A stretch of 64,000 nt of DNA, from positions 95,259 to 159,258 of the forward strand of contig SVKV01000001.1 of assembly GCA_015068305.1 (NCBI GenBank), given 5' to 3'. The notes beneath the pieces were generated by a model. The model had not been told where the DNA came from. It was given only the letters and a program-made list of their open reading frames with translations, and did no database searches. This document shows positions 1-64,000 of this stretch, piece after piece. Made by a program: the position numbers and the translations under genes. This DNA comes from Oscillospiraceae bacterium. GTDB lineage: Bacteria; Bacillota; Clostridia; Oscillospirales; Oscillospiraceae. Position 1 is the first letter of the stretch. Each line of letters begins with the position of its first letter.

Positions 1-476
1 AAGAAACGGAGCCGCCGGAGCCGGTTCCCTATTACCGGCAGGAGCCGGTGGGGGAGATGCCCGCGAAGATGATCAGCGGCCGGCCCTATATCGGCGTGCT
101 GTCCATTCCGGTTCTGGGGCTGGAGCTGCCGGTGATCCAGACCTGGAACTATCAGGACCTGCGCAGATCCCCCTGCCGGTATGTGGGTTCTGCGTACACG
201 GATGACCTGGTGATTGCGGCCCATAATTATCTGTCCCATTTCGGCAATCTGAAGAAACTCCAGACCGGAGATCAGATTCTGTTTACGGATATGGACGGAA
301 ATGTATTCACCTATGAGGTTGCGGTGCTGGAAACCCTGCAGCCGACGGCGGTGGAGGAGATGACCTCCGGTGAATGGCCCCTGTCGCTGTTTACCTGCAC
401 CATCGGCGGAAAGCTCCGGGTGACGGTACGGTGCGATCTGATCGGAGAAGAAGAAAATCTGAACAGTCCGGCGTAA
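1..476 (+). CDS. Sortase, 5' end outside window
   Basis: The reading frame is open to the left edge, so the start codon and any N-terminal membrane anchor lie outside the window. The visible part is a sortase fold: an IGVLSIPVLGLELPV strand typical of the start of the catalytic barrel, the catalytic histidine in IAAHN, the catalytic cysteine in LFTCTIGG, and the arginine in LRVTVRCD a short way after it. Sortases are membrane-anchored transpeptidases that cut a sorting signal in secreted proteins and attach them to the cell wall or to pilus subunits. The TCT-type cysteine site and short size suggest a class D-like enzyme, but the class is an inference. No sorting substrate is visible in the window. 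Confidence 0.85.
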   Translation, partial: ETEPPEPVPYYRQEPVGEMPAKMISGRPYIGVLSIPVLGLELPVIQTWNYQDLRRSPCRYVGSAYTDDLVIAAHNYLSHFGNLKKLQTGDQILFTDMDGNVFTYEVAVLETLQPTAVEEMTSGEWPLSLFTCTIGGKLRVTVRCDLIGEEENLNSPA

Positions 477-543
477 CCTGCCGGTCTGCTGACCAACGGA
501 AAAGGCGGATTTCCGCTTTTTCGGAAAGTACGAGGTAACTGCC

Positions 544-1380
544 ATGATCTGCTCATACTGCGGCGCAGAAATTGATCAAAAAAGAGTATACTGCCTTGTC
601 TGCGGCACCAGGCAGGAACCGGAAAGGGAAGTCCCGCAGCCGAAGCCGGTCCCGGAGACTCTGCCTGCAGTGCAGCCTCTTGAGGTAACTCCGGCCGTTC
701 CGGACGCCGAGGAAGCGTTCCCCCGGACCCGGGCGGTGCTGGAGGAGCTTTTTGGACCCTTTGATCCGGAACCGGACAACGAAGTTTCCGGAGCATCGAA
801 TCCGGTGTTGCCGGTTACCCAGCCGGAGCAGGAAGAAGCGGAACAGGAAGAGCCGGAGGAACTTCCGGTTTCTCCCAGATATTCTCCGGCCCCGCTGCGG
901 CAGGATGTGAAGCCGCTGCCGCCGTTGGAAGAAGACGAGGCAATTCCGGAGCAAAAGGCCGGGGAGGAACAGCCTGATGGCATTCGGGTGCAGCTTCCCG
1001 TGGGCAGAAGCTGGGTGAAGATGCTGCTGCTGGGTCTGATCACGGCAGGAATTTATCCGACGGTGATCTGGTCCAGGATTGTGACGGAGCTGAATATCAC
1101 CGCCAGCGGAAACGACGGAATGCGAACCATGCCCTATTTCGCCATGATGCTGCTCTCGCCGGTGACGCTGTTCATCTATCCCCTTGTCTGGATGCACCGG
1201 TTCTGCCGCCGGGTGGGAGCCCAGCTGCGTTTCCGGAACATCCGTTACCGGTTTGGTGCGAAGGATTTCTGGCTCTGGTGCGTTTTGGGCTGCCTGATCC
1301 TGGTGGGCCCGTTGGTCTTTGTCCATAAACTGATGAAATCCATGAATTTCATCAATGCAAACTATAATACCTGCGGTTGA
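544..1380 (+). CDS. Zinc-ribbon protein with C-terminal DUF4234-like membrane domain
   Basis: This 278-residue protein begins with a zinc ribbon (CSYCG near residue 3 and CLVCG near residue 17), continues with a long linker rich in proline and glutamate (about residues 25-150), and ends with a membrane domain of about 110 residues containing several hydrophobic helices. The motif GLITAGIYPTVIWSRI near the start of that domain resembles DUF4234 proteins. The linker is low complexity. The function of the family is unknown; a role in envelope biology next to the sortase is only suggested by position. It lies 67 bases after the sortase gene on the same strand and is followed by a clear terminator, so the two may share a transcript. 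Confidence 0.75.
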   Translation: MICSYCGAEIDQKRVYCLVCGTRQEPEREVPQPKPVPETLPAVQPLEVTPAVPDAEEAFPRTRAVLEELFGPFDPEPDNEVSGASNPVLPVTQPEQEEAEQEEPEELPVSPRYSPAPLRQDVKPLPPLEEDEAIPEQKAGEEQPDGIRVQLPVGRSWVKMLLLGLITAGIYPTVIWSRIVTELNITASGNDGMRTMPYFAMMLLSPVTLFIYPLVWMHRFCRRVGAQLRFRNIRYRFGAKDFWLWCVLGCLILVGPLVFVHKLMKSMNFINANYNTCG

Positions 1381-1393
1381 TTCAAAAGAACAG

Positions 1394-1437
1394 GCGGTTT
1401 CCTGCCGATCTACGGGGGGAAACCGCTTTTTTATTTT
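1394..1437 (+). terminator. Rho-independent terminator after the zinc-ribbon gene
   Basis: A perfect 9-bp stem (GCGGTTTCC at 1394-1402, GGAAACCGC at 1418-1426) is followed directly by a T-rich run to 1437. It ends the sortase/zinc-ribbon transcript and isolates spoVT. Confidence 0.9.
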
Positions 1438-1514
1438 GCGGAAGTCCAGTATAATCCTCCCTTCTTTACAAATAATAGCATCGTAATTCGACTATTAACG
1501 AGGAGAGAAGATAT

Positions 1515-1691
1515 ATGAAAGCAACTGGTATCGTTCGCCGGGTCGACGACCTGGGCCGTATCGTCATTCCCAAGGAAATCAGAAGGACCCTCCGCATCCG
1601 GGAAGGTGACCCGCTGCTGAAAACATTGACAGTGTCAGATGGGTACTTATGGGCTATGGGAGAGCTGGGCAAGCGACTGCATAGTAAATGA
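1515..1691 (+). pseudogene. spoVT: spoVT 5' portion, interrupted by the integrative element
   Basis: A 58-codon frame starting at ATG 1515 behind AGGAGAG (1501-1507). Residues 1-34 are a near-perfect SpoVT/AbrB-type swapped-hairpin DNA-binding domain (MKATGIVRRVDDLGR, IVIPKEIRRTLRIREGDPL). After that the similarity stops abruptly and a 24-residue tail encoded by the inserted element follows. The rest of spoVT is found 28.5 kb away at 30115-30559. SpoVT is the forespore regulator acting with sigma G; the full protein has a C-terminal GAF-like sensor and tetramerises, so this fragment should bind DNA poorly or abnormally. A TATAAT at 1450-1455 may be part of its promoter. This frame is short and easily missed. 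Confidence 0.93.
1608..1612. other. attL core of the integrative element (GACCC)
   Basis: The sequence GAAGGTGACCCGCTG at the point where spoVT homology ends shares the core GACCC with GAGGGCGACCCCCTG at 30104-30118. Joining the bases left of and including this core to 30115 onward recreates an uninterrupted spoVT (…REGDPLEIYT…). The exact crossover pair within these 5 bases cannot be fixed from one sequence. Confidence 0.85.
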
Positions 1692-1778
1692 GCGAAAAAA
1701 GCAACGCGAACCTCGGATTATCTGGGTTTGTGAGCTTTATAATAATGCGTATTGTCGAAACTTTTTGCAATTCTAATA

Positions 1779-1807
1779 TTGCGGGTTGTGAGATTGTGTG
1801 CTAGTAT
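1779..1807 (+). promoter_or_regulatory. Promoter of the DUF4143 ATPase gene
   Basis: A -35 box TTGCGG (1779-1784) and a -10 box TAGTAT (1802-1807) are separated by 17 bp. The ATPase start codon lies 21 bases downstream behind GGAGGCGG. This is the first promoter inside the left end of the element. Confidence 0.6.
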
Positions 1808-1827
1808 AGTAGCGGAGGCGGTGTGAT

Positions 1828-3186
1828 ATGATCTTCAAAAGAAAGATTTACAATAGATTTCTGGCATGGAAAGCCGAATCCGGCGGAAAAAAAGCCCTGC
1901 TTGTGGAGGGCGCACGCCGAATTGGAAAGTCCACGGTGGTGGAAGAATTTGCAAAGCAGGAATATAAGAGCTATATTTTGATCGACTTTGCAAAAGCATC
2001 CGAGGATGAGAAATCCTATTTCCATCTGCACCTGAACGATCTGGATACCTTCTATATGCTGCTATCCGTGCAGTATGGTGTCGAGCTTCATCCCCGGGAA
2101 AGCCTGATTATCTTTGACGAAGTCCAGCTGTTCCCCAAGGCCAGGGAGGCAATCAAATATCTTGTGGCAGATGGCCGCTACGACTTCATTGAAACCGGTT
2201 CGCTGATCTCCATTAAAGAAAATGTCAAAGACATCGTGATCCCTTCCGAGGAGCGTCACATTAAGATGTATCCTATGGATTTCGAAGAATTCTGCTGGGC
2301 TTTGGGAGAGAAGCCTCTGATTCCATACATCCGCAGTTGCTTTGACAAGCGGGAACCGCTGGAGCGGAGCATCCACAACAAGGCTATGCTGCTGTTCAAA
2401 CAGTATCTGCTGGTTGGCGGTATGCCTAAGGCTGTGGCAGAATTTGTTGAGGGTCAGAAGAACTTCGGTGCGGCGGATATTGAAAAGCGGGATATTCTGG
2501 AGCTGTACCGCAGCGATATTATGAAGATCAAAGCGCAGTACCGGGCAAAGGTCCTGGCAATTTTTGATCAGATCCCCGGCCTGCTGTCCCGGCATGAGAA
2601 GCGGGTGGTGTTCAACCGCATCGTGGAAGGCTCCAGCGCGGAGCAATACGAGGAGACCTTCTTCTGGCTTTCCGATTCCATGGTCTGCAACGAATGCAGG
2701 CGGACCAATGATCCTAATGTGGGCTTGTCACTGAACGAGTCCGATACCTACATCAAATGCTATCTGGGGGATACCGGTCTGCTGGTCAGCCATGCCTTTG
2801 ATGAAAATGAGCTTCTGGAGGATGAGGTCTACAAACAGATCCTTGCCGGGAAACTGGGACTGAACGAGGGTATGCTCTATGAGAATATGATCGCCCAGAT
2901 GCTGGCCGCCAACGGACACCGCCTGTTCTTCTACACCCATTATAACGAGGAAAAGAAGCGTAACGATATCGAAATCGATTTCATCATTTCTAACAACAGC
3001 AAGACCAAGTACAGGATGTATCCCATCGAGGTCAAGTCCGGCACCAACTATACTACACAGTCCCTTCTGAAATTCCGGGAGAAATACAAGAGCCGGATCG
3101 GCGAATGCTATATCATCCATCCGCGCAATCTGACTGTCAAGGATGACATCCTTTGCATCCCGCCCTATATGACGATTTGCCTGTAA
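1828..3186 (+). CDS. AAA-type ATPase with C-terminal DUF4143 / nuclease-like domain
   Basis: This 452-residue protein has a Walker A loop GARRIGKST (residues 28-36) and a Walker B strand LIIFDEVQ (93-100), followed by a winged-helix region and a C-terminal DUF4143 part. The motif spread EIDFIISN … YPIEVKSG near residues 385-410 is the signature of a PD-(D/E)XK nuclease-like fold. Such ATPases are very common in anaerobic gut bacteria and on mobile elements; their biological role is not established. It stands alone next to attL with its own promoter and is the only element gene upstream of the IS remnant. A role in element maintenance or defence is possible but not shown. Confidence 0.85.
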   Translation: MIFKRKIYNRFLAWKAESGGKKALLVEGARRIGKSTVVEEFAKQEYKSYILIDFAKASEDEKSYFHLHLNDLDTFYMLLSVQYGVELHPRESLIIFDEVQLFPKAREAIKYLVADGRYDFIETGSLISIKENVKDIVIPSEERHIKMYPMDFEEFCWALGEKPLIPYIRSCFDKREPLERSIHNKAMLLFKQYLLVGGMPKAVAEFVEGQKNFGAADIEKRDILELYRSDIMKIKAQYRAKVLAIFDQIPGLLSRHEKRVVFNRIVEGSSAEQYEETFFWLSDSMVCNECRRTNDPNVGLSLNESDTYIKCYLGDTGLLVSHAFDENELLEDEVYKQILAGKLGLNEGMLYENMIAQMLAANGHRLFFYTHYNEEKKRNDIEIDFIISNNSKTKYRMYPIEVKSGTNYTTQSLLKFREKYKSRIGECYIIHPRNLTVKDDILCIPPYMTICL

Positions 3187-3317
3187 AGACCTTACCTATG
3201 TGAAAAACGGGGTTTAAAAACGTTACGAGCGTTTCTTTGTTGAGATGTGATTCCTTTCGCACGTGTGAACCAAACGACGAGAACCGGGAAAATTGACGTT
3301 GATTGTTCGACTATTGA

Positions 3318-3467
3318 CTATACAGGCTGCTATCAAAACTGGGGAGGCCTAATCCGTACTTCAAGTTTTCCATCGGCTACGAGGAAGCTCAAGAGTATAG
3401 AAAAGCCAAGGGTCAGTATTTAAGACCCTCTCAGTGGGAAGATCTCACCTGCGAGGTCTTTATCTGA
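3318..3467 (+). pseudogene. Unrecognised coding remnant without a start codon
   Basis: A short open frame from a stop at 3315 to TGA 3465-3467 encodes a plausible protein-like tail (FKFSIGYEEAQEYRKAKGQY and on), with no start codon or ribosome binding site. It reads like the 3' end of a gene whose 5' part was lost, but I cannot name the family. The remaining sequence of the 3187-3500 gap shows nothing else that I recognise. Confidence 0.3.
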
Positions 3468-3501
3468 ATAAGTTTTATCCCGGGTTACCATTTGATATAC
3501 T

Positions 3502-3547
3502 ACCCCCATAAGAGACAGTGAAAAAAGGAACTGTCTTTTATGGGGGT
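3502..3547 (+). promoter_or_regulatory. Hairpin covering the ribosome binding site of the IS3-type orfA
   Basis: Two 18-bp arms (3502-3519 and 3530-3547, one mismatch) form a long hairpin with a 10-base loop. The right arm contains the GGGGGTG ribosome binding site of the transposase frame starting at 3554. Insertion sequences commonly use such hairpins to block translation from read-through transcripts. Confidence 0.6.
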
Positions 3548-3553
3548 GTTTCA

Positions 3554-3916
3554 ATGTCCAAGAGGAAAAGGATAAAAGCAGAAGAAAAGATAAGTATAGC
3601 CCAAGCGTGCATAAGAGGAACAATAAGCATAAATGCAGCAGCAGAGAAGCTAGGTGTTCATCAAAGTGTGGTGGATGATTGGGTTCGCCAGTATGAAGCC
3701 GAGGGAGTACAAGCGTTTCTCCCACGGGCAGGAAATCGGCGATATGATCCAGCGCTTAAGGAAACTGCAGTGAAAGACTATCTATCAGGAAGAGGTAGCC
3801 TGCGAGAGATTTGCAGAATTTACAAAATTCAATATTCCGGGATACTATGCAAACCGATTGCCGGAACGATCTTTTATGCTGAAGAGTACAGCGTATTTGA
3901 TGGGATAGGCGTCTGA
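3554..3916 (+). pseudogene. Truncated IS3-family transposase OrfA
   Basis: From ATG 3554 about 94 residues resemble the OrfA helix-turn-helix subunit of IS3-family (IS150-like) transposases: MSKRKRIKAEEKISIAQACI, a second helical segment AAAEKLGVHQSVVDDWVRQY, and a second HTH unit ending at REICRIYKI. OrfA of this type is normally about 170 residues and is followed by an OrfB with a DDE catalytic core. Here the similarity stops near 3835, the frame drifts on to 3916, and no OrfB follows. It is a dead relic of an insertion sequence within the mobile element, between the ATPase and the arabinose operon. Confidence 0.7.
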
Positions 3917-4112
3917 TGAGCAGGCAGTGACCAAGCTCGTTTCTATCTTCCTTTTTCTCTTCGCAAAGATTGTCAGGCTCATATATATTGGTGCTGCACC
4001 TACAAATGCTACGATGATGGACCTAACAAAAAGGACAAATGTACACCATGTGCTCTTTTGAGGTTTGAAATTGACAAAAGTATACTTCACTTTACTTGCA
4101 GTAAAATGTTCA
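3917..4112. other. Gap with no recognisable gene
   Basis: Between the OrfA relic and the arabinose operon terminator I see no frame with a start and ribosome binding site. It is probably debris from the same insertion/deletion event. Confidence 0.5.
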
Positions 4113-4148
4113 GTGCGGGCACTCGCCCCTAACAGAGAGTGCCCGCAC
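4113..4148 (-). terminator. Terminator of the arabinose operon
   Basis: A perfect 12-bp stem (GTGCGGGCACTC at 4113-4124, GAGTGCCCGCAC at 4137-4148) lies just beyond the araD stop codon. On the minus strand it is followed by a modest T-rich stretch. Confidence 0.8.
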
Positions 4149-4175
4149 CTTCAGAGAAAAAAGGAGTATGGCAAA

Positions 4176-4868
4176 TCAGTTTTGTCCGTAATAAGCGTTC
4201 TTGCCGTGTTTGCGCAAGTAGTGCTTATCCAGTAGTACCTGCTGCATGGTTTCCTTGCCAGGGGTAATGGTTTCCGTGTGGAATGCCATGAAGGCCAGTT
4301 CTTCGAGGACTACCGCATTGTGGACGGCATTGTGAGGGTCAGTTCCCCAAGTAAAGGGGCCATGAGAGTGGACAAGGACAGCAGGGATATCGTCAGGTTG
4401 CTTGCCTGTAAATGTCTCGATAATTACATTGCCGGTTTCCTTTTCGTATTCTCCCGCGATTTCCTCGGCAGTCATCTTCCGGGTGCAGGGAATCTCGCCG
4501 TAGAAATAGTCGCCATGGGTGGTGCCGTAGGCGGGAATGCCCCGGCCTGCCTGTGCCCAGCTGGTTGCCCAGCGGGAATGAGTATGGACAACACCGCCAA
4601 TATTGGGGAACGCATTGTACAGCGCCACATGGGTTGCCATATCGGAAGAGGGTTTCCACTTGCCTTCTACCTTTTCGCCGGTGGCAAGGGATACGACAAC
4701 CATATCCTCGGGCTTCATGTTGTCGTATTCCACACCGCTGGGTTTGATTACCATCAGACCCTTCTCCCGGTCAACACCGGATACATTTCCCCAGGTAAAA
4801 GTCACAAGGCCATACTTGGGCAGTTCCAGATTCGCCTTGCAGACGATTTCTTTTAATTCTTCCAGCAT
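4176..4868 (-). CDS. araD: L-ribulose-5-phosphate 4-epimerase
   Basis: AraD converts L-ribulose 5-phosphate to D-xylulose 5-phosphate, the last step feeding arabinose into the pentose phosphate or phosphoketolase pathway. The 230 residues match the usual length. Visible class II aldolase/epimerase features are GNVSG (27-31), the phosphate site KPSG (42-45), the zinc ligands in VVHTHS (H95, H97) and in LVHSHG (H167/H169), and D120 in THGD. It is the last gene of a five-gene leftward operon, 9 bases after araA, and is followed by a strong terminator. The start has GGTGATCCT upstream on the minus strand. Confidence 0.97.
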
Positions 4869-4877
4869 AGGATCACC

Positions 4878-6350
4878 TTATTTCAGCTTCCATGCCAGAT
4901 CGTTCAGGAACAGTTCCTTCTCCAGAGCGTCCATGGTGGTGTCCTTGGTGATGTGGACGAACTCGATGTCCATCATCTTGGCCCAGTCTTTCATCTGCTC
5001 TGCGGTCACGTCGTAAGAAAGAACCGTATGGTGTGCACCGCCTGCGGTGATCCAGCATTCCACGCCATCGGTCAGATTGGGCATGGCCTTCCACATGACT
5101 CTTGCAACAGGCAGGTTGGGCATGGGCAGGATGGGCTTGACGCAGACAATGTCCTGCACGATCAAGCGCAGGCGACCGCCCATGTCAATGAGAGAAACAA
5201 CGATTGCATCGCCTTCCTTGCCCTCGAACACCAGACGGGCAGGGTCTTTTTCATTCATGCCGATGCCCAGATGGTGGGTCTCGATCTTGGGTTTTGCGTT
5301 GGGATCAGCCAAACTGGGGCAGACCTCCAGCATGTGAGCGCCCAGGCTATATTCCTGTCCCTCCACCAGATGATAAGTATAGTCCTCCATGAAGGCAGAA
5401 GCGCCGTTGCCGCCTTCACCCATAGCCTTCATGATGGCGGTCATGGCGCTAACCTTCCAGTCGCCCTCGCCGCCGTAGCCATAGCCCTGAGCCATCAGGT
5501 GCTGAGAGGCAAGGCCGGGCAGCTGCTCCATGCCGTAAAGATCCTGGAAAGTGTTGGAGAAAGCCTTGCAGCCGTTCTCGTCCAGCATCTTCTTCATAGC
5601 GATCTCTTCTCTTGCCTGATAGCGGATGGCAGCGATATTATCGGTGGCAATATCGTACTTGGAAGTATACTCGGCCATCAGGGCATCGATTTCTTCCTCA
5701 GTGACTTCATTCATAACCTTCACCAAATCGCCAACAGCCCAGGTGTTGACCTGCCAGCCCAGCTTGGTCTGAACTTCTACCTTGTCACCCTCGGTGACGG
5801 CAACTTCACGCATGTTATCGCCGAAACGCATGACCTTCAGGTTCTTGGACACAGCCACACCTACAGCGGACTTCATCCAGCTGCCAATGCGGTTCAAAAC
5901 GTCAGGATTCTGCCAGTAGCCTGCAATGACCTTCCGGGGCATTCTCAGGCGGGCGGCGATGAATCCATGCTCCCGGTCGCCGTGGGCGGCCTGGTTCAGG
6001 TTCATGAAGTCCATATCGATCTCGTCATTGGGGATCTCCTTGTTGTACTGGGTAGCGAAGTGGCAGTAGGGCTTCTGCAGGTTTGCCAGACCGTTGATCC
6101 ACATCTTAGAGGGAGAGAAGGTATGGCACCATGTGATGATACCGGCGCAGGAATCGTCGTAGTTTGCTTCCTTGATGATCTGAGTGATCTGAGCATTGGA
6201 CATAGCGGTGACCTTATACACCAGAGGATAAGGCAGGGATTCACTCATCTTTGCGGCCATCTCAGCGGCACGTTCCGCCACAGTCTTCAGGACTTCCTCG
6301 CCGTACAGGTCCTGAGAGCCGACCACAAACCAGAAATTATATTTGCTCAT
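4878..6350 (-). CDS. araA: L-arabinose isomerase
   Basis: AraA interconverts L-arabinose and L-ribulose in the cytoplasm using a divalent metal, normally Mn2+. The 490 residues agree with the family length. Metal-binding positions known from the E. coli enzyme are recognisable: the glutamates in FMEDYTYHL and GAHMLEVCPS and the histidines in ETHHLGIG and GGAHHTVLS. The N-terminal FWFVVGSQDLYGEE is characteristic. It lies 12 bases after the kinase gene and 9 before araD with an AGGAGG-type site, so it belongs to the same transcript. Arabinose would reach it from the GH43 and GH2 enzymes encoded nearby. Confidence 0.98.
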   Translation of the reverse strand: MSKYNFWFVVGSQDLYGEEVLKTVAERAAEMAAKMSESLPYPLVYKVTAMSNAQITQIIKEANYDDSCAGIITWCHTFSPSKMWINGLANLQKPYCHFATQYNKEIPNDEIDMDFMNLNQAAHGDREHGFIAARLRMPRKVIAGYWQNPDVLNRIGSWMKSAVGVAVSKNLKVMRFGDNMREVAVTEGDKVEVQTKLGWQVNTWAVGDLVKVMNEVTEEEIDALMAEYTSKYDIATDNIAAIRYQAREEIAMKKMLDENGCKAFSNTFQDLYGMEQLPGLASQHLMAQGYGYGGEGDWKVSAMTAIMKAMGEGGNGASAFMEDYTYHLVEGQEYSLGAHMLEVCPSLADPNAKPKIETHHLGIGMNEKDPARLVFEGKEGDAIVVSLIDMGGRLRLIVQDIVCVKPILPMPNLPVARVMWKAMPNLTDGVECWITAGGAHHTVLSYDVTAEQMKDWAKMMDIEFVHITKDTTMDALEKELFLNDLAWKLK

Positions 6351-6362
6351 ATTATTTCCTCC

Positions 6363-7901
6363 TTAAATGACTTCAACAGCCTTGTGCTCCACTTCCAGAA
6401 GTTGCTTGTACTGCTTGATATATGTATTGAAACCGGCAACGTCAGCAGCCTCGGGAGCCAGAGTGGTACCCTTGGCATCTGCAAAAACATGGGCATTCAG
6501 GTAATCTTCCAGGGTCTCGCTCTCTGCTTTATTCACCATGTAAGCAGCAAGCAGGGCCATACCGTAGGGGCCGCCCTCACCTGCGGTTTCCATGCAGGTG
6601 ACGGGAGCATTGCAGGCTGCAGCCAGATATTTCTGACCGACAACAGGGGTCTTGAACAGGCCGCCGTGACCAGTAAGAGAATCGATAGCAACCTTCTCCT
6701 CCGCCAGAATGTCCATACCGATCTTCAGGGTGGACATGGTAGAATACAGAGTTGCCCGGAAGAAGTTGGCAAGGGTGAATTTGCTGTCAGGCTTACGGAC
6801 CACCATGGGGCGGCCGGCATCCATATGGGTCACACCCTCACCTGCCATGTAGTTGCAAACGAAGATTCCACCGCAGTCAGGATCGCCCTCAAGGGATTTC
6901 TCATACAGCTTGGTGTACAACTCACCAGTAGAAGGTTCTGCACCAAACAGTTCAGCAGTTTCCTTCAGAACGGAAACCCATGCATTGGAGTCGTTGGTGC
7001 AGTTGTTGCAGTGAACCATGGCAACGGGTTTGCCGGTGGGTGTAGTCACCAGGTCGATTTCCTCATATACCTTTTCCAGACTCTTTTCCAGAACCACCAT
7101 GGAGAAGATGGAGGTACCCGCGGACACGTTACCCGTCCGGGGCGCAACGGCATTCGTTGCAGTCATGCCGGTTCCTGCATCGCCTTCAGCAGGAGCAAAG
7201 GGAATTCCGGGAGCCAGCTGATTATCCAGCATGGCAGCGCCCTGCTCGGTCAGCTTGCCAGCCTCCTCGCCTGCCACCAGAACTGCGGGCAGAATATCGG
7301 TCAGATTCTTCCAAGGCAGGTTTTTATCAGATACCAGATGATCAAACTTCTTGAGCATCCCCTCATCGTAGCAGTTTTTCTCACTGTCAATGGGGAACAT
7401 ACCAGAGGCCTCGCCGATGCCGATGGCATTGACACCGGTCAGCATGTAATGCACATAGCCAGCCAGCGTAGTGATGTGGGCAATCCGTGAAATAAGCTCT
7501 TCACCATTCAGAACGGCCTGATACAGGTGCGCAATGCTCCAGCGCTGGGGAATGTTGAAGCCAAACAGTGCGGTCAGTTCCTCTGCTGCCTGTCCGGTGA
7601 TGGTATTCTGCCAGGTACGAAAAGGCACCAGCAGATTCCAGTCCTTGTCAAAGGCTAAGTAGCCGTGCATCATGGCGCTGATGCCCACAGCCTGGATGTT
7701 ATCACGGTTCTCAATGCCGGAAACTGCCGTTTTCAGTCCCTGCCAGACTTCCGCAAGATCATAGGTCCAAATGCCGTTTTCGTAGGTGCTCTTCCATGTA
7801 TAGTCACCGGAAGAAATCGGGATATGCTTTTCGTCAATGGCTACCGCCTTGATCCGGGTGGAACCAAGCTCGATGCCTAAATATGCCTTTTGCAAAGTCA
7901 T
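6363..7901 (-). CDS. araB: FGGY-family ribulokinase
   Basis: This 512-residue sugar kinase has the FGGY N-terminal phosphate loop YLGIELGSTRIKAVAID and a C-terminal ATP-binding half (GGLFKTPVVGQKYLAAA, GEGGPYGMA). Sitting directly upstream of araA and araD, it is expected to phosphorylate L-ribulose to L-ribulose 5-phosphate. The sequence looks closer to the XylB-like branch of the family than to classical E. coli AraB, so the substrate is inferred from context. I place the start at 7901, where AAGGAGC precedes the ATG by six bases; an upstream in-frame ATG at 7940 lacks a binding site. It is the third gene of the operon. Confidence 0.88.
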   Translation of the reverse strand: MTLQKAYLGIELGSTRIKAVAIDEKHIPISSGDYTWKSTYENGIWTYDLAEVWQGLKTAVSGIENRDNIQAVGISAMMHGYLAFDKDWNLLVPFRTWQNTITGQAAEELTALFGFNIPQRWSIAHLYQAVLNGEELISRIAHITTLAGYVHYMLTGVNAIGIGEASGMFPIDSEKNCYDEGMLKKFDHLVSDKNLPWKNLTDILPAVLVAGEEAGKLTEQGAAMLDNQLAPGIPFAPAEGDAGTGMTATNAVAPRTGNVSAGTSIFSMVVLEKSLEKVYEEIDLVTTPTGKPVAMVHCNNCTNDSNAWVSVLKETAELFGAEPSTGELYTKLYEKSLEGDPDCGGIFVCNYMAGEGVTHMDAGRPMVVRKPDSKFTLANFFRATLYSTMSTLKIGMDILAEEKVAIDSLTGHGGLFKTPVVGQKYLAAACNAPVTCMETAGEGGPYGMALLAAYMVNKAESETLEDYLNAHVFADAKGTTLAPEAADVAGFNTYIKQYKQLLEVEHKAVEVI

Positions 7902-7983
7902 AAATGCTCCTTGTCTTTTAGATTTTGCAAAATCCGCCATGTAAGGATATTACATGGCGGATTGCAGGAATCATATACGTTGT

Positions 7984-9369
7984 TTATTCTGCGGACTTAC
8001 GCGCAGTAAGAGTGCTTTCGATCTCGGGCATTTTCTTGTTGAGCTTGCTCAGGAAAATTGCACACACGATCAGCAGAACCATCAGAACCAGAGGAACAAT
8101 GCTGTAGAGCACGCGGATCATGGTAATCGCGCTTTCCGGCTGTACGGCGGTGCCATCCGTGGAGCTGATGAAGCCGGCAGCAGAGAGCAGGAAGCCAGTC
8201 ATTGCTCCACCCAGGCCCTGGCCGATCTGGGATGCAAAGTTATTGGAAACCACGGTGGTGGTAGAGTCCAGACGGGGCAGACCCAGATATTCATTGTAAG
8301 TGGACAGATCCATCAGAATCAGGCCACCCAGATAGGACAGAGGCAGGGTTACAACAGCGGTCATAATGCCGGCAACCAGCAGCATAGGGATGTTGCTTCC
8401 GGCAAAGAAGCACAGGCCATAGCCAACGCAAGCCAGAACTGCAGTAGCAGCAATGATCTGGGGTGCGCTAAACTTCTTCAGCAGCAGAGGCATAAACAGC
8501 ATCAGAGGCAGGATCATGATGGAGAACACACTGAAGATACCCATGATGGAGGTATTGCCCACCACATAAGTAAAGTAATAGGAAGAAACACCCAGACTGG
8601 TGATGCAGTTATAGGCCATCATAACACCGGCATACAGCCAGACATACTTATTACTTGCGATCATCTTAAAAATGGTCTTCAGGCTTACCTTGTCATGCTG
8701 GAGACCTGCATCGATGGAGGGATCTTCCTTAATGAACAGGAAACGGGGCAGACCCAGCAGAAGCATGGGCAGGCCATAGATCAGAATCAGCTGACGCCAT
8801 CCGGCCAAAGAGGTCGCAATGCTGCTCATCAGAACAGGGAAGGTCATGGAAACGACCATGGAGCCTGCCATAGTGATAAAGCCGCCGTAGGAACCCAGCT
8901 TACCCACCACTGTGCGGTTGGCGCTGAAAGCGCGGATCATATAGGGCTGCTGAGCCGCAGTACGGAAGGTGTTGAACACGCCGAAAGCAAAGGTGTACAT
9001 GAAGAACACCCACACGTTTTTCAGTGCACTGTTCCAACCGGCGGGGGTGTAAAACATCAGAATGGTGCAGATCCAAAGGCCAAGAATACCCAGCTCGTAG
9101 GGACGAACCTTGCCCCACTTGGTGACCTTGGAATTATCCACCACGTAGCAGCAGATCAGGTCAGTGATCGCATCCACGATGTTGCTCAGCAGCAGAATGG
9201 TACCTACGGTTGCCGGATTCATGCCCAGATAGTTGGTGCAGAACAGGGTCAGGTAGCTGTTGACGATGACAAAGCATGCTGCGCTGGAAACATCAGATGC
9301 TTTCCATGCCAGCAATCTGCCAAAGCCAAGTTTATTGGGATTTTTTACTTTTGTTTTGCCAAATGCCAT
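7984..9369 (-). CDS. GPH-family sugar:cation symporter
   Basis: This 461-residue transporter has about 12 hydrophobic segments and the start typical of glycoside-pentoside-hexuronide symporters (GFGRLLAWKASDVSSAACF), with the conserved loop after helix 2 (SNIVDAITDLICCYVVDN). GPH proteins are major-facilitator relatives that import sugars or small glycosides with protons or sodium. Lying between a GH2 enzyme and the arabinose genes, it most likely imports an arabinose- or galactose-containing oligosaccharide or free arabinose. The start at 9369 follows AAAAGGAGCG; the upstream ATG at 9411 has no site. It is the second gene of the leftward operon. Confidence 0.9.
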   Translation of the reverse strand: MAFGKTKVKNPNKLGFGRLLAWKASDVSSAACFVIVNSYLTLFCTNYLGMNPATVGTILLLSNIVDAITDLICCYVVDNSKVTKWGKVRPYELGILGLWICTILMFYTPAGWNSALKNVWVFFMYTFAFGVFNTFRTAAQQPYMIRAFSANRTVVGKLGSYGGFITMAGSMVVSMTFPVLMSSIATSLAGWRQLILIYGLPMLLLGLPRFLFIKEDPSIDAGLQHDKVSLKTIFKMIASNKYVWLYAGVMMAYNCITSLGVSSYYFTYVVGNTSIMGIFSVFSIMILPLMLFMPLLLKKFSAPQIIAATAVLACVGYGLCFFAGSNIPMLLVAGIMTAVVTLPLSYLGGLILMDLSTYNEYLGLPRLDSTTTVVSNNFASQIGQGLGGAMTGFLLSAAGFISSTDGTAVQPESAITMIRVLYSIVPLVLMVLLIVCAIFLSKLNKKMPEIESTLTARKSAE

Positions 9370-9455
9370 GATAAACGCTCCTTTTCTTTTTATAAAGGGT
9401 GATTCCATCACCCGAATTTATGTTTTGGATAGGCTGTCCAAGCTTCGAACAATGC

Positions 9456-11675
9456 TTATTTATGGATGCCGTTCAGCGCGGTGTTTAGCCTGTGAACAAA
9501 TTCCGGGGTGACCAGTGGGCCCATCTGCTTGATGCTGGCTTCCACACTCATTTTTTCCATCATGGCCAGCATTTCGGGAGGCAGCTGGACATTCTTTGCC
9601 ACATCACCGTAGGCTTCCAGAATTTTCTCCTGCAAGGGTGCCATCATTTCTTCCAGCACAGCAGCCGCTTCCGGGTTGGCTTTCACATCACCCATGCTGT
9701 CTTTGATGGAGAAGAAGCCGTCCTTCACGATCTCATCCTCCCGGTCAAACCAGTTTGTGACAGAGGTACCGGGCTTGATGTAGTCCTGCCGGGGGTTGTC
9801 TACCTTCCGGATGGTGACGGAGTCGGTTAGCTCACCGGAGACGGCTGTAACGGTATGCTCGCCGGAGATGGGGACACGGAAGATAAAGATCTTATCTCCC
9901 TGCTGTGTGCCCATTTCCTTGCCATCCACGATCAGGGAAACGGACGGCTGATTGGAGTATACCTTGACCTCGGTTTCGTTCTCTGTACGATCTGTATAGC
10001 GGCCGCCGCAGACATGGACGAAGGGCTCTTTGCTCAAGTAGGCTTTGTAGATGTAGAAGGCATCCTTCTTTGTCTTACGGTCAAAGGTGACAAGACCCTT
10101 CTGGTTCTGACCGGGCTTGCCGCCCTCATCCCGGCCGTCAGCGCCGAAGTCAAACATATTCCAGCAGTGCATTGCCCAGATATAGGGACGCTCAGACCAC
10201 ATTTTCAGCAGATGCTCATGGTAAACAGCCTGATAGGGCTCGCTCCAGTCGCCTTTTTCCGGCTTGCCATTCTGGTGCTGGGGGTTGGCATCCGCACCGT
10301 ACTCAGACAGACCAATGACGGAATTCGGATGTGCCGCATGGTAGCTGTCGAACCATGCATTGTTCTGCTCTAGCTCGCCCACATACCAGCCGTAGTACAG
10401 GTTGAAGCTGCGGATATCGGGCAGCTGCACAAAAGGATCGTCAGCACTCAGCATGAAAGCGTGAGCAGCCGCTGTGGGGCGGGTGCTGTCCAGAGCGTGG
10501 CAGAGATCGTTCAGCCGCTGGTGGTTCTTTACCAGATCCTCTGTCACACCGCCGGTGACGGTAATTTCATTGCTCAGCGCCCAACAGATGATAGATGGGT
10601 GGTTGTAGTTTTGCTCAATGAGCTCGGTCATCTGAGAAACAGTGTTTTCATTGGCCTCGCTCATGTGCTCTGTGATGTAGGGGATCTCCGCCCAGACGAT
10701 CAGACCCTTCTCGTCGCACAGATCGTAGACATACTGGTCGTGCTGATAGTGGGCAAGACGAACGGTGTTTGCACCCATTTCCAGCAGCAGTGCAATATCC
10801 TCTTCGTGCTCCTGCTTTGTCAGCGCATTACCCAGACCCTGCCGGTCCTGATGCCGGGCAGCACCACAGAGGCGAATGTTTTTCCCGTTCAGGAAAAAGC
10901 CCTCATCCGGGGTAAAAGCAATGGTGCGGCAGCCAAAACGGGAGGAAATCGTGTCGTTTCCATCCAGCACCGCCTTGGCAGTGTACAGATAAGGATCCTC
11001 CACACCGTTCCAAAGATGCACATTTTCCAGAGTAAATACGGCCCGGGCGCTTCCATTTTTCACGGTGGCGGTCTTCTCGACGCCGTCAACGCTGAATGTA
11101 ACCTCGTTGCCGCCCGTGACCATGGCTTCTACGGTTACCTCAGCGGATTTCAGATCCTCACTGACCTTGGGTGTCACCCGGATGCCGGGAGCGCCGAAAT
11201 GATCCAGTACAAAATGATCCTTGGGCACGGTAATCAGATTTACATCCCGATAGAGTCCGCCGTAGAAGGTAAAGTCCGCTTTCTGGGGATATACTTTGCG
11301 GGTATAGCTGTTGTCCACGCTGACGGTCAGCAGGTTTTCCTGTCCCACAGGCTTCAGCGCGGGAGTCAGATTTGTCCGGAAGGTGCTGTAACCGCCCTCA
11401 TGGCGGATGAGCTTCACGCCGTTGAGGAAGACCTCACAGACCATCGCTGCGCCCCGGAATTCGATCCAGAGCTCACTTTTATCCAATCTGGGGGTAACCA
11501 GCTTTTTGGCATACCAGCACAATCCCCGGTAATAATCGTTGCCACCGTCCTGCCCGTCCTCGGCATTCCATGTATGGGGAAGCTGAACCGATTGGCCTAA
11601 GGAAAGTGCGACCTCTCCGCTGACATTGTTCCGAAGGAAAAACCAGCCATCGTTGATATTCGCGATCGTTCTCAT
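9456..11675 (-). CDS. Glycoside hydrolase family 2 (beta-galactosidase-like)
   Basis: The 739-residue enzyme has the GH2 order: jelly-roll sugar-binding domain (QLPHTWNAEDGQDGG, FTFYGGLYRDVNLI), Ig-like domain, and a TIM barrel starting near GAARHQDRQGLGN. The acid/base glutamate is in ALSNEITVTGG and the nucleophile in IGLSEYGADANP. A C-terminal extension of about 120 residues beyond the usual Ig-like domain is helical and of unknown use. No signal peptide is visible, so it acts on imported oligosaccharides. It is first in the operon with the symporter and araBAD, behind a promoter with an AGCAA-N5-TTGCT palindrome. It resembles the GH2 at 21072 closely. Beta-galactosidase is the likeliest activity, though alpha-L-arabinopyranosidase is possible. 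Confidence 0.88.
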   Translation of the reverse strand: MRTIANINDGWFFLRNNVSGEVALSLGQSVQLPHTWNAEDGQDGGNDYYRGLCWYAKKLVTPRLDKSELWIEFRGAAMVCEVFLNGVKLIRHEGGYSTFRTNLTPALKPVGQENLLTVSVDNSYTRKVYPQKADFTFYGGLYRDVNLITVPKDHFVLDHFGAPGIRVTPKVSEDLKSAEVTVEAMVTGGNEVTFSVDGVEKTATVKNGSARAVFTLENVHLWNGVEDPYLYTAKAVLDGNDTISSRFGCRTIAFTPDEGFFLNGKNIRLCGAARHQDRQGLGNALTKQEHEEDIALLLEMGANTVRLAHYQHDQYVYDLCDEKGLIVWAEIPYITEHMSEANENTVSQMTELIEQNYNHPSIICWALSNEITVTGGVTEDLVKNHQRLNDLCHALDSTRPTAAAHAFMLSADDPFVQLPDIRSFNLYYGWYVGELEQNNAWFDSYHAAHPNSVIGLSEYGADANPQHQNGKPEKGDWSEPYQAVYHEHLLKMWSERPYIWAMHCWNMFDFGADGRDEGGKPGQNQKGLVTFDRKTKKDAFYIYKAYLSKEPFVHVCGGRYTDRTENETEVKVYSNQPSVSLIVDGKEMGTQQGDKIFIFRVPISGEHTVTAVSGELTDSVTIRKVDNPRQDYIKPGTSVTNWFDREDEIVKDGFFSIKDSMGDVKANPEAAAVLEEMMAPLQEKILEAYGDVAKNVQLPPEMLAMMEKMSVEASIKQMGPLVTPEFVHRLNTALNGIHK

Positions 11676-11702
11676 AGCATCACCTCTTTTGTAGCTGATT
11701 AC

Positions 11703-11745
11703 ATGATATCAGAGGGGATAAAAATGCTGTAGCAAGATTTTTGCT
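11703..11745 (-). promoter_or_regulatory. Operator and promoter of the GH2-symporter-araBAD operon
   Basis: Reading on the minus strand, the palindrome AGCAAAAATCTTGCT (11745-11731) is followed at once by a poor -35 TACAGC (11731-11726), a 17-bp spacer and a -10 TATCAT (11708-11703). The start codon at 11675 lies about 20 bases beyond the predicted transcription start. The same palindrome at the same distance from its promoter occurs upstream of the GH1 gene at 14866. A weak -35 touching an operator is the layout expected for activation, most likely by the AraC-type protein encoded next door. Confidence 0.65.
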
Positions 11746-11792
11746 TTTTTTACAAAATTCTGCGACAGTCTGATTACTAAACGAAAAAATGG

Positions 11793-11821
11793 TTGCCAGA
11801 GCGAAAAAACTACTGCATAAT
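11793..11821 (+). promoter_or_regulatory. Promoter of the AraC-type regulator gene
   Basis: TTGCCA (11793-11798) and CATAAT (11816-11821) are separated by 17 bp and lie 22 bases upstream of the start codon at 11843. It is divergent from the GH2 operon promoter; the shared palindrome at 11731-11745 lies about 50 bp upstream of its -35 box. Confidence 0.65.
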
Positions 11822-11842
11822 AAAGAAAAGGGGGCGCGCATT

Positions 11843-13066
11843 ATGACCATCGATGAAAAGCTTGAATTATACGAAGGAATGCTGCAGTGCGGAAACACGG
11901 TTTATGTCTGGCAGTATGATGCCGACGGGCAGCTTTTAAGCTCCAACTGCCCGGATGAAGCTGCTCTCGGCGGTATGTTTCAGGTGTTTGGTTGCAAGGA
12001 GGAAATGTACCGCATATGTGACACCGTTTCCGGTCCGGTGATGCTGAGTTCCATTCTGGGGGACAGCTGGTTCGCGGATTTTCTGTGGGAGGATAGGCAG
12101 ATGAAGCGGGCCGTGGTTGTAGGCCCATTCCTGTCGGACAGCATAAGCCTTCGCAAGCTGGAAGAATCGGTCCAAAAAATCAGTATGGGGAACACGGCGG
12201 TTATGAGCCTATCCGCTCAGCGGGAACTGCTGCGGGCGCTGGATAAGATAAATGCCATCATTCCCACCACCCAGATCCAATTTGCTCTGATGCTCCACTA
12301 CTGCCTGACCGGCGAACAAATCGGCAAAAGCGGCATTGAGTTTGCCGATGCAGAAATCGTGCCGGAGCAAAGCACAGAGCGCATTAAAAAGGATCGGAAT
12401 AAGGTATGGGCCTATGAGCAGGGCCTGATGCGCATGGTGCGGGAAGGCGATTTGAACTTCAAGCAGGCTGTGGACAATTCCGCATCCATCAGCGACGGCA
12501 TCGGTATGACCTCCGGATCCGCCATGCGAAAAGGGAAGAATTCCGTGATCGTCTATATTTCCCTGGTATGCCGGGCGGCCATTGAAGGTGGCCTGTCCCC
12601 GGAGGTGGCATACCCTCTGGGCGATGCCTATATCCAAAGTGTGGAGAATGTCACTTCCCCCGGAGAGCTGGGTGTCATCAGCAACACGATGTATGCCGAT
12701 TTTATTCAGCGTGTCCATAACCTGCGGGTGAATCCCAATTACTCCAAACCTATACAGATTGCCTGTGACTACATCGAGCAAAATGCCGAGGGTGACCTGA
12801 GTATGGAAGCCATCGCCGCCCGGGCAGGCTACTCAAGTTATTATCTCTCTCGGAAATTCAAAGAAGAGGTGCACACCTCCATCAACGATTACATCAAGAT
12901 TGTTAAAGTGGAGCGGGCAAAGTTCCTCCTGGGCTGCACCCAGGATAGCATTCAGGAGATTGCCGAAAAGCTACATTTCTGTTCCCGCAGTTATTTTGGC
13001 GAAACTTTCCGCAAAATTGTGGGCTGCTCCCCGGTGGAATACCGAGAAAAATACAAAAGAGGATAG
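11843..13066 (+). CDS. AraC-family transcriptional regulator
   Basis: This 407-residue protein ends with a classic AraC DNA-binding domain of two helix-turn-helix units (DLSMEAIAARAGYSSYYLSR and SIQEIAEKLHFCSRSYFGET followed by GCSPVEYREKYK). The N-terminal 290 residues form a sensor region that I do not recognise. The ATG at 11843 follows AAAAGGGGG. It is transcribed divergently from the GH2-symporter-araBAD operon and convergently with the GH43 gene, and is the best candidate for binding the palindrome found upstream of both that operon and the GH1-GH2 operon. The inducer is presumably an arabinose- or galactose-derived sugar, which is inference. Confidence 0.9.
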   Translation: MTIDEKLELYEGMLQCGNTVYVWQYDADGQLLSSNCPDEAALGGMFQVFGCKEEMYRICDTVSGPVMLSSILGDSWFADFLWEDRQMKRAVVVGPFLSDSISLRKLEESVQKISMGNTAVMSLSAQRELLRALDKINAIIPTTQIQFALMLHYCLTGEQIGKSGIEFADAEIVPEQSTERIKKDRNKVWAYEQGLMRMVREGDLNFKQAVDNSASISDGIGMTSGSAMRKGKNSVIVYISLVCRAAIEGGLSPEVAYPLGDAYIQSVENVTSPGELGVISNTMYADFIQRVHNLRVNPNYSKPIQIACDYIEQNAEGDLSMEAIAARAGYSSYYLSRKFKEEVHTSINDYIKIVKVERAKFLLGCTQDSIQEIAEKLHFCSRSYFGETFRKIVGCSPVEYREKYKRG

Positions 13067-13070
13067 TACA

Positions 13071-13100
13071 ATCCCGCCTGTGATTTTTCACAGGCGGGAT
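13071..13100. terminator. Bidirectional terminator between regulator and GH43 genes
   Basis: A perfect 13-bp stem (13071-13083 with 13088-13100) and a four-T loop lie between the convergent genes, only a few bases from both stop codons. Confidence 0.85.
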
Positions 13101-13104
13101 CACT

Positions 13105-14667
13105 TTATATAAATTGAATGTCCAGCAGCTCGCAGCGCTCCGCTCCCCGGAAGTGCAGATACAGCGCTCTGTCGCCTTTGGCCGAAAAGGTCAGAGACTC
13201 AGTATGCCAATCACCGTTTGCGCAGAAGCTGATCTCGCCCTGCTTTTCGTCATCAGTATACACATCAAAGCAACCGCTGCCGCCGCGGACGGTGACGGTA
13301 AGCTTCGTTTCGCCGGTGAAGGCGAAGTACTTAAATCCAATCATGGTGCCATCCATGATATTTGCAATGAACCGCTGGGCATCCTTCCCCTCACCGGAAT
13401 GGGTGATATAAGGGATATCCGCATTGACCACGCGGTTGGTGGCATGGGGCATATGGCCGTTGGTCAGGTTGCAGGCGATCGCAGCCGGATAGGTGCCCTG
13501 AGGGATCAGTGCACGGTCATTCAGACCGCGGCTGGTGCACTCTGCCTGGGCGATGGAGCCGTCGGGGAGAATGGTCACTTTTTCCGCGCAGGCCTGACGG
13601 GAATAGGTGGAGTTGTGGGTCTGCCGATGGTAGAAAATGTACCATTGACCGTTCACGCATTCCAGACTGCCGTGGTTGTTGGCGGTCATGTTCAGCCGGT
13701 CCTCCGGCTTTCTCCCCTTTAGGCCAACGTCACCGTTGGAGTTCAGGATTCCACGGTATACGAATCCACGATCGGGATATTTGCTTGTGGCATAGCTGAG
13801 CATGTTGCTGTTTTCATCGGAGTAAATGAAATAATACAGATCGCCGATCTTTCGGATACTGGCGGCTTCGTAGAACGCATGACCCTCGAAGTCCGTACCG
13901 AAGGACATGAACTGTCCCGGGACGATTCGTGTCGGTTCCGAGATGACGGTAAGCATATCATCGGCAAGGACGGCGTGGTTTGCACCCATCACATCCTCCT
14001 GATCCGCCAGCAGCTGCTCCGGGGTGCGGTGGAACATCATTTGTTCCACATTCACCAGAAAATGGCGGATCGTCTGCTTATCCAGCTTCTTGAGCTGCGC
14101 CAATTGCTCGCTTGCGTTTCTGCCTGCTTCCTCACCGCCATGGGCACCGGCTGCGACCATGGAAAGTGACCAGCCATAGTAAAGGCGAATCACGCCGTCA
14201 TCATTGATCACCGCGGGGTCAGCCGGCAGGTAGCGAAGGAAGGGTGTTCCGTCGGGGTTGCGCAGAAAGCCGTAGTATTGGTATTTCCCGGCAGGGGTAT
14301 CACATACTGCTACACCCACAGCGGTATTATGGCCATCGCCGGTATTTCCAATGCCGCCGCTGACGGTATAATACAGGTAGTAACGTCCGTCATTGCCCTG
14401 AACCACATCCGGTGCGTAGAGGTCCGCGAAATCGCCTTTGACTCGGGGATCCTGAGCTGCTTCATAAATAATTCCTTCGTAGCGCCAATCGGATAGATCC
14501 TCCAGCGGCGCAGACCAGCCTACATAATTCCCCTCGGCACAATATCGCTGCCCGCCTTCGGTATCATGGGAGCCAAACAGATAGAGCCGATCCCCGAATA
14601 CATGGGGTTCTCCATCAGGAATGTACTCCCAGAGAGGAAGGAAGGGATTAAAGACCTGTTTTTTCAT
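13105..14667 (-). CDS. Glycoside hydrolase family 43 (arabinofuranosidase/arabinanase-like)
   Basis: The first 320 residues form a GH43 five-blade propeller: NPFLPLWEYIPDGEPHVFGD with the early aspartate, ADLYAPDVV with the central aspartate, and FYEAASIRKIGDLYYFIYS with a glutamate suited as acid. The C-terminal part from about residue 390 resembles a CBM6-type carbohydrate-binding beta sandwich (FRGAERCELLDIQFI at the end). GH43 enzymes usually release arabinose or xylose from plant side chains, which fits the neighbouring arabinose pathway. No signal peptide is visible. The start at 14667 follows GGAGGTG; the upstream ATG at 14682 overlaps that site. A TATACT at 14699-14694 could be its -10 box. 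Confidence 0.88.
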   Translation of the reverse strand: MKKQVFNPFLPLWEYIPDGEPHVFGDRLYLFGSHDTEGGQRYCAEGNYVGWSAPLEDLSDWRYEGIIYEAAQDPRVKGDFADLYAPDVVQGNDGRYYLYYTVSGGIGNTGDGHNTAVGVAVCDTPAGKYQYYGFLRNPDGTPFLRYLPADPAVINDDGVIRLYYGWSLSMVAAGAHGGEEAGRNASEQLAQLKKLDKQTIRHFLVNVEQMMFHRTPEQLLADQEDVMGANHAVLADDMLTVISEPTRIVPGQFMSFGTDFEGHAFYEAASIRKIGDLYYFIYSDENSNMLSYATSKYPDRGFVYRGILNSNGDVGLKGRKPEDRLNMTANNHGSLECVNGQWYIFYHRQTHNSTYSRQACAEKVTILPDGSIAQAECTSRGLNDRALIPQGTYPAAIACNLTNGHMPHATNRVVNADIPYITHSGEGKDAQRFIANIMDGTMIGFKYFAFTGETKLTVTVRGGSGCFDVYTDDEKQGEISFCANGDWHTESLTFSAKGDRALYLHFRGAERCELLDIQFI

Positions 14668-14790
14668 ATGGCACACCTCCATTGTTTTGTTTCAGTATAT
14701 CAGCCAATCCCGGAGGTGAATAGCCAATATTTGGGGTATTTTATCGTTTTTTCGTTTCTTTGCGGTATTCAGCGAAAAAACAGCAAAGAA

Positions 14791-14833
14791 AGCAAGATTC
14801 TTGCTTGCGGCTTTTCCTCCAATGCGGTACTCT
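14791..14833 (+). promoter_or_regulatory. Operator and promoter of the GH1-GH2 operon
   Basis: The palindrome AGCAAGATTCTTGCT (14791-14805) overlaps by one base a -35 box TTGCGG (14805-14810), followed by a 17-bp spacer and a -10 TACTCT (14828-14833). The geometry is identical to the promoter of the operon starting at 11675, which points to one shared regulator. Confidence 0.65.
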
Positions 14834-14865
14834 TTTATTAGAAATCTATATTGGGAGGTAATATC

Positions 14866-16164
14866 ATGTCCTTTCCGAAAGACTTTTTGATCGGTGCTGC
14901 CACCGCTGCCCATCAGGTGGAGGGCAACAACATTCATAGCGACTACTGGGCACAGGAACAGATGCCCCATTCCGGCTTCGCAGAGCCCAGTCTGGACGCC
15001 TGCGACCACTATAACCGCTTTGAAGAGGACATTGCCCTGCTGGCAAAGGCGGGATTGAATGCCTACCGCTTCAGCATCGAGTGGGCCCGTATTGAGCCGG
15101 AAGAAGGTCGGTTCGATCCGGCGGAGGTGGAGCATTACCGCCAGGTAATCGCCTGCTGCAAGGCAAACGGCGTGGAACCCATCGTAACACTGCACCATTT
15201 CTCCAGCCCCGTGTGGCTGATCCGCAAGGGCGGCTGGGAGGCCGAAACTGTGGTGGAGGACTTTGCTCGTTATGCTGCCTTTGTGACAAAAGAGCTGGGC
15301 AGCGAACTGCATTATATCTGTACCATCAACGAGGCGAATATGGGTATTCAGGTGGCTGCGGTTGCCAAGCGCTATATGCAGCAGATGATGGCTGCTGCTG
15401 CGAAAATGAAAGCCGGGCAGGCAGATTCCAGTGTGCAGGTCGGCATCAATCTGGAACAGCTGATGGCAAACCAGAAGCTTACGGCAGAAGAAAATGTGGC
15501 TGCATTCGGTACACCCAACCCCCAGACCTTTGTTTCCGGCCGCACCCCGGAGGGTGACATTTTGGTGATGAAGGCCCATCAGGCTGCGAAGAAGGCGATC
15601 AAAGAACGGTTCCCGGATATGAAGGTAGGTCTGACGCTGAGCCTGCACGATATGCAGCCCCTGCCCGGCGGCGAGGCGGCTGCCCAAAAGGAATGGGACG
15701 ACGAACTGCTGCACTACCTTCCCTACATCGAAAACGACGATTTTCTGGGCGTTCAGAACTACACCCGCACCCGGTTCGATGAAAACGGAACCCTGCCGGC
15801 GCCGGACGGGGCGGAAACCACCCAGATGGGCTACGAATACTATCCCGAAGCCATTGGAAATGTCATTCGGGAAGTTTCCAAGGTGTTCCATAACGACCTG
15901 ATCGTCACCGAAAACGGAGTCGCCACCGCCGACGACACCCGCCGGGTGGAATACATCCGCCGCGCGCTTGACGGTGTGCAGGCCTGTGTGGACGAGGGCA
16001 TTCCCGTGAAAGGCTACTACTATTGGAGTCTGATGGATAATTTTGAATGGCAGAAGGGCTTTGCGATGCAGTTTGGACTGATTGCCGTGGACCGCAAAAA
16101 CGGACAGACCCGTATCCCCAAGGAAAGCCTTCGCTTCCTGGGCAGCTACACGAAGGGAGAATAA
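14866..16164 (+). CDS. Glycoside hydrolase family 1 (beta-glucosidase/beta-galactosidase-like)
   Basis: The 432-residue enzyme is a GH1 TIM barrel: FLIGAATAAHQVEGN at the start, acid/base glutamate in TINEANMG, nucleophile in VTENGVAT, and the closing YYYWSLMDNFEWQKGF aglycone-site motif. Phosphate-binding residues typical of 6-phospho-glucosidases are not obvious, and the uptake system is a symporter rather than a PTS, so an unphosphorylated beta-glycoside substrate is likelier. The ATG at 14866 follows GGGAGGTAATATC. Its stop lies three bases before the next GH2 gene, so the two are co-translated. Confidence 0.9.
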   Translation: MSFPKDFLIGAATAAHQVEGNNIHSDYWAQEQMPHSGFAEPSLDACDHYNRFEEDIALLAKAGLNAYRFSIEWARIEPEEGRFDPAEVEHYRQVIACCKANGVEPIVTLHHFSSPVWLIRKGGWEAETVVEDFARYAAFVTKELGSELHYICTINEANMGIQVAAVAKRYMQQMMAAAAKMKAGQADSSVQVGINLEQLMANQKLTAEENVAAFGTPNPQTFVSGRTPEGDILVMKAHQAAKKAIKERFPDMKVGLTLSLHDMQPLPGGEAAAQKEWDDELLHYLPYIENDDFLGVQNYTRTRFDENGTLPAPDGAETTQMGYEYYPEAIGNVIREVSKVFHNDLIVTENGVATADDTRRVEYIRRALDGVQACVDEGIPVKGYYYWSLMDNFEWQKGFAMQFGLIAVDRKNGQTRIPKESLRFLGSYTKGE

Positions 16165-16167
16165 TCT

Positions 16168-18597
16168 ATGAGACGAATGGATATCAATCGGGACTGGACA
16201 CTCCAACCGGGAGAACCCAGCAACATTCCCGGTATGCCTGCCCAGAAGCGGACGGTGCATCTTCCTCACGACTACATGATCGAAACCGATGTAACGCCCA
16301 AGGCCAAAAACGGTGTCAACGGCGGCTGCTATGAAGGCAGCATCGTTTCCTACACCAAGATGCTCGATATTCCCGCCGACTGGGAAGGACAACGGGTACT
16401 GATCCGGTTTGACGGCTGCGCCGGTCTGGCAAAAATCGTCGCAAACGGTCATGTTGCAGGTCACCATCACTATGGCTATACCCCTTTTGATGTGGACATC
16501 ACCCGATTCCTCACCTTTGGAAAACAGAACCGTCTGACAGTCACTGTCGGAACAGATGCCGGCCCCAACAGCCGCTGGTACCCCGGCACCGGACTCTACC
16601 GCCATGTGCAGCTGCTGCATGCGCCTAAGGTTCACCTTGCTGTGGAGGGAGTTTATGCCCATGTGGACCATATGGTAAATGGCGATGCCTTTGTCACCGT
16701 GGAAACAACAGTCGAAAATCACACCGGCGAGGATGTTTACCGCTGGGTCAGTCTAACTGCTTCTGCGGAAGACGGACAGGCTCCTGCAGCGGAGGGCAGA
16801 ATCCGAGTCTTCGTCCCTGCGGGTGAAACCGCCGTCTGCCGCACAACCTTGTGCTTTGAGAACGCTGAAATTTGGGACATTGACGATCCCCGGCTTTACA
16901 CCATCCGGGCGGAATTGACCGACGGCAATGAGATCACGGATGCCGCTGAAACCATTTTCGGTGTCAGGGAGATCACGGTGGATGCCAGAAATGGCTTCCG
17001 GCTCAACGGCAGAAGCATAAAGCTGAAAGGCGGCTGCATCCATTCCGACAACGGTATCCTGGGTGCCGCCTCCTTCTATGACAGCGAGTACCGCAAGGTA
17101 AAGCTCCATAAGGACAACGGCTTTAATGCCCTGCGCTTTGCCCACAATCCGGTTTCCTCTGAGATGCTGGAAGCCTGCGACCGCTTGGGAATGCTGGTGT
17201 TCGATGAAGCCTTCGACACCTGGAATATGCCCAAGAATTTCTATGATTTCAGCCAGTTCTTCGAAAAAGAGGGAATGGTAGAGCTGGAGGCCTTTATCAA
17301 GCGCGACCGAAACCACCCCTGTGTCGCCATCTGGAGCATCGGCAATGAACTGCCGGAGCAGGGCGGCCTGTCGGACGGCTATAAAACCAGCGCTGCCCTC
17401 GCCGCCAAGGTACGGGATCTGGACGCTACCCGGCCTGTTGCCGGAGCCCTGTGCTCCTTCTTCAATGGTCTGGACGACGAGGATTGCGGCAAATTCTGGC
17501 AGTCTCTGATGCAGTCCGCCATGAAGTCCGGCGGCTCCATCAGCAATCTGGACAGCGACTACGGGCGTTCCATCTGGAACGATTACACAGAAGCCTTTGC
17601 CGCTCCCTGGGATATTGTGGGTTACAATTACCTCAATTATCACTACGAAGAAGCAGGAAAGCTGTTCCCCAACCGGGTCATTCTCGCTACTGAGAGCAAA
17701 CCCCGGGAAATTGAGGCATACTGGGCAGATGTGGAAAAGTATCCGTACCTGATCGGCGATTTTGAGTGGACCAGCCACGACTATCTCGGCGAAGCAGGCA
17801 TTGGAAAGGTAGTTCATGTGGAAAAGGAGCAGGTACAGCAGGCAGCCCAGATGATGAGCTATTCCCAGTATCCCTGGCGCTTGGCTAACTGTGGTGACTT
17901 TGATCTTTGTGGCTTCCCGAAACCCCAACTGGCCTTTAAGCGTATTGTCTGGGGCAGCGAGGAAACCTATATTGCAGTAAAAGATCCCCTGCACTACGGC
18001 AAAGTGGAACTGGTAGGCCGTTACGGCTGGACAGATTGTGCCCATAGCTGGACATGGCCCATAGAACCGGGCAGCCCCATTGAGGTAGAAGTCTATTCTT
18101 CTGCCGACGAGGTGGAACTGCTGCTGAACGGCAAGTCCCTCGGAAAAGAAATGGCCCGCAATACCGCAAAATTCAGTCTGACCTATGAACCCGGTGTGTT
18201 GGAAGCCATCAGCTATACGGACGGAAAAGAAGTCAGCCGGGATAAGCTGGAGACCTACGGAAAGCCTGTCGGTCTGAAACTGACCCCGGATAAAACAGTT
18301 TTGACTGCGGATGGTGACAGCCTGTGCTTTGTGAAGGTGGAAGCCGTGGACAAAAACGGCAATCCTGTTCCCTATGTGGAAGCCAAGACCACCGTAAAGG
18401 CTGAAGGTGCTGCGCAGCTGGTTGCTTTCGGCACCGGCCGGGGCTGTACGGAGGAGAACTATACAAAGGGCGAAATCACGCTGTACAAGGGTACCGCTCT
18501 GGCGATCCTGCGATCCGGAACAGAGGCAGGGATTGCCACATTAACCGTGTCCGCAGAAGAACTCGGAACAGATAAAAAAGAATTCCGAGTTCTCTAA
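16168..18597 (+). CDS. Glycoside hydrolase family 2 with C-terminal Ig-like domains
   Basis: The 809-residue protein has GH2 sandwich and barrel domains (RWYPGTGLYRHVQLL, GCIHSDNGILGAASF), an acid/base glutamate in WSIGNELPEQ and a nucleophile in ILATESKPREI, then DUF4982-like and Ig-like domains with LTADGDSLCFVKVEAVD near residue 710. This layout belongs to the beta-galactosidase/beta-glucuronidase branch different from the two shorter GH2 enzymes here; specificity is unclear. No signal peptide is visible. Its ribosome binding site AAGGGAG lies inside the end of the GH1 gene, and a terminator follows. Confidence 0.88.
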   Translation: MRRMDINRDWTLQPGEPSNIPGMPAQKRTVHLPHDYMIETDVTPKAKNGVNGGCYEGSIVSYTKMLDIPADWEGQRVLIRFDGCAGLAKIVANGHVAGHHHYGYTPFDVDITRFLTFGKQNRLTVTVGTDAGPNSRWYPGTGLYRHVQLLHAPKVHLAVEGVYAHVDHMVNGDAFVTVETTVENHTGEDVYRWVSLTASAEDGQAPAAEGRIRVFVPAGETAVCRTTLCFENAEIWDIDDPRLYTIRAELTDGNEITDAAETIFGVREITVDARNGFRLNGRSIKLKGGCIHSDNGILGAASFYDSEYRKVKLHKDNGFNALRFAHNPVSSEMLEACDRLGMLVFDEAFDTWNMPKNFYDFSQFFEKEGMVELEAFIKRDRNHPCVAIWSIGNELPEQGGLSDGYKTSAALAAKVRDLDATRPVAGALCSFFNGLDDEDCGKFWQSLMQSAMKSGGSISNLDSDYGRSIWNDYTEAFAAPWDIVGYNYLNYHYEEAGKLFPNRVILATESKPREIEAYWADVEKYPYLIGDFEWTSHDYLGEAGIGKVVHVEKEQVQQAAQMMSYSQYPWRLANCGDFDLCGFPKPQLAFKRIVWGSEETYIAVKDPLHYGKVELVGRYGWTDCAHSWTWPIEPGSPIEVEVYSSADEVELLLNGKSLGKEMARNTAKFSLTYEPGVLEAISYTDGKEVSRDKLETYGKPVGLKLTPDKTVLTADGDSLCFVKVEAVDKNGNPVPYVEAKTTVKAEGAAQLVAFGTGRGCTEENYTKGEITLYKGTALAILRSGTEAGIATLTVSAEELGTDKKEFRVL

Positions 18598-18670
18598 AAT
18601 CGCTTCCCAAAATTGGTGTGCAAATCTTTTTGGTACGATATAGGTCAAATCCTAGCAAATAGCGCACGAA

Positions 18671-18697
18671 ATCCCCATCCATCGGATGGGGATTTTC
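18671..18697 (+). terminator. Terminator of the GH1-GH2 operon
   Basis: ATCCCCATCC (18671-18680) pairs with GGATGGGGAT (18684-18693) and is followed by a short T run. It lies between two convergent genes. Confidence 0.8.
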
Positions 18698-18732
18698 CAT
18701 GCGTTGTTATTACTGTACAGGTCAAAATGCGC

Positions 18733-19356
18733 TTATTCCGTGAAAAAGTCCTGATTGCTTACTTCAGACATAACAGCTTCCACCCGTGCGCCGGTTGCCA
18801 GAATATCCTTCATGGGAGTCTTCAGGACGTTCAATATTTGTGACGCGAGTTCTTTTTCTGATTGCCGATAGCCACTGTATTTCCAAACATCCAGAATGCC
18901 CTGCATCCCATAAGCAAGGAAAATCAGATACTTGGTATGCTGGTTGTTAAAGTCCAGCTTATAAAAAGAATCGGATAGCTTTCCGTAGAACCGGACAAGC
19001 TGGCCAAACAGGATATTGTGCCTGGACTCCTTAAAGACATCCCATAGAGAATCGTTTTCACGATAATATTGTAACCAACAAGTAATACCATCTACCAATT
19101 CCATCTCTTGATTGGATTCATATGCGTACATCACCTTTTCCAAAAGGGTATACATAGACTGGTCAAACAGGTATTTCAGGACAGATTCTTTGTCAGCAAA
19201 ATACCGGTAGAACGTATTTCGGGGAACCCCTGAGCGTTGGCACAGTTCTGTAATGCTGATCTCGTCATAGCTTTTCTCACGAATCAACATCTGAAGACAG
19301 TCAGCGATATATGCCTGGCGTTCGGCAGACTGGTTGGATTTGCACTGTTTGTACAT
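18733..19356 (-). CDS. TetR/AcrR-family transcriptional regulator
   Basis: The 207-residue protein has the TetR helix-turn-helix (ISITELCQRSGVPRNTFYRY, about residues 33-53) and an all-helical ligand-binding part without recognisable specificity. The ATG follows GAGGTGATTCT. It is divergent from the second GPH symporter/GH2 unit, and a 7-bp-arm palindrome (19457-19476) sits just upstream of that unit's promoter, so it probably represses these genes until a sugar or related ligand binds. This is a context-based inference. Confidence 0.9.
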   Translation of the reverse strand: MYKQCKSNQSAERQAYIADCLQMLIREKSYDEISITELCQRSGVPRNTFYRYFADKESVLKYLFDQSMYTLLEKVMYAYESNQEMELVDGITCWLQYYRENDSLWDVFKESRHNILFGQLVRFYGKLSDSFYKLDFNNQHTKYLIFLAYGMQGILDVWKYSGYRQSEKELASQILNVLKTPMKDILATGARVEAVMSEVSNQDFFTE

Positions 19357-19456
19357 AGAATCACCTCGTTTCCTGCATTATAGCATGAAATGACCATTCT
19401 ATTTGTTTGGTATTTTTCACAAATTCCATTCCGACATTTTGTTGCTTTCCCCGTGT

Positions 19457-19506
19457 GACAAAACCTCGCTTTTGTCCTGTTGAATTAAGATCCAGTAAAA
19501 TATAAT
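19457..19506 (+). promoter_or_regulatory. Candidate operator and promoter for the second GPH symporter
   Basis: The palindrome GACAAAA-N6-TTTTGTC (19457-19476) lies immediately upstream of a TTGAAT (19480-19485) and a TATAAT (19501-19506). The 15-bp spacing is short for a sigma-A promoter. The site is well placed for control by the divergent TetR protein. Confidence 0.45.
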
Positions 19507-19568
19507 GATATCATAATTGGGCAGAAATGTTCAGAAAATACGGAAAATAAGAAAGGAAGAAAAACTCT

Positions 19569-20978
19569 ATGGGAAAGAAACCCAAGAACACCACCTCTAC
19601 CCTGACCCGTAAGCATATCTGGGGTTACGGTATGGGCGATGCCGGTGCATGTATGACCTTTGCCATCGTCAGCATGTATGCAACCCGGTACTACATCAAT
19701 GTCCTGAAAATTGACACCACCATCATGGCAACCATCCTGCTGATCTGGAACATCTGGGATGCTGTTAACGATCCTCTGATGGGCGCTCTGATGGACAAGG
19801 TCTTTGCAAAAAACCGCAACCCCAAGGGCAAGTTCCGCCCCTGGCTGATGCGTTCTACTCCGCTGATTGCAGTTACAGCCATTATCTTCTTCACGGTTCC
19901 TACCTTCTTTGAAGGAACCACGATGCTGGTAGTTCTGTTCTTCTGTAAGATCGCATACGAGGCATCCTACACCATGTTCAACATTCCCATGGGCTCCCTG
20001 CTGTCCTCCATGGCAAAGAACGATGAAGAGCGTGCCCAGTTGTCCTCTGCCCGTGGCTTCGGATCCACCGTCAGTTCTTTGGTTCCCGTTATGACCGCTC
20101 CCCTGATCCTGAGCTACTTCGGCGATACCAATCCCACCGCTTACATGGTCTGCTCCGTGATCTTTGCAGCTGTCGGTTTCGTGATGTGCCTGCTGCATTG
20201 CCTGTGGACGGAGGAGCGCAGCGAGCCCGTTGCCGCTTCCCAGTCTGATGCCGATAAGATCAAGGTCACTGATATTCTGGGCGTTTTCAAGAACAACCGG
20301 GCATTCCTGGCTCTGTGCCTGCACAGTGTTTGCATCTGCACCCAGCAGTCTGTAGCAACTTCCCTGGGCACCTATATGTACTCCGACGTTCTGGGCAACC
20401 TGGCTCTGATGAGCCTGGCCTCCCTGCTGAGCATGCCTCTGGCCTTTGTTTTCCTGGGTCTGGCACCCAAGATGGCCAAAAAGTTTGGCCTGGAAGGCTT
20501 CATTCGTCACGGTCTGATGATCGGTACTATTTTGTATGTGGCTCTGTTTGTTATGCATCTGGTAATGAATGTTCCTGCCGTTGTGCACCTGGTCTGGAGC
20601 GCAGTTGCAGGTTCCTTCGTGTCCATTTCTACCCAGCAGCAGTATGGTCTGGTGGGCGAGTCCATCGACTACAACGAGTACCTTACCGGCAAGCGTACTG
20701 AAGGCTCCATCTACGGCACCTTCAGCCTGTCCCGTCGCGTGGGCACCACCATTGGTAACTCTCTGGGCGTTCTGATGCTGGGCTGGATCGGCTACGATGC
20801 CAATCTGGCTGTTCAGGCTGCAAGCACTCTGACTGGTATCAAGGTTCTGTGTGTCCTGCTGCCTGGCATCTTTGCTCTGGGCTCCTGGCTGGCATTCCGC
20901 TTCGTGTGGAACATCACCCCCGAAGTCCGTGAAAAGATGCGCGCAGCCGCCGAAGCCAAGAAGGTCGCTGCTGAATAA
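19569..20978 (+). CDS. GPH-family sugar:cation symporter
   Basis: The 469-residue protein has about 12 membrane segments and GPH landmarks: TRKHIWGYGMGDAGACMTF at the start and WNIWDAVNDPLMGALMDK with the conserved aspartates after helix 2. It differs clearly from the symporter at 7984, so this element carries two separate uptake systems. The start follows GAAAGGAAG. It is co-directional with a GH2 gene 93 bases downstream, and the pair likely handles a beta-galactoside. Control by the divergent TetR protein is likely. Confidence 0.9.
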   Translation: MGKKPKNTTSTLTRKHIWGYGMGDAGACMTFAIVSMYATRYYINVLKIDTTIMATILLIWNIWDAVNDPLMGALMDKVFAKNRNPKGKFRPWLMRSTPLIAVTAIIFFTVPTFFEGTTMLVVLFFCKIAYEASYTMFNIPMGSLLSSMAKNDEERAQLSSARGFGSTVSSLVPVMTAPLILSYFGDTNPTAYMVCSVIFAAVGFVMCLLHCLWTEERSEPVAASQSDADKIKVTDILGVFKNNRAFLALCLHSVCICTQQSVATSLGTYMYSDVLGNLALMSLASLLSMPLAFVFLGLAPKMAKKFGLEGFIRHGLMIGTILYVALFVMHLVMNVPAVVHLVWSAVAGSFVSISTQQQYGLVGESIDYNEYLTGKRTEGSIYGTFSLSRRVGTTIGNSLGVLMLGWIGYDANLAVQAASTLTGIKVLCVLLPGIFALGSWLAFRFVWNITPEVREKMRAAAEAKKVAAE

Positions 20979-21002
20979 TAACTAATTCTTCCTCTTTAGC
21001 CA

Positions 21003-21036
21003 GAAGGGCGGCGCGGTGATTGCCGTGCCGCCCTTC
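21003..21036 (+). terminator. Stem-loop between symporter and GH2 genes
   Basis: GAAGGGCGGC (21003-21012) pairs with GCCGCCCTTC (21027-21036). Only a weak T-rich stretch follows, so it may attenuate rather than end transcription and set a higher level of symporter than of GH2. Confidence 0.5.
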
Positions 21037-21071
21037 ACTTATCCTTCAACTCGTGAAAGGAGTCAATTTGT

Positions 21072-23282
21072 ATGCGTAATGTTATGAATCTGAATCGCAA
21101 GTGGGCATTCAGAAAAGCGGCAGGTGCGGTTCCCGCAGAAGTTCCCAAGGACTGGGATTTTGTCAATCTTCCTCATTCCTGGAATGCCATTGATGGTCAG
21201 GACGGCAACGGCGATTACTACCGCGGCACGGCCTTTTATGCCAAGTCCATTGACAAGCTGGACCTTCCCAAGGGAGAAAAGTATTTCCTGGAAATCCGGG
21301 GTGCAAACTCCTCCGCCAAGGTCTACTGGAACGGAAAGCTGATGGCAGAGCACCACGGCGGTTATTCCACATGGCGTGTGGATGTTTCCGCCGAGATTGC
21401 GGATACGAATCTTATCGTCTTTGAACTGGACAATGCCCCCAACAAGACGGTCTATCCCCAGACTGCAGACTTCACTTTCTATGGCGGATTGTACCGTGAT
21501 GTCAATCTGATTGCGGTACCTGCCAGCCACTTTGATCTGGAATTTTTCGGTGGCAGCGGTCTGACTGTTACGCCTGTCATGGACGGCGATCATGCCAATG
21601 TTGATGTACAAGTCTGGGTCAAGAACAAGCAGGAAAGCCAGAAGCTGAAGTACACCCTGAAGGATGCCGCGGGCCATGTTGTGGCAGAAGCTGTTTCTGA
21701 CGATACAAAGGCCTCCTTTGTCCTCGAAAATGCCCACAAGTGGCATGGCCGCAAGGATCCTTATCTGTATACCGCCAGTGTTCAGCTGCTGGATGGGGAA
21801 GCCGTTTTGGACTGCGTAACGACCCGCTTTGGTTGCCGCAGTTTTGCAGTGGATCCGGAACGTGGCTTCATCCTCAATGGCGAAGAATATCCCCTGCGCG
21901 GTGTCGCCCGGCATCAGGACCGGTGGGGAGTCGGCAACGGGCTGCTTCCTGAGCATCATGAAGAAGATATGGATCTGATCTGCGAGGTGGGAGCCAACAC
22001 CATCCGTCTGGCCCACTATCAGCATGACCAGTATTTCTATGACCTGTGCGATGAGCGGGGCATGGTGATCTGGGCAGAGATTCCCTATATCACCGGGCAC
22101 CTGACTGACGGTGTGGAAAACACTGTCTCTCAGATGAAAGAGCTGGTGATCCAGAACTACAATCATCCCAGCGTCGTAGTCTGGGGACTTTCCAATGAGA
22201 TCAATGCAGGAAACGGCATGGATGATCAGGTGGTGCCCAATCATGTGCTGCTGAATGATATCTGCCATGAATTGGACAAGACCCGACTGACCACTCTGGC
22301 AGCAGTTTCTGCCTGCGACACCGATCATGAATACCTGCGCATTCCCAACTGCGTCAGCTATAACCAGTATTTCGGTTGGTATGGCGGCGAGTTGAGTGAC
22401 TATGGTACCTGGTTTGACAAATTCCATGCTGACCACCCTGACATCCCCATTGGTGTCTCCGAATACGGCTGCGAGGCGTTGAACTGGCACAACTCCAGAC
22501 CGGAACCCGGTGATTACTCCGAAGAGTACCAGGCAATTTACCACGAGGAAGTCATCAAGCAGCTCTTCCCCCGGAAGTACCTGTGGGCCACCCATGTGTG
22601 GAATATGTTCGACTTCGGTGCGGACGGACGTAACGAAGGCGGCGAGGATGGCCAGAATCACAAGGGCCTGGTGACCTTTGACCGCAAGTATAAGAAGGAC
22701 TCCTTCTACGCCTATAAGGCATGGCTGTCCGATGCGCCCTTTGTCCATATCGGCGGCAAGCGCTACGTTGACCGGGTGGAGGATGTGACGAAGGTCACTG
22801 TTTATTCCAACCAGCCTTCTGTGGAGCTGTTTGCAAACGGTGTTTCTCTGGGTGTGAAGGTAGCGGAGGACCACTTCTTCCGCTTTGAGGTTCCCAATGT
22901 GGGCACCACCCATCTGACTGCCGTCGCAGGCGAATGGAAAGATGAAAGCGTCATCCATAAGGTTCCGGAACCCAATCCTGATTACATCCTGAAGGAAAAG
23001 GGCGCGGTGCTGAACTGGTGGGACATTACCGAGGTGGAAGGCTGCTGCAGCCTGAATACGAAGGTTAGAACCGTTATTGCAAGTGCCGGAATGGACGAAA
23101 CCTGCAATCTGCTCAAACCCATTCTGGGTCCGACCGCTGATCCCAGAGCAATAGGGGTGCTGGATTCCCAGAGTGTTCTGCGTATGGTCAACCTGCTGAC
23201 CGGCATGCTTCGGATTCCTGTTACAAAGGAACAGCTGATGGAGTTGAATCAGAAACTAAATCGTATTCATCTGAAGGTATAA
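21072..23282 (+). CDS. Glycoside hydrolase family 2 (beta-galactosidase-like)
   Basis: The 736-residue enzyme closely follows the GH2 at 9456: shared FTFYGGLYRDVNLI, GVARHQDRWGVGN, LAHYQHDQYFYDLCDE and the same catalytic contexts (GLSNEINAGNG for acid/base, IGVSEYGCEALN for the nucleophile). Both have an extra C-terminal segment of roughly 100 residues after the last Ig-like domain, but the two segments hardly resemble each other. No signal peptide is visible. It lies in the unit with the second GPH symporter and starts at ATG 21072 behind GAAAGGAGT. The two GH2 genes look like paralogues that separated long ago. Confidence 0.88.
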   Translation: MRNVMNLNRKWAFRKAAGAVPAEVPKDWDFVNLPHSWNAIDGQDGNGDYYRGTAFYAKSIDKLDLPKGEKYFLEIRGANSSAKVYWNGKLMAEHHGGYSTWRVDVSAEIADTNLIVFELDNAPNKTVYPQTADFTFYGGLYRDVNLIAVPASHFDLEFFGGSGLTVTPVMDGDHANVDVQVWVKNKQESQKLKYTLKDAAGHVVAEAVSDDTKASFVLENAHKWHGRKDPYLYTASVQLLDGEAVLDCVTTRFGCRSFAVDPERGFILNGEEYPLRGVARHQDRWGVGNGLLPEHHEEDMDLICEVGANTIRLAHYQHDQYFYDLCDERGMVIWAEIPYITGHLTDGVENTVSQMKELVIQNYNHPSVVVWGLSNEINAGNGMDDQVVPNHVLLNDICHELDKTRLTTLAAVSACDTDHEYLRIPNCVSYNQYFGWYGGELSDYGTWFDKFHADHPDIPIGVSEYGCEALNWHNSRPEPGDYSEEYQAIYHEEVIKQLFPRKYLWATHVWNMFDFGADGRNEGGEDGQNHKGLVTFDRKYKKDSFYAYKAWLSDAPFVHIGGKRYVDRVEDVTKVTVYSNQPSVELFANGVSLGVKVAEDHFFRFEVPNVGTTHLTAVAGEWKDESVIHKVPEPNPDYILKEKGAVLNWWDITEVEGCCSLNTKVRTVIASAGMDETCNLLKPILGPTADPRAIGVLDSQSVLRMVNLLTGMLRIPVTKEQLMELNQKLNRIHLKV

Positions 23283-23482
23283 GATGGATGCGCTTTTGAA
23301 GTAATATCCACCTCTTTTTCTCTAAAGGTGAGGGCGCTCCCAATGCTGAGCGTGCCCCCACCGAAGAATGGACAGAAGTTGGAAATGGTGGAGCTGATAC
23401 GGCTGGACAGGGAGAAGCAGCCGTAACGCTTATCAACTGAACAGCCGCACAGCATTCTTCAACTCGAAAGGAGCACATCGCA

Positions 23483-24856
23483 ATGGCATCTAATTCTGCA
23501 CAGCAAAATATGGGTACCGGCAGCATCAAAAAGCTGATGGTACAGATGGCCGTCCCAGCAGTTGTCGGACAGCTCATCAACCTCTTATATAACATTGTTG
23601 ACCGAATCTATATCGGCCATATCCCCGGTATTGGTGGAACTGCTTTGACCGGTGTTGGCTTATTCACGCCGATTTTGATGCTGCTCACTGCTTTTGCTAT
23701 GATGCCCGGTGCCGGTGGTGCACCACGGGCTGCGATTTCTATGGGTAAAGGGGATCAGGAAGACGCAGAAAAAATCATCGGCAACTGTTTTACTGTTCTG
23801 GTGGCCTTTTCCATTGTGCTGACAGTGATCCTTTATGCTGCTGCACCAGCACTCCAGAAGTTGTTTGGTGCAAGTGACAGCACACTGCCTTATGCATTGG
23901 AGTATGGCAGAATTTATATTCTGGGAAGTATTTTCGTGCTGATTGTGATGGGTATGAATCCCTTTATCACAACCCAGGGCTTTGCCAAGACCAGCATGCT
24001 GACCACCATTATTGGCGCGGTCATCAATATCGTACTGGACCCCATTCTTATTTTCGGATTTGATATGGGCGTTGCAGGCGCAGCGATTGCAACAGTACTC
24101 AGTCAGGCAGTCAGCGCTATTTGGATTCTCTGTTTCCTCTCAGGCAAGAAGACAATTTTGAAGCTGAAGCCTGCCAATATGAAGTTGGTTCCCAGCGTGA
24201 TCCTGCCCTGTCTTGCTTTGGGCATTTCTTCCTTTGTGATGACATCCACAGAGAGCCTGCTGTCTGTCAGCTTCTCTTCCAGCCTGTCCCGGTATGGTGG
24301 TGACTTGGCTGTTGGTGCTATGACAGTGCTCACCAGCATCAACCAACTGGTAACCATGCCAATGTCCGGAATTTGCCAGGGTGGACAGCCTCTGATCAGC
24401 TACAATTATGGTGCTAAGAAATTTGACCGGGTCAAAGAAGCGTTCTACTGCCAGTTTTTCGTCTGTGTTGGTTATGCCACCGTATTCTGGCTTCTGTTAA
24501 TGGCCGCACCCCATGTATTTGCCGGTGTCTTTACCAGTGATACCGCGCTGGTCGAGTACACCACTTGGGCAATCCGTATCTTTGCGGCATGTGTTTTCTC
24601 CATTGGTTTCCAGCTCAGCTGCCAGCAGGCATTTATGGCTCTGGGACAGGCAAAAGCAAGTCTGTTCCTTGCATGTCTGCGTAAATTGCTGTTGCTGATT
24701 CCGTTGATCTTTATTCTGCCTAATTTCTTTGAGGATAAAGTATTTGCGGTGTTCCTTGCGGAGCCGGTCAGTGATTTTGTTGCTGCAGCGATCACAACCA
24801 TTACTTTCTTTGTGTTCTTCCGTAAAATGATGAAGCGGAGTCAGAGTGACTTGTAA
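23483..24856 (+). CDS. MATE-family efflux transporter
   Basis: The 457-residue protein has 12 hydrophobic segments in two related halves and the MATE start pattern (KLMVQMAVPAVVGQLINLLYN, VDRIYIGHI). Such proteins export cationic drugs, dyes or metabolites using a sodium or proton gradient. The start follows GAAAGGAGCACATCGCA. It lies 200 bases after the GH2 gene on the same strand and directly before the transfer module. Substrate unknown; it may be accessory cargo. The 23283-23482 gap shows no gene that I can support. Confidence 0.9.
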   Translation: MASNSAQQNMGTGSIKKLMVQMAVPAVVGQLINLLYNIVDRIYIGHIPGIGGTALTGVGLFTPILMLLTAFAMMPGAGGAPRAAISMGKGDQEDAEKIIGNCFTVLVAFSIVLTVILYAAAPALQKLFGASDSTLPYALEYGRIYILGSIFVLIVMGMNPFITTQGFAKTSMLTTIIGAVINIVLDPILIFGFDMGVAGAAIATVLSQAVSAIWILCFLSGKKTILKLKPANMKLVPSVILPCLALGISSFVMTSTESLLSVSFSSSLSRYGGDLAVGAMTVLTSINQLVTMPMSGICQGGQPLISYNYGAKKFDRVKEAFYCQFFVCVGYATVFWLLLMAAPHVFAGVFTSDTALVEYTTWAIRIFAACVFSIGFQLSCQQAFMALGQAKASLFLACLRKLLLLIPLIFILPNFFEDKVFAVFLAEPVSDFVAAAITTITFFVFFRKMMKRSQSDL

Positions 24857-24909
24857 TTTTCATTCCGCGTAATCGAGCGCTCTATTAAATCTTTGGCCGC
24901 AGCCATAGT

Positions 24910-25269
24910 GTGACGCTTGAATTTCTCCCGCTACCGCTTCGAGTTACGGAGCAGCGCTGCCTTTTTGCTTTGGTGCAGTATGAGAGGCTGTTGCGGTCCT
25001 GGAAGAAACACTATGCACCCCAAAAGCCTAAGGAACCTTTCCACGATAGATTCGTGGAAGGGTGTCAGCGGGAAAGCTTCATCGCTCATCTGATTGATGA
25101 AATGATGGATGCGGATCCCTGGCGGCGCAAGCAGGCAGTGGAGCTTCTATTAGAAGATGACCGAATCCATCGCCTGCAAAATTACGTGTTACAAAATCAA
25201 GAGGAGGTAACAAAAATGAACGTCTGTAAAAGAAATGAGGAATCCGGAAATGGCGGACATTGTTCTTGA
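24910..25269 (+). CDS. Hypothetical protein of the transfer module, start uncertain
   Basis: An open frame from a stop near 24886 to TGA 25267-25269 encodes about 119 residues, mostly charged and helical (LIDEMMDADPWRRKQAVELL). I do not recognise the family. No ribosome binding site precedes the GTG at 24910, and the frame is open only a few codons further up, so it may be the 3' part of a gene truncated when the MATE cargo was acquired. Within it, a strong GAGGAGG (25201-25207) precedes an in-frame ATG at 25216 that would give a 17-residue peptide. It overlaps the start of the helicase gene by 20 bases. Confidence 0.45.
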   Translation: MTLEFLPLPLRVTEQRCLFALVQYERLLRSWKKHYAPQKPKEPFHDRFVEGCQRESFIAHLIDEMMDADPWRRKQAVELLLEDDRIHRLQNYVLQNQEEVTKMNVCKRNEESGNGGHCS

Positions 25270-26563
25270 GAGTCCCTTTGGCCCTGAATGGCTCGCAGGG
25301 GATAAGATCAATGAACTGGAATTCTGCAAAGCTTTTCTGGAGCAGCACCCGATGATCTGTATCCACGGGACGTTCTTCACCACCGACGGGCGGGTGACCG
25401 ATGAAAACAAGCTGAAGAAAAAGATTCTCGAATGGATCTCACCTTATGTATTTGCCGGGATCCCCAAGAAGATCACCAATCTGCTGGATACCATGCGGGT
25501 ACTGGCCTACTCGGAGCCTCTGCCCACCTATACGGACCGAATCTTCCTTGCCAACGGTACCTATTACCTGTCCGGTGAGTTTGAAGAATCCAGGGATTTC
25601 TGCATGAACCGCTTGCCGGTTGCCTATAACCCCGATGCACCGGAGCCGGTACAGTGGCTGAAGTTTGTGAGCCAGCTGCTGCATGAGGACGATATCCCCA
25701 CGCTGCAGGAATACATGGGGTACTGTCTGATTCCCTCCAATAAGGGGCAGCAGATGCTGTTTCTGGTCGGTAAGGGCGGCGAGGGAAAATCCAGAGTGGG
25801 CCTTGTGATGCGGGCACTGCTGGGTGACAACATGTGCAACGGCTCCATTCAGAAGGTAGAGACCAATCCCTTTGCCAGAGCAGATCTGGAGCATCTGCTT
25901 GCCATGGTGGATGATGATATGAAGCTGGAGGCCCTGCCCCAGACCAACTACATCAAAACTATCGTCACAGCAGAGCAGCCTCTGGATCTGGAGAAAAAAG
26001 GAAAGCAGAGCTACCAGGGCTGGCTGTACTCCCGGTTTATGGTGTTTGGAAACGGTGTGATGAAATCCCTCTATGACCGGAGCGAGGGCTTTTTCCGGCG
26101 CCAGCTGATTCTCTCCGTAAAGGAAAAGGAGAAAGACCGATATGACGATCCCTTTATCGCAGAAAAGATGTGCGCGGAAGCCGAGGGTATCCTCCTGTGG
26201 GCGCTGGAAGGTCTTAGACGGTTGATTCAGCAGAATTTCCACTTTACCACCAGTGAGCGAACCAAGGCAAATCGGGAGGAAGCGATCCGGGACGGCAACA
26301 ACATTGTGGAATTCATGGAGTCAGAAGGCTATTTTCGATTCAAGTCAGATGCCGAGATCTCATCCACTGACTTCTATGCAATTTATACCCTGTGGTGCAG
26401 CGAGAATTCGGAAAAGCCCCTGGCACCCCGAAGCTTCAGCAGCTACCTCATCCAACATGAGAAGGACTACAATCTGGAATACAGCAACAATGTGATGAAT
26501 CAGGGAAATCGCAGAGTCAGAGGTTTTTGGGGGATTGAACCGCTCGTAAAGGTTTTTACGTAA
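25250..26563 (+). CDS. Phage/plasmid P4-type SF3 helicase (replication protein)
   Basis: The 437-residue protein matches the C-terminal two thirds of P4-like primase-helicases: a D5_N-type region (about residues 25-130), then an SF3 helicase core with Walker A LVGKGGEGKS near 173-182 and Walker B LLAMVDDDMK near 220. A distal winged-helix part follows (STDFYAIYTLWCSEN). The primase half usually found N-terminal is missing. Such proteins help rolling-circle or theta replication of mobile elements after excision. I prefer ATG 25250 (GAGGA at 25237-25241) over ATG 25235. It is the first clear gene of the transfer module. Confidence 0.82.
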   Translation: MADIVLESPFGPEWLAGDKINELEFCKAFLEQHPMICIHGTFFTTDGRVTDENKLKKKILEWISPYVFAGIPKKITNLLDTMRVLAYSEPLPTYTDRIFLANGTYYLSGEFEESRDFCMNRLPVAYNPDAPEPVQWLKFVSQLLHEDDIPTLQEYMGYCLIPSNKGQQMLFLVGKGGEGKSRVGLVMRALLGDNMCNGSIQKVETNPFARADLEHLLAMVDDDMKLEALPQTNYIKTIVTAEQPLDLEKKGKQSYQGWLYSRFMVFGNGVMKSLYDRSEGFFRRQLILSVKEKEKDRYDDPFIAEKMCAEAEGILLWALEGLRRLIQQNFHFTTSERTKANREEAIRDGNNIVEFMESEGYFRFKSDAEISSTDFYAIYTLWCSENSEKPLAPRSFSSYLIQHEKDYNLEYSNNVMNQGNRRVRGFWGIEPLVKVFT

Positions 26564-26576
26564 GAACCCGCAATTA

Positions 26577-26720
26577 TGTGTACCGTGCGTACAAGCGTAC
26601 CGGGCTGGCTTCGTACGTACGGTACACATGTTTCAAAGTAGCTGTCAATTTTCCGGAAAGTGAGCTACCCCGAAAATATACAGTATTGCAGTATCGGGAG
26701 GCTCTGTGTGTTTATACCCC
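26577..26720 (+). other. Candidate origin of transfer (oriT)
   Basis: The 240-base gap before the relaxase operon contains an inverted repeat with 16-bp arms (26577-26592 and 26613-26628, one mismatch) and, further on, CTGTGTG followed by TTTATAC (26704-26717). This resembles the nick region of pMV158-type oriT, TAGTGTG/TTATAC, which is the target of MobV relaxases. The relaxase encoded 270 bases downstream is a MobV protein. The nick position (after 26710) is a prediction. Confidence 0.5.
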
Positions 26721-26803
26721 TGCGGATTTTTTCGGCCCTTACAGAGGTGAAAAACACCGGAAATGACACCGAAACACAACAGCAATTTGAAAGGAGGGCC
26801 GCA

Positions 26804-26989
26804 ATGCCCCGAATGTCAAAAAAGAGGAAACAGGAACTATCCCTGTTCCTGAACGAACGAGGCCGTGTGGAATACAACATCCTTTGCCGCCGATGTGTAC
26901 ATAACTGCAAGCAGGCGTACAGGGTACTGGTGATTGAATGCGGCCGGTATTTATCGAAACGAGCCAAGGAGGTACAAGAAAAGGAATGA
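26804..26989 (+). CDS. Small cysteine-rich accessory protein of the mobilization operon
   Basis: A 61-residue basic protein starting at ATG 26804 behind AAGGAGGG. Four cysteines (CRRCVHNC near residues 28-35 and one near 46) could bind zinc. Its stop overlaps the start of the relaxase gene (ATGA), so the two are translationally coupled. Small basic proteins at this place often assist the relaxase at oriT, but I do not know this family's function. Confidence 0.75.
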   Translation: MPRMSKKRKQELSLFLNERGRVEYNILCRRCVHNCKQAYRVLVIECGRYLSKRAKEVQEKE

Positions 26990-27960
26990 AAGCACAATAT
27001 GCGATCCTGCGGTTCGCCAAGTATAAAGGTCCCACTGTGAGTCGGATCGAAGCGCATAACGAGAGAACCAAGGAAACCTACGCCAGCAATCCGGATATTA
27101 AGACGGAACTGAGCAAGCACAATTTCCACCCTGTCACCCCTGATGGTAAATACCGTGATATTTCCAACCGGATTATCCGGGAGAATGGTTGCCGGGTCCG
27201 GAAGGACAGTGTCACCGCTGTGGAGGTACTGATTACCGCTAGCCCGGAATTCTTTGAGAAAAAGAATCGCAAGGAAATCCGGGAGTTCTTCTCCTATGCG
27301 GTGGATTTTATGAAATCCAAGCAGAACCCCGATACTTATATTTCTGCCGTGGTGCATGTGGACGAGAAGACTCCCCACATGCACCTTTGCTTTGTCCCCA
27401 TCACTCCCGATGGACGGCTCAGCGCAAAGGAAATCGTGGGAAACAAGAAGCGTCTGACCCAATGGCAGGATGAATTCTGGAGCTACATGGTGAAGAAATA
27501 CCCCGATTTTGAACGGGGAGAATCTGCCAGGCTTACCGGAAGAACCCATATCCCGCCCCGAATGTTCAAGCAGGCTGCCCGGTTGAACCGGCAGAAGGAC
27601 AAGCTGATGCAGCTTCTGTCTGAGATGAATCCCCTCAACGCCAAAGCCAAATCCAAGGAAATTGCCACTTTGCTGGATGAATATGTCCCCGGGGTGGAGG
27701 AGCTGATGACCAAGCTGAAGAAAACTAGCAAAGCTGCCAAGGAGATGCGCAGTGAGATTGCGGATCTGAAGAAAGAGGTCAACAGCAGCAAGGCCAGTGC
27801 CCTTCGCCAGCTGGAGCTGGAGAAGAAAGTGCAGGAACTGGATGACCTGCAGCACATGGTGGAAACACTCCGGCAGACCATGGATGCGATTCCTAAAGAA
27901 ATTGTCGCGCAGTACCGTACTGCTGAAAAAGGAGAGAACGCTTATTCGCATCAAAAGTAA
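26986..27960 (+). CDS. MobV-family relaxase (Mob/Pre)
   Basis: The 324-residue protein begins with the MobV pattern (YAILRFAKYKG, IEAHNERTKE) and carries the metal-binding HUH-like motif HVDEKTPHMHL (about residues 121-131). The C-terminal third is a coiled coil (about residues 230-310). MobV relaxases nick the element at oriT and pilot the single strand into a helper element's secretion channel. The start at 26986 overlaps the upstream stop by four bases; an earlier in-frame ATG at 26938 lies inside the previous gene. No coupling protein is present, which supports mobilization in trans. Confidence 0.93.
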   Translation: MKAQYAILRFAKYKGPTVSRIEAHNERTKETYASNPDIKTELSKHNFHPVTPDGKYRDISNRIIRENGCRVRKDSVTAVEVLITASPEFFEKKNRKEIREFFSYAVDFMKSKQNPDTYISAVVHVDEKTPHMHLCFVPITPDGRLSAKEIVGNKKRLTQWQDEFWSYMVKKYPDFERGESARLTGRTHIPPRMFKQAARLNRQKDKLMQLLSEMNPLNAKAKSKEIATLLDEYVPGVEELMTKLKKTSKAAKEMRSEIADLKKEVNSSKASALRQLELEKKVQELDDLQHMVETLRQTMDAIPKEIVAQYRTAEKGENAYSHQK

Positions 27961-28001
27961 AAAGATTGGAAATACTATCCAGAGAAAAGGAGGCGGTTTC
28001 C

Positions 28002-28274
28002 ATGGAGATTGAGCGTAACGAGGAAAAGAAGATCATTTCCGTCTGGCTGACAAAGGCGGAATCCCAGGATCAGGAGCTCCAGCGCCGCCTGAAAGCCTTG
28101 TATCCCAAATGGAAGAAGGAAAAATACTTGGTTGCCGTCTATCACTCCGGTAAGGAGGATTTGTTTGAAAGCACATTGGCGTTGCTGGCATATAACAAGA
28201 AGCGCTGTGCGGAGTTGGCCGTTCAGAGAGAACGGGAGCAGAAAACGAAAGTGTCTGTCCAGCCGGAACGGTGA
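28002..28274 (+). CDS. Small accessory protein downstream of the relaxase
   Basis: A 90-residue, charged protein starting at ATG 28002 behind AAAGGAGGCGG. It contains a compact segment (KKIISVWLTKAESQDQ, YPKWKKEKYLVAVYHSGKED) that recurs, in my recollection, as a conserved small protein next to relaxases in gut mobile elements, but I cannot assign a function. It closes the mobilization operon and is followed by a strong terminator that separates it from the recombinase gene. Confidence 0.7.
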   Translation: MEIERNEEKKIISVWLTKAESQDQELQRRLKALYPKWKKEKYLVAVYHSGKEDLFESTLALLAYNKKRCAELAVQREREQKTKVSVQPER

Positions 28275-28282
28275 GAGAAGCG

Positions 28283-28318
28283 AAAATGCGGAAGATTGTT
28301 ACGATCTTCCGCATTTTT
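28283..28318 (+). terminator. Terminator between mobilization operon and recombinase
   Basis: Arms 28283-28296 and 28304-28317 form a 14-bp stem with a 7-base loop and end in TTTTT. The recombinase therefore depends on its own promoter. Confidence 0.88.
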
Positions 28319-28322
28319 CCTC

Positions 28323-28379
28323 TTGCAATCTCAAAATGCATATTGTACAATGTTGTCTATAAGAGATATACAATAGACA
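28323..28379 (+). promoter_or_regulatory. Promoter and operator-like repeats of the recombinase gene
   Basis: TTGCAA (28323-28328) and TACAAT (28346-28351) are spaced by 17 bp. The -10 region lies inside a perfect 10-bp palindrome ATTGTACAAT (28342-28351), and a further inverted repeat TGTCTAT/ATAGACA (28354-28360, 28373-28379) follows. These could bind a repressor that controls integration and excision. Confidence 0.6.
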
Positions 28380-28402
28380 GATAAGATTGAATGGAGGCCA
28401 AT

Positions 28403-30559
28403 ATGACTTCAATTTACAACATAGCGGGCTACACCCGCATCTCGGTGGACGATGAACAAACCAAAGATAATGTCTCCATTGAAAACCAAAAGGCGATCAT
28501 AGAGGACTTTGTAAAAAGCAAATTTCCCGGCAGCAGCCTTACCTTCTTTGAAGACAGGGACCGCTCCGGCTACACCTTTGAGCAGCGGGAAGGCTATCAG
28601 ACCATGCGCAAAGCGCTGATCAGCCACGAATATGACATTCTGGTAGTCAAGGATTTCTCCCGTTTCTCCCGCCGAAACTCCCGTGGTTTGGTGGAGCTGG
28701 AGGATCTGAGAGATGCCGGTGTCCGCATAATCTCTATTGGCGATGGCATCGACTTTCCCAACGATGACGACTGGCTGAAGATTCAGTTCCAGTTCCTTAT
28801 CAACGAAATGCCCGTCACAGACACCTCCAAGAAAGTCAAGAATGTGATCCGCCGCCGTCAGCTGGATGGAAAATGGATCTGTGCCGCTCCCTATGGCTAC
28901 ATCATCAACGACTGCAATGAGTTTGAGGTTGTCCCCACAGAAGCGGACATCGTCCGTAAAATCTTCCATCTATACAATGTGGAAGGCTGGGGCTACAAGA
29001 AGATTTCCAACTATCTGACGGAGCAGGGCATCCCCACACCCCGTATGTGTGAGCAGATGCGGAAAGAGACAAAAAATAAGCCCTATAACCGCAAGGTAAA
29101 TGCCGCGTGGGCAATCGTTACGGTTCAGGGCATTCTGGACAATGATTTTTACATTGGAACCTTCCGGCAGGCTAAATACACCCGGGCCAAGATCAACGGC
29201 AAGGATGTGAAGCGGGATGAGGGTGAGCACATCGTCATTGAGAATCACCATCAGCCCATCATCGACTACCGCACCTTTGCCGTGACCCGGGATCTACGGG
29301 AAAAGCGCACCCGTTCCAATTACCGGGGCGTGAAAAAATACGACAATGTGTACTCCGGATTTCTGGAATGCGGTGACTGCGGCAGTCCCATGTTTGCCAT
29401 GAGCCGTGGGGATCTGAAGCCTGCGTACACCTGCGGCACTTATCACCGTCGGGGTCTGGCAGGCTGCACTAGCCACCACATCCGGGTGGACGTTCTGGAC
29501 GATCTGCTTCGGGCCTATATCCGAAGGGTAATGGAAAACTCTGCTGCCATGCTGGAAAAGCTGAATGCTGAGCTCAGCCACGAAAACGACGATATTGCAG
29601 AAACCGAGCAATCCGCCGATCATCTGGCTGAAATTCTGGAGCAGCTGCAGGAGGAACTGAAAACCACCAAGCGGCAGCGCATCCGGGAGATCATGAAAAA
29701 GCCGGAACAGGAAGCTGTTCTGGAAGAGCTGTACGATGAGCTGGAAGCGGAGCTGATGCAGAAAATTGACGGATTGAATCATCAGATTGAAATGCTCTCC
29801 GACAAGCGAAACACCATTATTCTGGTGAACCGCTCCGCCAAGACTACCATGGATGTGTTCCGGGATGTTCTGGAAAAGCAGACACTGGAGCGGAATGATC
29901 TGGAGCTGATCATCGACCGCATCAAGGTTTACGAAGATCACCTGGACATTCAGCTGAAACCGGATATCGACATTCTCTTAAAATGCGGTTTGGAGGGACT
30001 TGCCGCAAATTTTAAGTCAGGCATCGAGGATATCTCATTGACCCGTATCGTCCAGAAGGCAACCCACCAGAAGGACAAGGTCTTCGATGTCAATGTTATC
30101 AGTGAGGGCGACCCCCTGGAGATCTATACGGAAAAGGACGGGGGCGTGATCTTCCGGAAGTACTCCCCCATGGGGGATCTGCAGGAATTTGCTTCCCATA
30201 TGTGCGAGGCCATCGGCGGAGCAACGGGGTGCATCGCGGCGGTTTCCGACCGGGATTCCATCATTGCCCTCAGCGGTGCGCCCAAGCGGGAGCTGATGGA
30301 CAAGCCAAACTCGGCGGAGCTGGACCGGCTGATGGAACAGCGGAAATACTACCGCTACCAGGAGGGAGAGACCCCCATCCGGGCCTCTGAGGCGACGGAA
30401 AAGTACCATCTGGGGGTGGCTGCGCCGATTCTGTCCCAGGGTGATTTGATGGGCTGCGTGATGCTGCTGCTCCAGGAGCACGATAAGCCCCTGTCCGAAT
30501 CCGACCAGGTCCTGGCCCAGACAGCGGCAAGATTCCTGGGCAAACAGATGGAAAGCTAA
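28403..30559 (+). CDS. Large serine recombinase fused in frame to the SpoVT C-terminal domain
   Basis: Residues 1-569 are a large serine recombinase: resolvase domain with YTRIS (catalytic S14, R12), VSIENQ and KDFSRFSRR, then a recombinase domain (GKWICAAPYGYI), a zinc ribbon (ECGDCG, and later cysteines in YTCGTYHRRGLAGC) and a long coiled coil (about 375-470). At codons for GDP (569-571) the frame passes through the att core into spoVT, so residues 572-718 are the SpoVT GAF-like sensor domain (EIYTEKDGG, ending FLGKQMES). In the excised circle the same frame would instead end with an element-encoded tail (LLKTLTVSDG…), giving 596 residues. The start at 28403 follows TGGAGGCC; ATG 28391 overlaps that site. 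Confidence 0.93.
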   Translation: MTSIYNIAGYTRISVDDEQTKDNVSIENQKAIIEDFVKSKFPGSSLTFFEDRDRSGYTFEQREGYQTMRKALISHEYDILVVKDFSRFSRRNSRGLVELEDLRDAGVRIISIGDGIDFPNDDDWLKIQFQFLINEMPVTDTSKKVKNVIRRRQLDGKWICAAPYGYIINDCNEFEVVPTEADIVRKIFHLYNVEGWGYKKISNYLTEQGIPTPRMCEQMRKETKNKPYNRKVNAAWAIVTVQGILDNDFYIGTFRQAKYTRAKINGKDVKRDEGEHIVIENHHQPIIDYRTFAVTRDLREKRTRSNYRGVKKYDNVYSGFLECGDCGSPMFAMSRGDLKPAYTCGTYHRRGLAGCTSHHIRVDVLDDLLRAYIRRVMENSAAMLEKLNAELSHENDDIAETEQSADHLAEILEQLQEELKTTKRQRIREIMKKPEQEAVLEELYDELEAELMQKIDGLNHQIEMLSDKRNTIILVNRSAKTTMDVFRDVLEKQTLERNDLELIIDRIKVYEDHLDIQLKPDIDILLKCGLEGLAANFKSGIEDISLTRIVQKATHQKDKVFDVNVISEGDPLEIYTEKDGGVIFRKYSPMGDLQEFASHMCEAIGGATGCIAAVSDRDSIIALSGAPKRELMDKPNSAELDRLMEQRKYYRYQEGETPIRASEATEKYHLGVAAPILSQGDLMGCVMLLLQEHDKPLSESDQVLAQTAARFLGKQMES
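30110..30114. other. attR core of the integrative element (GACCC)
   Basis: This GACCC lies in GAGGGCGACCCCCTG (30104-30118) inside the recombinase reading frame. Everything to the right is spoVT; everything to the left is element. It matches the core at 1608-1612. Confidence 0.85.
30115..30559 (+). pseudogene. spoVT: spoVT 3' portion (GAF-like sensor domain)
   Basis: The sequence encodes the C-terminal 147 residues of SpoVT, from LEIYTEKDGG to the typical end LGKQMES. Joined to the first 33 codons at 1515-1613 it gives 180 residues, against 178 in Bacillus subtilis SpoVT. It has no start of its own; while the element is integrated it can be translated only as the tail of the recombinase. Confidence 0.92.
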
Positions 30560-30576
30560 TCGGCAAATTGGAATTT

Positions 30577-30592
30577 GCCGGGATGCCCCGGC
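30577..30592. repeat. Inverted copy of the GCCGGG-loop-CCCGGC hairpin
   Basis: GCCGGG-ATGC-CCCGGC just after the spoVT stop is the reverse-strand version of the hairpin that ends the 104-bp repeat described at 30735 and 44122. Next to it, 30561-30580 is an A/T-rich palindrome (CGGCAAATT/AATTTGCCG). Together they may end spoVT transcription. Confidence 0.5.
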
Positions 30593-30656
30593 AGGCAGAG
30601 GCGTGACTTTGGATTGTGCTGAATCCGGGGTTTCTTCCCGATACGAGGGTGCGGAA

Positions 30657-30854
30657 TTCAAATTGGGAGTTATCGGGCAGTGCGAACTGTCCGCCAAACT
30701 GTAATTTGACCACCGCAGGGATTATACCGGCTGACGAATTCCATGCGCCGAGCGGAAACAAGCGACCGGTCGAGGGGCCCAAAGGATGTTATTTGACCGG
30801 GGCAGTCCGTAACGCATTGCCCGTCGGGGCATCCCGACAAACTGTAATTTGATC
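30657..30854. repeat. MITE-like element with an internal end copy
   Basis: The left end (30657-30676, TTCAAATTGGGAGTTATCGG) faces a right end at 30836-30854 (GACAAACTGTAATTTGATC). A second right-type end lies at 30691-30709. The ends fit the family described at 50661 and 52316. The 104-bp repeat at 30735-30838 lies inside. Confidence 0.55.
30735..30838 (+). repeat. 104-bp dispersed repeat, copy 1
   Basis: It aligns without gaps to 44122-44225, including a shared GCGACCGGTCGAGGGGCCC and TGTTATTTGACCGGGGCAGT. It ends in a hairpin GTCGGG-GCAT-CCCGAC (30823-30838). No frame in it looks coding. Confidence 0.8.
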
Positions 30855-30870
30855 GGTTGTAAGATGAAAA

Positions 30871-30898
30871 GAAGCAGGCTCCCGAGGGAGCCTGCTTC
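30871..30898. terminator. Terminator of the dap operon
   Basis: GAAGCAGGCTCC (30871-30882) pairs with GGAGCCTGCTTC (30887-30898). On the minus strand a T-rich run follows; it lies directly after the dapF stop codon. Confidence 0.85.
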
Positions 30899-31675
30899 TT
30901 ATATTTCATAAACTTTGACCACTTCCGTGGGGCCCTCCAGCAAGATGGAGGTGATTGCATCGCCGCTGCATGCTGCGGTGACAGTCAGATCGCCGCCCCG
31001 GTTGTGGGCCAGCAGCCGTCCTCCGGGAAGCTTGCCCTCCAGACACAGCACGGAGGCGATGGAGCCGCAGCCGGTGCCGCAGGCCAGGGTGTAATCTTCC
31101 ACACCCCGCTCAAAGGTCAGCACCCGGATTTCTCCTTCTCCGACCCACTGGTAGAAATTCACATTGGCACCCTTGGGAAATGCCGGATCATGGCGAAGCT
31201 GCATCATGTGGTCCCAGATGCAGTCCGCATCGGCCCAGAGATCCCCCTTGTATTCTGCCACCGCGTGGGGCACACCGGGATTACCCAGCTCCACATAGGC
31301 AATATTGCCTTTGCGATGCAGATCCAGAATGCCGGGGTTATTCAGCTTCACCCGGAACTGACTTTCAGAGATCCGCCAGCCGGGCACCGGGCCCGCATCG
31401 GTCTCCACAGTCATTTCGTCTCCGACGATGCCAAGATCCGAGGCGAACCGGCAGATGCATCGGGCGCCGTTGCCGCACATTTCGCCCCGGCTTCCGTCGG
31501 AGTTGTAGAAATGGAGCTTGAAGTCCGCAATTTCCGAGTGATCGATGGCCATAAAGCCGTCGGCTCCGGTAAGTTTACATAACTCTAAGGACAGCCGGTG
31601 GAAATCATATTTCCCGCCCCGGGCATCCATGACCATAAAGTCATTTCCTGCGCCGTTCATGTGATAGACCTGCAT
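30899..31675 (-). CDS. dapF: Diaminopimelate epimerase
   Basis: DapF converts LL-diaminopimelate to the meso form used for peptidoglycan and lysine. The 258 residues show both catalytic cysteines in their usual settings, C67 in MCGNGAR and C199 in ACGTGCGS, and the N-terminal MNGAGNDF motif. It is the last gene of the dapA-dapB-dapF operon, starting two bases after the dapB stop, and is followed by a terminator. DAP aminotransferase or dehydrogenase genes are not in the window. Confidence 0.97.
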   Translation of the reverse strand: MQVYHMNGAGNDFMVMDARGGKYDFHRLSLELCKLTGADGFMAIDHSEIADFKLHFYNSDGSRGEMCGNGARCICRFASDLGIVGDEMTVETDAGPVPGWRISESQFRVKLNNPGILDLHRKGNIAYVELGNPGVPHAVAEYKGDLWADADCIWDHMMQLRHDPAFPKGANVNFYQWVGEGEIRVLTFERGVEDYTLACGTGCGSIASVLCLEGKLPGGRLLAHNRGGDLTVTAACSGDAITSILLEGPTEVVKVYEI

Positions 31676-31677
31676 GG

Positions 31678-32400
31678 TTATCCCTCCAGAATGGACTCCA
31701 TATTGTATAATCCGGTGGGCTTGCCCACCATAAACCGGGCGGCATCCACCGCGCCGTCGGCAAGCATGGCCCGGGTGACAGCCTCATGCTTCAGTGTCAG
31801 GCACTGGCTTCCCGTGTGGATGTAGACCTCATGAACACCCACCACATTGCCCATGCGCAGAGCGGAAATGCCGATTTCATCCTTTGTCCGCTTGCCTTCT
31901 CCGGCACGGCCGCAGTTTTCGTAAGCGTTGGGCCGGACCTCCTTGATGGCATTGAAGAGCATATGGGCGGTGCCGCTGGGGGCATCAACCTTGCGGGTAT
32001 GGTGGACTTCCACAATCTCAATGTCCGCATCGGGGAAGTAGGCGGCAGCCTGCTTTGCCAGGCGGCAGAGCACCGCGATGCCCAGACTCATATTGCCGGA
32101 GAAAAACACGGGGATTTCTTTGGCGGCTTCGAAAATCAGCGCCTTTTCTTCGGGAGTATGGCCGGTGGTGCCGATGACGGCGGCACAGCCGATCTTTTTG
32201 GCGTAGTCCAGCACATCGGAAACTGCACTGTGGTGGGAAAAGTCGATGAGCACATCCGCTTCCACAATTCCCAGTTCGGCAAAGGTCCTGGGGACATTGT
32301 TCTCGCCGTCAATGCTGACCCGGCCCACGACCTCATTTCCCAGGGCAGCATCGATCAGCTTTCCCATGGCGCCGTTGGCACCGCACAGAATCGCTCTCAT
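31678..32400 (-). CDS. dapB: 4-hydroxy-tetrahydrodipicolinate reductase
   Basis: DapB reduces the DapA product with NAD(P)H. The 240 residues show the nucleotide loop GANGAMGK (7-14), the hydride-site region GTTGH (77-81) and the catalytic EVHHTRKVDAPSGTA with H133, H134 and K137. I start at ATG 32400, which overlaps the dapA stop by four bases (ATGA) and gives the normal family length; the longer open frame upstream is just dapA read in another phase. Middle gene of the dap operon. Confidence 0.96.
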   Translation of the reverse strand: MRAILCGANGAMGKLIDAALGNEVVGRVSIDGENNVPRTFAELGIVEADVLIDFSHHSAVSDVLDYAKKIGCAAVIGTTGHTPEEKALIFEAAKEIPVFFSGNMSLGIAVLCRLAKQAAAYFPDADIEIVEVHHTRKVDAPSGTAHMLFNAIKEVRPNAYENCGRAGEGKRTKDEIGISALRMGNVVGVHEVYIHTGSQCLTLKHEAVTRAMLADGAVDAARFMVGKPTGLYNMESILEG

Positions 32401-33284
32401 ACGTTCACACCCAGCTTTCTCATTTCCTCCAGGAGGACAGCCCGGGGACCCTCTTCCATGGGGGTCAGCGGCATCCGCAGATGCTCCCGGCCGAAGCCCA
32501 TGGCGGACACGGCGGCCTTGGCGGGGATGGGATTGACCTCGCTGAAGAGGGCATTGATCAGCGGCAGCAGATCGCACTGCATTTTGGCAGCGGTTTTGTA
32601 ATCACCGGCGATGCAGGCATCGGTCATGGCAACGGCCTCTTTGGGCACCACATTGGACAGCACGCTGATGGTGCCGGAGCCGCCCATGGCCATCATGGGA
32701 ACGGTCAGGGCATCCTCACCGGAGTAGATGTCAATCTTGTCGCCGCAAAGATGCATCAGCTCCACCATCTGGCTCATGTTGCCGGTGGCTTCCTTCAGTC
32801 CCACGATGTTGGGATGCTCGGCAAGCTTGGCAACGGTTCTGGGCTGCAGGGCGCAGCCGGTTCGGCCGGGGACATTGTAGAGGATCACAGGAACGGTGGA
32901 AGCATCGGCGATGGCGGTGAAATGCTTGATCAGACCGCTCTGGGTGGCCTTATTGTAGTAGGGAGTGACCACCAGAATGGCATCGGCGCCCACCTCGCAG
33001 GCATTTTTGGTATTGTGCAGCACGTGGTCGGTGTTGTTGGTGCCGGTGCCGGCGATGACGGGGACCCGCTTGGCCACCTTTTCCACGGTGAAGCGGATCA
33101 CTTCCTTCTGATCCTCCGGCTCGATGGTGGCGTTTTCGCCGGTGGTGCCCATGACCACGATGGCATTGATGCCGTTTTCAATCTGGAATTCGATGAAACG
33201 GCCCAGAGCCTCGTAATCGATGCCGGTTTCGGTCATGGGGGTGACGATGGCGGTGGCCATGCCGGTAAAGACGGTGTTTTTCAT
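32397..33284 (-). CDS. dapA: 4-hydroxy-tetrahydrodipicolinate synthase
   Basis: DapA condenses pyruvate with aspartate semialdehyde, the branch point of lysine synthesis; the semialdehyde comes from the asd product encoded at 57759. The 295 residues form the expected TIM barrel with the Schiff-base lysine K164 (VGLKEATG), Y136 (VILYNVPGRT) and the GTTGE loop. The start follows AGGAGAGATACACC. It heads the dap operon. The downstream product DapB is coupled by a four-base overlap. Confidence 0.97.
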   Translation of the reverse strand: MKNTVFTGMATAIVTPMTETGIDYEALGRFIEFQIENGINAIVVMGTTGENATIEPEDQKEVIRFTVEKVAKRVPVIAGTGTNNTDHVLHNTKNACEVGADAILVVTPYYNKATQSGLIKHFTAIADASTVPVILYNVPGRTGCALQPRTVAKLAEHPNIVGLKEATGNMSQMVELMHLCGDKIDIYSGEDALTVPMMAMGGSGTISVLSNVVPKEAVAMTDACIAGDYKTAAKMQCDLLPLINALFSEVNPIPAKAAVSAMGFGREHLRMPLTPMEEGPRAVLLEEMRKLGVNV

Positions 33285-33309
33285 GGTGTATCTCTCCTAA
33301 CGGTTGGAA

Positions 33310-33957
33310 TCAGACTTTGTATCTGTTAAAGAAATCGTACAGGGGCGTCAGCTTGTCAAAAAGATCCCCCACCCGGACAGCCAGGCCCGGACCGAAGACC
33401 TCCTCGGAGAAGGGCTCATGGACGGTGCAGCCGATCTGGCCTTTCCAGCCGTAGAACCGCTCCAGCCGGGGATCGTCGCATTTTTCCGGCCGCTTGTAGG
33501 TATCGGCGGTGATGGTGATGCCGGTGTCCCGCTCCACCTTTTCAATCATAGCCAGGAATTCATCGGGCTTTGCGGCGATATCCCGGCGGAACTGCTTCAT
33601 CACCGCAGGCCGGGCCCGCCAGAGGAAGAAGCCGTAGTGCACTTCGTCGGGGTTGATCTCAAAGTACAGACAGGGATTTTCCGCCCACCACTCCACATCC
33701 TGCCGGATGCAGATCCACAGACTCTCCTTGTAGGGCACCGGATGGTGCATCCGGGCATCCCGGTAGATTCTGGAAACCTTCAGCAGTTCACCGCTCTTTT
33801 CGATGAAGGGCTGAAACAGCTCCCTGCCCAGGGCCTTGGTGGGCTCATACAGATAGTTTACATAATCTTTCTTGTGTTCCAGGAACCATTCCCGGTTGTT
33901 GTTCAGCCGGATGCCCCAGAGAAAATCCACAGTCTCGGGGGAATAACCTTCAAACAT
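33310..33957 (-). CDS. DUF2461 family protein
   Basis: The 215-residue cytoplasmic protein matches the DUF2461/TIGR02453 family: NNNREWFLEHKKDY near residue 20, SRIYRDARMHHPVPYKESLW in the middle, and CLYFEINPDEVHYGFFLW. The family's biochemical role is unknown. It lies 25 bases upstream of dapA on the same strand and 17 bases after the phosphoesterase, so it is probably transcribed with both, but no functional link to lysine synthesis is evident. Confidence 0.85.
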   Translation of the reverse strand: MFEGYSPETVDFLWGIRLNNNREWFLEHKKDYVNYLYEPTKALGRELFQPFIEKSGELLKVSRIYRDARMHHPVPYKESLWICIRQDVEWWAENPCLYFEINPDEVHYGFFLWRARPAVMKQFRRDIAAKPDEFLAMIEKVERDTGITITADTYKRPEKCDDPRLERFYGWKGQIGCTVHEPFSEEVFGPGLAVRVGDLFDKLTPLYDFFNRYKV

Positions 33958-33974
33958 AGGTGTTTGCCTCTTTC

Positions 33975-34646
33975 TTATTCGTCTAAATAGCTGGGATGAT
34001 AGTGGGTTTTGTAGATCACCTGGCCATGGTCCCTGGGCCGGTGGGGTTTTTCGGGGATCTCAATGATGTAGCGCTCAAAGGCATTGATGACCCGGGTGCC
34101 GTTATAGTTGATTTCCCGGGGTACATTCTGCCCGTAGGTCACATGGACATGGCCGTGGAGCAGGAAGGCCGGACGGTATTTGTCCAGAAAATCCGTCAGG
34201 GCCTGGAAGCCCCAGTGGGCCGGATCCTCCGCATCTCCCAGACCGGCGGGGGCCGCGTGGGTCACCACGATGTCCACGCCTTTATGCCGCCAGAGCCGGA
34301 ACCGGAGCTTGCGGATCCGGTGGCGCATCTGCCATTCCGTATACTGGTAGGGACCGGGATGATATTTCCGGCAGCCCCCAAGACCGATGATCCGGACACC
34401 GTTGAACATGACAAAATGGTCATCGATGGGATCGCAGCCCTCAGGGGGATTGATCTGGTAGCGCACATCGTGATTTCCTGCCACATAAAGCACCGGGCAT
34501 TTGGCCACGGTGACCAGAAAAGACAGGTAGGCGGCATTGAGATCGCCGCAGGAGATGATCAGATCGATGTCATCCAGCTTTCCGGGGGTATAGTAGTCCC
34601 ACAGGGCAGCGCATTCTTCGTCGGAAACAGCCAGAATTTTCATCAC
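33975..34646 (-). CDS. Metallophosphoesterase
   Basis: The 223-residue protein has the calcineurin-type metal motifs: ISCGD (about 31-35), GNHD (58-61), VVTHAAP and HGHVHVTYG near the C terminus. The first motif is unusual: where DxH is expected after the first strand, the sequence reads SDEEC, so one metal site may be altered. Substrate unknown. The start ATG overlaps the stop of the upstream BMP-type gene by four bases, suggesting coupled translation of the two. Confidence 0.85.
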   Translation of the reverse strand: MMKILAVSDEECAALWDYYTPGKLDDIDLIISCGDLNAAYLSFLVTVAKCPVLYVAGNHDVRYQINPPEGCDPIDDHFVMFNGVRIIGLGGCRKYHPGPYQYTEWQMRHRIRKLRFRLWRHKGVDIVVTHAAPAGLGDAEDPAHWGFQALTDFLDKYRPAFLLHGHVHVTYGQNVPREINYNGTRVINAFERYIIEIPEKPHRPRDHGQVIYKTHYHPSYLDE

Positions 34647-36595
34647 ACCGGCTCCTTTACAGCAGGGATGGAATCCCGGTAAATACCCAGTTCCCGGACG
34701 ATGGACTGACTGATGGGCAGAATTTCGTCAAAGGAGGGGATGGAGCCGATGACATTGGAGCAGAGCCAGTCCATATGCAGCAGCTCATCGGGGGTAAAGG
34801 TGGCGGTGCCGTCATTTTTCACGGTGCCGTCCTGGGCTACGATCTTCCGGGCGAAGGGATCCAGGGTGTGGTTGATGATACTCTTTTCCAGAAGATGGGC
34901 CAGGGCTTTTACACCCTCCGGCAGCCGGTCGGACATATTCAGACCGATGACGCCGGAGTCCATGCCCAGCCAGTAGTTGACAGCCGTGGGGTTCTTTTCG
35001 TCCTTTTTCATGCCGGACAGGATGGCCCGGACCACTTTTTCATAGAATCCGCCCCAGAGCCATACCGGAGAAGCCAGGGCGATCAGACCGCCCCGGTCAT
35101 CCATCAGATAGGTGCCGTAGTTGCAGAATTCCAGGTAAATTTTATTGAGGGTGGGCACATCCCGGTTGGAGATGACCCGGATGCCGTCCCGGAAGAAGTC
35201 TGCCTGGGGACTTCCCTCGCAGCAGGACCAGCGCAGTTCGATCTGGGCCCGGGGATTGGTCATCTGGGCACCCAGGGCGAAGGCGTTGATGGAGGCGGGA
35301 ACGCCGAAAATGGGATTGGAGGCCACATAGCCGATTCGGTCGTTCTGAGCCATGGCACCGGCAATGGCTCCGGTGATGAACTTGGCCTCGTAGATCCGGC
35401 CGTAATAGGTCCGGACCGAGGAATAGGGCTGATCCACGGAGCAGTTGAAGAACTGGACCTTGGGATATTTGACTGCGAATTTTAAGGTGGCCCGGCTGAG
35501 CTTGGGGGCGGTGGTGAAGACCACCTGGGCGCCGTCGGCCACAGCCTGCTCCAGAGCCTGGTCCATTTCCTCGGGGGTGTTGGCGTCAAAATAGCTCTTG
35601 CAGACGATCTTGTCGCCGAAGGTCTCTTCCAGATACCGGCGGGCATCCTCATGGCCCAGGACCCAGGCGCTGGCCTTGGGGTCCAGCTGATGGACGAAGG
35701 CCAGGTGGACATGGTCCGGCACGGAGGAGATGATCCGGGTGATGATGCCGGGCTTGGTTTCCGGCACCGGATCGGGATCGGTCTTGACCTCGGACTGCCG
35801 GGTGCTGGAGATCACATCCGGCCAAAGGGCACCCAGGGATTTTTTCAGCTCCGTGGCGGTCATCCGGCCCAGATCCTTATACGGATGCACCTGCAGCCAC
35901 AGCAGCAGGGCCTCCTCCGGCAGAATATCCGTATGATCCGTATTCACTGCCTGGAAGGCTTCCTGGAAATAGAGGAAGTAGGCATTGAGGGTACGGCGCT
36001 CGTCTTCGGTCCAGACTTCGCCGGGCTCCTTGCCCATGCAGGCCAGCAGCTTTGCATAGTCGCCGGGACGGCGGAACTGGACGGAGTAGAGCTTGGATAC
36101 CTTATAGAAGTCCAGAAATTCGTAGTAGGCTTTGATACGGGGATCGTCGCTCATGGGCGGAAGGATCCGCTTGACGGTTCCGGGAATCCGGGGGGCGTCA
36201 AAATAGCGCAGGACAGAAACCCGCTTGTTGCCCTCCTGGACATAGAAATCGCCCAGATACTCATAGCAGAGGATGGGCTCCCGGATGCCGGTTTCGCCCA
36301 GATGGTCCCGGCAGAGGGTGTACCACTTTATGGCGAACTCGCTGTCCGGGCCCAGCAGGGGCAGGAAGGAGGCGGTGAAGGCGGTGATCCGGCCGGCAGA
36401 TTTGGTGCCCACGATCCGGTTGCTGGGAATATCCACCAGACCCAGTTCCTGGATCACGTCACCCTCTCTTCCGCCCAGAATATCATCAAGAACGGCAGGA
36501 TGGGGGGACTTTCCTTCTGCGGTCAGTTCCTTGAACTCTTTCTTTCCGCGGCTCAGCGCGGTCATGTATTCTTCTTTTGCAATTTGAAAATCCAT
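34643..36595 (-). CDS. Cytoplasmic BMP/PnrA-type binding protein with ParB-like N-terminal domain
   Basis: The 650-residue protein has two parts. Residues 1-250 include a ParB/sulfiredoxin-like segment (YEYLGDFYVQEGNKRVSVL) followed by a helical region. Residues 290-640 look like a BMP-family (PnrA/Med) periplasmic-binding domain (HLAFVHQLDPKASAWVLGHE, VVFTTAPKLS, RIGYVASNPIFGVPASINAF). There is no signal peptide or lipobox, unlike transported nucleoside-binding proteins. The start at 36595 follows GGAGGGCGCC; the upstream ATG at 36616 lacks a site. It may sense a nucleoside-like ligand inside the cell. The gene is translationally coupled to the phosphoesterase. Confidence 0.75.
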   Translation of the reverse strand: MDFQIAKEEYMTALSRGKKEFKELTAEGKSPHPAVLDDILGGREGDVIQELGLVDIPSNRIVGTKSAGRITAFTASFLPLLGPDSEFAIKWYTLCRDHLGETGIREPILCYEYLGDFYVQEGNKRVSVLRYFDAPRIPGTVKRILPPMSDDPRIKAYYEFLDFYKVSKLYSVQFRRPGDYAKLLACMGKEPGEVWTEDERRTLNAYFLYFQEAFQAVNTDHTDILPEEALLLWLQVHPYKDLGRMTATELKKSLGALWPDVISSTRQSEVKTDPDPVPETKPGIITRIISSVPDHVHLAFVHQLDPKASAWVLGHEDARRYLEETFGDKIVCKSYFDANTPEEMDQALEQAVADGAQVVFTTAPKLSRATLKFAVKYPKVQFFNCSVDQPYSSVRTYYGRIYEAKFITGAIAGAMAQNDRIGYVASNPIFGVPASINAFALGAQMTNPRAQIELRWSCCEGSPQADFFRDGIRVISNRDVPTLNKIYLEFCNYGTYLMDDRGGLIALASPVWLWGGFYEKVVRAILSGMKKDEKNPTAVNYWLGMDSGVIGLNMSDRLPEGVKALAHLLEKSIINHTLDPFARKIVAQDGTVKNDGTATFTPDELLHMDWLCSNVIGSIPSFDEILPISQSIVRELGIYRDSIPAVKEPV

Positions 36596-36879
36596 GGCGC
36601 CCTCCGTTGATTCCATAATTTCACACCTATATCATACCCGCTTTTGTCCGGATTTGCAATACCCAACTGACCGGAGGGGGAAAAGGGGCTTTCCGGTGGC
36701 GGGAGGGGAGCGGTCAACAAACTTGAAAAAACTGTCGAATTATATCGATAGGACTGTATTTTTTGTCCCGTAATTTGTATAAAATGCTGAAAAGCCTATG
36801 GACAAAATCAATAATTTGCGTTATTATATCAGCATACAATGCGGTCAATCTGCCGCGATATTTGAAAGAGGTGACAGTT

Positions 36880-38205
36880 ATGGCGTTTTCCTTTTTCGGA
36901 GGGATTCATCCCAAAGAAAATAAATGGTACGCTGAAGAGCAGAAGATCATGGAATTCCCGGAACCCGATATTCTGGTGATTCCTATGTCCCAGCACATCG
37001 GCGCTCCCTGCAAGCCCCTGGTCAAGAAGAATGATCTGGTCAAGGTCGGTCAGAAGATCGGCGACAATCAGGGCCTGTGCGTCCCTGTGCACGCATCCGT
37101 TTCCGGTAAGGTCAAGGCTGTGGAAGCCCGTGCCCACTCCAGCGGCACCACCATGATGAGCGTGGTCATCGAGAATGACCATCAGCATACCCTGTGTGAG
37201 GACATTAAGCCCAGAACTCAGGAAGAAGTGGATGCCCTGACCCCTGAGGAACTGATGAACATCATCCGCGAGGGCGGTATCGTCGGTATGGGCGGCGCAA
37301 CCTTCCCCACCCACGTCAAGCTCTCCTCCGGCATCGGCAAGGTGGATACCATCATTGTCAACGCCGGCGAGTGCGAGCCCTACATCGTTTCCGACGACCG
37401 GATCTGCCAGGAGTATCCTGAGAAGATCATCTCCGGTCTGCGGGTCATCATGAAGATCTTCGGCCTGAATGAAGCCCACATCGGCATCGAGGACAACAAG
37501 CCCACCGCTGCCAAGATCCTCCGCCGGACCATCGGTCCCGACGGCGGCATCACCGTGGATGTGCTGCCTGCCAAGTACCCCCAGGGCGCTGAAAAGCAGC
37601 TGATCTATGCTGTCACCGGCCGGGAAGTTCCCTCCGGCGGCCTGCCCGCTGCCGTTGGCTGCGCCGTGTTCAATGCTGCCACCTGTATGGCCATCCATGA
37701 CGTGGTCTATGAGGGCATGCCTCTGATTAAGCGCGTGGTCACCGTTTCCGGCGACATCACCATGGAGCCTAAGAACCTGATGGTTCCCATCGGCACCGCT
37801 TACAACGACCTGCTGGAAGCTGTGGGTCATTCCGAGAACCCCTACAAGGTCATCTCCGGCGGCCCCATGATGGGCGTCACCCAGTACGACCTGAGCGTGC
37901 CCACCACCAAGGGCACCAACGCCATCACCATCCTGGGCCATGCCAACAAGTTCAGCGTGGAAGATTCCCGCTGCATCCGCTGCGGCAAGTGTATCGACGC
38001 CTGCCCCATGAAGCTGATGCCCGTTCTGATGTACAAGGCTCTGTACACCGGTGATGTGGAAGAAATGAAGGCTACCAACATTATGGACTGCATCGAGTGC
38101 GGCAGCTGCGCTTACACCTGCCCCGCCTGCGTGCCTCTGGTTCTGGCCTTCCGCTCCGGCAAGCAGCAGATCCGTATGGCCGCTGCAGCCGCAGCCAAGA
38201 AATAA
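36880..38205 (+). CDS. rnfC: Rnf complex subunit C
   Basis: RnfC is the peripheral NADH-oxidising subunit of the ferredoxin:NAD+ oxidoreductase that pumps sodium or protons. The 441 residues contain the NADH/FMN Rossmann-like region (GGIVGMGGATFPTHVKL, NAGECEPYI) and two 4Fe-4S motifs near the C terminus (CIRCGKCIDACP and CIECGSCAYTCP). The start at ATG 36880 follows GAGGTGACAGTT; a longer open frame upstream lacks a site. First gene of the operon; rnfD follows after 15 bases. Confidence 0.97.
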   Translation: MAFSFFGGIHPKENKWYAEEQKIMEFPEPDILVIPMSQHIGAPCKPLVKKNDLVKVGQKIGDNQGLCVPVHASVSGKVKAVEARAHSSGTTMMSVVIENDHQHTLCEDIKPRTQEEVDALTPEELMNIIREGGIVGMGGATFPTHVKLSSGIGKVDTIIVNAGECEPYIVSDDRICQEYPEKIISGLRVIMKIFGLNEAHIGIEDNKPTAAKILRRTIGPDGGITVDVLPAKYPQGAEKQLIYAVTGREVPSGGLPAAVGCAVFNAATCMAIHDVVYEGMPLIKRVVTVSGDITMEPKNLMVPIGTAYNDLLEAVGHSENPYKVISGGPMMGVTQYDLSVPTTKGTNAITILGHANKFSVEDSRCIRCGKCIDACPMKLMPVLMYKALYTGDVEEMKATNIMDCIECGSCAYTCPACVPLVLAFRSGKQQIRMAAAAAAKK

Positions 38206-38220
38206 GGAGGTGGAAGTCAA

Positions 38221-39219
38221 ATGGCACAGATGAAATATTACTATGAGCTGACGATTTCCAGCTCTCCCCACGTACATTCCCCCGTTACCACCCAGACCAT
38301 CATGCGCGATGTGCTGATCGCTCTGGCTCCCGCGCTGATCGGCTCCGTTTACTTCTTCGGCCTCCGGGCGCTGACCGTCACCATGGTTTCCGCCATTGCC
38401 GCATTCTTCTTCGAGAAGCTGTACTGCTATCTGATGAAGCAGAACGACAAGACCTACGATCTGTCCTGCATCGTCACCGGCGTGCTGCTGGCTTTCGTCT
38501 GCCCTCCCACCATTCCCTACTGGATGATCATCGTCGGCGATGCCTTCGCCATCATCCTGGTGAAGATGCTCTTCGGCGGCATCGGCAAGAACATCGTCAA
38601 CCCCGCTCTGGCCGGCCGTGCCTTCATGTTCAGCTGGCCCGTGGCCATGTCCACCTGGGTCAAGGTCGGCTTCGAGAATGCTGCCAACCCCCTGAATGCA
38701 GCTGACGCTGTCACCGCTGCCACCCCCCTGGCCAATATGCACCAGGGCCTGCTGCCCGAGGCATCCGTTATGGATGCATTCCTGGGCAACGTGGGCGGCT
38801 GCATCGGCGAAACTTCCGCCTTGCTGCTTCTGATCGGCTTTGCATACCTGCTGTACCGCAAGGTCATCACTGCCCGGATCCCCCTGGCTTACATCGGCAC
38901 CGTGGCAGTTCTGAGCTTCCTGTTCCCCATGGGCCAGGACCGGATCACCTGGATGGCTTACCAGCTGTTCACCGGCGGCCTGATGCTGGGCGCCATCTTC
39001 ATGGCAACCGACTATGTCACCTCTCCTCTGACCAAGCTGGGCCAGACCGTCTACGGCATCGGCTGCGGCGTTCTGACCATCATGATCCGCTACTTCGGCG
39101 GCTATAACGAGGGTGTTTCCTACGCCATTCTGATCATGAACTGCTGCGTGGTCCTGCTGGACCGCATCGGCCGTCCCGTGAAGTTCGGCGCACCCAAGAA
39201 GGAGGCGGCTAAGAAATGA
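38221..39219 (+). CDS. rnfD: Rnf complex subunit D
   Basis: A 332-residue membrane subunit, homologue of NqrB, with about nine helices. The covalent FMN attachment threonine lies in DAVTAATPLAN (about residue 168), and the conserved GAIFMATDYVTSPL is present. It passes electrons across the membrane within the Rnf complex. It starts behind AAGGAGGTGGAAGTCAA and overlaps rnfG by four bases. Confidence 0.96.
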   Translation: MAQMKYYYELTISSSPHVHSPVTTQTIMRDVLIALAPALIGSVYFFGLRALTVTMVSAIAAFFFEKLYCYLMKQNDKTYDLSCIVTGVLLAFVCPPTIPYWMIIVGDAFAIILVKMLFGGIGKNIVNPALAGRAFMFSWPVAMSTWVKVGFENAANPLNAADAVTAATPLANMHQGLLPEASVMDAFLGNVGGCIGETSALLLLIGFAYLLYRKVITARIPLAYIGTVAVLSFLFPMGQDRITWMAYQLFTGGLMLGAIFMATDYVTSPLTKLGQTVYGIGCGVLTIMIRYFGGYNEGVSYAILIMNCCVVLLDRIGRPVKFGAPKKEAAKK

Positions 39220-39770
39220 AAACTGAAAATACCGCACTGTACATTCTGCGTCTGGCGCTGACTCTGTTCATCATCGCAGCCGTCGTGGCTGCTGCTCTGG
39301 CAGGCGTCAACTCCATCACCAAGCCCGTTATCGATCAGCTGAATGCCGAAAAGACCCAGAAGGCCATCGAGGCAGTTCTGCCCGGCGGCTTTGATGAGGA
39401 GCTGGCAAACTTCGACAACCAGGGCGGCCTGGTTTCCAAGGTCTACAAGGGCGCAAACGGCTATGCGCTGGAAGTGCTCCCCTCCGGCTTCGACAACACC
39501 ATCACCATGATGGTTGGCGTTGACACCGAGGGCAAGGTCCTGGGCATCAGCATTGTGTCCCACACCGAAACTGCCGGTCTGGGCGCCGTCGCTGCTGCAC
39601 AGACTTCCGCCGGTGAAGCTTTCCGGGGCCAGTTCGTGGGCCAGTCCGGCTCCGTCGGTGTTACCAAGGACGGCGGCACGCTGGATGCCATCACCGGTGC
39701 TACCATCACTTCCCGGGCCATCTGTGTCGGCGTCAATGCCGCGCTGGCTTGCGTGGCCGGTCTGGGTTAA
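39216..39770 (+). CDS. rnfG: Rnf complex subunit G
   Basis: A 184-residue subunit with one N-terminal membrane helix and a large extracytoplasmic FMN domain. The covalent FMN motif is in TGATITSRA (threonines near residue 163). Electrons pass from RnfD or RnfB side through this flavin. The start overlaps the rnfD stop; rnfE follows after 13 bases behind AAGGAGG. Confidence 0.96.
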   Translation: MKTENTALYILRLALTLFIIAAVVAAALAGVNSITKPVIDQLNAEKTQKAIEAVLPGGFDEELANFDNQGGLVSKVYKGANGYALEVLPSGFDNTITMMVGVDTEGKVLGISIVSHTETAGLGAVAAAQTSAGEAFRGQFVGQSGSVGVTKDGGTLDAITGATITSRAICVGVNAALACVAGLG

Positions 39771-39783
39771 GGAGGTAACGTAA

Positions 39784-40428
39784 ATGAATTTCAAGAAACA
39801 GTTCAAAGACGGCCTGCTGGATAAGAACCCCGTGTTCGTTCAGCTGCTGGGTATGTGCTCCACCCTGGCCATCACCACCAGCCTCTTCAACGGCATTGGC
39901 ATGGGCCTGGCCGTTACCATCATCACCATCTGCTCCAACGTGCTGATCTCTGCCCTGCGGAAGGTCATCCCCAATCAGATCCGCATCGCTGCCTACATCA
40001 CCATCATCGCCGGCTTCGTCACCGTTGTCGACCTGCTGCTGAAGGCATACATTCCCGCACTGTCCGAATCTCTGGGCGTGTTCATCCCCCTGATCGTTGT
40101 TAACTGTATGGTCCTGGGCCGTGCGGAAGCATTTGCTTCCAAGAACGGCGTCCTGGCTTCCGCAGTGGACGGCCTGTGCCAGGGCATCGGCTACACCGTG
40201 GCGCTGGTCATCGTCTGCGTGGTCCGTGAGTTCCTGGGCTCCGGCACCTTCGGCGGCGGCCTGCTCAATGGCGGCGAGGGCATCCGGATCCTGCCCGAGG
40301 GCGTTCCGGCCATGCAGATGGTCATGCCCGTGGGCGGCTTCCTGGCAATGGGCTGCATCCTGGCCGGCTTCCAGTACATGACCCGGAAGATGGAAAATGC
40401 TAGAAAAGATAAGGAGGCTGCTAAGTAA
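39784..40428 (+). CDS. rnfE: Rnf complex subunit E
   Basis: A 214-residue membrane protein of the NqrD/RnfE family with six helices (NGIGMGLAVTIITICSNVL, VVNCMVLGRAEAFASKN). Together with RnfA it holds an intramembrane iron-sulfur centre through conserved cysteines, one of them in VVNCMVLGRAEA. The final base is shared with the rnfA start. Confidence 0.96.
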   Translation: MNFKKQFKDGLLDKNPVFVQLLGMCSTLAITTSLFNGIGMGLAVTIITICSNVLISALRKVIPNQIRIAAYITIIAGFVTVVDLLLKAYIPALSESLGVFIPLIVVNCMVLGRAEAFASKNGVLASAVDGLCQGIGYTVALVIVCVVREFLGSGTFGGGLLNGGEGIRILPEGVPAMQMVMPVGGFLAMGCILAGFQYMTRKMENARKDKEAAK

Positions 40429-41012
40429 TGACTGCCAATGCAATTCTCGGTATTATTATCGCGGCTCTCCTGAGCCAGAACTTCATTCTGGTGAAGTTCT
40501 ACGGCATCTGCCCCTTCATGGGCGTTTCCAAGAAGATCGACACCGCCCTGGGCATGGGCATGGCTGTTACCTTCGTTATGGCCCTGGCCTCCGCTGCCTG
40601 CTTCGTGGTCAATAAGCTGCTGGTGGCACTGGGTCTGAGCTACATGCAGACCGTGGCCTTCATCCTGGTCATCGCTTCCATCGTGCAGGTGGTGGAGATG
40701 TTCCTGAAGAAGGCTGTTCCCGCCCTGTACAAGGCTCTGGGCGTCTTCCTGCCTCTGATCACCACCAACTGCGCCGTTCTGGGTGTGGTGCTGGTGAACG
40801 TGCAGAATAACTACAATTTCCTGATCAGCGTCATCAACGGCGCTGCCGGCGGTCTGGGCTTTACCCTGGCCATCGTCCTGTTTGCTTCCGTCCGGGAGCG
40901 GGTGGACAAGGCTGAGAGCCCCGAGTCCTTCAAGGGCTATCCTCTGGCACTGATCGCAGCCGGTTTCCTGGCCCTGGCATTCATGGGCTTCTCCGGCCTG
41001 AGCATTTCCTAA
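40428..41012 (+). CDS. rnfA: Rnf complex subunit A
   Basis: A 194-residue membrane protein of the NqrE/RnfA family, pseudo-symmetric to RnfE, with six helices and the matching cysteine motifs (FYGICPFMGVSKK, TTNCAVLGV). It overlaps rnfE by one base and is followed by rnfB after 13 bases. Confidence 0.96.
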   Translation: MTANAILGIIIAALLSQNFILVKFYGICPFMGVSKKIDTALGMGMAVTFVMALASAACFVVNKLLVALGLSYMQTVAFILVIASIVQVVEMFLKKAVPALYKALGVFLPLITTNCAVLGVVLVNVQNNYNFLISVINGAAGGLGFTLAIVLFASVRERVDKAESPESFKGYPLALIAAGFLALAFMGFSGLSIS

Positions 41013-41025
41013 GGAGGGCAAAATC

Positions 41026-41904
41026 ATGGGTGAAATTTTAATTGCAGTTGCAATTCTGGGCGGTCTGGGTGTCGCCTTCGGCGCCGTTCTGGCTGCCGCC
41101 TCCAAGGTGTTCTATGTGGAGACCGACCCCCGCCTGGACAAGCTGAATGAGTGCCTGCCCGGTGCAAACTGCGGCGGCTGCGGCTATGCCGGCTGTGCAG
41201 GTTATGCAGAGGCTGTTCTCAAAGGCGAAGCTCCCATCGGCAAGTGTGCCTCCGGCGGCAATGAGTGCGCCCAGGCCATGGCTGAGATCATGGGTGTGGA
41301 GGCCGGCGAAGTGACCCGCAAGGTGGCTCTGGTCCGCTGCTCCGGCGAGAAGATCTACGATAAGGACGGCAATCTGGTTCGCGGTGCAAAGAGCAAGGCT
41401 ACTTACGAAGGCTTCAAGGACTGTGTCGCAGCTTCCAAGGTCGGCGGTAACGGCCCCATCTCCTGCAAGTACGGCTGCCTGGGCTTCGGCACCTGTGTCA
41501 AGGCCTGTAAGTACGATGCCATTTCCGTTGTCAACGGCGTTGCCAAGGTCAACGAGGACCGCTGCGTGGGCTGTCTGGCCTGTGCCGCTGTCTGCCCCCG
41601 CCAGCTGATCGTTCCCGTGGAGCCCCACCGGAACGTGGTCATCGCCTGTAACTCCATGGCCAAGGGCGCTGTGACTACCCGCGGCTGTACCGTCGGCTGC
41701 ATCGGCTGCGGTCTGTGTAAGAAGATCTGCCCCGAGGGTGCCATCACCGTCACCAACAACCTGGCAGTCATCGACTACTCCAAGTGCACCAACTGCGGTC
41801 TGTGTGCAACCGTCTGCCCCAAGCATCTGATCAAGGACTCCAACGTGGAGAACCTGCCCGATCCCAGTGTTGTCGTTTCCATGAACGGCCCTGCTGTGAA
41901 GTAA
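41026..41904 (+). CDS. rnfB: Rnf complex subunit B
   Basis: The 292-residue ferredoxin-oxidising subunit has one N-terminal helix, then the Fe-S motif CLPGANCGGCGYAGC (about 39-53), and further cysteine clusters: CVGCLACAAVCP, CIGCGLCKKICP and CTNCGLCATVCP. It accepts electrons from reduced ferredoxin made by fermentation. Last gene of the operon, followed by a strong terminator. The gene order C-D-G-E-A-B is that of clostridial Rnf operons. Confidence 0.97.
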   Translation: MGEILIAVAILGGLGVAFGAVLAAASKVFYVETDPRLDKLNECLPGANCGGCGYAGCAGYAEAVLKGEAPIGKCASGGNECAQAMAEIMGVEAGEVTRKVALVRCSGEKIYDKDGNLVRGAKSKATYEGFKDCVAASKVGGNGPISCKYGCLGFGTCVKACKYDAISVVNGVAKVNEDRCVGCLACAAVCPRQLIVPVEPHRNVVIACNSMAKGAVTTRGCTVGCIGCGLCKKICPEGAITVTNNLAVIDYSKCTNCGLCATVCPKHLIKDSNVENLPDPSVVVSMNGPAVK

Positions 41905-41920
41905 TCCTTTTCAAACAGAA

Positions 41921-41951
41921 ATCCCCTCCCGAATCGGGAGGGGATTTTTTT
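41921..41951 (+). terminator. Terminator of the rnf operon
   Basis: ATCCCCTCCCG (41921-41931) pairs with CGGGAGGGGAT (41935-41945), followed by a run of Ts. It also stands between convergent genes. Confidence 0.9.
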
Positions 41952-41962
41952 GTGTGCAGGGA

Positions 41963-43804
41963 TCAGTCTTCGATGATACAGAAGCCTCTGGGGCCCAGGG
42001 TCAGATGGTCCGGGGCTACGATCTGCAGATTGTAGCCCAGCAGGATCCTGCCGGTGGGGATATCCCAGGGATCGCCGCTGCGGTTGGCAAAGACCTTCAC
42101 GGTGCGGCCTGCGTAGCTTCTGGAATAGCCCAGGTGCTTGTCGCCGGCCTCGAAGAACTGAATATCGCCCAGCCGCAGGCAGGCGCAGCTTTTGCGCAGC
42201 TGGCCCAGCCGCTTGTAGTGCTCCAGCAGATCCCGGTCCTCCCGGCCCCAGGGGTAGGGGCGGCGGTTGAAGGGATCCTTGTAGCCTTCCATGCCGGCTT
42301 CGTCGGCGTAGTAGATGCTGGGGCTGCCGGGGAGGGTGTACTGGAGGAAGGAGGCCATCAGAAGCCGCTCATGGGCTACCTCCAGCTGATTCCGGGACAG
42401 GCGGCGCTTGGCCTTCTCCTCCCGGCTGCCGTCAAAATCGTCCACCAGCGCCGTGAGAATCCGGGGCGTATCGTGGGTGCCCAGCAGATTCATGTTGCAG
42501 GCAACCACCTGGGGCGGATAGTTCTCTGCGATGGACATGACGGTTTCCTTCAGCTTGGCGCCGCTGTCGAAACCCCGCATAAAGTTCAGAATGGCGGTGC
42601 GGTAGGGATAGTTCATCACGGAGTCCAGCTCCGCATTTGTAAAATAGGTCCGGCGGCGGCCGTAGGCTTTTTTGTTGGAGGCATCCTCCCATACTTCGCC
42701 CAGCACCAGCGCATCGGGCTTCAGCTGCTTGACCCGGTCGTACAGCAGCTTCAGGAATTCATCGGGCAGCTCATCGGCCACATCCAGCCGGAAACCGTCG
42801 GCACCCAGCTTCAGCCAGTGGGCAACCACGCTGTCCTCGTCGGTAATGATGAATTTGATGAAGTCCGGATCCATCTTGTTGATGGTGGGCAGGGTGTCGA
42901 AATTCCACCAGGAGTGGTAATTGCCGGGCCACTGGTAGAAGGTGTACCAGTTCCGGAAGGGAGAATCCGGGGACTGGTAGGCGCCGGGTCCCGGGAAGGT
43001 GCCGTTCTTGTTGAAGTACAGGCTGTCGGAGCCGGTGTGGGAATACACACCGTCCAGGATCACCTTGATGCCCCGCTCATGGGCGGCATCGCAGAGCTCC
43101 CTGAAATCCTCAACGGTTCCCAGCATGGGGTCGGGGACCTTGTAATCGCCGGTGTCGTAGCGATGGTTGGAAAAACTCTTGGAAATGGGATTCAGGTACA
43201 GAATCGTGGTGCCGAGAGAGGCAATATAGTCCATTTCGGCGGTGATGCCCTTGAAATTGCCGCCGTAGAAATCGTTGTTCAGCACGATTCCTTCGGGGGT
43301 GGGCTTCCACTGGACGTCCTCATGCCAGTATTTATGGACCGTGTAGGGCTCCAGCTTGCCGGTTAAGTCCACGCTGCCGGCCCGGTTGAACCGGTCGGGG
43401 AAAATCTGATAGATCACCGCGCCCTTGGCCCAGTCGGGGGTGCGGAAATCCCCGGGGATGCAGCTGAGCTGCCACATATCGCCGGCTTCCATGTTGGTCT
43501 GATCCCCCTGCTTGAACAGGCGGAAGCCGCCGAGGTTGTGGGAAATATAGAAATAATAAAAGAACAGACCCGGATCGTACAGCTCGAAGCTGCCCTGGAA
43601 CACATCGTAGGGGCCCTGCTTTTCCTTGAAGGGCAGGTCCGCGTTTCGCTGATGGTGGCCGTTTTCCCGGTTGATGATGCAGCTGACCATGGTGGCGCCC
43701 ACGGTGGAAGGTACGTACATGGTCATGGTGCAGACCTGGCCGGGGGTCAGGGTGCCGAAGGGGGTCTTGTGCTTCAGTTGCTTGCTGTCGTAAAGAATTC
43801 TCAT
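41963..43804 (-). CDS. Glycoside hydrolase family 13 (neopullulanase/cyclomaltodextrinase-like)
   Basis: The 613-residue enzyme has an N-terminal beta domain, then the alpha-amylase barrel with all four classic regions: DGVYSHTG, DGFRLDVADE (nucleophile aspartate), LGEVWEDA (acid/base glutamate) and LLGTHDTPR. The N-terminal domain and size suit the neopullulanase/cyclomaltodextrinase group that debranches or hydrolyses imported maltodextrins or stored glycogen. No signal peptide. The start at 43804 follows AGGAGACTACC. It lies downstream of the glg operon but is separated by a terminator and repeats, so has its own transcript. Confidence 0.9.
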   Translation of the reverse strand: MRILYDSKQLKHKTPFGTLTPGQVCTMTMYVPSTVGATMVSCIINRENGHHQRNADLPFKEKQGPYDVFQGSFELYDPGLFFYYFYISHNLGGFRLFKQGDQTNMEAGDMWQLSCIPGDFRTPDWAKGAVIYQIFPDRFNRAGSVDLTGKLEPYTVHKYWHEDVQWKPTPEGIVLNNDFYGGNFKGITAEMDYIASLGTTILYLNPISKSFSNHRYDTGDYKVPDPMLGTVEDFRELCDAAHERGIKVILDGVYSHTGSDSLYFNKNGTFPGPGAYQSPDSPFRNWYTFYQWPGNYHSWWNFDTLPTINKMDPDFIKFIITDEDSVVAHWLKLGADGFRLDVADELPDEFLKLLYDRVKQLKPDALVLGEVWEDASNKKAYGRRRTYFTNAELDSVMNYPYRTAILNFMRGFDSGAKLKETVMSIAENYPPQVVACNMNLLGTHDTPRILTALVDDFDGSREEKAKRRLSRNQLEVAHERLLMASFLQYTLPGSPSIYYADEAGMEGYKDPFNRRPYPWGREDRDLLEHYKRLGQLRKSCACLRLGDIQFFEAGDKHLGYSRSYAGRTVKVFANRSGDPWDIPTGRILLGYNLQIVAPDHLTLGPRGFCIIED

Positions 43805-43896
43805 GGTAGTCTCCTGTATTCGTAATCGTTTAAGGGGGCTTGCCATGGGTATTATAGCCTATTTTCTTCCAAATTGGAAGAAGAAAGTTTCATAAA

Positions 43897-44081
43897 GTCA
43901 AGTTCAAGTTTATCGAGGAGAACGGATTGCCACGTCGCACTACGTGCTCCTCGCAATGACAGTAGTATTCGACACATTCCGCACCATTTTTAGCGCAGCC
44001 AGCCACCAAGTTTCCATGTCATTGCGAGGAGGCCTGAAAGGCCGACGTGGCAATCCGCATCCCTACAAACTGAAATTTGAC
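43897..44081. repeat. MITE-like element with an inner inverted repeat
   Basis: Ends GTCAAGTTCAAGTTTATCG (43897-43915) and the reverse complement type at 44063-44081 match in about 14 of 19 positions. Inside, 43922-43960 and 44018-44058 form a long inverted repeat (GGATTGCCACGTCG … CGACGTGGCAATCC; TCGCAATGAC … GTCATTGCGA). No coding frame. It fills much of the 464-base gap between the GH13 and glgA genes. Confidence 0.6.
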
Positions 44082-44086
44082 CCATG

Positions 44087-44225
44087 CAGTCCGTAACGCA
44101 CTGCCCGCCGGGGCGTCCCGGCGAATTCCATACGCCGAGCGGGCAATAGCGACCGGTCGAGGGGCCCGAAGGCTGTTATTTGACCGGGGCAGTTCGTAAC
44201 GCATTGGCTGTCGGCCCATGCCGAC
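44087..44225 (+). repeat. 104-bp dispersed repeat, copy 2, with an extra hairpin unit
   Basis: 44122-44225 aligns without gaps to 30735-30838. Just before it, 44087-44122 repeats the repeat's own end (GCAGTCCGTAACGCACTGCC and a hairpin GCCGGG-GCGT-CCCGGC). The final hairpin is GTCGGC-CCAT-GCCGAC (44210-44225). The stems of the copies differ by paired changes. Confidence 0.8.
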
Positions 44226-44231
44226 AAAAAA

Positions 44232-44255
44232 GGGCACCGCCGAAAGGCGGTGCCC
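44232..44255 (-). terminator. Terminator of the glgCDA operon
   Basis: GGGCACCGCC-GAAA-GGCGGTGCCC (44232-44255) is followed on the minus strand by six Ts. It lies 13 bases after the glgA stop. Confidence 0.9.
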
Positions 44256-44268
44256 CAAAAATATGGAA

Positions 44269-45714
44269 TTACATAGACAGCATCCGATGGAACAGTTCCA
44301 TGTAACGGCCGGCAGGCACGTTCCAGCTGAAGTCCTGACTCATGTCCTTCTTGACCAGGGCATTGAATGCTTCCCGGTTGTTGTTGTACAGATTCAGGCA
44401 GCGCTTGATGGATGCCAGGAAGTCGTCGGCATTGTAGCTCTGGAAGGTGAAGCCCAGGCCGCCCTCGCCGTTTTCGTCGCAGGGAGGCACAGTGTCCTTC
44501 AGACCGCCGGTGGCATGGACCACGGGAATGGTGCCGTAGCGCATGGCGTTCATCTGGCTTAAGCCGCAGGGCTCGCTCTTGGAGGGCATCAGATACACAT
44601 CGCCGCCGGCATAGATCCGGGCAGCCAGACCCAGATTGAAAGTGATCTTGGCAGCGCACTGGTTGGGATACTCAGCAGCCAGATCCTTGAAGAAGGTCTC
44701 GTACTGAGGCTCGCCGGTGCCCAGGATCAGCAGCTGGCACTTCTCTTCCCACAGGAGTCTGCGGGCGATGTAGCACAGCAGGTCCAGACCCTTGTGGCCG
44801 GCCAGGCGGGTGACCATGACCATCAGAGGCACATCGGGGTCAACGGGCAGGCCAACTTCCTTCTGCAGGGCAGCCTTGCATTCTGCCTTGCCGACGGAGA
44901 AGGTCTCAGCATTGAAGTGAGCGGGCAGAGCAGCATCGGTTTCGGGGTTAAAGGTATTGGTGTCAATACCGTTGGTGATACCGGTGAGCTTCCATGCAGC
45001 GCTGGACAGGATGCCGTCCAGGCCGTGGGCATAGTAAGGATACATCAGTTCCCGGGCATAGGTCTCGGAAACGGTGGTGACCAGATCGGCAGTCTCAATG
45101 GCGCCCTTCATCATGTTCACGCTGCCGCCCATGTCCAGAGTGCCGCGGTATTCCCAGGGCAGACCCAGAACATCGTCAAAGAAGGAGCCACCGGCCCAAC
45201 CCTGGTACTCGATGTTGTGGATGGTGTACATGCAGCGGGTGTTGGGGAACAGATTGCGGTAAACGCTCTTGAGGTAGGTGGGGATCAGAGCGGTCTGCCA
45301 GTCGTTGCACTGGATCACATCGGGGATGTAGCCGATGATGGCCATGGCATCCAGGCAGGCTCTGGAGAAGAAGGCGTAACGCTCGCCGTCGTCCAGATCG
45401 CCGTAGATGGCGCCGGTACGGCCGCCGAAATAGTACTCATTGTCGATGAAGTAGACCTGAACACCGTCGTTGCGGTTCGTCAGCTTCATCAGACCTGCGT
45501 ACTGCTGACGCCAGCCCAGACCCACGCGGAACTGGGCAACCAGCTCCACGGGATACTTTTCGCTCTGCTTGATCTTGTTGTAGTAAGGCAGGAACAGCGC
45601 AACCTCATTGCCCTCGATCCGGGCCAATGCGGCAGGCAGTGCCTCCATTACGTCGCCCAGACCGCCGGATTTGGCGTAGGGTGCGCCTTCGGAAGCGCAG
45701 ACTGCGATTCTCAT
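44269..45714 (-). CDS. glgA: Glycogen synthase
   Basis: GlgA extends alpha-1,4-glucan chains from ADP-glucose. The 481 residues are a GT5 enzyme with the N-terminal ADP-glucose lysine motif KSGGLGDV (15-22) and the C-terminal SKSEPCGLSQMNAMRYG region containing the conserved glutamate. It overlaps glgD by four bases and is third in the glgC-glgD-glgA operon, with a terminator behind. A branching enzyme (GlgB) is not in the window. Confidence 0.97.
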   Translation of the reverse strand: MRIAVCASEGAPYAKSGGLGDVMEALPAALARIEGNEVALFLPYYNKIKQSEKYPVELVAQFRVGLGWRQQYAGLMKLTNRNDGVQVYFIDNEYYFGGRTGAIYGDLDDGERYAFFSRACLDAMAIIGYIPDVIQCNDWQTALIPTYLKSVYRNLFPNTRCMYTIHNIEYQGWAGGSFFDDVLGLPWEYRGTLDMGGSVNMMKGAIETADLVTTVSETYARELMYPYYAHGLDGILSSAAWKLTGITNGIDTNTFNPETDAALPAHFNAETFSVGKAECKAALQKEVGLPVDPDVPLMVMVTRLAGHKGLDLLCYIARRLLWEEKCQLLILGTGEPQYETFFKDLAAEYPNQCAAKITFNLGLAARIYAGGDVYLMPSKSEPCGLSQMNAMRYGTIPVVHATGGLKDTVPPCDENGEGGLGFTFQSYNADDFLASIKRCLNLYNNNREAFNALVKKDMSQDFSWNVPAGRYMELFHRMLSM

Positions 45715-46823
45715 ACGATTTCACCCCGCTTGACGATGATGGGATTCTTGGCAGTGCCGTAGAGCTTTGCGCCGGGACGGACGGTGACGTTCTTGTCCAG
45801 GATGACGTACTTCAGCTTGGCGCCTTCGCCGATGACGGAGTCGTTCATGATGATGCAGTCTTCCACTTCAGCACCTTCGCAGACGGTGACCTGACGGAAC
45901 AGGATGGAGTTCTCCACCTCGCCGTCCAGCATGCAGCCGTCAGCAATGATGCAGTCTTCGATGTCGCAGTTCTCGCCGTAGTAGGTGGGAACGCGGTCGC
46001 GGACCTTGGTATAGACGGGATGTGCGCCGGCGAACAGATCGCGGCGGACTTCCTTCTTGATCAGGGACAGGGAGTTGTAGAAGTACTCTTCCACAGACTC
46101 GTTGAACATGGCGATGCCCTCAAACTCGTAGATGTTGATGGACTCGGGGTTGCGCTGCCACAGGCCCATGACCAGGTCACGGTCCATGTGGTACATGTTG
46201 TGGGCAACATGCTCCTTGACCTGCTCCATCAGCCATGCCTTGCTCATAATGAACAGGTCCATGGATGCAACATAGTCGGCTGCTGCCACATAGTCAACGG
46301 CCATGTCAGCGATGGCGCCGTTCTCGCCCAGCTTCAGAGCCAGGTCGATCTGCTTCTCGCCGTTGCAGATGCCGGCCTTGGTGACGATGGTCAGTTCCTT
46401 GCCGGAAGCGACGTGGGCAGCCAGGATCTTGTTCAGATCCAGGTTTGCCAGAACTGCGGAGTCAGCCATGACAACCAGCTCATCTTCGGGACCGTAGTGC
46501 AGGAAGTTGATGGCGTAGTACAGGTTCTCCAGCTTGCCGCGGTAGGAAGCGGAGGTGGACATGGCAAAGGGAGTCAGGAATTCCAGACCGGCCTCTTCCA
46601 GCTCCAGGCCCCATTCTTCACCGGAACCAATGTGGTTCATCAGGGACTGATAGGAATGGCGGGAGATGATGCCGACGTGGCGGATACCGGCGTGAGCCAT
46701 GTTGCTCAGATGGAAGTCCACCTGGCGGTAGCGGCCGGCGAAGGGCAGGGAAGCCATGGTGCGCTTGCTGGTCAGCTCGCCCATGGTTGCGTCATTGGCA
46801 AAAATGATACCCATTACGTTCAT
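45711..46823 (-). CDS. glgD: GlgD subunit of glucose-1-phosphate adenylyltransferase
   Basis: A 370-residue GlgC paralogue with the nucleotidyltransferase fold and a C-terminal left-handed beta helix (ILFRQVTVCEGAEVEDCIIM). The N-terminal catalytic loop GGxGxRL of GlgC is replaced by FANDATMGELTSKRTMASLP, so it is probably a regulatory, catalytically weak partner, as in Gram-positive GlgCD enzymes. It lies 14 bases after glgC with AAGGAGGAACACCACT before the ATG and overlaps glgA. Confidence 0.95.
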   Translation of the reverse strand: MNVMGIIFANDATMGELTSKRTMASLPFAGRYRQVDFHLSNMAHAGIRHVGIISRHSYQSLMNHIGSGEEWGLELEEAGLEFLTPFAMSTSASYRGKLENLYYAINFLHYGPEDELVVMADSAVLANLDLNKILAAHVASGKELTIVTKAGICNGEKQIDLALKLGENGAIADMAVDYVAAADYVASMDLFIMSKAWLMEQVKEHVAHNMYHMDRDLVMGLWQRNPESINIYEFEGIAMFNESVEEYFYNSLSLIKKEVRRDLFAGAHPVYTKVRDRVPTYYGENCDIEDCIIADGCMLDGEVENSILFRQVTVCEGAEVEDCIIMNDSVIGEGAKLKYVILDKNVTVRPGAKLYGTAKNPIIVKRGEIV

Positions 46824-46837
46824 AGTGGTGTTCCTCC

Positions 46838-48028
46838 TTACAGCATCTCACCGGGCAGGAGCACGGTGTTGGCTTCGACAACAGCATCCTTGGAAGTGAC
46901 GCTGATTTGCTTCTTGTCGTCGGGACCGAATGCGCCGCCGACAACGGCATTCTTGCAGACCTTGGTGCCCTCACCCAGAATGGCGTGACGGACAATGGCG
47001 CCGGACTCGATGACGCAGTCGGGCATCACCACGGAGTCCTCAACCAGAGCATCCTCGCCGATGGTGCAGCCGACGGAGATGACGGAGTGCTTGACGGTGC
47101 CGTAAACTTCACAGCCTTCAGCCACGAATGCATCAGCAATCTTGGCATCCTCATCGATGTAGGAAGAGGGATGTGCATCGTTGCGGGCGTAGATGGTGGA
47201 GCGCTTGTCGCCGCGGATCTGGAATTCGGGGTTCTTGCCCAGAACTTCCATGTTGGCTTCCCACAGGGAGTCGATGGTGCCGACGTCCTTCCAGTAGCCG
47301 TCGAAGTTGTAGGCCATCATCTTGTGGCCGGCGTTCAGCATGTTGGGGATGATGTTCTTACCGAAGTCCTTGGAGGAGTTGGGATCAGCCTCGTCAGCGA
47401 TCAGAGCCTCACGCAGGTCCTTCCAGTTGAAGCAGTAGATACCCATGGAGGCGTTGGTGGACTTGGGCTTTGCGGGCTTCTCTTCGAACTCATAGATGGA
47501 GTTGTCGGGGTTGGTGTTCAGAATGCCGAAGCGGGAAGCCTCTGCCAGAGGAACATTACGGACAGCGATGGTGCAGGAGGCGTTGTTGGCCACATGATAC
47601 TCCACCATTGCGTTGTAGTCCATCTTGTAGATATGGTCGCCGGACAGGACAACGACGTAGTCGGGATCGAAGCGGTCCACGAAGTCGATGTTCTTGTAGA
47701 TGGCGTTGGCGGTGCCTTCGTACCAGCCGGACTTCTTGTCGTTGCGCTCGTAGGGGGGCAGAACCTGTGCGCAGCTCTGAGTCTTGTTCAGACCCCAGGG
47801 CTGGCCGTTGCCGATGTACTCATTCAGCTCCAGAGGCTGATACTGAGTCAGAATACCCACGGTGTCGATGCCGGAGTTCACGCAGTTGGACAGGGGGAAG
47901 TCGATGATGCGGTACTTGCCGCCGAAGGGAACCGCAGGCTTGGCGGTTTTCCGGGTCAGGACATGCAGGCGGCTGCCCTGGCCACCGGCCAGAAGCATAG
48001 CGATTACGCGTTTCTTGTGAAAGTACAT
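46838..48028 (-). CDS. glgC: Glucose-1-phosphate adenylyltransferase, catalytic subunit
   Basis: GlgC makes ADP-glucose from glucose 1-phosphate and ATP, the committed step of glycogen storage. The 396 residues show [12 protein letters not shown] near the N terminus, [20 protein letters not shown], the glucose-1-phosphate site and the beta-helix tail ([20 protein letters not shown]). I choose ATG 48028 behind AAGGAGCTGTGACC; an in-frame GTG two codons earlier is closer to that site. First gene of the operon. Confidence 0.96.
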
Positions 48029-48174
48029 GGTCACAGCTCCTTATAAAAAGTGTTTTGGGCACATTGCTTATATCCATACAGCGGGAAAAATCCGCAGACA
48101 GACGTAACCGGGGGCAATGGGTCGCCAAAATGGGCGCATTCACCCCCACGCATAACATACCATATTTTTGCTCT

Positions 48175-48756
48175 TTAGAAAAGGGACAAAATATCTAAAA
48201 TATCAGAAAAACTTTGTTTACAGTGCATAATTGCGGGCCAGGGTGTGGGAAAATTACTGGGATAATCGACAAAAGAAGCGCATTTGTCCATCCAAACAAC
48301 GCCGATATTTCTGCCGAATTTATATCCCGCCCCGGGAAGCTCTCCCCGGAGGGTATAGCCCAGTTTTTTGTGGAATGCGATGGATTTGTCATTTTCTGCG
48401 GTGATCAGCGCATAGATCCGCCGGTATCCCTGGTAAAACAGCACTTTTTCCAGGGCCAGGCACAGCCTGGTGCCGATGCCCCTTCCCTGAGCCTCCGGCA
48501 GCAGGTAGACAGAGTCCTCGGCGCACCACCGGTAGGCATCCCGCTGGAAGGGGGCACTGCCGTAGGCATAGCCCAGGATTTTCCCCTTTTGCTCCCACAC
48601 CAGCCAGGGAAACTGCTCCGTCAGACCGCGGAACCGGGCAAGAAATTCCGCCTCCGTGGGAACGGTGTATTCGAAGGTGATGGTGGTGTTTTCAATATAG
48701 GGGGCATAGATGGCCAGCATTTCCGGCACATCCGCTTCTGTCGCAATTCGGATCAT
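48175..48756 (-). CDS. GNAT acetyltransferase (phosphinothricin-acetyltransferase-like)
   Basis: The 193-residue protein has the GNAT order of the Pat group: IRIATEADVPEMLAIYAPYI at the start, the acetyl-CoA loop LLPEAQGRGIGTRL (about 90-103), and the FHKKLGYTLRGELPGAGYKFG end. The last 20-25 residues beyond the fold vary and may be non-conserved. Such enzymes acetylate small amines, for example amino acid analogues. It stands alone between glgC and a MITE-like element. Confidence 0.85.
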   Translation of the reverse strand: MIRIATEADVPEMLAIYAPYIENTTITFEYTVPTEAEFLARFRGLTEQFPWLVWEQKGKILGYAYGSAPFQRDAYRWCAEDSVYLLPEAQGRGIGTRLCLALEKVLFYQGYRRIYALITAENDKSIAFHKKLGYTLRGELPGAGYKFGRNIGVVWMDKCASFVDYPSNFPTPWPAIMHCKQSFSDILDILSLF

Positions 48757-48775
48757 AAGGTGACCTCCCGGAACA

Positions 48776-48975
48776 TCAATTTGGAGTTTAGCGTTCTGTT
48801 GCTATGGCGCGGGAGCGCCCCCAAGGCTCCCCTTGTCAGGGGAGCTGTCAGCCGAACAGGCTGACTGAGGGGTAGTGTTCTCTCCCTCCGTCAAAAATCA
48901 AAGATTTTTGCCACCTCCCTCATCAGAGGGAGGCTTTGGCTGGGTGCGAACCCGGAGCAACAAACTCTAATCTGA
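48776..48975. repeat. MITE-like element
   Basis: A degenerate left end (TCAATTTGGAGTTTAGC) faces a right end CAAACTCTAATCTGA (48961-48975). Inside are GC-rich inverted segments (CTCCCTTGTCAGGGGAG-like, CTCCCTCATCAGAGGGAG) shared in type with the element at 52316. No coding frame. Confidence 0.5.
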
Positions 48976-49023
48976 AGCTGTTTGATACATCCATTTTACG
49001 CGCTCATATATTTTCCGTCAAGG

Positions 49024-49052
49024 TTGACATTTTCAGGAAACGGGGGTAAAAT
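49024..49052 (+). promoter_or_regulatory. Promoter of the mgtE transcript
   Basis: A consensus TTGACA (49024-49029) and TAAAAT (49047-49052) are separated by 17 bp. The mgtE start codon lies 168 bases downstream of the -10 box, leaving a leader of about 160 bases. Confidence 0.75.
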
Positions 49053-49086
49053 AATCGTAACTATGACCACAAAAGGAGGGAAAACC

Positions 49087-49158
49087 ATGGATGCTGGCAG
49101 TAGTGGCAATATACCCGGCCGAAGTAGCCTGACGGGCCGGCACCCGGTGTGCCCTTAA
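49087..49158 (+). CDS. 23-codon leader ORF upstream of mgtE
   Basis: ATG 49087 follows a strong AAAGGAGGG and opens a 23-residue frame (MDAGSSGNIPGRSSLTGRHP and three more) ending at TAA 49156-49158. The peptide has three prolines. The same stretch can fold: CCGGCC and GGCCGG pair across a 14-base loop. It could be a leader peptide whose translation tunes mgtE, or an RNA sensor in which the frame is accidental. I do not recognise a known riboswitch class; in particular it does not match the M-box. Confidence 0.45.
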   Translation: MDAGSSGNIPGRSSLTGRHPVCP

Positions 49159-49219
49159 GACTTTGGCTGCCGTATCATTGCTCCGGAAATCGTAAAGAAT
49201 ACGAAAAGGAGAGGATATT

Positions 49220-50599
49220 ATGGCAGAACGATTTGAGATCGTGCAGAAGGCCCTCGTGAAAATGCTCGAGGACAAAAAATATGCAACCCTCCGGGATATC
49301 CTGATCACCATGAACCCCATTGATATCGCCGGAATTTTCGAGGATCTGGAGGACAAGCAGATCCCCATCCTCTTCCGCCTGCTGACCAAGGAACAGGCGG
49401 CGGAGACCTTTGTCGAAATGGAACCCGATGCCCAGGAACTGCTGATCCGGGGCTTCTCTGACAATGAGCTGAAAGAAGTTCTGGATGAGCTGTACGTGGA
49501 CGATGCGGCGGACCTGGTAGAGGAAATGCCCGCCAACGTGGTCAAGCGGATCTTAAAGGCCGCGGACCCGGAGATGCGCTCCTCCATCAATCAGATTCTG
49601 CGCTACCCCGAATACTCCGCCGGCTCCATCATGACCACGGAGTATGTTTCCCTCCGGCCCAATATGACGGTGGAAGAGGCCATCCTGCGGATCCGCCGAC
49701 AGGGCGTGGACAAGGAGACCATCTACACCTGCTATGTCACCGCCAAGGACCGTCAGCTTCTGGGTATCGTCACCGTCAAGGACCTGCTCCTTGCCGACGA
49801 TGACGAGATGACCATCGAAGAGCTGATGCTGACCAACCTGATTTTCGTCACCACCCAGACCGACCAGGAAGACGTGGCCCGGATGTTCAGCAAGTATAAT
49901 TTCCTGGCGCTGCCCGTTGTGGACGGCGAGGGAAGAATGGTTGGTATCGTGACCTTCGACGACGCCATGGACGTCATGGAAGAAGAGGCCACGGAGGATA
50001 TGGAGCTGATGAGCGGTATGACGCCCTCTGAAAAGCCCTATCTTCGCTCCTCCCCCTTTGAGCTGTTCAAGAACCGGATCCCCTGGCTGATGCTGCTGAT
50101 GGTGTCCGCTACCTTCACGGGACTGATCATGACCTCCTTCGAGGATGCCCTGGCAGCCCAGATCGCCCTGTCTGCCTTTATCCCCATGCTGATGGGTACC
50201 GGCGGCAACTCCGGATCCCAGTCCTCCGTCACCGTCATCCGCGGTCTGAGCCTGGGAGAACTGGAATTTCGGGATGTGGGTACGGTGCTGCTCAAGGAGC
50301 TGTGCACCGCGCTGATGTGCGGCGTGACGCTGGCGGTTGTCTGCTTTGCCAAGATCTGGCTGGTGGACCACCTGCTCTTCGGCAATGAGAATATTACCCT
50401 GATGGTGGATCTGGTGGTCTGCTGCGCCCTGTGTGTTACCGTTGTGCTGGCAAAGCTGGTGGGCTGCCTGCTTCCCATCGGCGCCAAGGCCATCAAGCTG
50501 GACCCTGCCGTTATGGCAAGCCCCTTCATCACCACCATCGTGGATGCCCTGAGCCTGCTGATTTACTTCCTGTTTGCGAAAATGCTCCTGGGTGTATAA
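49220..50599 (+). CDS. mgtE: Magnesium transporter MgtE
   Basis: MgtE is a magnesium-gated channel for Mg2+ uptake. The 459 residues show the N-terminal helical superhelix domain (1-130), two CBS domains (about 130-255; YPEYSAGSIMTTEYVSL, ALPVVDGEGRMVGIVTFDD) and a C-terminal membrane domain of five helices (FIPMLMGTGGNSGSQSSVTV, the pore-forming GNSGSQ region). The start follows AAAAGGAGAGGATATT. It is a single-gene transcript with a promoter, a 160-base leader containing a small ORF, and a terminator behind. Confidence 0.97.
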   Translation: MAERFEIVQKALVKMLEDKKYATLRDILITMNPIDIAGIFEDLEDKQIPILFRLLTKEQAAETFVEMEPDAQELLIRGFSDNELKEVLDELYVDDAADLVEEMPANVVKRILKAADPEMRSSINQILRYPEYSAGSIMTTEYVSLRPNMTVEEAILRIRRQGVDKETIYTCYVTAKDRQLLGIVTVKDLLLADDDEMTIEELMLTNLIFVTTQTDQEDVARMFSKYNFLALPVVDGEGRMVGIVTFDDAMDVMEEEATEDMELMSGMTPSEKPYLRSSPFELFKNRIPWLMLLMVSATFTGLIMTSFEDALAAQIALSAFIPMLMGTGGNSGSQSSVTVIRGLSLGELEFRDVGTVLLKELCTALMCGVTLAVVCFAKIWLVDHLLFGNENITLMVDLVVCCALCVTVVLAKLVGCLLPIGAKAIKLDPAVMASPFITTIVDALSLLIYFLFAKMLLGV

Positions 50600-50604
50600 A
50601 GGAT

Positions 50605-50634
50605 AAGTGCCTGTCTTTCGACAGGCACTTTTTG
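50605..50634 (+). terminator. Terminator of mgtE
   Basis: AAGTGCCTGTC-TTTC-GACAGGCACTT (50605-50630) is followed by Ts. Confidence 0.9.
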
Positions 50635-50660
50635 CTTCGTTCGGTTTGATAGCTCTGGCA

Positions 50661-50842
50661 TTCAAATTACAGTTTGTCGCGCTGATGCGCGAAATGCAGA
50701 ATTCAGAATGCAGAATGCAAAATTGCGGTATTTCCTTCGGAAATGATTAAAATAGTCGGCGTAGCCGACACCATAATTCTGCATTTTGCATTTTACATTT
50801 TGCATTGGGCAGCCCAAGCTGCCCGACAAACTCCAATTTAAA
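50661..50842. repeat. MITE-like element with A/T-rich inner palindrome
   Basis: TTCAAATTACAGTTTGTCG (50661-50679) and CGACAAACTCCAATTTAAA (50824-50842) form the ends, about 15 of 19 positions pairing. Between them, blocks of AATGCAGAATGCAAAATT-type sequence (50694-50725) face their reverse complements (50774-50806). No coding frame. Confidence 0.65.
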
Positions 50843-50859
50843 CTTCTGCAGAAAAAGGA

Positions 50860-50883
50860 AAAGCACCCCAGGTGGGGTGCTTT
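50860..50883 (-). terminator. Terminator of the MATE gene at 50889
   Basis: AAAGCACCCC (50860-50869) pairs with GGGGTGCTTT (50874-50883). On the minus strand a T-rich stretch follows. Confidence 0.85.
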
Positions 50884-50888
50884 CAGCT

Positions 50889-52289
50889 TTACTCAGTTAC
50901 CTCAACCAGCTCCGGATGAGCGGCATACATCTTCTTTTTCCATTTGCCGAGGGAATAGACAATGATGGACATCACCATGCCCAGAACCCAGGAGATCATC
51001 AGGGAACCGAAGAGTGCCACGGGGTTGCCGTGGGGGAATTCGGGACTTCTGGTCAGATAGGCCAGCAGGTATGCAATGGGAACCCGGATGATGATGGTGG
51101 AGATGATGGAAATCCACATGGGGCTCACCGTATCGCCGGCACCGCGCATCACGCCGCCCAGCACCTGGGTCACGGAAATGCAGATATAGCCCACGGCCAT
51201 GATCCGGATCATCCGGGTGGCCAGATCGATGAGGGCCTCGGTATCGGTAAAGAAGTGGAAGAGCACGGGACTGAAGAACAGCAGGATGATCGTGATGACG
51301 GTGGCAAAGGAGAATGCCAGCGCGCCGCCCTGCTTCACGCCCTGGTGGACCCGGTCAAATTTGCCGGCACCCACATTCTGGCCGGTGTAAACGGACATGG
51401 CCTGGCCGAAGGTGAAGTTGGGCATCATGGCGAAGCCGTCGACCCGCATGATGATCACGTTGCAGGCGATGACCGTTTCGCCCATGGCGTTGGTCAGATT
51501 CAGCACCACCATGCCGGCGGTGGCCATGATGGCCTGAGTGATGCCGGAGGGAATGCCGATTTTCAGAATCCGGCCAGCCATGGCTGGGATCAGACGCATG
51601 GTCTTGAAGGAGAGATCAAAGATGTCGCTCATCCGGGACAGCTTGATATAGCAGAATACGGCGGAGATGGCCTGGGCAATGACCGTAGCCAGGGCAACGC
51701 CTGCAACACCCATGTTCCGAACGAACCACAGGTCCAGCACCACATTCAGCGCGGCGGCCAGCAGCAAAAAACCCAGGGCGGAAACGGAGTCGCCCAGACC
51801 CCGGAGCACACCGGAGAGCATATTATAGAAGAAGAAACCGATGATGCCCAGGAAATAGATATTTAAGTACTCTGCGCACCAGCCGATGATGGAGTCGGGG
51901 GTGCCCAGAAGGGTAAGCAGGGGCATAGTCACCAGCGGACCTACGATCATGATGACGATGGTTGCGATGAAGCTGAGGGCGATGCAGTTGCCGATGGCTT
52001 TGGTCAGTCCCTCCCGGTCCCGGGCGCCGAAGCTCTGGGAGACCACGATGCCGGCACCGGTGGCGATGCCCACGAAGAGGGCCAGCAGCAGATTCAGAAT
52101 GGGGCTGGCGCTGCCCACGGCAGCCAGGGCATTATCGCCGACGAATTTGCCGACGATGACGGAGTCGGCGGTGTTATACAGCTGCTGCGCCAGGTTGCCC
52201 AGGAGCATGGGGATGGAGAATTCCATGATCCGGGCGGCGGGGCTTCCAAGGGTCATATCCTTTGCGGAAAAGAGACTTTTCAGACTCAC
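50889..52289 (-). CDS. MATE-family efflux transporter
   Basis: The 466-residue protein has 12 hydrophobic segments and the MATE pattern MEFSIPMLLGNLAQQLYNTADSVIVGKFVGDN. It differs from the MATE protein of the mobile element and belongs to the core chromosome. The start is a GTG at 52289 behind AAAGGAGATCGATACT. Substrate unknown. A MITE-like element begins 27 bases upstream of the start codon, so it may carry or displace this gene's promoter. Confidence 0.92.
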   Translation of the reverse strand: MSLKSLFSAKDMTLGSPAARIMEFSIPMLLGNLAQQLYNTADSVIVGKFVGDNALAAVGSASPILNLLLALFVGIATGAGIVVSQSFGARDREGLTKAIGNCIALSFIATIVIMIVGPLVTMPLLTLLGTPDSIIGWCAEYLNIYFLGIIGFFFYNMLSGVLRGLGDSVSALGFLLLAAALNVVLDLWFVRNMGVAGVALATVIAQAISAVFCYIKLSRMSDIFDLSFKTMRLIPAMAGRILKIGIPSGITQAIMATAGMVVLNLTNAMGETVIACNVIIMRVDGFAMMPNFTFGQAMSVYTGQNVGAGKFDRVHQGVKQGGALAFSFATVITIILLFFSPVLFHFFTDTEALIDLATRMIRIMAVGYICISVTQVLGGVMRGAGDTVSPMWISIISTIIIRVPIAYLLAYLTRSPEFPHGNPVALFGSLMISWVLGMVMSIIVYSLGKWKKKMYAAHPELVEVTE

Positions 52290-52315
52290 AGTATCGATCT
52301 CCTTTTCTTTCTCTT

Positions 52316-52524
52316 TGTCAAATTGGAGTTTGTCTTACAGATTAGCGACGCACCGATGAAGGCCCCCTCTGACGAGGGGGCTGTCAGCGAAGCTGACTGG
52401 GGGAGAGAAAAATGAGGATTTGCAATATGTTTCTCTCCCTCCGGCCCTGCGGGCCACCTCCCTCGTCAGAGGGAGGCAGGGCGCTCCCGCGCCAGTGCGC
52501 AGAGCGATAAACTGAAATTTGACA
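52316..52524. repeat. MITE-like element, best-preserved ends
   Basis: TGTCAAATTGGAGTTTGTC (52316-52334) and the reverse complement TGTCAAATTTCAGTTTATC (52524-52506) pair in 16 of 19 positions. Inside are GC-rich inverted blocks (CCCCCTCTGACGAGGGGG, CTGTCAGCGAAGCTGACTGG, CTCCCTCGTCAGAGGGAG). It occupies most of the gap between the MATE gene and the thrB terminator. No coding frame. Confidence 0.7.
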
Positions 52525-52572
52525 TTATACCAACACAATTATAGCACGAAATGGTTGCTTCTGCAACAAAAA

Positions 52573-52599
52573 ACCGCACAGAGGAGGCCCCTGTGCGGT
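52573..52599 (-). terminator. Terminator of thrB
   Basis: ACCGCACAG (52573-52581) pairs with CTGTGCGGT (52591-52599); on the minus strand a T run follows. Confidence 0.85.
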
Positions 52600-52605
52600 A
52601 TGTTT

Positions 52606-53496
52606 TTATTCTGCGAAGATCACATGAGCACCCTCAAATTCCACGTGCAGCGGCAGCATCTGCCAGTTGGCAGTGGTGATGGAGTCCAGCTTTTTGGCAA
52701 GCTTTTCCTCCAGCTTGGGATCCTGGGTGATGCACAGCAGGGTGGGGCCGGCGCCGGACAGACAGAAGGCAGCGCCGGTGGTCCGGACCAGGCTTTCGAT
52801 GGCTTCGTAGTCCGGGATCAGCTTCTTGCGGTAGTTCTGGTGAAGCTTATCCTGCATGGCGTTGCGCAGCAGCTTCTCGTCGCCCAGCTCCAGGGCTTTC
52901 AGCACCAGCGCGCCGTGGGAGATGTTGTAGATGGCATCGGCCCGGCTGACCTGCTCCGGAAGCACCGCCCGGGCCTTGGTGGTGGGCAGGTTGAAGTCCG
53001 GGATCAGGGCCAGGAATTCCCAGTCCGGGTGGAGGGGGAAGCTGACGCATACAGGCAGGCCGCTGTCCACCATGGAGGCAGTCAGACCGCCCAGGAAGGC
53101 GGGAGCCAGGTTGTCCGGGTGGCCTTCCATGGCATTGGTGATGTTTAAGAGGCCCTGGGTGGAGAGCTTGTTGCCCCGAAGGACATTGGCACCCATGGCG
53201 CCGGCCACCAGCAGCGCGGCGGAGGAGCCCAGGCCCCGGCAGACGGGGATATGGGCATCGATGTGGATTTTCACACCCCGCAGCTCCTCGCTCATGGTGG
53301 CAAGGGCGGCGCAGTAGGACGTGTAGGCCAGATTGTCGGGGCCCGTAAATTCTTCCGGGCAGCCGGTGATTTCCAGACCGGCTTCGGTTTCTTCAAAGGT
53401 AACGTCGGTATAAAGACTCAGGGCGCAGCCGAAGGCATCGAAGCCCGGGCCCAGGTTGGCCGTGGTGGCCGGCACCCGAATGGTAACTCTTTTCAT
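52606..53496 (-). CDS. thrB: Homoserine kinase
   Basis: ThrB phosphorylates homoserine for threonine synthesis. The 296 residues are a GHMP kinase with VPATTANLGPGFDAFG at the start, the ATP loop PVCRGLGSSAALL (84-96), and the C-terminal GAAFCLSGAGPTLL motif. It lies 36 bases downstream of thrC on the same strand, and the pair faces away from hom. A terminator follows. Confidence 0.97.
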   Translation of the reverse strand: MKRVTIRVPATTANLGPGFDAFGCALSLYTDVTFEETEAGLEITGCPEEFTGPDNLAYTSYCAALATMSEELRGVKIHIDAHIPVCRGLGSSAALLVAGAMGANVLRGNKLSTQGLLNITNAMEGHPDNLAPAFLGGLTASMVDSGLPVCVSFPLHPDWEFLALIPDFNLPTTKARAVLPEQVSRADAIYNISHGALVLKALELGDEKLLRNAMQDKLHQNYRKKLIPDYEAIESLVRTTGAAFCLSGAGPTLLCITQDPKLEEKLAKKLDSITTANWQMLPLHVEFEGAHVIFAE

Positions 53497-53532
53497 GTTC
53501 TCTCTCCAAAATAAATAGTGTGCGATGCTTGC

Positions 53533-54981
53533 TTACAGCCCCAGCACAAACTCCAGCATTTCTTCCTTATCAATCACGCCGGTATGGCGCTCCTCCTTGC
53601 CCCGGAGGGTGGCCAGATTCTTCGGGATGGGCACACCGGTGATTTCGGAAAGACGCTCCATCTGGTCGAATTCGTCGCCGGATTCATCGCCGCCGATGGC
53701 AGACAGGACGGCAGCCGGGAATTTGTAGGGGGAGGCGGTGGACAGCACCACCATGGGCCGGTGGTCATTCATTTGGTTTACATAATCTTCTGCAACAGCC
53801 CAGCCGCAGGCGGTGTGGGGATCGCAGAGATAGTGGTGCTCAGCCCAGATCTTGCCGATGGTCTCCGCGGCCCGGGCATCGTCGCAGCAGCCGGCCCAGA
53901 ATTCCTTGCCGATGGCAACCTTCAGCCGGTCGGGGACGGTGTAGCAGCCGTTCTGATTCAGATCCTTCATCAGCGCATCCACCAGCTCACAGTCACAGCC
54001 GGACAGCAGGTACAGCAGCCGCTCCAGATTGGAGGACACCAGAATATCCATGGAGGGGGAGGTGGTTTTCAGAAGGGGACGGCGCTTGTCATAAGTACCG
54101 GTGCGGATAAAATCGGTAAGCACATTGTTGGCATTGGAGGCGCAGATCAGCATGCCCACGGGAAGCCCCAGCTGTTTTGCCAGGTATCCGGCCAGAATGT
54201 CGCCGAAATTGCCGGTGGGAACACAGAAGTTCACTTCGTCCCCCAGATAGATCTTGCCCGCGTCCAGCAGATCCTTGTAGGCCTTGAAATAGTACATCAC
54301 CTGGGGTGCAAGGCGGCCGATGTTGATGGAGTTGGCGGAAGACAGCCGGAAGGGCAGTTCCTTGCCCTGGCAGGCAGCGAAAATGTTCTTCACACCGGTC
54401 TGGGCGTCGTCAAAATTGCCCCGGACGGCGCTGACGGTGACGTTTTCGCCTTCCTGGGTCACCATCTGGGCCCGCTGGACCTTGGACACACCGCCGTCGG
54501 GATAGAAGACCGTGATCCGGACACCGGGCACATCCCGGAAGCCCGCCAGGGCGGCCTTGCCGGTGTCGCCGGAGGTGGCGGTGAGGATCATGATGTCCTC
54601 CTGCACACCGCAGACCTTCTTGGAAGCGGTCAGCAGCTGAGGCAGCATCCGCAGAGCCACATCCTTAAATGCAGAGGTGGGGCCCCGGAACAGCTCCAGC
54701 ACCGTGAAATTGCCCACGGCGGCGGTGGGGGTCAGATCCTCTGTTTCAAACTGGCCCTCGTAGGCATTGCAGACCAGCTCCTCCATATCGGGAATTTCCG
54801 GCAGCAGGGTAGCCAGAATGGCAGCGGACATCCCCATGCTGCTGCGCTTCAGCGTGGCGTGCCAGTTGAGGGTGGGAATATATTCGGGCATATACAGGCC
54901 GCCGTCGGGAGCCAGGCCCTCCAGGACGGCCCGGGCGCTGTCCACCAGGCCGCCGCTGTGTCTTGTAGAGTGATAATTCAT
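53533..54981 (-). CDS. thrC: Threonine synthase
   Basis: ThrC converts O-phosphohomoserine to threonine with PLP. The 482 residues match the longer bacterial/fungal-type enzyme: N-terminal STRHSGGLVDSARAVLEGLAPDGGLY, PLP lysine K106 in PTSAFKDVAL, and the phosphate-binding TATSGDTGKAALAGF. The start at 54981 follows GAAGGAGGCACGTT; the open frame continues upstream without sites. It is transcribed divergently from hom and upstream of thrB. Confidence 0.97.
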   Translation of the reverse strand: MNYHSTRHSGGLVDSARAVLEGLAPDGGLYMPEYIPTLNWHATLKRSSMGMSAAILATLLPEIPDMEELVCNAYEGQFETEDLTPTAAVGNFTVLELFRGPTSAFKDVALRMLPQLLTASKKVCGVQEDIMILTATSGDTGKAALAGFRDVPGVRITVFYPDGGVSKVQRAQMVTQEGENVTVSAVRGNFDDAQTGVKNIFAACQGKELPFRLSSANSINIGRLAPQVMYYFKAYKDLLDAGKIYLGDEVNFCVPTGNFGDILAGYLAKQLGLPVGMLICASNANNVLTDFIRTGTYDKRRPLLKTTSPSMDILVSSNLERLLYLLSGCDCELVDALMKDLNQNGCYTVPDRLKVAIGKEFWAGCCDDARAAETIGKIWAEHHYLCDPHTACGWAVAEDYVNQMNDHRPMVVLSTASPYKFPAAVLSAIGGDESGDEFDQMERLSEITGVPIPKNLATLRGKEERHTGVIDKEEMLEFVLGL

Positions 54982-55069
54982 AACGTGCCTCCTTCGGTAT
55001 TGCCGCGGATTGTTTGCTAAATGCACAAATTTCGGCAAAAATACCGGGAATCCTTGTTTTTTTGGGTGA

Positions 55070-55098
55070 TTGCATTTTGATAAGCTATATGATATACT
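55070..55098 (+). promoter_or_regulatory. Promoter of hom
   Basis: TTGCAT (55070-55075) and TATACT (55093-55098) are spaced by 17 bp, 82 bases upstream of the hom start codon. No T-box or threonine leader is apparent to me. Confidence 0.6.
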
Positions 55099-55180
55099 GT
55101 TTTCGGTAAAAAAGCAAGTGTTTTTGACGCAGGTACGTTTGTTTTCGTCCTGCGTGACAGATAAATGGGAGGATTTCGGG

Positions 55181-56287
55181 ATGAGAATCGGACTGTTGGG
55201 CTTCGGCGTGGTTGGCCGGGGTGTATATGAGATCACCGCAAGCCGGGAGGATATGCAGGTGGTGCGGGTGGTATGTCTGGAAGACGTGACCCTGCCCGAT
55301 GCGGAAGTGACCCGGGATTTTCAGACCGTCCTGAAGGATGAATCCATTGATACCGTGGTGGAAGCCATGGGCGGACTGCATCCTGCCTATGAGTTTGTCC
55401 GTTCCTGCATCGAGGCAGGCAAGAACGTTGTCACCTCCAACAAGGCTCTGATGGCCACCTTTTATGATGAACTGCTGCCTCTGGCAGAGCAGAAGGGCGT
55501 GAGCCTGCGCTGCACCGCTGCGGTGGGCGGCGGCATCGGCTGGCTTTCTGAGCTGGAGCGGGTCCGCCGGGTGGAGAAAGTCAATTTCGTCGGCGGCATT
55601 ATGAACGGCACCTGCAACTATATTCTCGACTCCATGACCCGGCTGGGTCTTGACTACGGCGAGGCGCTGAAGCAGGCCCAGCAGTTGGGCTATGCCGAGG
55701 CCAACCCCTCCACCGATGTGGACGGCATCGACACCTGGCACAAGCTGATCCTGTCTTCCAACATCGCCTTCGGCGTCAGCCTGGACCGGGAGAGCGTTCC
55801 CGCCGCCGGCATCGGATCCATCGCAGCGGAGGATATCGCCAACTTTAAGGCCCATGGCTATGTCTGCAAACTGATGTCCACCGGCAAAAACGGCGGCGAC
55901 AGGTGCGCCGCCTACGTGCAGCCCACCCTGGTGCCCACCACTGCCCTGGAGGCAGCGGTGCCCACCAACTACAACCTCATCACCCTGGACGGCGATGTTT
56001 CCGGCCGCCAGAGCTTCTACGGCCAGGGCGCAGGCCGGTATCCCACCGCATACAATGTGGTGCAGGACTGCGTCAGCATCCTGGGTGGCCGCAGCTTCTA
56101 CTGCCCCTACGGAAAGAAAGTTCCCGTGGACAATTCCGAAAAGCTCCGTTACTATGTCCGGGGCGGCTGGGACGGCGAAGCAGCAGAAACCTGGGGCAAA
56201 GCCGTGATCACGGAGCCTGTTGCGGTTTCCGAAATGCACGAGTGGCTAAAAAAGCACCCCGGTGCCTTTATCGCCGCCGTCATCTGA
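55181..56287 (+). CDS. hom: Homoserine dehydrogenase, short form without ACT domain
   Basis: Hom reduces aspartate semialdehyde to homoserine. The 368 residues cover the NAD(P) loop GLLGFGVVGRGVYE, the catalytic core with NPSTDVDGIDTWHKLIL (active lysine) and the dimerisation part. The C-terminal ACT domain that gives threonine feedback in Bacillus-type enzymes is missing. The start follows GGGAGGATTTCGGG. It leads the hom-lysC-asd group, with 63 bases to lysC. Confidence 0.95.
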   Translation: MRIGLLGFGVVGRGVYEITASREDMQVVRVVCLEDVTLPDAEVTRDFQTVLKDESIDTVVEAMGGLHPAYEFVRSCIEAGKNVVTSNKALMATFYDELLPLAEQKGVSLRCTAAVGGGIGWLSELERVRRVEKVNFVGGIMNGTCNYILDSMTRLGLDYGEALKQAQQLGYAEANPSTDVDGIDTWHKLILSSNIAFGVSLDRESVPAAGIGSIAAEDIANFKAHGYVCKLMSTGKNGGDRCAAYVQPTLVPTTALEAAVPTNYNLITLDGDVSGRQSFYGQGAGRYPTAYNVVQDCVSILGGRSFYCPYGKKVPVDNSEKLRYYVRGGWDGEAAETWGKAVITEPVAVSEMHEWLKKHPGAFIAAVI

Positions 56288-56350
56288 TTCCGGCGAATAC
56301 CTTTTACGAAATGTCTGCGGCGATAAGCCGCAAGAAAAGAGGAACCAATC

Positions 56351-57664
56351 TTGATCGTTACAAAATTCGGCGGCTCTTCCATGGCCGATGCGGGCCAGTA
56401 CCGCAAGATCCGCGATATCATCCTGTCCAATCCCGACCGCAAGGTGGTGGTGGTTTCCGCCGCCGGCAAGCGGTTCAAAAATGACCACAAAATCACCGAC
56501 CTTCTGTACCTGTGCTTTGCCCATGCCCAGTACGGCGTGGACTGCTCCGGTATTTTTGAGATGATCCGTTCCCGGTACCAGGAGATCCGGGAGGAGCTGA
56601 ACATCGATCTGGATCTGGATGCAGAATTCGAAGCGCTGAAAAAGCGCATCGATTCCAAGTCCGTATCCCAGGATGAGCTGGTCAGCCGGGGCGAATATTT
56701 CTCCGCCAAGCTGATGGCTGGCTTCCTGGGCTTCGACTTCATCGATTCGGCTGACTGGGTCCGGTTCAATTTCGACGGCTCCGTGGACCAGGAAAAGACC
56801 TATGCGGCGCTGAAGGACCTCTACCGGGGCAACGGTGCCGTGATCCCCGGCTTCTACGGCCTGATGCCCGACGGTCACATCAAGACCTTCTCCCGGGGCG
56901 GCAGTGACATCACCGGCTCCCTGGCTGCCGCAGCCCTGGATGCCTCCGTCTACGAAAACTGGACCGATGTTTCCGGCATTCTGATGGCGGATCCCCGGAT
57001 CGTGGAGGATCCCCAGGCCATCCCCGAGGTTACTTACGACGAATTGCGGGAACTGAGCTACTCCGGTGCCCAGGTGCTCCATGAGGGCTCCATTTTCCCG
57101 GTCCGCGAGAAGAATATCCCGCTGAACATCCGCAATACCAACGCGCCCGATGAGCCCGGCACCATGATCCAGGAGCACTTCGACGGGGATCATGATCCCA
57201 ACCGCTTCATCACCGGCATCACCGGCAAGAAGGATTTCACCATCATTTCCTTAAGCAAGCGGGGCATGAGCAACCAGGTGGGCGTTCTGCGGAAGGTGCT
57301 GACCGTTCTGGAGCGCCACGGCATTTCCGTTGACTATGTGCCCAACGGCATCGACAATGTGTCCGTTGTCATGCCCACCGATGCCCTGGCCCCCCATCTG
57401 TACGCCGTCCTCAGCGAGATCAAGAAGGATGTGGAGCCCGATACCCTGGATGTCCACGATCAGATCGCCGTGGTCGCTGCCGTCGGCCGGAAGATGGCCT
57501 ACCGGCCCGGTATTTCCGGTAAGATCTTCGCTGCCCTCGGTGAAGAGAACGTCAACATCCGCATGATCAACCAGGGACCCGACGAACTGAACATCATCTT
57601 CGGTGTTGACAACCAGGACTTTGAGAAGGCTATCCGTGTGCTGTATAATAGCTTCGTAAAATAA
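56351..57664 (+). CDS. lysC: Aspartate kinase
   Basis: The enzyme phosphorylates aspartate, first step to lysine, threonine and methionine. The 437 residues start at TTG 56351 behind GAGGAACCAATC and show KFGGSSMADAGQYRK, the SRGEYFSAKLMA and GFYG…TFSRGGSDITG kinase motifs, and two C-terminal ACT domains (about 305-437) that would bind lysine or threonine. As hom lacks an ACT domain, feedback on this branch probably acts here. The gap to asd holds a palindromic repeat. Confidence 0.96.
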   Translation: MIVTKFGGSSMADAGQYRKIRDIILSNPDRKVVVVSAAGKRFKNDHKITDLLYLCFAHAQYGVDCSGIFEMIRSRYQEIREELNIDLDLDAEFEALKKRIDSKSVSQDELVSRGEYFSAKLMAGFLGFDFIDSADWVRFNFDGSVDQEKTYAALKDLYRGNGAVIPGFYGLMPDGHIKTFSRGGSDITGSLAAAALDASVYENWTDVSGILMADPRIVEDPQAIPEVTYDELRELSYSGAQVLHEGSIFPVREKNIPLNIRNTNAPDEPGTMIQEHFDGDHDPNRFITGITGKKDFTIISLSKRGMSNQVGVLRKVLTVLERHGISVDYVPNGIDNVSVVMPTDALAPHLYAVLSEIKKDVEPDTLDVHDQIAVVAAVGRKMAYRPGISGKIFAALGEENVNIRMINQGPDELNIIFGVDNQDFEKAIRVLYNSFVK

Positions 57665-57736
57665 ATGCAAAATTCAAAATGCTGAATGCAGAATGTGTCA
57701 CATCATTTTGCATTTTGCATTCTGCATTCTGCATTA
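57663..57736. repeat. A/T-rich palindromic repeat between lysC and asd
   Basis: Blocks such as AATGCAGAATG (57684-57695) face CATTCTGCATT (57718-57736) and form a hairpin. The same sequence type fills the inside of the MITE-like element at 50661-50842, so it is a mobile or spreading unit. Confidence 0.6.
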
Positions 57737-57758
57737 CCTGAATGTGGAGGTAATGACT

Positions 57759-58760
57759 ATGAAATTGTATACTGTCGCCATCCTGGGTGCCACCGGTGCC
57801 GTGGGACAGGAAATGATCAAGATTCTGGAGGAGCGGAATTTCCCTGTGGGAAAGCTGATCCCCCTGGCTTCCGCCCGTTCCGCCGGCAAAACCCTGACCT
57901 TTAAGGGCGAGGAAATCACCATTTGCGAGGCCTGCGAGTCTGCATTTGAAGGCGTGGACATCGTTCTGGGCGCTGCTGAAAATGACATTGCAAAGAAGTT
58001 CGCTCCCGCAATCGTTGCCGCCGGTGCGGTTTTCGTGGATAATTCCTCCGCATTCCGCCTCCGGGAGGATGTGCCCCTGGTGGTTCCCGAGGTAAATCCC
58101 GGGGATGTGGCCTGGCACAAGGGTATTATTTCCAATCCCAACTGCTCCACCATCATCACCGTCACCGCCGTTAATGCCCTCAATGCCATCGCCCCCATCC
58201 GCACCATGACCGCCTCCACATACCAGGCTGTTTCCGGTGCCGGTGCCGGCGGTCCCATCGAGCTGATGAACGAGGTGGAGGCTCTGCGCAAGGGCGAAAC
58301 CTATGAGCCTAAGGTGTTTTCCCACCAGATCGCCTACAATCTGATTCCCCAGATCGGCGGCGAGAGCTTTGAAGGCTATACCAGCGAGGAAATGAAGCTT
58401 CAGAACGAGGGCCGGAAGATCATGCATCTGCCGGATCTGAAGGTCACCTGCACCTGTGTCCGGGTGCCCGTGGTCCGCTCCCATTCCATCTCCGCAAGCC
58501 TGCATTTTGACCGCCCCATCTCTGTTGCCGAGGTTCGGGAGGCAATCGCCAAGGCTCCCGGCGTCAAGCTGGTGGACGATCTGAGCAAGAAGATGTATCC
58601 CATGCCCCTGGATACCTCCGACCAGGATATCGTTTTCGTGGGCCGGATCCGTCCCGATCTCACCGACGAGTGCGGCATCTCCCTCTGGTGCTGCGGCGAC
58701 CAGGTCCGCAAGGGCGCTGCCACCAATGCCATCCAGATTGCAGAGCTACTGGTCAAGTAA
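57759..58760 (+). CDS. asd: Aspartate-semialdehyde dehydrogenase
   Basis: Asd reduces aspartyl phosphate to the semialdehyde shared by DapA and Hom. The 333 residues show the NADP loop AILGATGAVGQEM, the nucleophile C129 in SNPNCSTII, and the conserved VPVVRSHSISASLHF near residue 240. The start at 57759 follows GGAGGTAATGACT; the ATG two codons earlier is too close to that site. It ends the hom-lysC-asd group with a strong terminator. Confidence 0.97.
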   Translation: MKLYTVAILGATGAVGQEMIKILEERNFPVGKLIPLASARSAGKTLTFKGEEITICEACESAFEGVDIVLGAAENDIAKKFAPAIVAAGAVFVDNSSAFRLREDVPLVVPEVNPGDVAWHKGIISNPNCSTIITVTAVNALNAIAPIRTMTASTYQAVSGAGAGGPIELMNEVEALRKGETYEPKVFSHQIAYNLIPQIGGESFEGYTSEEMKLQNEGRKIMHLPDLKVTCTCVRVPVVRSHSISASLHFDRPISVAEVREAIAKAPGVKLVDDLSKKMYPMPLDTSDQDIVFVGRIRPDLTDECGISLWCCGDQVRKGAATNAIQIAELLVK

Positions 58761-58770
58761 AGAACAAAGA

Positions 58771-58802
58771 ACACCCGGTGCTTTTGAAGCACCGGGTGTT
58801 TT
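58771..58802 (+). terminator. Terminator of asd
   Basis: A 13-bp perfect stem (58771-58783 with 58787-58799) plus Ts. The surrounding 42 bases recur exactly at 59241-59282. Confidence 0.9.
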
Positions 58803-58846
58803 GCCTGCACCGTTAGTCACACCCGATTCACAACTGCTGAAATAGC

Positions 58847-59232
58847 TTCAAATTACAGTTTATCGATCAGATAAGTTAATTCGCACCTTTCTTGTTTCGG
58901 CAAGAAAGGTGCCCCAAAGAAGCCGACTTAAGGAGGCGCTACGGGCAAATGCGCCCTCCTTAAGAATCCACCCGCCGCATCGCCATCCAGCATTCAAAAA
59001 TGTTCCGATTTTTGAACGCTTGCATTTTACAAACCTGTAGGTTTGCTCCGCAGAGCCCGCTGAAAATCGGGACATTTTCAGTGGGCGGTGGTCAAAAGCG
59101 GCGGGAGTGGGGTCCGGGGCGAGGATGCGATTTGCCCGTAATGCCTCGCCCCGGACGATTTCTTTGGTTACTTTCTTGTTCGGACACAAGAAAGTAACAT
59201 CGGTCCATTGGATCGATAAATTCCAATTTGAC
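58847..59232. repeat. Long MITE-like element (386 bp)
   Basis: The outer 22 bases on each side (58847-58868 and 59211-59232) are inverted repeats with 18 matches, including TTTATCGATC and GATCGATAAA. Inside are hairpins with CTTTCTTG…CAAGAAAG at both flanks (58895-58920, 59170-59196) and GC-rich blocks. It accounts for most of the 530-base gap between asd and the PsiE-like gene. No credible coding frame. Confidence 0.65.
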
Positions 59233-59249
59233 TTTACTACGAACAAAGA

Positions 59250-59281
59250 ACACCCGGTGCTTTTGAAGCACCGGGTGTTTT
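59250..59281 (-). terminator. Terminator of the PsiE-like gene
   Basis: The stem 59250-59262 / 59266-59278 is an exact second copy of the asd terminator and lies nine bases after the PsiE-like stop codon. Confidence 0.85.
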
Positions 59282-59290
59282 GGATGAGGG

Positions 59291-59758
59291 TTATTCGATT
59301 TCGACCATTTCCTCTTTCAGTTCGCTGCGGCGGATCAGATAGCGGCGGATGGCGAACAGGCCGGCAATACAGGCAACGGAAGCCACATTGGCCCAGGGAT
59401 CCTCATGGCTGAGAATGACATGGCGGGTGATAGCCACGGTCAGCACTTCCAGAATGTTGGCCGGGGTGGTATCAATGAGCATTCGCACAAACTCCAGACC
59501 GACCACGATGGTCAGCAGGCTGTGGAGCAGGTGGTCCACTTCCCGGAAATAGCCCTCCTCGGTGAACATTTCATAAATGTCCAGGCCCAGGGCAGCCAGC
59601 AGCGCCACAATGGTGATGATGGCGATAAAACGCTCGATGATATGCAGGACTCTGCGGAACAGGTGATCCACAGTTCGGTCCCGCTTGGTGATCTTATCGA
59701 TGTAAGCCTGAACCTTGGGATCGTCAGAATGGGGGATTTGATTGTGAGAATGGCTCAA
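59291..59758 (-). CDS. PsiE-like phosphate-starvation-inducible membrane protein
   Basis: The 155-residue protein has four hydrophobic segments in the PsiE pattern (FIAIITIVALLAALGLDIYE, LHSLLTIVVGLEFVRMLID, ANILEVLTVAITRHVIL, VASVACIAGLFAIRRYL). The function of PsiE proteins is unknown. I start at a TTG at 59758 because GAGGAGG lies just upstream (spacing about seven); the frame continues to 59839 but without a site. Confidence 0.8.
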   Translation of the reverse strand: MSHSHNQIPHSDDPKVQAYIDKITKRDRTVDHLFRRVLHIIERFIAIITIVALLAALGLDIYEMFTEEGYFREVDHLLHSLLTIVVGLEFVRMLIDTTPANILEVLTVAITRHVILSHEDPWANVASVACIAGLFAIRRYLIRRSELKEEMVEIE

Positions 59759-59857
59759 GGGGATTCCTCCTCTTATGTGTGATGGAAATATTGTACACGA
59801 AAAGAGGGAAAAATGGAAGAGTTTTCTTTCAAAATCCACAAAAAAGAGGACGAATGC

Positions 59858-62407
59858 TTAATTCGTCCTCTTTTTCTGCTGCAAATAGGCGGCCATTTCC
59901 CGGTTGGCGGATTCAATTTCCTCCAGCAATTCCCGGGAGGACATCCGAAGTACGCCGGTGCGGAAGGAAGAAAGCTGCACCAGATTGTCCGAGGAAGCCA
60001 CCCGCACCGCGTAATTGGAGCCGATCTGGGCAACCAGGGATTCAATGTAGGCATCGCCGGTTTCACCCTCTTTGGTAAAGACCAGCTGAATGTTGTGGTA
60101 CTGACTTTTTTCTCCGGGATTGCCTTTGGTCTTCCAGCCGTCGAAAACCAGCACCAGGTAGCATTTGCGGAAGCCTGCATAGTTGGACAGAATGTCGCAG
60201 AGCTTGACCCGGGCTGCCTCCAGATCCTCCTTCGCCAGAGCAGCCAGATCGTCCCAGGAGAAGATAATGTTGTAGCCGTCCACAATGAGGGCCTTTTGCT
60301 TGGGGGGCTTGATGGTGATCTCCTCTGTGGCGGGCCGGTTGGCGGGAGCTTTATACACCGGCCGTTTCACAGGACCGAATTCCCGCTCCATGATGGCCTC
60401 CAGCTCCCGGTCGTCGATGCGGAAATTCCGCTGGATGATCTGGGGGGCCTTTTCTTCTTTCAGGCCGCTTTCCAGATGCATGTAGTTTTTCACCTCATGC
60501 CACTTGACATTGAAGCCTGCACCGTGGGCGCAGAAAACGGAATCCGGGGTGTTTTCCAGATCTGCCTCCGGGTCGTAGGCGGTTTCCCGGAGGACCGCTT
60601 CGGTGTTGTGGCAGGGGGCGTAGCCCTGGAGCGCGATCTGGAGCCGGCCCCGGCCCTGGGTGTAGGAGGCCACGGTGTCGGCATAATCCTTCAGCTCCGA
60701 GGCGGGCACCAGACCCTTCAATGTGGAGAGGGTGCCGTTGTTTTCCGGAGATTCCGGCTCGCCGCCCATGGCCCGGATGTCCGTGATGGCCCGGCCCAGA
60801 TTTTCCGTGGGCAGCGTCAGCGTAAAGGCATACCAGGGCTCCAGAAGGAGGGATTTGGCCTGCATCAGACCCTGCCGGATGGCCCGGTAGGTGGCCTGTC
60901 GCATATCGCCGCCCTCGGTGTGTTTCAGGTGGGCTTTTCCAACCAGAAGGCTGATCTTCATGTCCGTAATGGGGGCGCCGGTGAGGACACCCTTGTGGAC
61001 CTTTTCGGACATATGGGACATGATGAGGCTCTGGTAGGGTGCCTCCAGCACATCCGTGGAGCAGACTGAGTCAAAAACCAGACCGCTGCCCCGGCTTAAA
61101 GGCTCCAGCAGCACATGAACCTCCGCATAATGGCGCAGGGGTTCGTAGTGGCCCACGCCCTCTACGGTATTTTCGATGGTTTCCTTGTAGAAGATCCGGC
61201 CGGAGCCCAGGGTGATTTCCAGACCGAACCGCTGTTTCACAAGATCCCGGAAGATCTCCAGCTGGACACGGCCCATGATCTGCACATGGATGCTGCCTCC
61301 GGCCCAGAGAATGTGCAGCTGGGGATCCTCCTCTTCCAGCTGCCGGAGCTTGGGCAGCACCGTGGCCGGGTCACAGCCCTTGGGCAGCTCCACCCGGTAG
61401 GTCATCACCGGTTCCAGCACCGGGGGGTGACCGGCCGGCTCCGAACCCAGTCCCTGGCCGGCGAAAGTGCCGGAAAGACCGGTGACGGCGCAGAGCATGC
61501 CTGCCTCCACGCTGTCCGGGGCAGCGAATTTATCGCCGGAGTAGAGGCGGATCTGGATAACCTTCTCTTCGGTTTCCTCACCCTTCTGGTTTACATAACG
61601 TATGATCTCCCGATTTTTCAGAGTTCCGCCGGTGATCCGCAGCCAGCTTAAGCGGTTGCCCAGGGGATCTCGGGAGATTTTATAGACTTTGGCACCGAAT
61701 TCCCGGGGATATTCCTTTTCCGGGGCGTAGGTGTCTAGGATATCCAGCAGCTCCTCGATGCCCTTTTGTTTCAGCGCAGAGCCGAAGCAGCAGGGAAATA
61801 CCTTCCGTCCGGCAATGAGCCCCCGGAGATTGCCCGGGGTGACGGTGCCGGTTTCCAGATAGGTTTCCAGCAGTCCCTCGTCGCACATGGCGCAGCCTTC
61901 GGCGATGGTCTCCGGATCGGCTGTGAAATCCACGCAGCCGGGGCTCAGCTCCCGCTGGAGCTGGGCAAGGAGCTTGCTCTGATCCGTTCCGGGCAGATCC
62001 ATCTTATTTATAAACAGGAAGGTGGGCACCTGGTACCGCTCCAGCAGCCGCCATAATGTGACGGTGTGGGCCTGGACGCCGTCGGTGCCGGAAATAAGGA
62101 GCACGGCGCAATCCAGAATGGACAGACTCCGCTCGGCTTCTGCGGCAAAATCCACGTGGCCGGGGGTGTCCACCAAGGTAATGTCCCGGTTTGGCGTGGA
62201 AAGCCGGGCCTGCTTGGAGAAAATGGTGATGCCCCGGGCCCGTTCCAGGTTGTGGGTGTCCAGAAATGCATCCCCGTGATCCACCCGGCCGAAGGTCCGC
62301 CGGGCACCGGATACATACAGCAGCGCTTCGGAAAGGGTAGTCTTTCCCGCATCCACATGGGCTAACAGACCAGCACTAATTTGTTGTTTTTTTGGTCCCT
62401 CACCCAT
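59858..62407 (-). CDS. TetM-like translational GTPase fused to a YacP/Rae1-like NYN nuclease domain
   Basis: Residues 1-650 are an EF-G-like ribosomal GTPase of the Tet(M)/Tet(O) type: G1 AHVDAGKTT (about 14-22), DTPGHVDF, NKMDLPG, and the domain IV/V end SYTQGRGRLQIAL. From about residue 675 an NYN domain follows (KALIVDGYNIIFSWDDL, LVLVFDGWKTKGN, TGDAYIESL, AVRVASSDNLVQ) like YacP/Rae1, a ribosome-linked mRNA endonuclease in Bacillus. Bona fide Tet proteins end near residue 640 without this domain, so tetracycline resistance should not be assumed. The ATG at 62407 follows AAGGAGGCGTCCTGT. Confidence 0.9.
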   Translation of the reverse strand: MGEGPKKQQISAGLLAHVDAGKTTLSEALLYVSGARRTFGRVDHGDAFLDTHNLERARGITIFSKQARLSTPNRDITLVDTPGHVDFAAEAERSLSILDCAVLLISGTDGVQAHTVTLWRLLERYQVPTFLFINKMDLPGTDQSKLLAQLQRELSPGCVDFTADPETIAEGCAMCDEGLLETYLETGTVTPGNLRGLIAGRKVFPCCFGSALKQKGIEELLDILDTYAPEKEYPREFGAKVYKISRDPLGNRLSWLRITGGTLKNREIIRYVNQKGEETEEKVIQIRLYSGDKFAAPDSVEAGMLCAVTGLSGTFAGQGLGSEPAGHPPVLEPVMTYRVELPKGCDPATVLPKLRQLEEEDPQLHILWAGGSIHVQIMGRVQLEIFRDLVKQRFGLEITLGSGRIFYKETIENTVEGVGHYEPLRHYAEVHVLLEPLSRGSGLVFDSVCSTDVLEAPYQSLIMSHMSEKVHKGVLTGAPITDMKISLLVGKAHLKHTEGGDMRQATYRAIRQGLMQAKSLLLEPWYAFTLTLPTENLGRAITDIRAMGGEPESPENNGTLSTLKGLVPASELKDYADTVASYTQGRGRLQIALQGYAPCHNTEAVLRETAYDPEADLENTPDSVFCAHGAGFNVKWHEVKNYMHLESGLKEEKAPQIIQRNFRIDDRELEAIMEREFGPVKRPVYKAPANRPATEEITIKPPKQKALIVDGYNIIFSWDDLAALAKEDLEAARVKLCDILSNYAGFRKCYLVLVFDGWKTKGNPGEKSQYHNIQLVFTKEGETGDAYIESLVAQIGSNYAVRVASSDNLVQLSSFRTGVLRMSSRELLEEIESANREMAAYLQQKKRTN

Positions 62408-62523
62408 ACAGGACGCCTCCTTCTCACTCAAGTAGGCCTTATTATAGCATGAAAATTGCCTTTCGTCGATAGCTGACTCGGGATTTGGGGCAAAAATCTA
62501 GTCTTACCCGCCTACAGAGGCAA

Positions 62524-62560
62524 CAAAAAAGAGCGCCCTCCCAAATTGAATTGGGAGGGC
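62524..62560 (-). terminator. Terminator of the right-edge recombinase gene
   Basis: GCCCTCCCAA (62535-62544) pairs with TTGGGAGGGC (62551-62560); on the minus strand a run of six Ts follows. Confidence 0.85.
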
Positions 62561-62580
62561 AGATTTAACATTTGGAAAGA

Positions 62581-64000
62581 TTATTTCGGGAGCCTCGGGT
62601 AGATATGGACACTCAGTTCCCCTGCAGGAGTTCTGTAAAGAGTGGCCTTTTTAAGAACCAACTTCCATAATCTATTCTTTTCTTCTGTAGTCAGAATATC
62701 GTAGTTGTCCAGAATGTGCTGCGCAGTAGGGATGATATCCATTGCTGCTTGGTTTGCTTCGGCGCCAGCCTCTTTCTTTCGAAGAAGATCTGCTTCGCCT
62801 TCCTGTAGGTTTTTGATTTCACGGGAAAGGGCGGCATTACGCTTTGTAAACATATCAATGGTGTATATTCCTTTCTCCAGATACTCGCAGATTGTCTCCT
62901 GTTGATGCTGGAGCGCACCAAGCTGTGCCTGCACAGTATCCAGAGCCTCTTTAATCGGGTCAACTGTGGGTTTTTCCTCTTTGCTCAATTGAATAATGTA
63001 CTCGTCCAACCAATCGTCCATTGCGTTCCGGATGGCCTCTTCTACGATATGGCATTTCGTGGTTCTACAATCACAGTGTCTTGTAGGACATCGAAACCAA
63101 GGGGTGGTTCCTTGGTTTTTACCGGGGACATTCCGCTTTAACTTGGCTCCACACTTATCACAGTAAAGGATTCCAACAAAAGGATTCTGCAATTCTTTTG
63201 TTATGTGTGTTGAATGATGTCCGCGTTTCTTCTGTGCGGCTTTCACCAGATCCCATTGCTCTTGCGTGATGATTGCTTCATGCCGCCCCTCATAAAGTTC
63301 ATAGTCATTATTTTGGATTCGCTTCTTAGCGACCATCCCGTCTTTGATAACTCTTTTCACAGGCTCTTTCCCCCAACGAATTTTTCCCAGATATACTTCA
63401 TTGTTCAGTATGTTTACGATACTGCCGAAATTCCATTCGCCACTTTTTCGGGCGGGAATATGCATGTCATTGAGTGCGTAGGCAATGGCGGTGTATCCCA
63501 TGCCCTGCTTGCCATACATTTCGAAGATCATTTGAACAACCTTTGCTTCCTCCGGTTCGATACGCAGGCTGTTGCCTTTTTCACCGGGAAGCTTGAATGC
63601 CCGGTATCCATAGGGAGCCATGGAACCCATGAACTTACCCTCAGATGCGGATTGGTTTCTGCCGCGCACCAGACGCTTATTGATGGTCTTTAGTTCGTAT
63701 CGACTGAACATGAACTTCATATCGGTAAACTGTTCATCAGAATCATTCTGCAGATCGTAAGTTTTTCCGGGGGTGATGATTTTACAGCTATTCACCTGCA
63801 GAACCTGCATGATATGGCCGGACTCCAGAGAGGAGCCGCGGGACAGTCGTTCGATATCCTCATTGGCTACAGCTTTCAAATGTTCATACGTTGCTTGTGC
63901 GGTTGAATCCACACCTTTTCCAAATAATTTCAACGCAATCTGTCCAGTAAGATTTGCACCAAACCTATTTTGCTTTTCTGTAGTCTTTCCCTTACTGGTT
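62581..64000 (-). CDS. Large serine recombinase, N terminus outside window
   Basis: The frame is open to the right edge. The visible part contains the end of the resolvase domain (EDIERLSRGSSLESG, QFTDMKFMFSRYELKTINKR), the recombinase domain (GSMAPYGYRAFKLPGEKG), a zinc ribbon (CDKCG … CPTRHCDCRTTKC) and a C-terminal coiled coil with the usual LTTEEKNRLWKLVLKKA end. The catalytic serine lies beyond the window. It is unrelated in detail to the recombinase at 28403 and has a normal C terminus. It presumably integrates another element to the right, with its boundary somewhere near 62.45-62.58 kb. Confidence 0.88.
   Translation of the reverse strand, partial: TSKGKTTEKQNRFGANLTGQIALKLFGKGVDSTAQATYEHLKAVANEDIERLSRGSSLESGHIMQVLQVNSCKIITPGKTYDLQNDSDEQFTDMKFMFSRYELKTINKRLVRGRNQSASEGKFMGSMAPYGYRAFKLPGEKGNSLRIEPEEAKVVQMIFEMYGKQGMGYTAIAYALNDMHIPARKSGEWNFGSIVNILNNEVYLGKIRWGKEPVKRVIKDGMVAKKRIQNNDYELYEGRHEAIITQEQWDLVKAAQKKRGHHSTHITKELQNPFVGILYCDKCGAKLKRNVPGKNQGTTPWFRCPTRHCDCRTTKCHIVEEAIRNAMDDWLDEYIIQLSKEEKPTVDPIKEALDTVQAQLGALQHQQETICEYLEKGIYTIDMFTKRNAALSREIKNLQEGEADLLRKKEAGAEANQAAMDIIPTAQHILDNYDILTTEEKNRLWKLVLKKATLYRTPAGELSVHIYPRLPK

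Follow-up and report, generated by a model that had tools for sequence, protein, structure and literature searches.

A 28.5-kb element splits spoVT and is predicted to exchange the tail of its own serine recombinase for the SpoVT sensor domain

We analysed a 64-kb stretch of DNA (the window; all coordinates are positions within it) in which a 28.5-kb element splits the sporulation gene spoVT. It is highly probable, in our assessment, that the attP of this element lies inside its own recombinase gene, so that on integration the recombinase would give up a 25-residue tail, which would stay on the SpoVT stub, and take on the SpoVT sensor domain. This reading draws on the two halves, the core that they have in common, a fusion that is in frame and recurs in relatives, mosaic junctions, intact alleles and the conservation of the tail as protein.

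Structure of the element

Domain profiles, coordinates and the single 722-aa frame agreed, and they confirmed both SpoVT halves, the core and the open fusion frame that the initial annotation had read from the letters (Table 1). The gene is split at codon 33. Positions 1515-1613 code for SpoVT residues 1-33, the stub reads MKATG...REGDP and then LLKTLTV...KRLHSK, and its final sense codon ends at 1688. The element measures 28,502 bp between the GACCC cores, and the bases flanking the two cores are unlike (GGT and GGC before, G and C after), which places the exchange within the five core bases. Joining 1612 to 30115 in silico resulted in exactly 180 codons and a stop, as had been claimed for excision at GACCC. 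Two intact alleles match the joined gene, P0241 from the protein database at 178 of its 180 residues and P0242 at 176 of 180. The interrupted sporulation gene would be whole after excision.

Table 1. Features of the element and its attachment sites in the window.
Feature	Position	Strand	Evidence or remark
SpoVT stub of 58 aa: N-terminal residues 1-33 and a 25-aa tail encoded by the element	1515-1688, stop 1689-1691	+	TIGR02851 positions 1-33
attL core GACCC	1608-1612	+	common to 30110-30114; predicted crossover dinucleotide GA at 1608-1609
Predicted right attP arm, ends in CATTGACA (1624-1631)	1613-1631	+	recurs across stubs
AAA_14 / DUF4143 ATPase, cargo	1828-3186	+	domain match
Transposase-type HTH protein, probably IS remnant	3518-3916	+	HTH_28, HTH_Tnp_1
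araD	4176-4868	-	over cut-off (araD and araA: TIGR00760, PRK02929)
araA	4878-6350	-	over cut-off (as araD)
FGGY-family kinase	6363-7940	-	matches below cut-offs
MFS_2 sugar transporter	7984-9411	-	sugar cargo
GH2	9456-11675	-	sugar cargo
AraC-type regulator	11789-13066	+	sugar cargo
GH43	13105-14682	-	sugar cargo
GH1	14851-16164	+	sugar cargo
GH2, second	16168-18597	+	sugar cargo
TetR-type regulator	18733-19356	-	sugar cargo
MFS_2 sugar transporter, second	19569-20978	+	sugar cargo
GH2, third	21072-23282	+	only by similarity to first GH2, 46%
MATE-family transporter	23483-24856	+	PF01554, TIGR00797
P4-family primase / D5-like helicase	25235-26563	+	TIGR01613 over cut-off
MobV-family relaxase	26938-27960	+	NF041497 over cut-off
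102-aa recurrent partner of recombinase, candidate directionality factor	27966-28274	+	position
Large serine recombinase fused in frame to SpoVT_C, 722 aa	28391-30559	+	domain profiles
Predicted left attP arm, within recombinase frame, consensus TGTCAATGTTATCAGTGAC	30088-30106	+	recurrent in 107 stretches compared
attR core GACCC	30110-30114	+	common to 1608-1612
SpoVT C-terminal half, GAF-type domain, own stop codon	30115-30559	+	PF15714 6e-38; matches PDB 2w1t residues 31-177

The fusion protein contains Resolvase (11-162), Recombinase (182-306) and zinc ribbon (321-377) domains in order, all three over the Pfam cut-off, followed by a long predicted coiled coil, as in large serine recombinases, and by SpoVT_C (596-721). 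Ser18, which we take to be the catalytic serine, is invariant in 43 sequences. A weak AF2 model of the fusion (pLDDT 68, pTM 0.32) has long helices at 366-495.

Within the cargo, araD, araA and the FGGY-family kinase (4176-7940) are predicted to serve L-arabinose use. The element carries both an integrase, the serine recombinase, and a MobV relaxase; given the relaxase and the primase, it probably moves with the aid of helper elements. The 102-aa partner, which matched no Pfam family, lies on the recombinase's strand in 79 stretches and at most 0.3 kb upstream of it in 47 of these. We judged it by position only, and its role as a directionality factor is a guess because the protein also occurs in stretches where no recombinase was found.

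The host bacterium is likely a gut dweller. A search of its genome (2.12 Mb, 95% complete) for a second SpoVT returned no such gene, the matches being the two halves and an AbrB paralogue, the latter over the first 51 positions only.

Recurrence of the fusion

For the related recombinases, the SpoVT_C profile was checked against 80 loci from named genomes, and 79 run in frame into SpoVT_C; in the exception (L082), the sequence departs directly behind the core, close to the end of a contig. Cultured carriers in this set include Pseudoflavonifractor sp. MSJ-30 and Agathobaculum butyriciproducens DSM 100391. The host assembly is fragmented (62 contigs), which could favour an assembly chimera, but an error of this kind is hardly credible because the same junction recurs in these loci, some of them from isolates. 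The order was represented by 147 genomes; of the 13 listed matches in them that reach 49% identity, 12 continue into SpoVT_C and one into another host gene. SpoVT_C follows GDPLE in the best 120 homologues of 8,000 scored, and the frame across the core is kept down to 49% recombinase identity.

In these sequences, the fusion is the rule in the recombinase family and not an accident of a single genome. The initial annotation thus stands in its architecture, an element that splits spoVT with its recombinase fused in frame, but its title is corrected in this respect. With the same fusion in many relatives, the insertion likely rewires the inserting enzyme itself.

Both halves were located on the same contig and strand in 17 genomes (13 and 4 in two genome sets), 6.8-38.3 kb apart, and in G071 they are 240 kb apart with differing arms. 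One putative fused carrier, G309, with a 586-aa open frame, was dropped when its SpoVT was found intact.

Integration into spoVT

Intact spoVT, which the annotation had proposed to look for in relatives, is present as the near-identical alleles and as near-full-length SpoVT in 18 of 36 same-genus relatives, but in 0 of the 6 genus members that carry the fusion. The result named beforehand as contrary to the annotation, a fusion beside a separate intact spoVT, did not appear, as full-length SpoVT was found in 0 of 42 fused genomes (the 6 genus members plus 19 and 17). An empty-site test by the order of the flanking genes (sortase, zinc-ribbon, dap) gave only one match, in mostly short stretches, and the alleles were used in its place for this reason.

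Relatives have the two halves of the fusion in reshuffled combinations, and the junction thus behaves like an att site. One homologue is 96.5% identical in the recombinase and 78% in SpoVT_C, and another 76% and 99.3%. From 19,503 pairs, 270 combine recombinase identity of at least 95% with SpoVT_C identity of at most 80%, and 13 combine SpoVT_C identity of at least 97% with recombinase identity of at most 82%. The rank correlation between the two distances was 0.12 over 3,003 locus pairs and 0.42 over all 19,503 pairs; the distances are partly dependent, not wholly independent. The latter correlation, together with a very common fusion and a frame open nearly always, would suit a stable, vertically inherited recombinase-SpoVT gene that is no longer mobile. 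However, the mosaic halves largely refute this possibility, which is also at odds with the intact alleles of the same gene, the varying element sizes and the occurrence of fused and intact genomes in one genus, and we regard it as very improbable.

Site-specific integration into the REGDPLE codons, as first proposed, is therefore supported by the intact allele, the fused and intact genus members, the mosaic halves and the inverted-repeat arms described below, and a recent date for it is plausible. Targeting may be recurrent, to judge from cassettes next to spoVT, another point of insertion and a sigG that is split. In open-licence PMC papers, we found no earlier report of spoVT joined to or disrupted by a recombinase or mobile element, the matches being unrelated by title and start of abstract.

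The predicted attP and the stub tail

Joined to each other, the element ends make up an inverted repeat that has the core in its middle; 15 of 22 positions pair, a score reached by 8 of 2,000 shuffles, and the midpoint falls between the G and A of the core. For large serine recombinases, attP is described as having inverted arms on either side of a central dinucleotide (PMC5595907), a feature present here in the joined ends rather than in a circle. We infer that attP in the circle would read TGTCAATGTTATCAG...GGCGACCC...CATTGACA, with the two arms as recombinase-binding half-sites and exchange at the GA dinucleotide. Because the left arm lies inside the recombinase frame, the recombinase in the circle would end in its own 25-aa tail. 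The stub tail is predicted to be this C-terminus, which the first reading of the DNA had missed.

A pattern search of IMG/VR for the recombinase-plus-tail DNA of a circle found none, and no plasmid record more than 60% identical to the recombinase was found. The tail pattern revealed no attP-type site in 300 genomes of the family; the ten genomes matched comprise eight true stubs, including that of the window, and two chance sites.

For tail codons 10-21 in 20 DNA tails, pN was 0.39 and pS 0.81 over all pairs, which are non-independent and have pS near saturation; the values were 0.22 and 0.77 for 58 similar pairs, chosen by protein similarity, which lowers pN. By these measures, the tail is conserved at the protein level beyond the att arm. 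The conservation is ambiguous between stub and recombinase because both share the frame, and it could serve the stub. The uniform tails among the 120 listed stub homologues are partly due to selection, as these had scored highest against the window's stub together with its tail. A weak AF2 model predicted a helix at 40-56, in the tail.

The exchange of tails may also be real but inert, with attP overlapping the end of the integrase gene, any C-terminus working, and the fusion a mere read-through. In G158, the one genome in which a recombinase of the family occurs together with an intact spoVT, that recombinase (53% identity) continues in frame into a DUF6506 gene, so SpoVT_C is dispensable for the open frame. 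Direction in serine integrases is, moreover, described as usually coming from a separate small factor (PMC5595907), and the 102-aa partner is present. However, the tail is kept as protein past the att arm, and the frame stays open across the core at recombinase identities as low as 49%; we give inertness slightly less than an even chance.

Proposed mechanism

In the preferred reading, integration would exchange the recombinase tail for the SpoVT sensor domain because the predicted attachment site lies within the recombinase gene, and excision would restore both spoVT and the native-tailed recombinase. In the integrated state, the host is predicted to be without SpoVT, and the chimera would be the only recombinase form made, so that it would report the state of its own DNA. 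The chimera probably acts on attL x attR differently from the tailed form, and it could be tied to whatever signal the SpoVT domain senses. The enzyme would be a serine integrase whose C-terminus depends on the integration state of its element.

More tentatively, bacterial integrases with attP in their own gene might receive a control domain from the host at each insertion. The helix-tailed free form would insert, the SpoVT chimera would excise on a sporulation signal, and spoVT would be a landing platform at which trailing cassettes re-supply the upstream region and first half. We consider this extended model possible but rather doubtful.

A separate directionality factor is the known way for serine integrases to tell inserted from free DNA (PMC5595907); here, the readout may be built into the protein by recombination itself. 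The fusions are natural integrase-sensor chimeras, of use in engineering, and the data suggest that mobile DNA repeatedly shuts down or gates sporulation in the order.

Comparison with known systems

The element works like the sporulation gene-intervening elements (skin in sigK, SPbeta in spsM, gin in gerE, yin in yabG), in which a serine-recombinase element splits a sporulation gene between short core repeats and excision would restore it. The known targets of such elements are commonly expressed in the mother cell. We did not class the element among them because SpoVT is forespore-expressed in Bacillus, under sigma-G (PMC5061766); the recombinase fused to the severed half and the sugar-use cargo differ as well. 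A developmental element whose excision in sporulation makes spoVT whole again, as happens at sigK, spsM and gerE, would share this general plan, and SpoIVA was found in all 27 genomes searched (21 fused carriers), with a near-full-length SigG match in 15 of the 21 carriers. However, sigG is absent or split in several carriers, and excision during sporulation would alter the germ line, not the dying mother cell, if SpoVT is forespore-made as in Bacillus. We therefore consider this role unlikely.

The recombinase shares its Resolvase, Recombinase, Zn-ribbon and long predicted coiled-coil parts with the large serine integrases (CcrB, XisF, phage types), but its reading frame crosses the att site. 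In the integration-dependent immunity of mycobacteriophage BPs, attP likewise lies in a regulator gene, and integration changes the C-terminus and activity of the protein (PMC4557955); the BPs repressor loses a degradation tag, whereas this integrase would lose a tail and gain a host sensor domain.

The archaeal "suicidal" tyrosine integrases (SSV1, pTN3, pT26-2) also carry attP within the integrase gene, and integration alters the integrase; a 2021 review calls them exclusively archaeal (PMC8371274). Here, the attP predicted from the element ends has its left arm and core within the frame. The enzyme is, however, a bacterial serine recombinase, not a tyrosine recombinase split into inactive parts; it keeps its catalytic and DNA-binding domains intact and trades only its C-terminus for a host domain. 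In our reading, the element family is a bacterial serine counterpart of the archaeal suicidal integrases, without the suicide.

The split gene and its recombinase fusion

In the window, SpoVT residues 1-33 are followed in the same frame by 25 foreign residues, and in a 722-aa protein a complete large serine recombinase is joined to the C-terminal domain of SpoVT (SpoVT_C). Both junctions have the GACCC core in common, and a direct join of 1612 to 30115 yields a frame of exactly 180 codons. The observation in the initial annotation, that the element splits spoVT and fuses SpoVT_C in frame to its recombinase, is confirmed. A whole-genome search (95% complete) revealed no SpoVT besides the two halves; an AbrB paralogue was the only other match.

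The recombinase-SpoVT_C fusion is a family trait. SpoVT_C was present in the fusion homologues (best 120 of 8,000 scored), and the GDPLE junction occurred in 120/120. From a scan of GTDB species genomes, 80 of 187 recombinase relatives were kept (68-92% identity); in 79 of them, including one truncated by a contig end (L090), the recombinase frame continues into SpoVT_C, as confirmed with a profile from 27 intact SpoVT C halves. The sole exception, L082, departs directly after the core, near a contig end. Among the matches listed for 147 genomes of the order, 12 of the 13 with at least 49% identity were fused to SpoVT_C, many further matches at 34% or less lying outside this count. The next-ranked listed match (G071, 48%) was a 531-aa recombinase without fusion. 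The thirteenth match, in G158, was in frame with a DUF6506 gene, and an intact spoVT lay elsewhere in that genome. There, the recombinase relative (53%) is joined to the C-terminal part of the DUF6506 gene, which is the same exchange at another gene.

Coordinates of the features discussed
Feature	Sequence	Position
SpoVT residues 1-33	window	1515-1613
Recombinase-SpoVT_C fusion	window	28391-30559
GACCC cores	window	1608-1612; 30110-30114
Att-arm-like motif	window	28349-28357
spoVT halves, second arm type	L194 (G071:C2)	8988-9449
spoVT halves, second arm type	L217 (G071:C2)	near 1281
Stub and fusion oppositely oriented	L225 (G225:C2)	151941
Stub and fusion in reversed order	L154/L218 (G451:C23)	
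DUF6506 fusion	L220 (G158:C157)	near 4011
sigG split or partial	L166/L167 (G019)	near residues 90-95
sigG split or partial	L168 (G020)	near residues 90-95
sigG split or partial	L169 (G225)	near residues 90-95
Cassette units	L038 (G033:C18)	8331-10793
Cassette unit	L039 (G012:C21)	120-1734
Probable cassette arrangement	L044/L045 (G022)	
Second insertion point	L139 (IMG/VR 3300022601_001083)	codons 11-12
Second insertion point	L242 (G002)	codons 11-12
Second insertion point	L241 (G017)	codons 11-12
Second insertion point	L039 (G012)	codons 11-12

Evidence for movement

The element probably moves. Two intact alleles of the gene, P0241 and P0242, match the reconstituted window protein at 178/180 and 176/180 residues. 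Among 36 relatives of the same genus, 18 had a near-full-length SpoVT, 5 the fusion, 3 a SpoVT without the first 6-9 positions, and 10 neither; two of these ten (G030 and G036) carried a tail-bearing stub, the other half not being found. We also looked for the fusion together with a separate intact spoVT in one genome, which would speak against the proposed integration. Full-length SpoVT was found in 0/6 fused genus members (window included), in 0/19 fused genomes of a second set (24 searched, 16 picked as known fusion carriers), and in 0/17 of a third (18 searched, picked as known carriers; the eighteenth, G309, was intact), that is, in 0/42 fused genomes; a few genomes from other searches recur in the latter two sets under a second handle.

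The two parts of the fusion are mosaic. P0001 has a recombinase 96.5% identical to that of the window and a SpoVT_C at 78%; P0041 has 76% and 99.3%, respectively. Among 19,503 pairs from 198 fusions (of 201, L082 and L103 were dropped for lacking the junction motif used and L090 for length), 270 combined a recombinase similarity of 95% or more with a SpoVT_C similarity of 80% or less, and 13 showed the opposite. The rank correlation between recombinase and SpoVT_C distances was 0.12 for 3,003 locus pairs and 0.42 for all pairs. The intact alleles, the mosaic halves and the distribution of SpoVT within the genus support site-specific integration into spoVT, as does the inverted repeat described below.

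In 17 genomes the two halves shared a contig and a strand, with 6.8 to 38.3 kb between them. Few of 105 other stretches, a set that included many partial ones, had the window element's cargo genes. Counting the window (106 stretches, some sites being represented twice), the recombinase occurred in 97, its 102-aa partner in 82, the relaxase in 8 and the primase in 5. Stub and fusion are oppositely oriented in G225 and in reversed order in G451, which suggests that these sites were rearranged later.

The att site and the 25-aa tail

Across 107 fusion junctions (several sites being represented twice), the left arm TGTCAATGTTATCAGTGAC lies immediately 5' of GGNGACCC, and stubs bear the right arm with CATTGACA. 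The joined window ends form an inverted repeat with 15/22 positions paired, centred between the G and A of GGCG/ACCC; the next best centre pairs 11, and 15 was matched by 8 of 2,000 simple shuffles. Because of this centre, GA is the likely crossover dinucleotide. The left arm and the core are both part of the recombinase reading frame, so in the circular form the recombinase would end in LLKTLTVSDGYLWAMGELGKRLHSK. In G071, 240 kb separates two oppositely stranded spoVT halves that are also cut at this core. Their inverted-repeat arm is a different one (CCGTATGTAT / ATACATACGG), a predicted second att specificity at the same spoVT site.

Upstream of the window recombinase is an att-arm-like AATGTTGTC. 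AATGTTRTC, on either strand, occurs about 130 bp or less upstream of the recombinase in 19/80 loci, where shuffles expect 0.28, which suggests self-regulation.

Judged from its sequence, the tail is conserved as protein. Among the stub's best 120 homologues, ranked by likeness to the window's own stub, 118 carry a simple aromatic motif and 105 LWAM; an alignment of 59 stubs (58 hand-chosen and the window's) shows no variation at Y44 and W46. For 20 DNA tails from loci, a set less selected than the best-120 list, codons 10-21 (beyond the att arm) gave pN 0.39 against pS 0.81 when all pairs were taken, and 0.22 against 0.77 for the 58 pairs whose tails are similar, the pairs being non-independent and pS near saturation. 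Variation was highest at third positions. Cassette-stub tails of G033, G012 and G022 diverge more. AF2 predicted a helix at stub residues 40-56 with modest confidence (mean pLDDT 67). This conservation would fit use by the free recombinase, by the stub, or by both alike.

Cassettes and a second insertion point

Short units separate a tail-bearing spoVT stub from an intact spoVT, two in G033 and one in G012, each ending in a new upstream region and the first half of spoVT; G022 probably has the same arrangement, spanning a contig gap. These integron-like cassettes would restore spoVT on insertion, the gene being rebuilt at every step. G685 has a decayed upstream copy, and G011 and G034 have weak fragments. 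A second insertion point in spoVT, at codons 11-12, occurs in L139, G002 and G012/G017, with upstream sequence of two recurring types; in L139, three genes reading by eye as serine recombinases adjoin it.

A proposed switch and its sporulation context

We propose a site-specific element whose integrase would swap its C-terminus with the host, giving a chimera of recombinase and SpoVT GAF-type domain when inserted and a helix-tailed integrase when free. This exchange may set the direction or timing of recombination.

Skin, the sporulation-excised element in sigK, acts in a cell that is bound to die, the mother cell. A skin-like scheme, in which the element is excised during sporulation and restores spoVT, appears unlikely here: forespore excision would alter the germ line, unlike that of skin. 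Bacillus SpoVT is described as a forespore, sigma-G-dependent tetrameric regulator whose ligand is yet to be identified; spores of B. subtilis are defective when spoVT is deleted, and in B. cereus the deletion severely impairs sporulation (PMC5061766).

SpoIVA was present in 27/27 genomes searched. SigG matches, none reaching the family cut-off in these 27 genomes, were near full length in 15/21 fused genomes and in all 6 intact-spoVT genomes searched alongside. Some carriers may have lost sporulation, because SigG was split or partial in three fused genomes (G019, G020 and G225) and no match of that grade was among those listed for three others (G000, G023 and G102). In G019 and G225, a gene reading by eye as a serine recombinase precedes the second half of sigG.

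Comparison with known systems

The interpretation in the initial annotation is supported, and it is extended by the family-wide fusion and the proposed tail exchange at the integrase C-terminus. A literature search for prior reports returned none relevant, judged by title and the start of the abstract. As far as the consulted parts of the sources describe them, gene-intervening elements (PMC5595907, PMC10747680, PMC4191935, PMC5025042), archaeal suicidal integrases (PMC8371274) and integration-dependent immunity (PMC4557955) each have one feature in common with the window element, and in none of these three systems does a serine integrase both carry an att site within its reading frame and capture a host domain.
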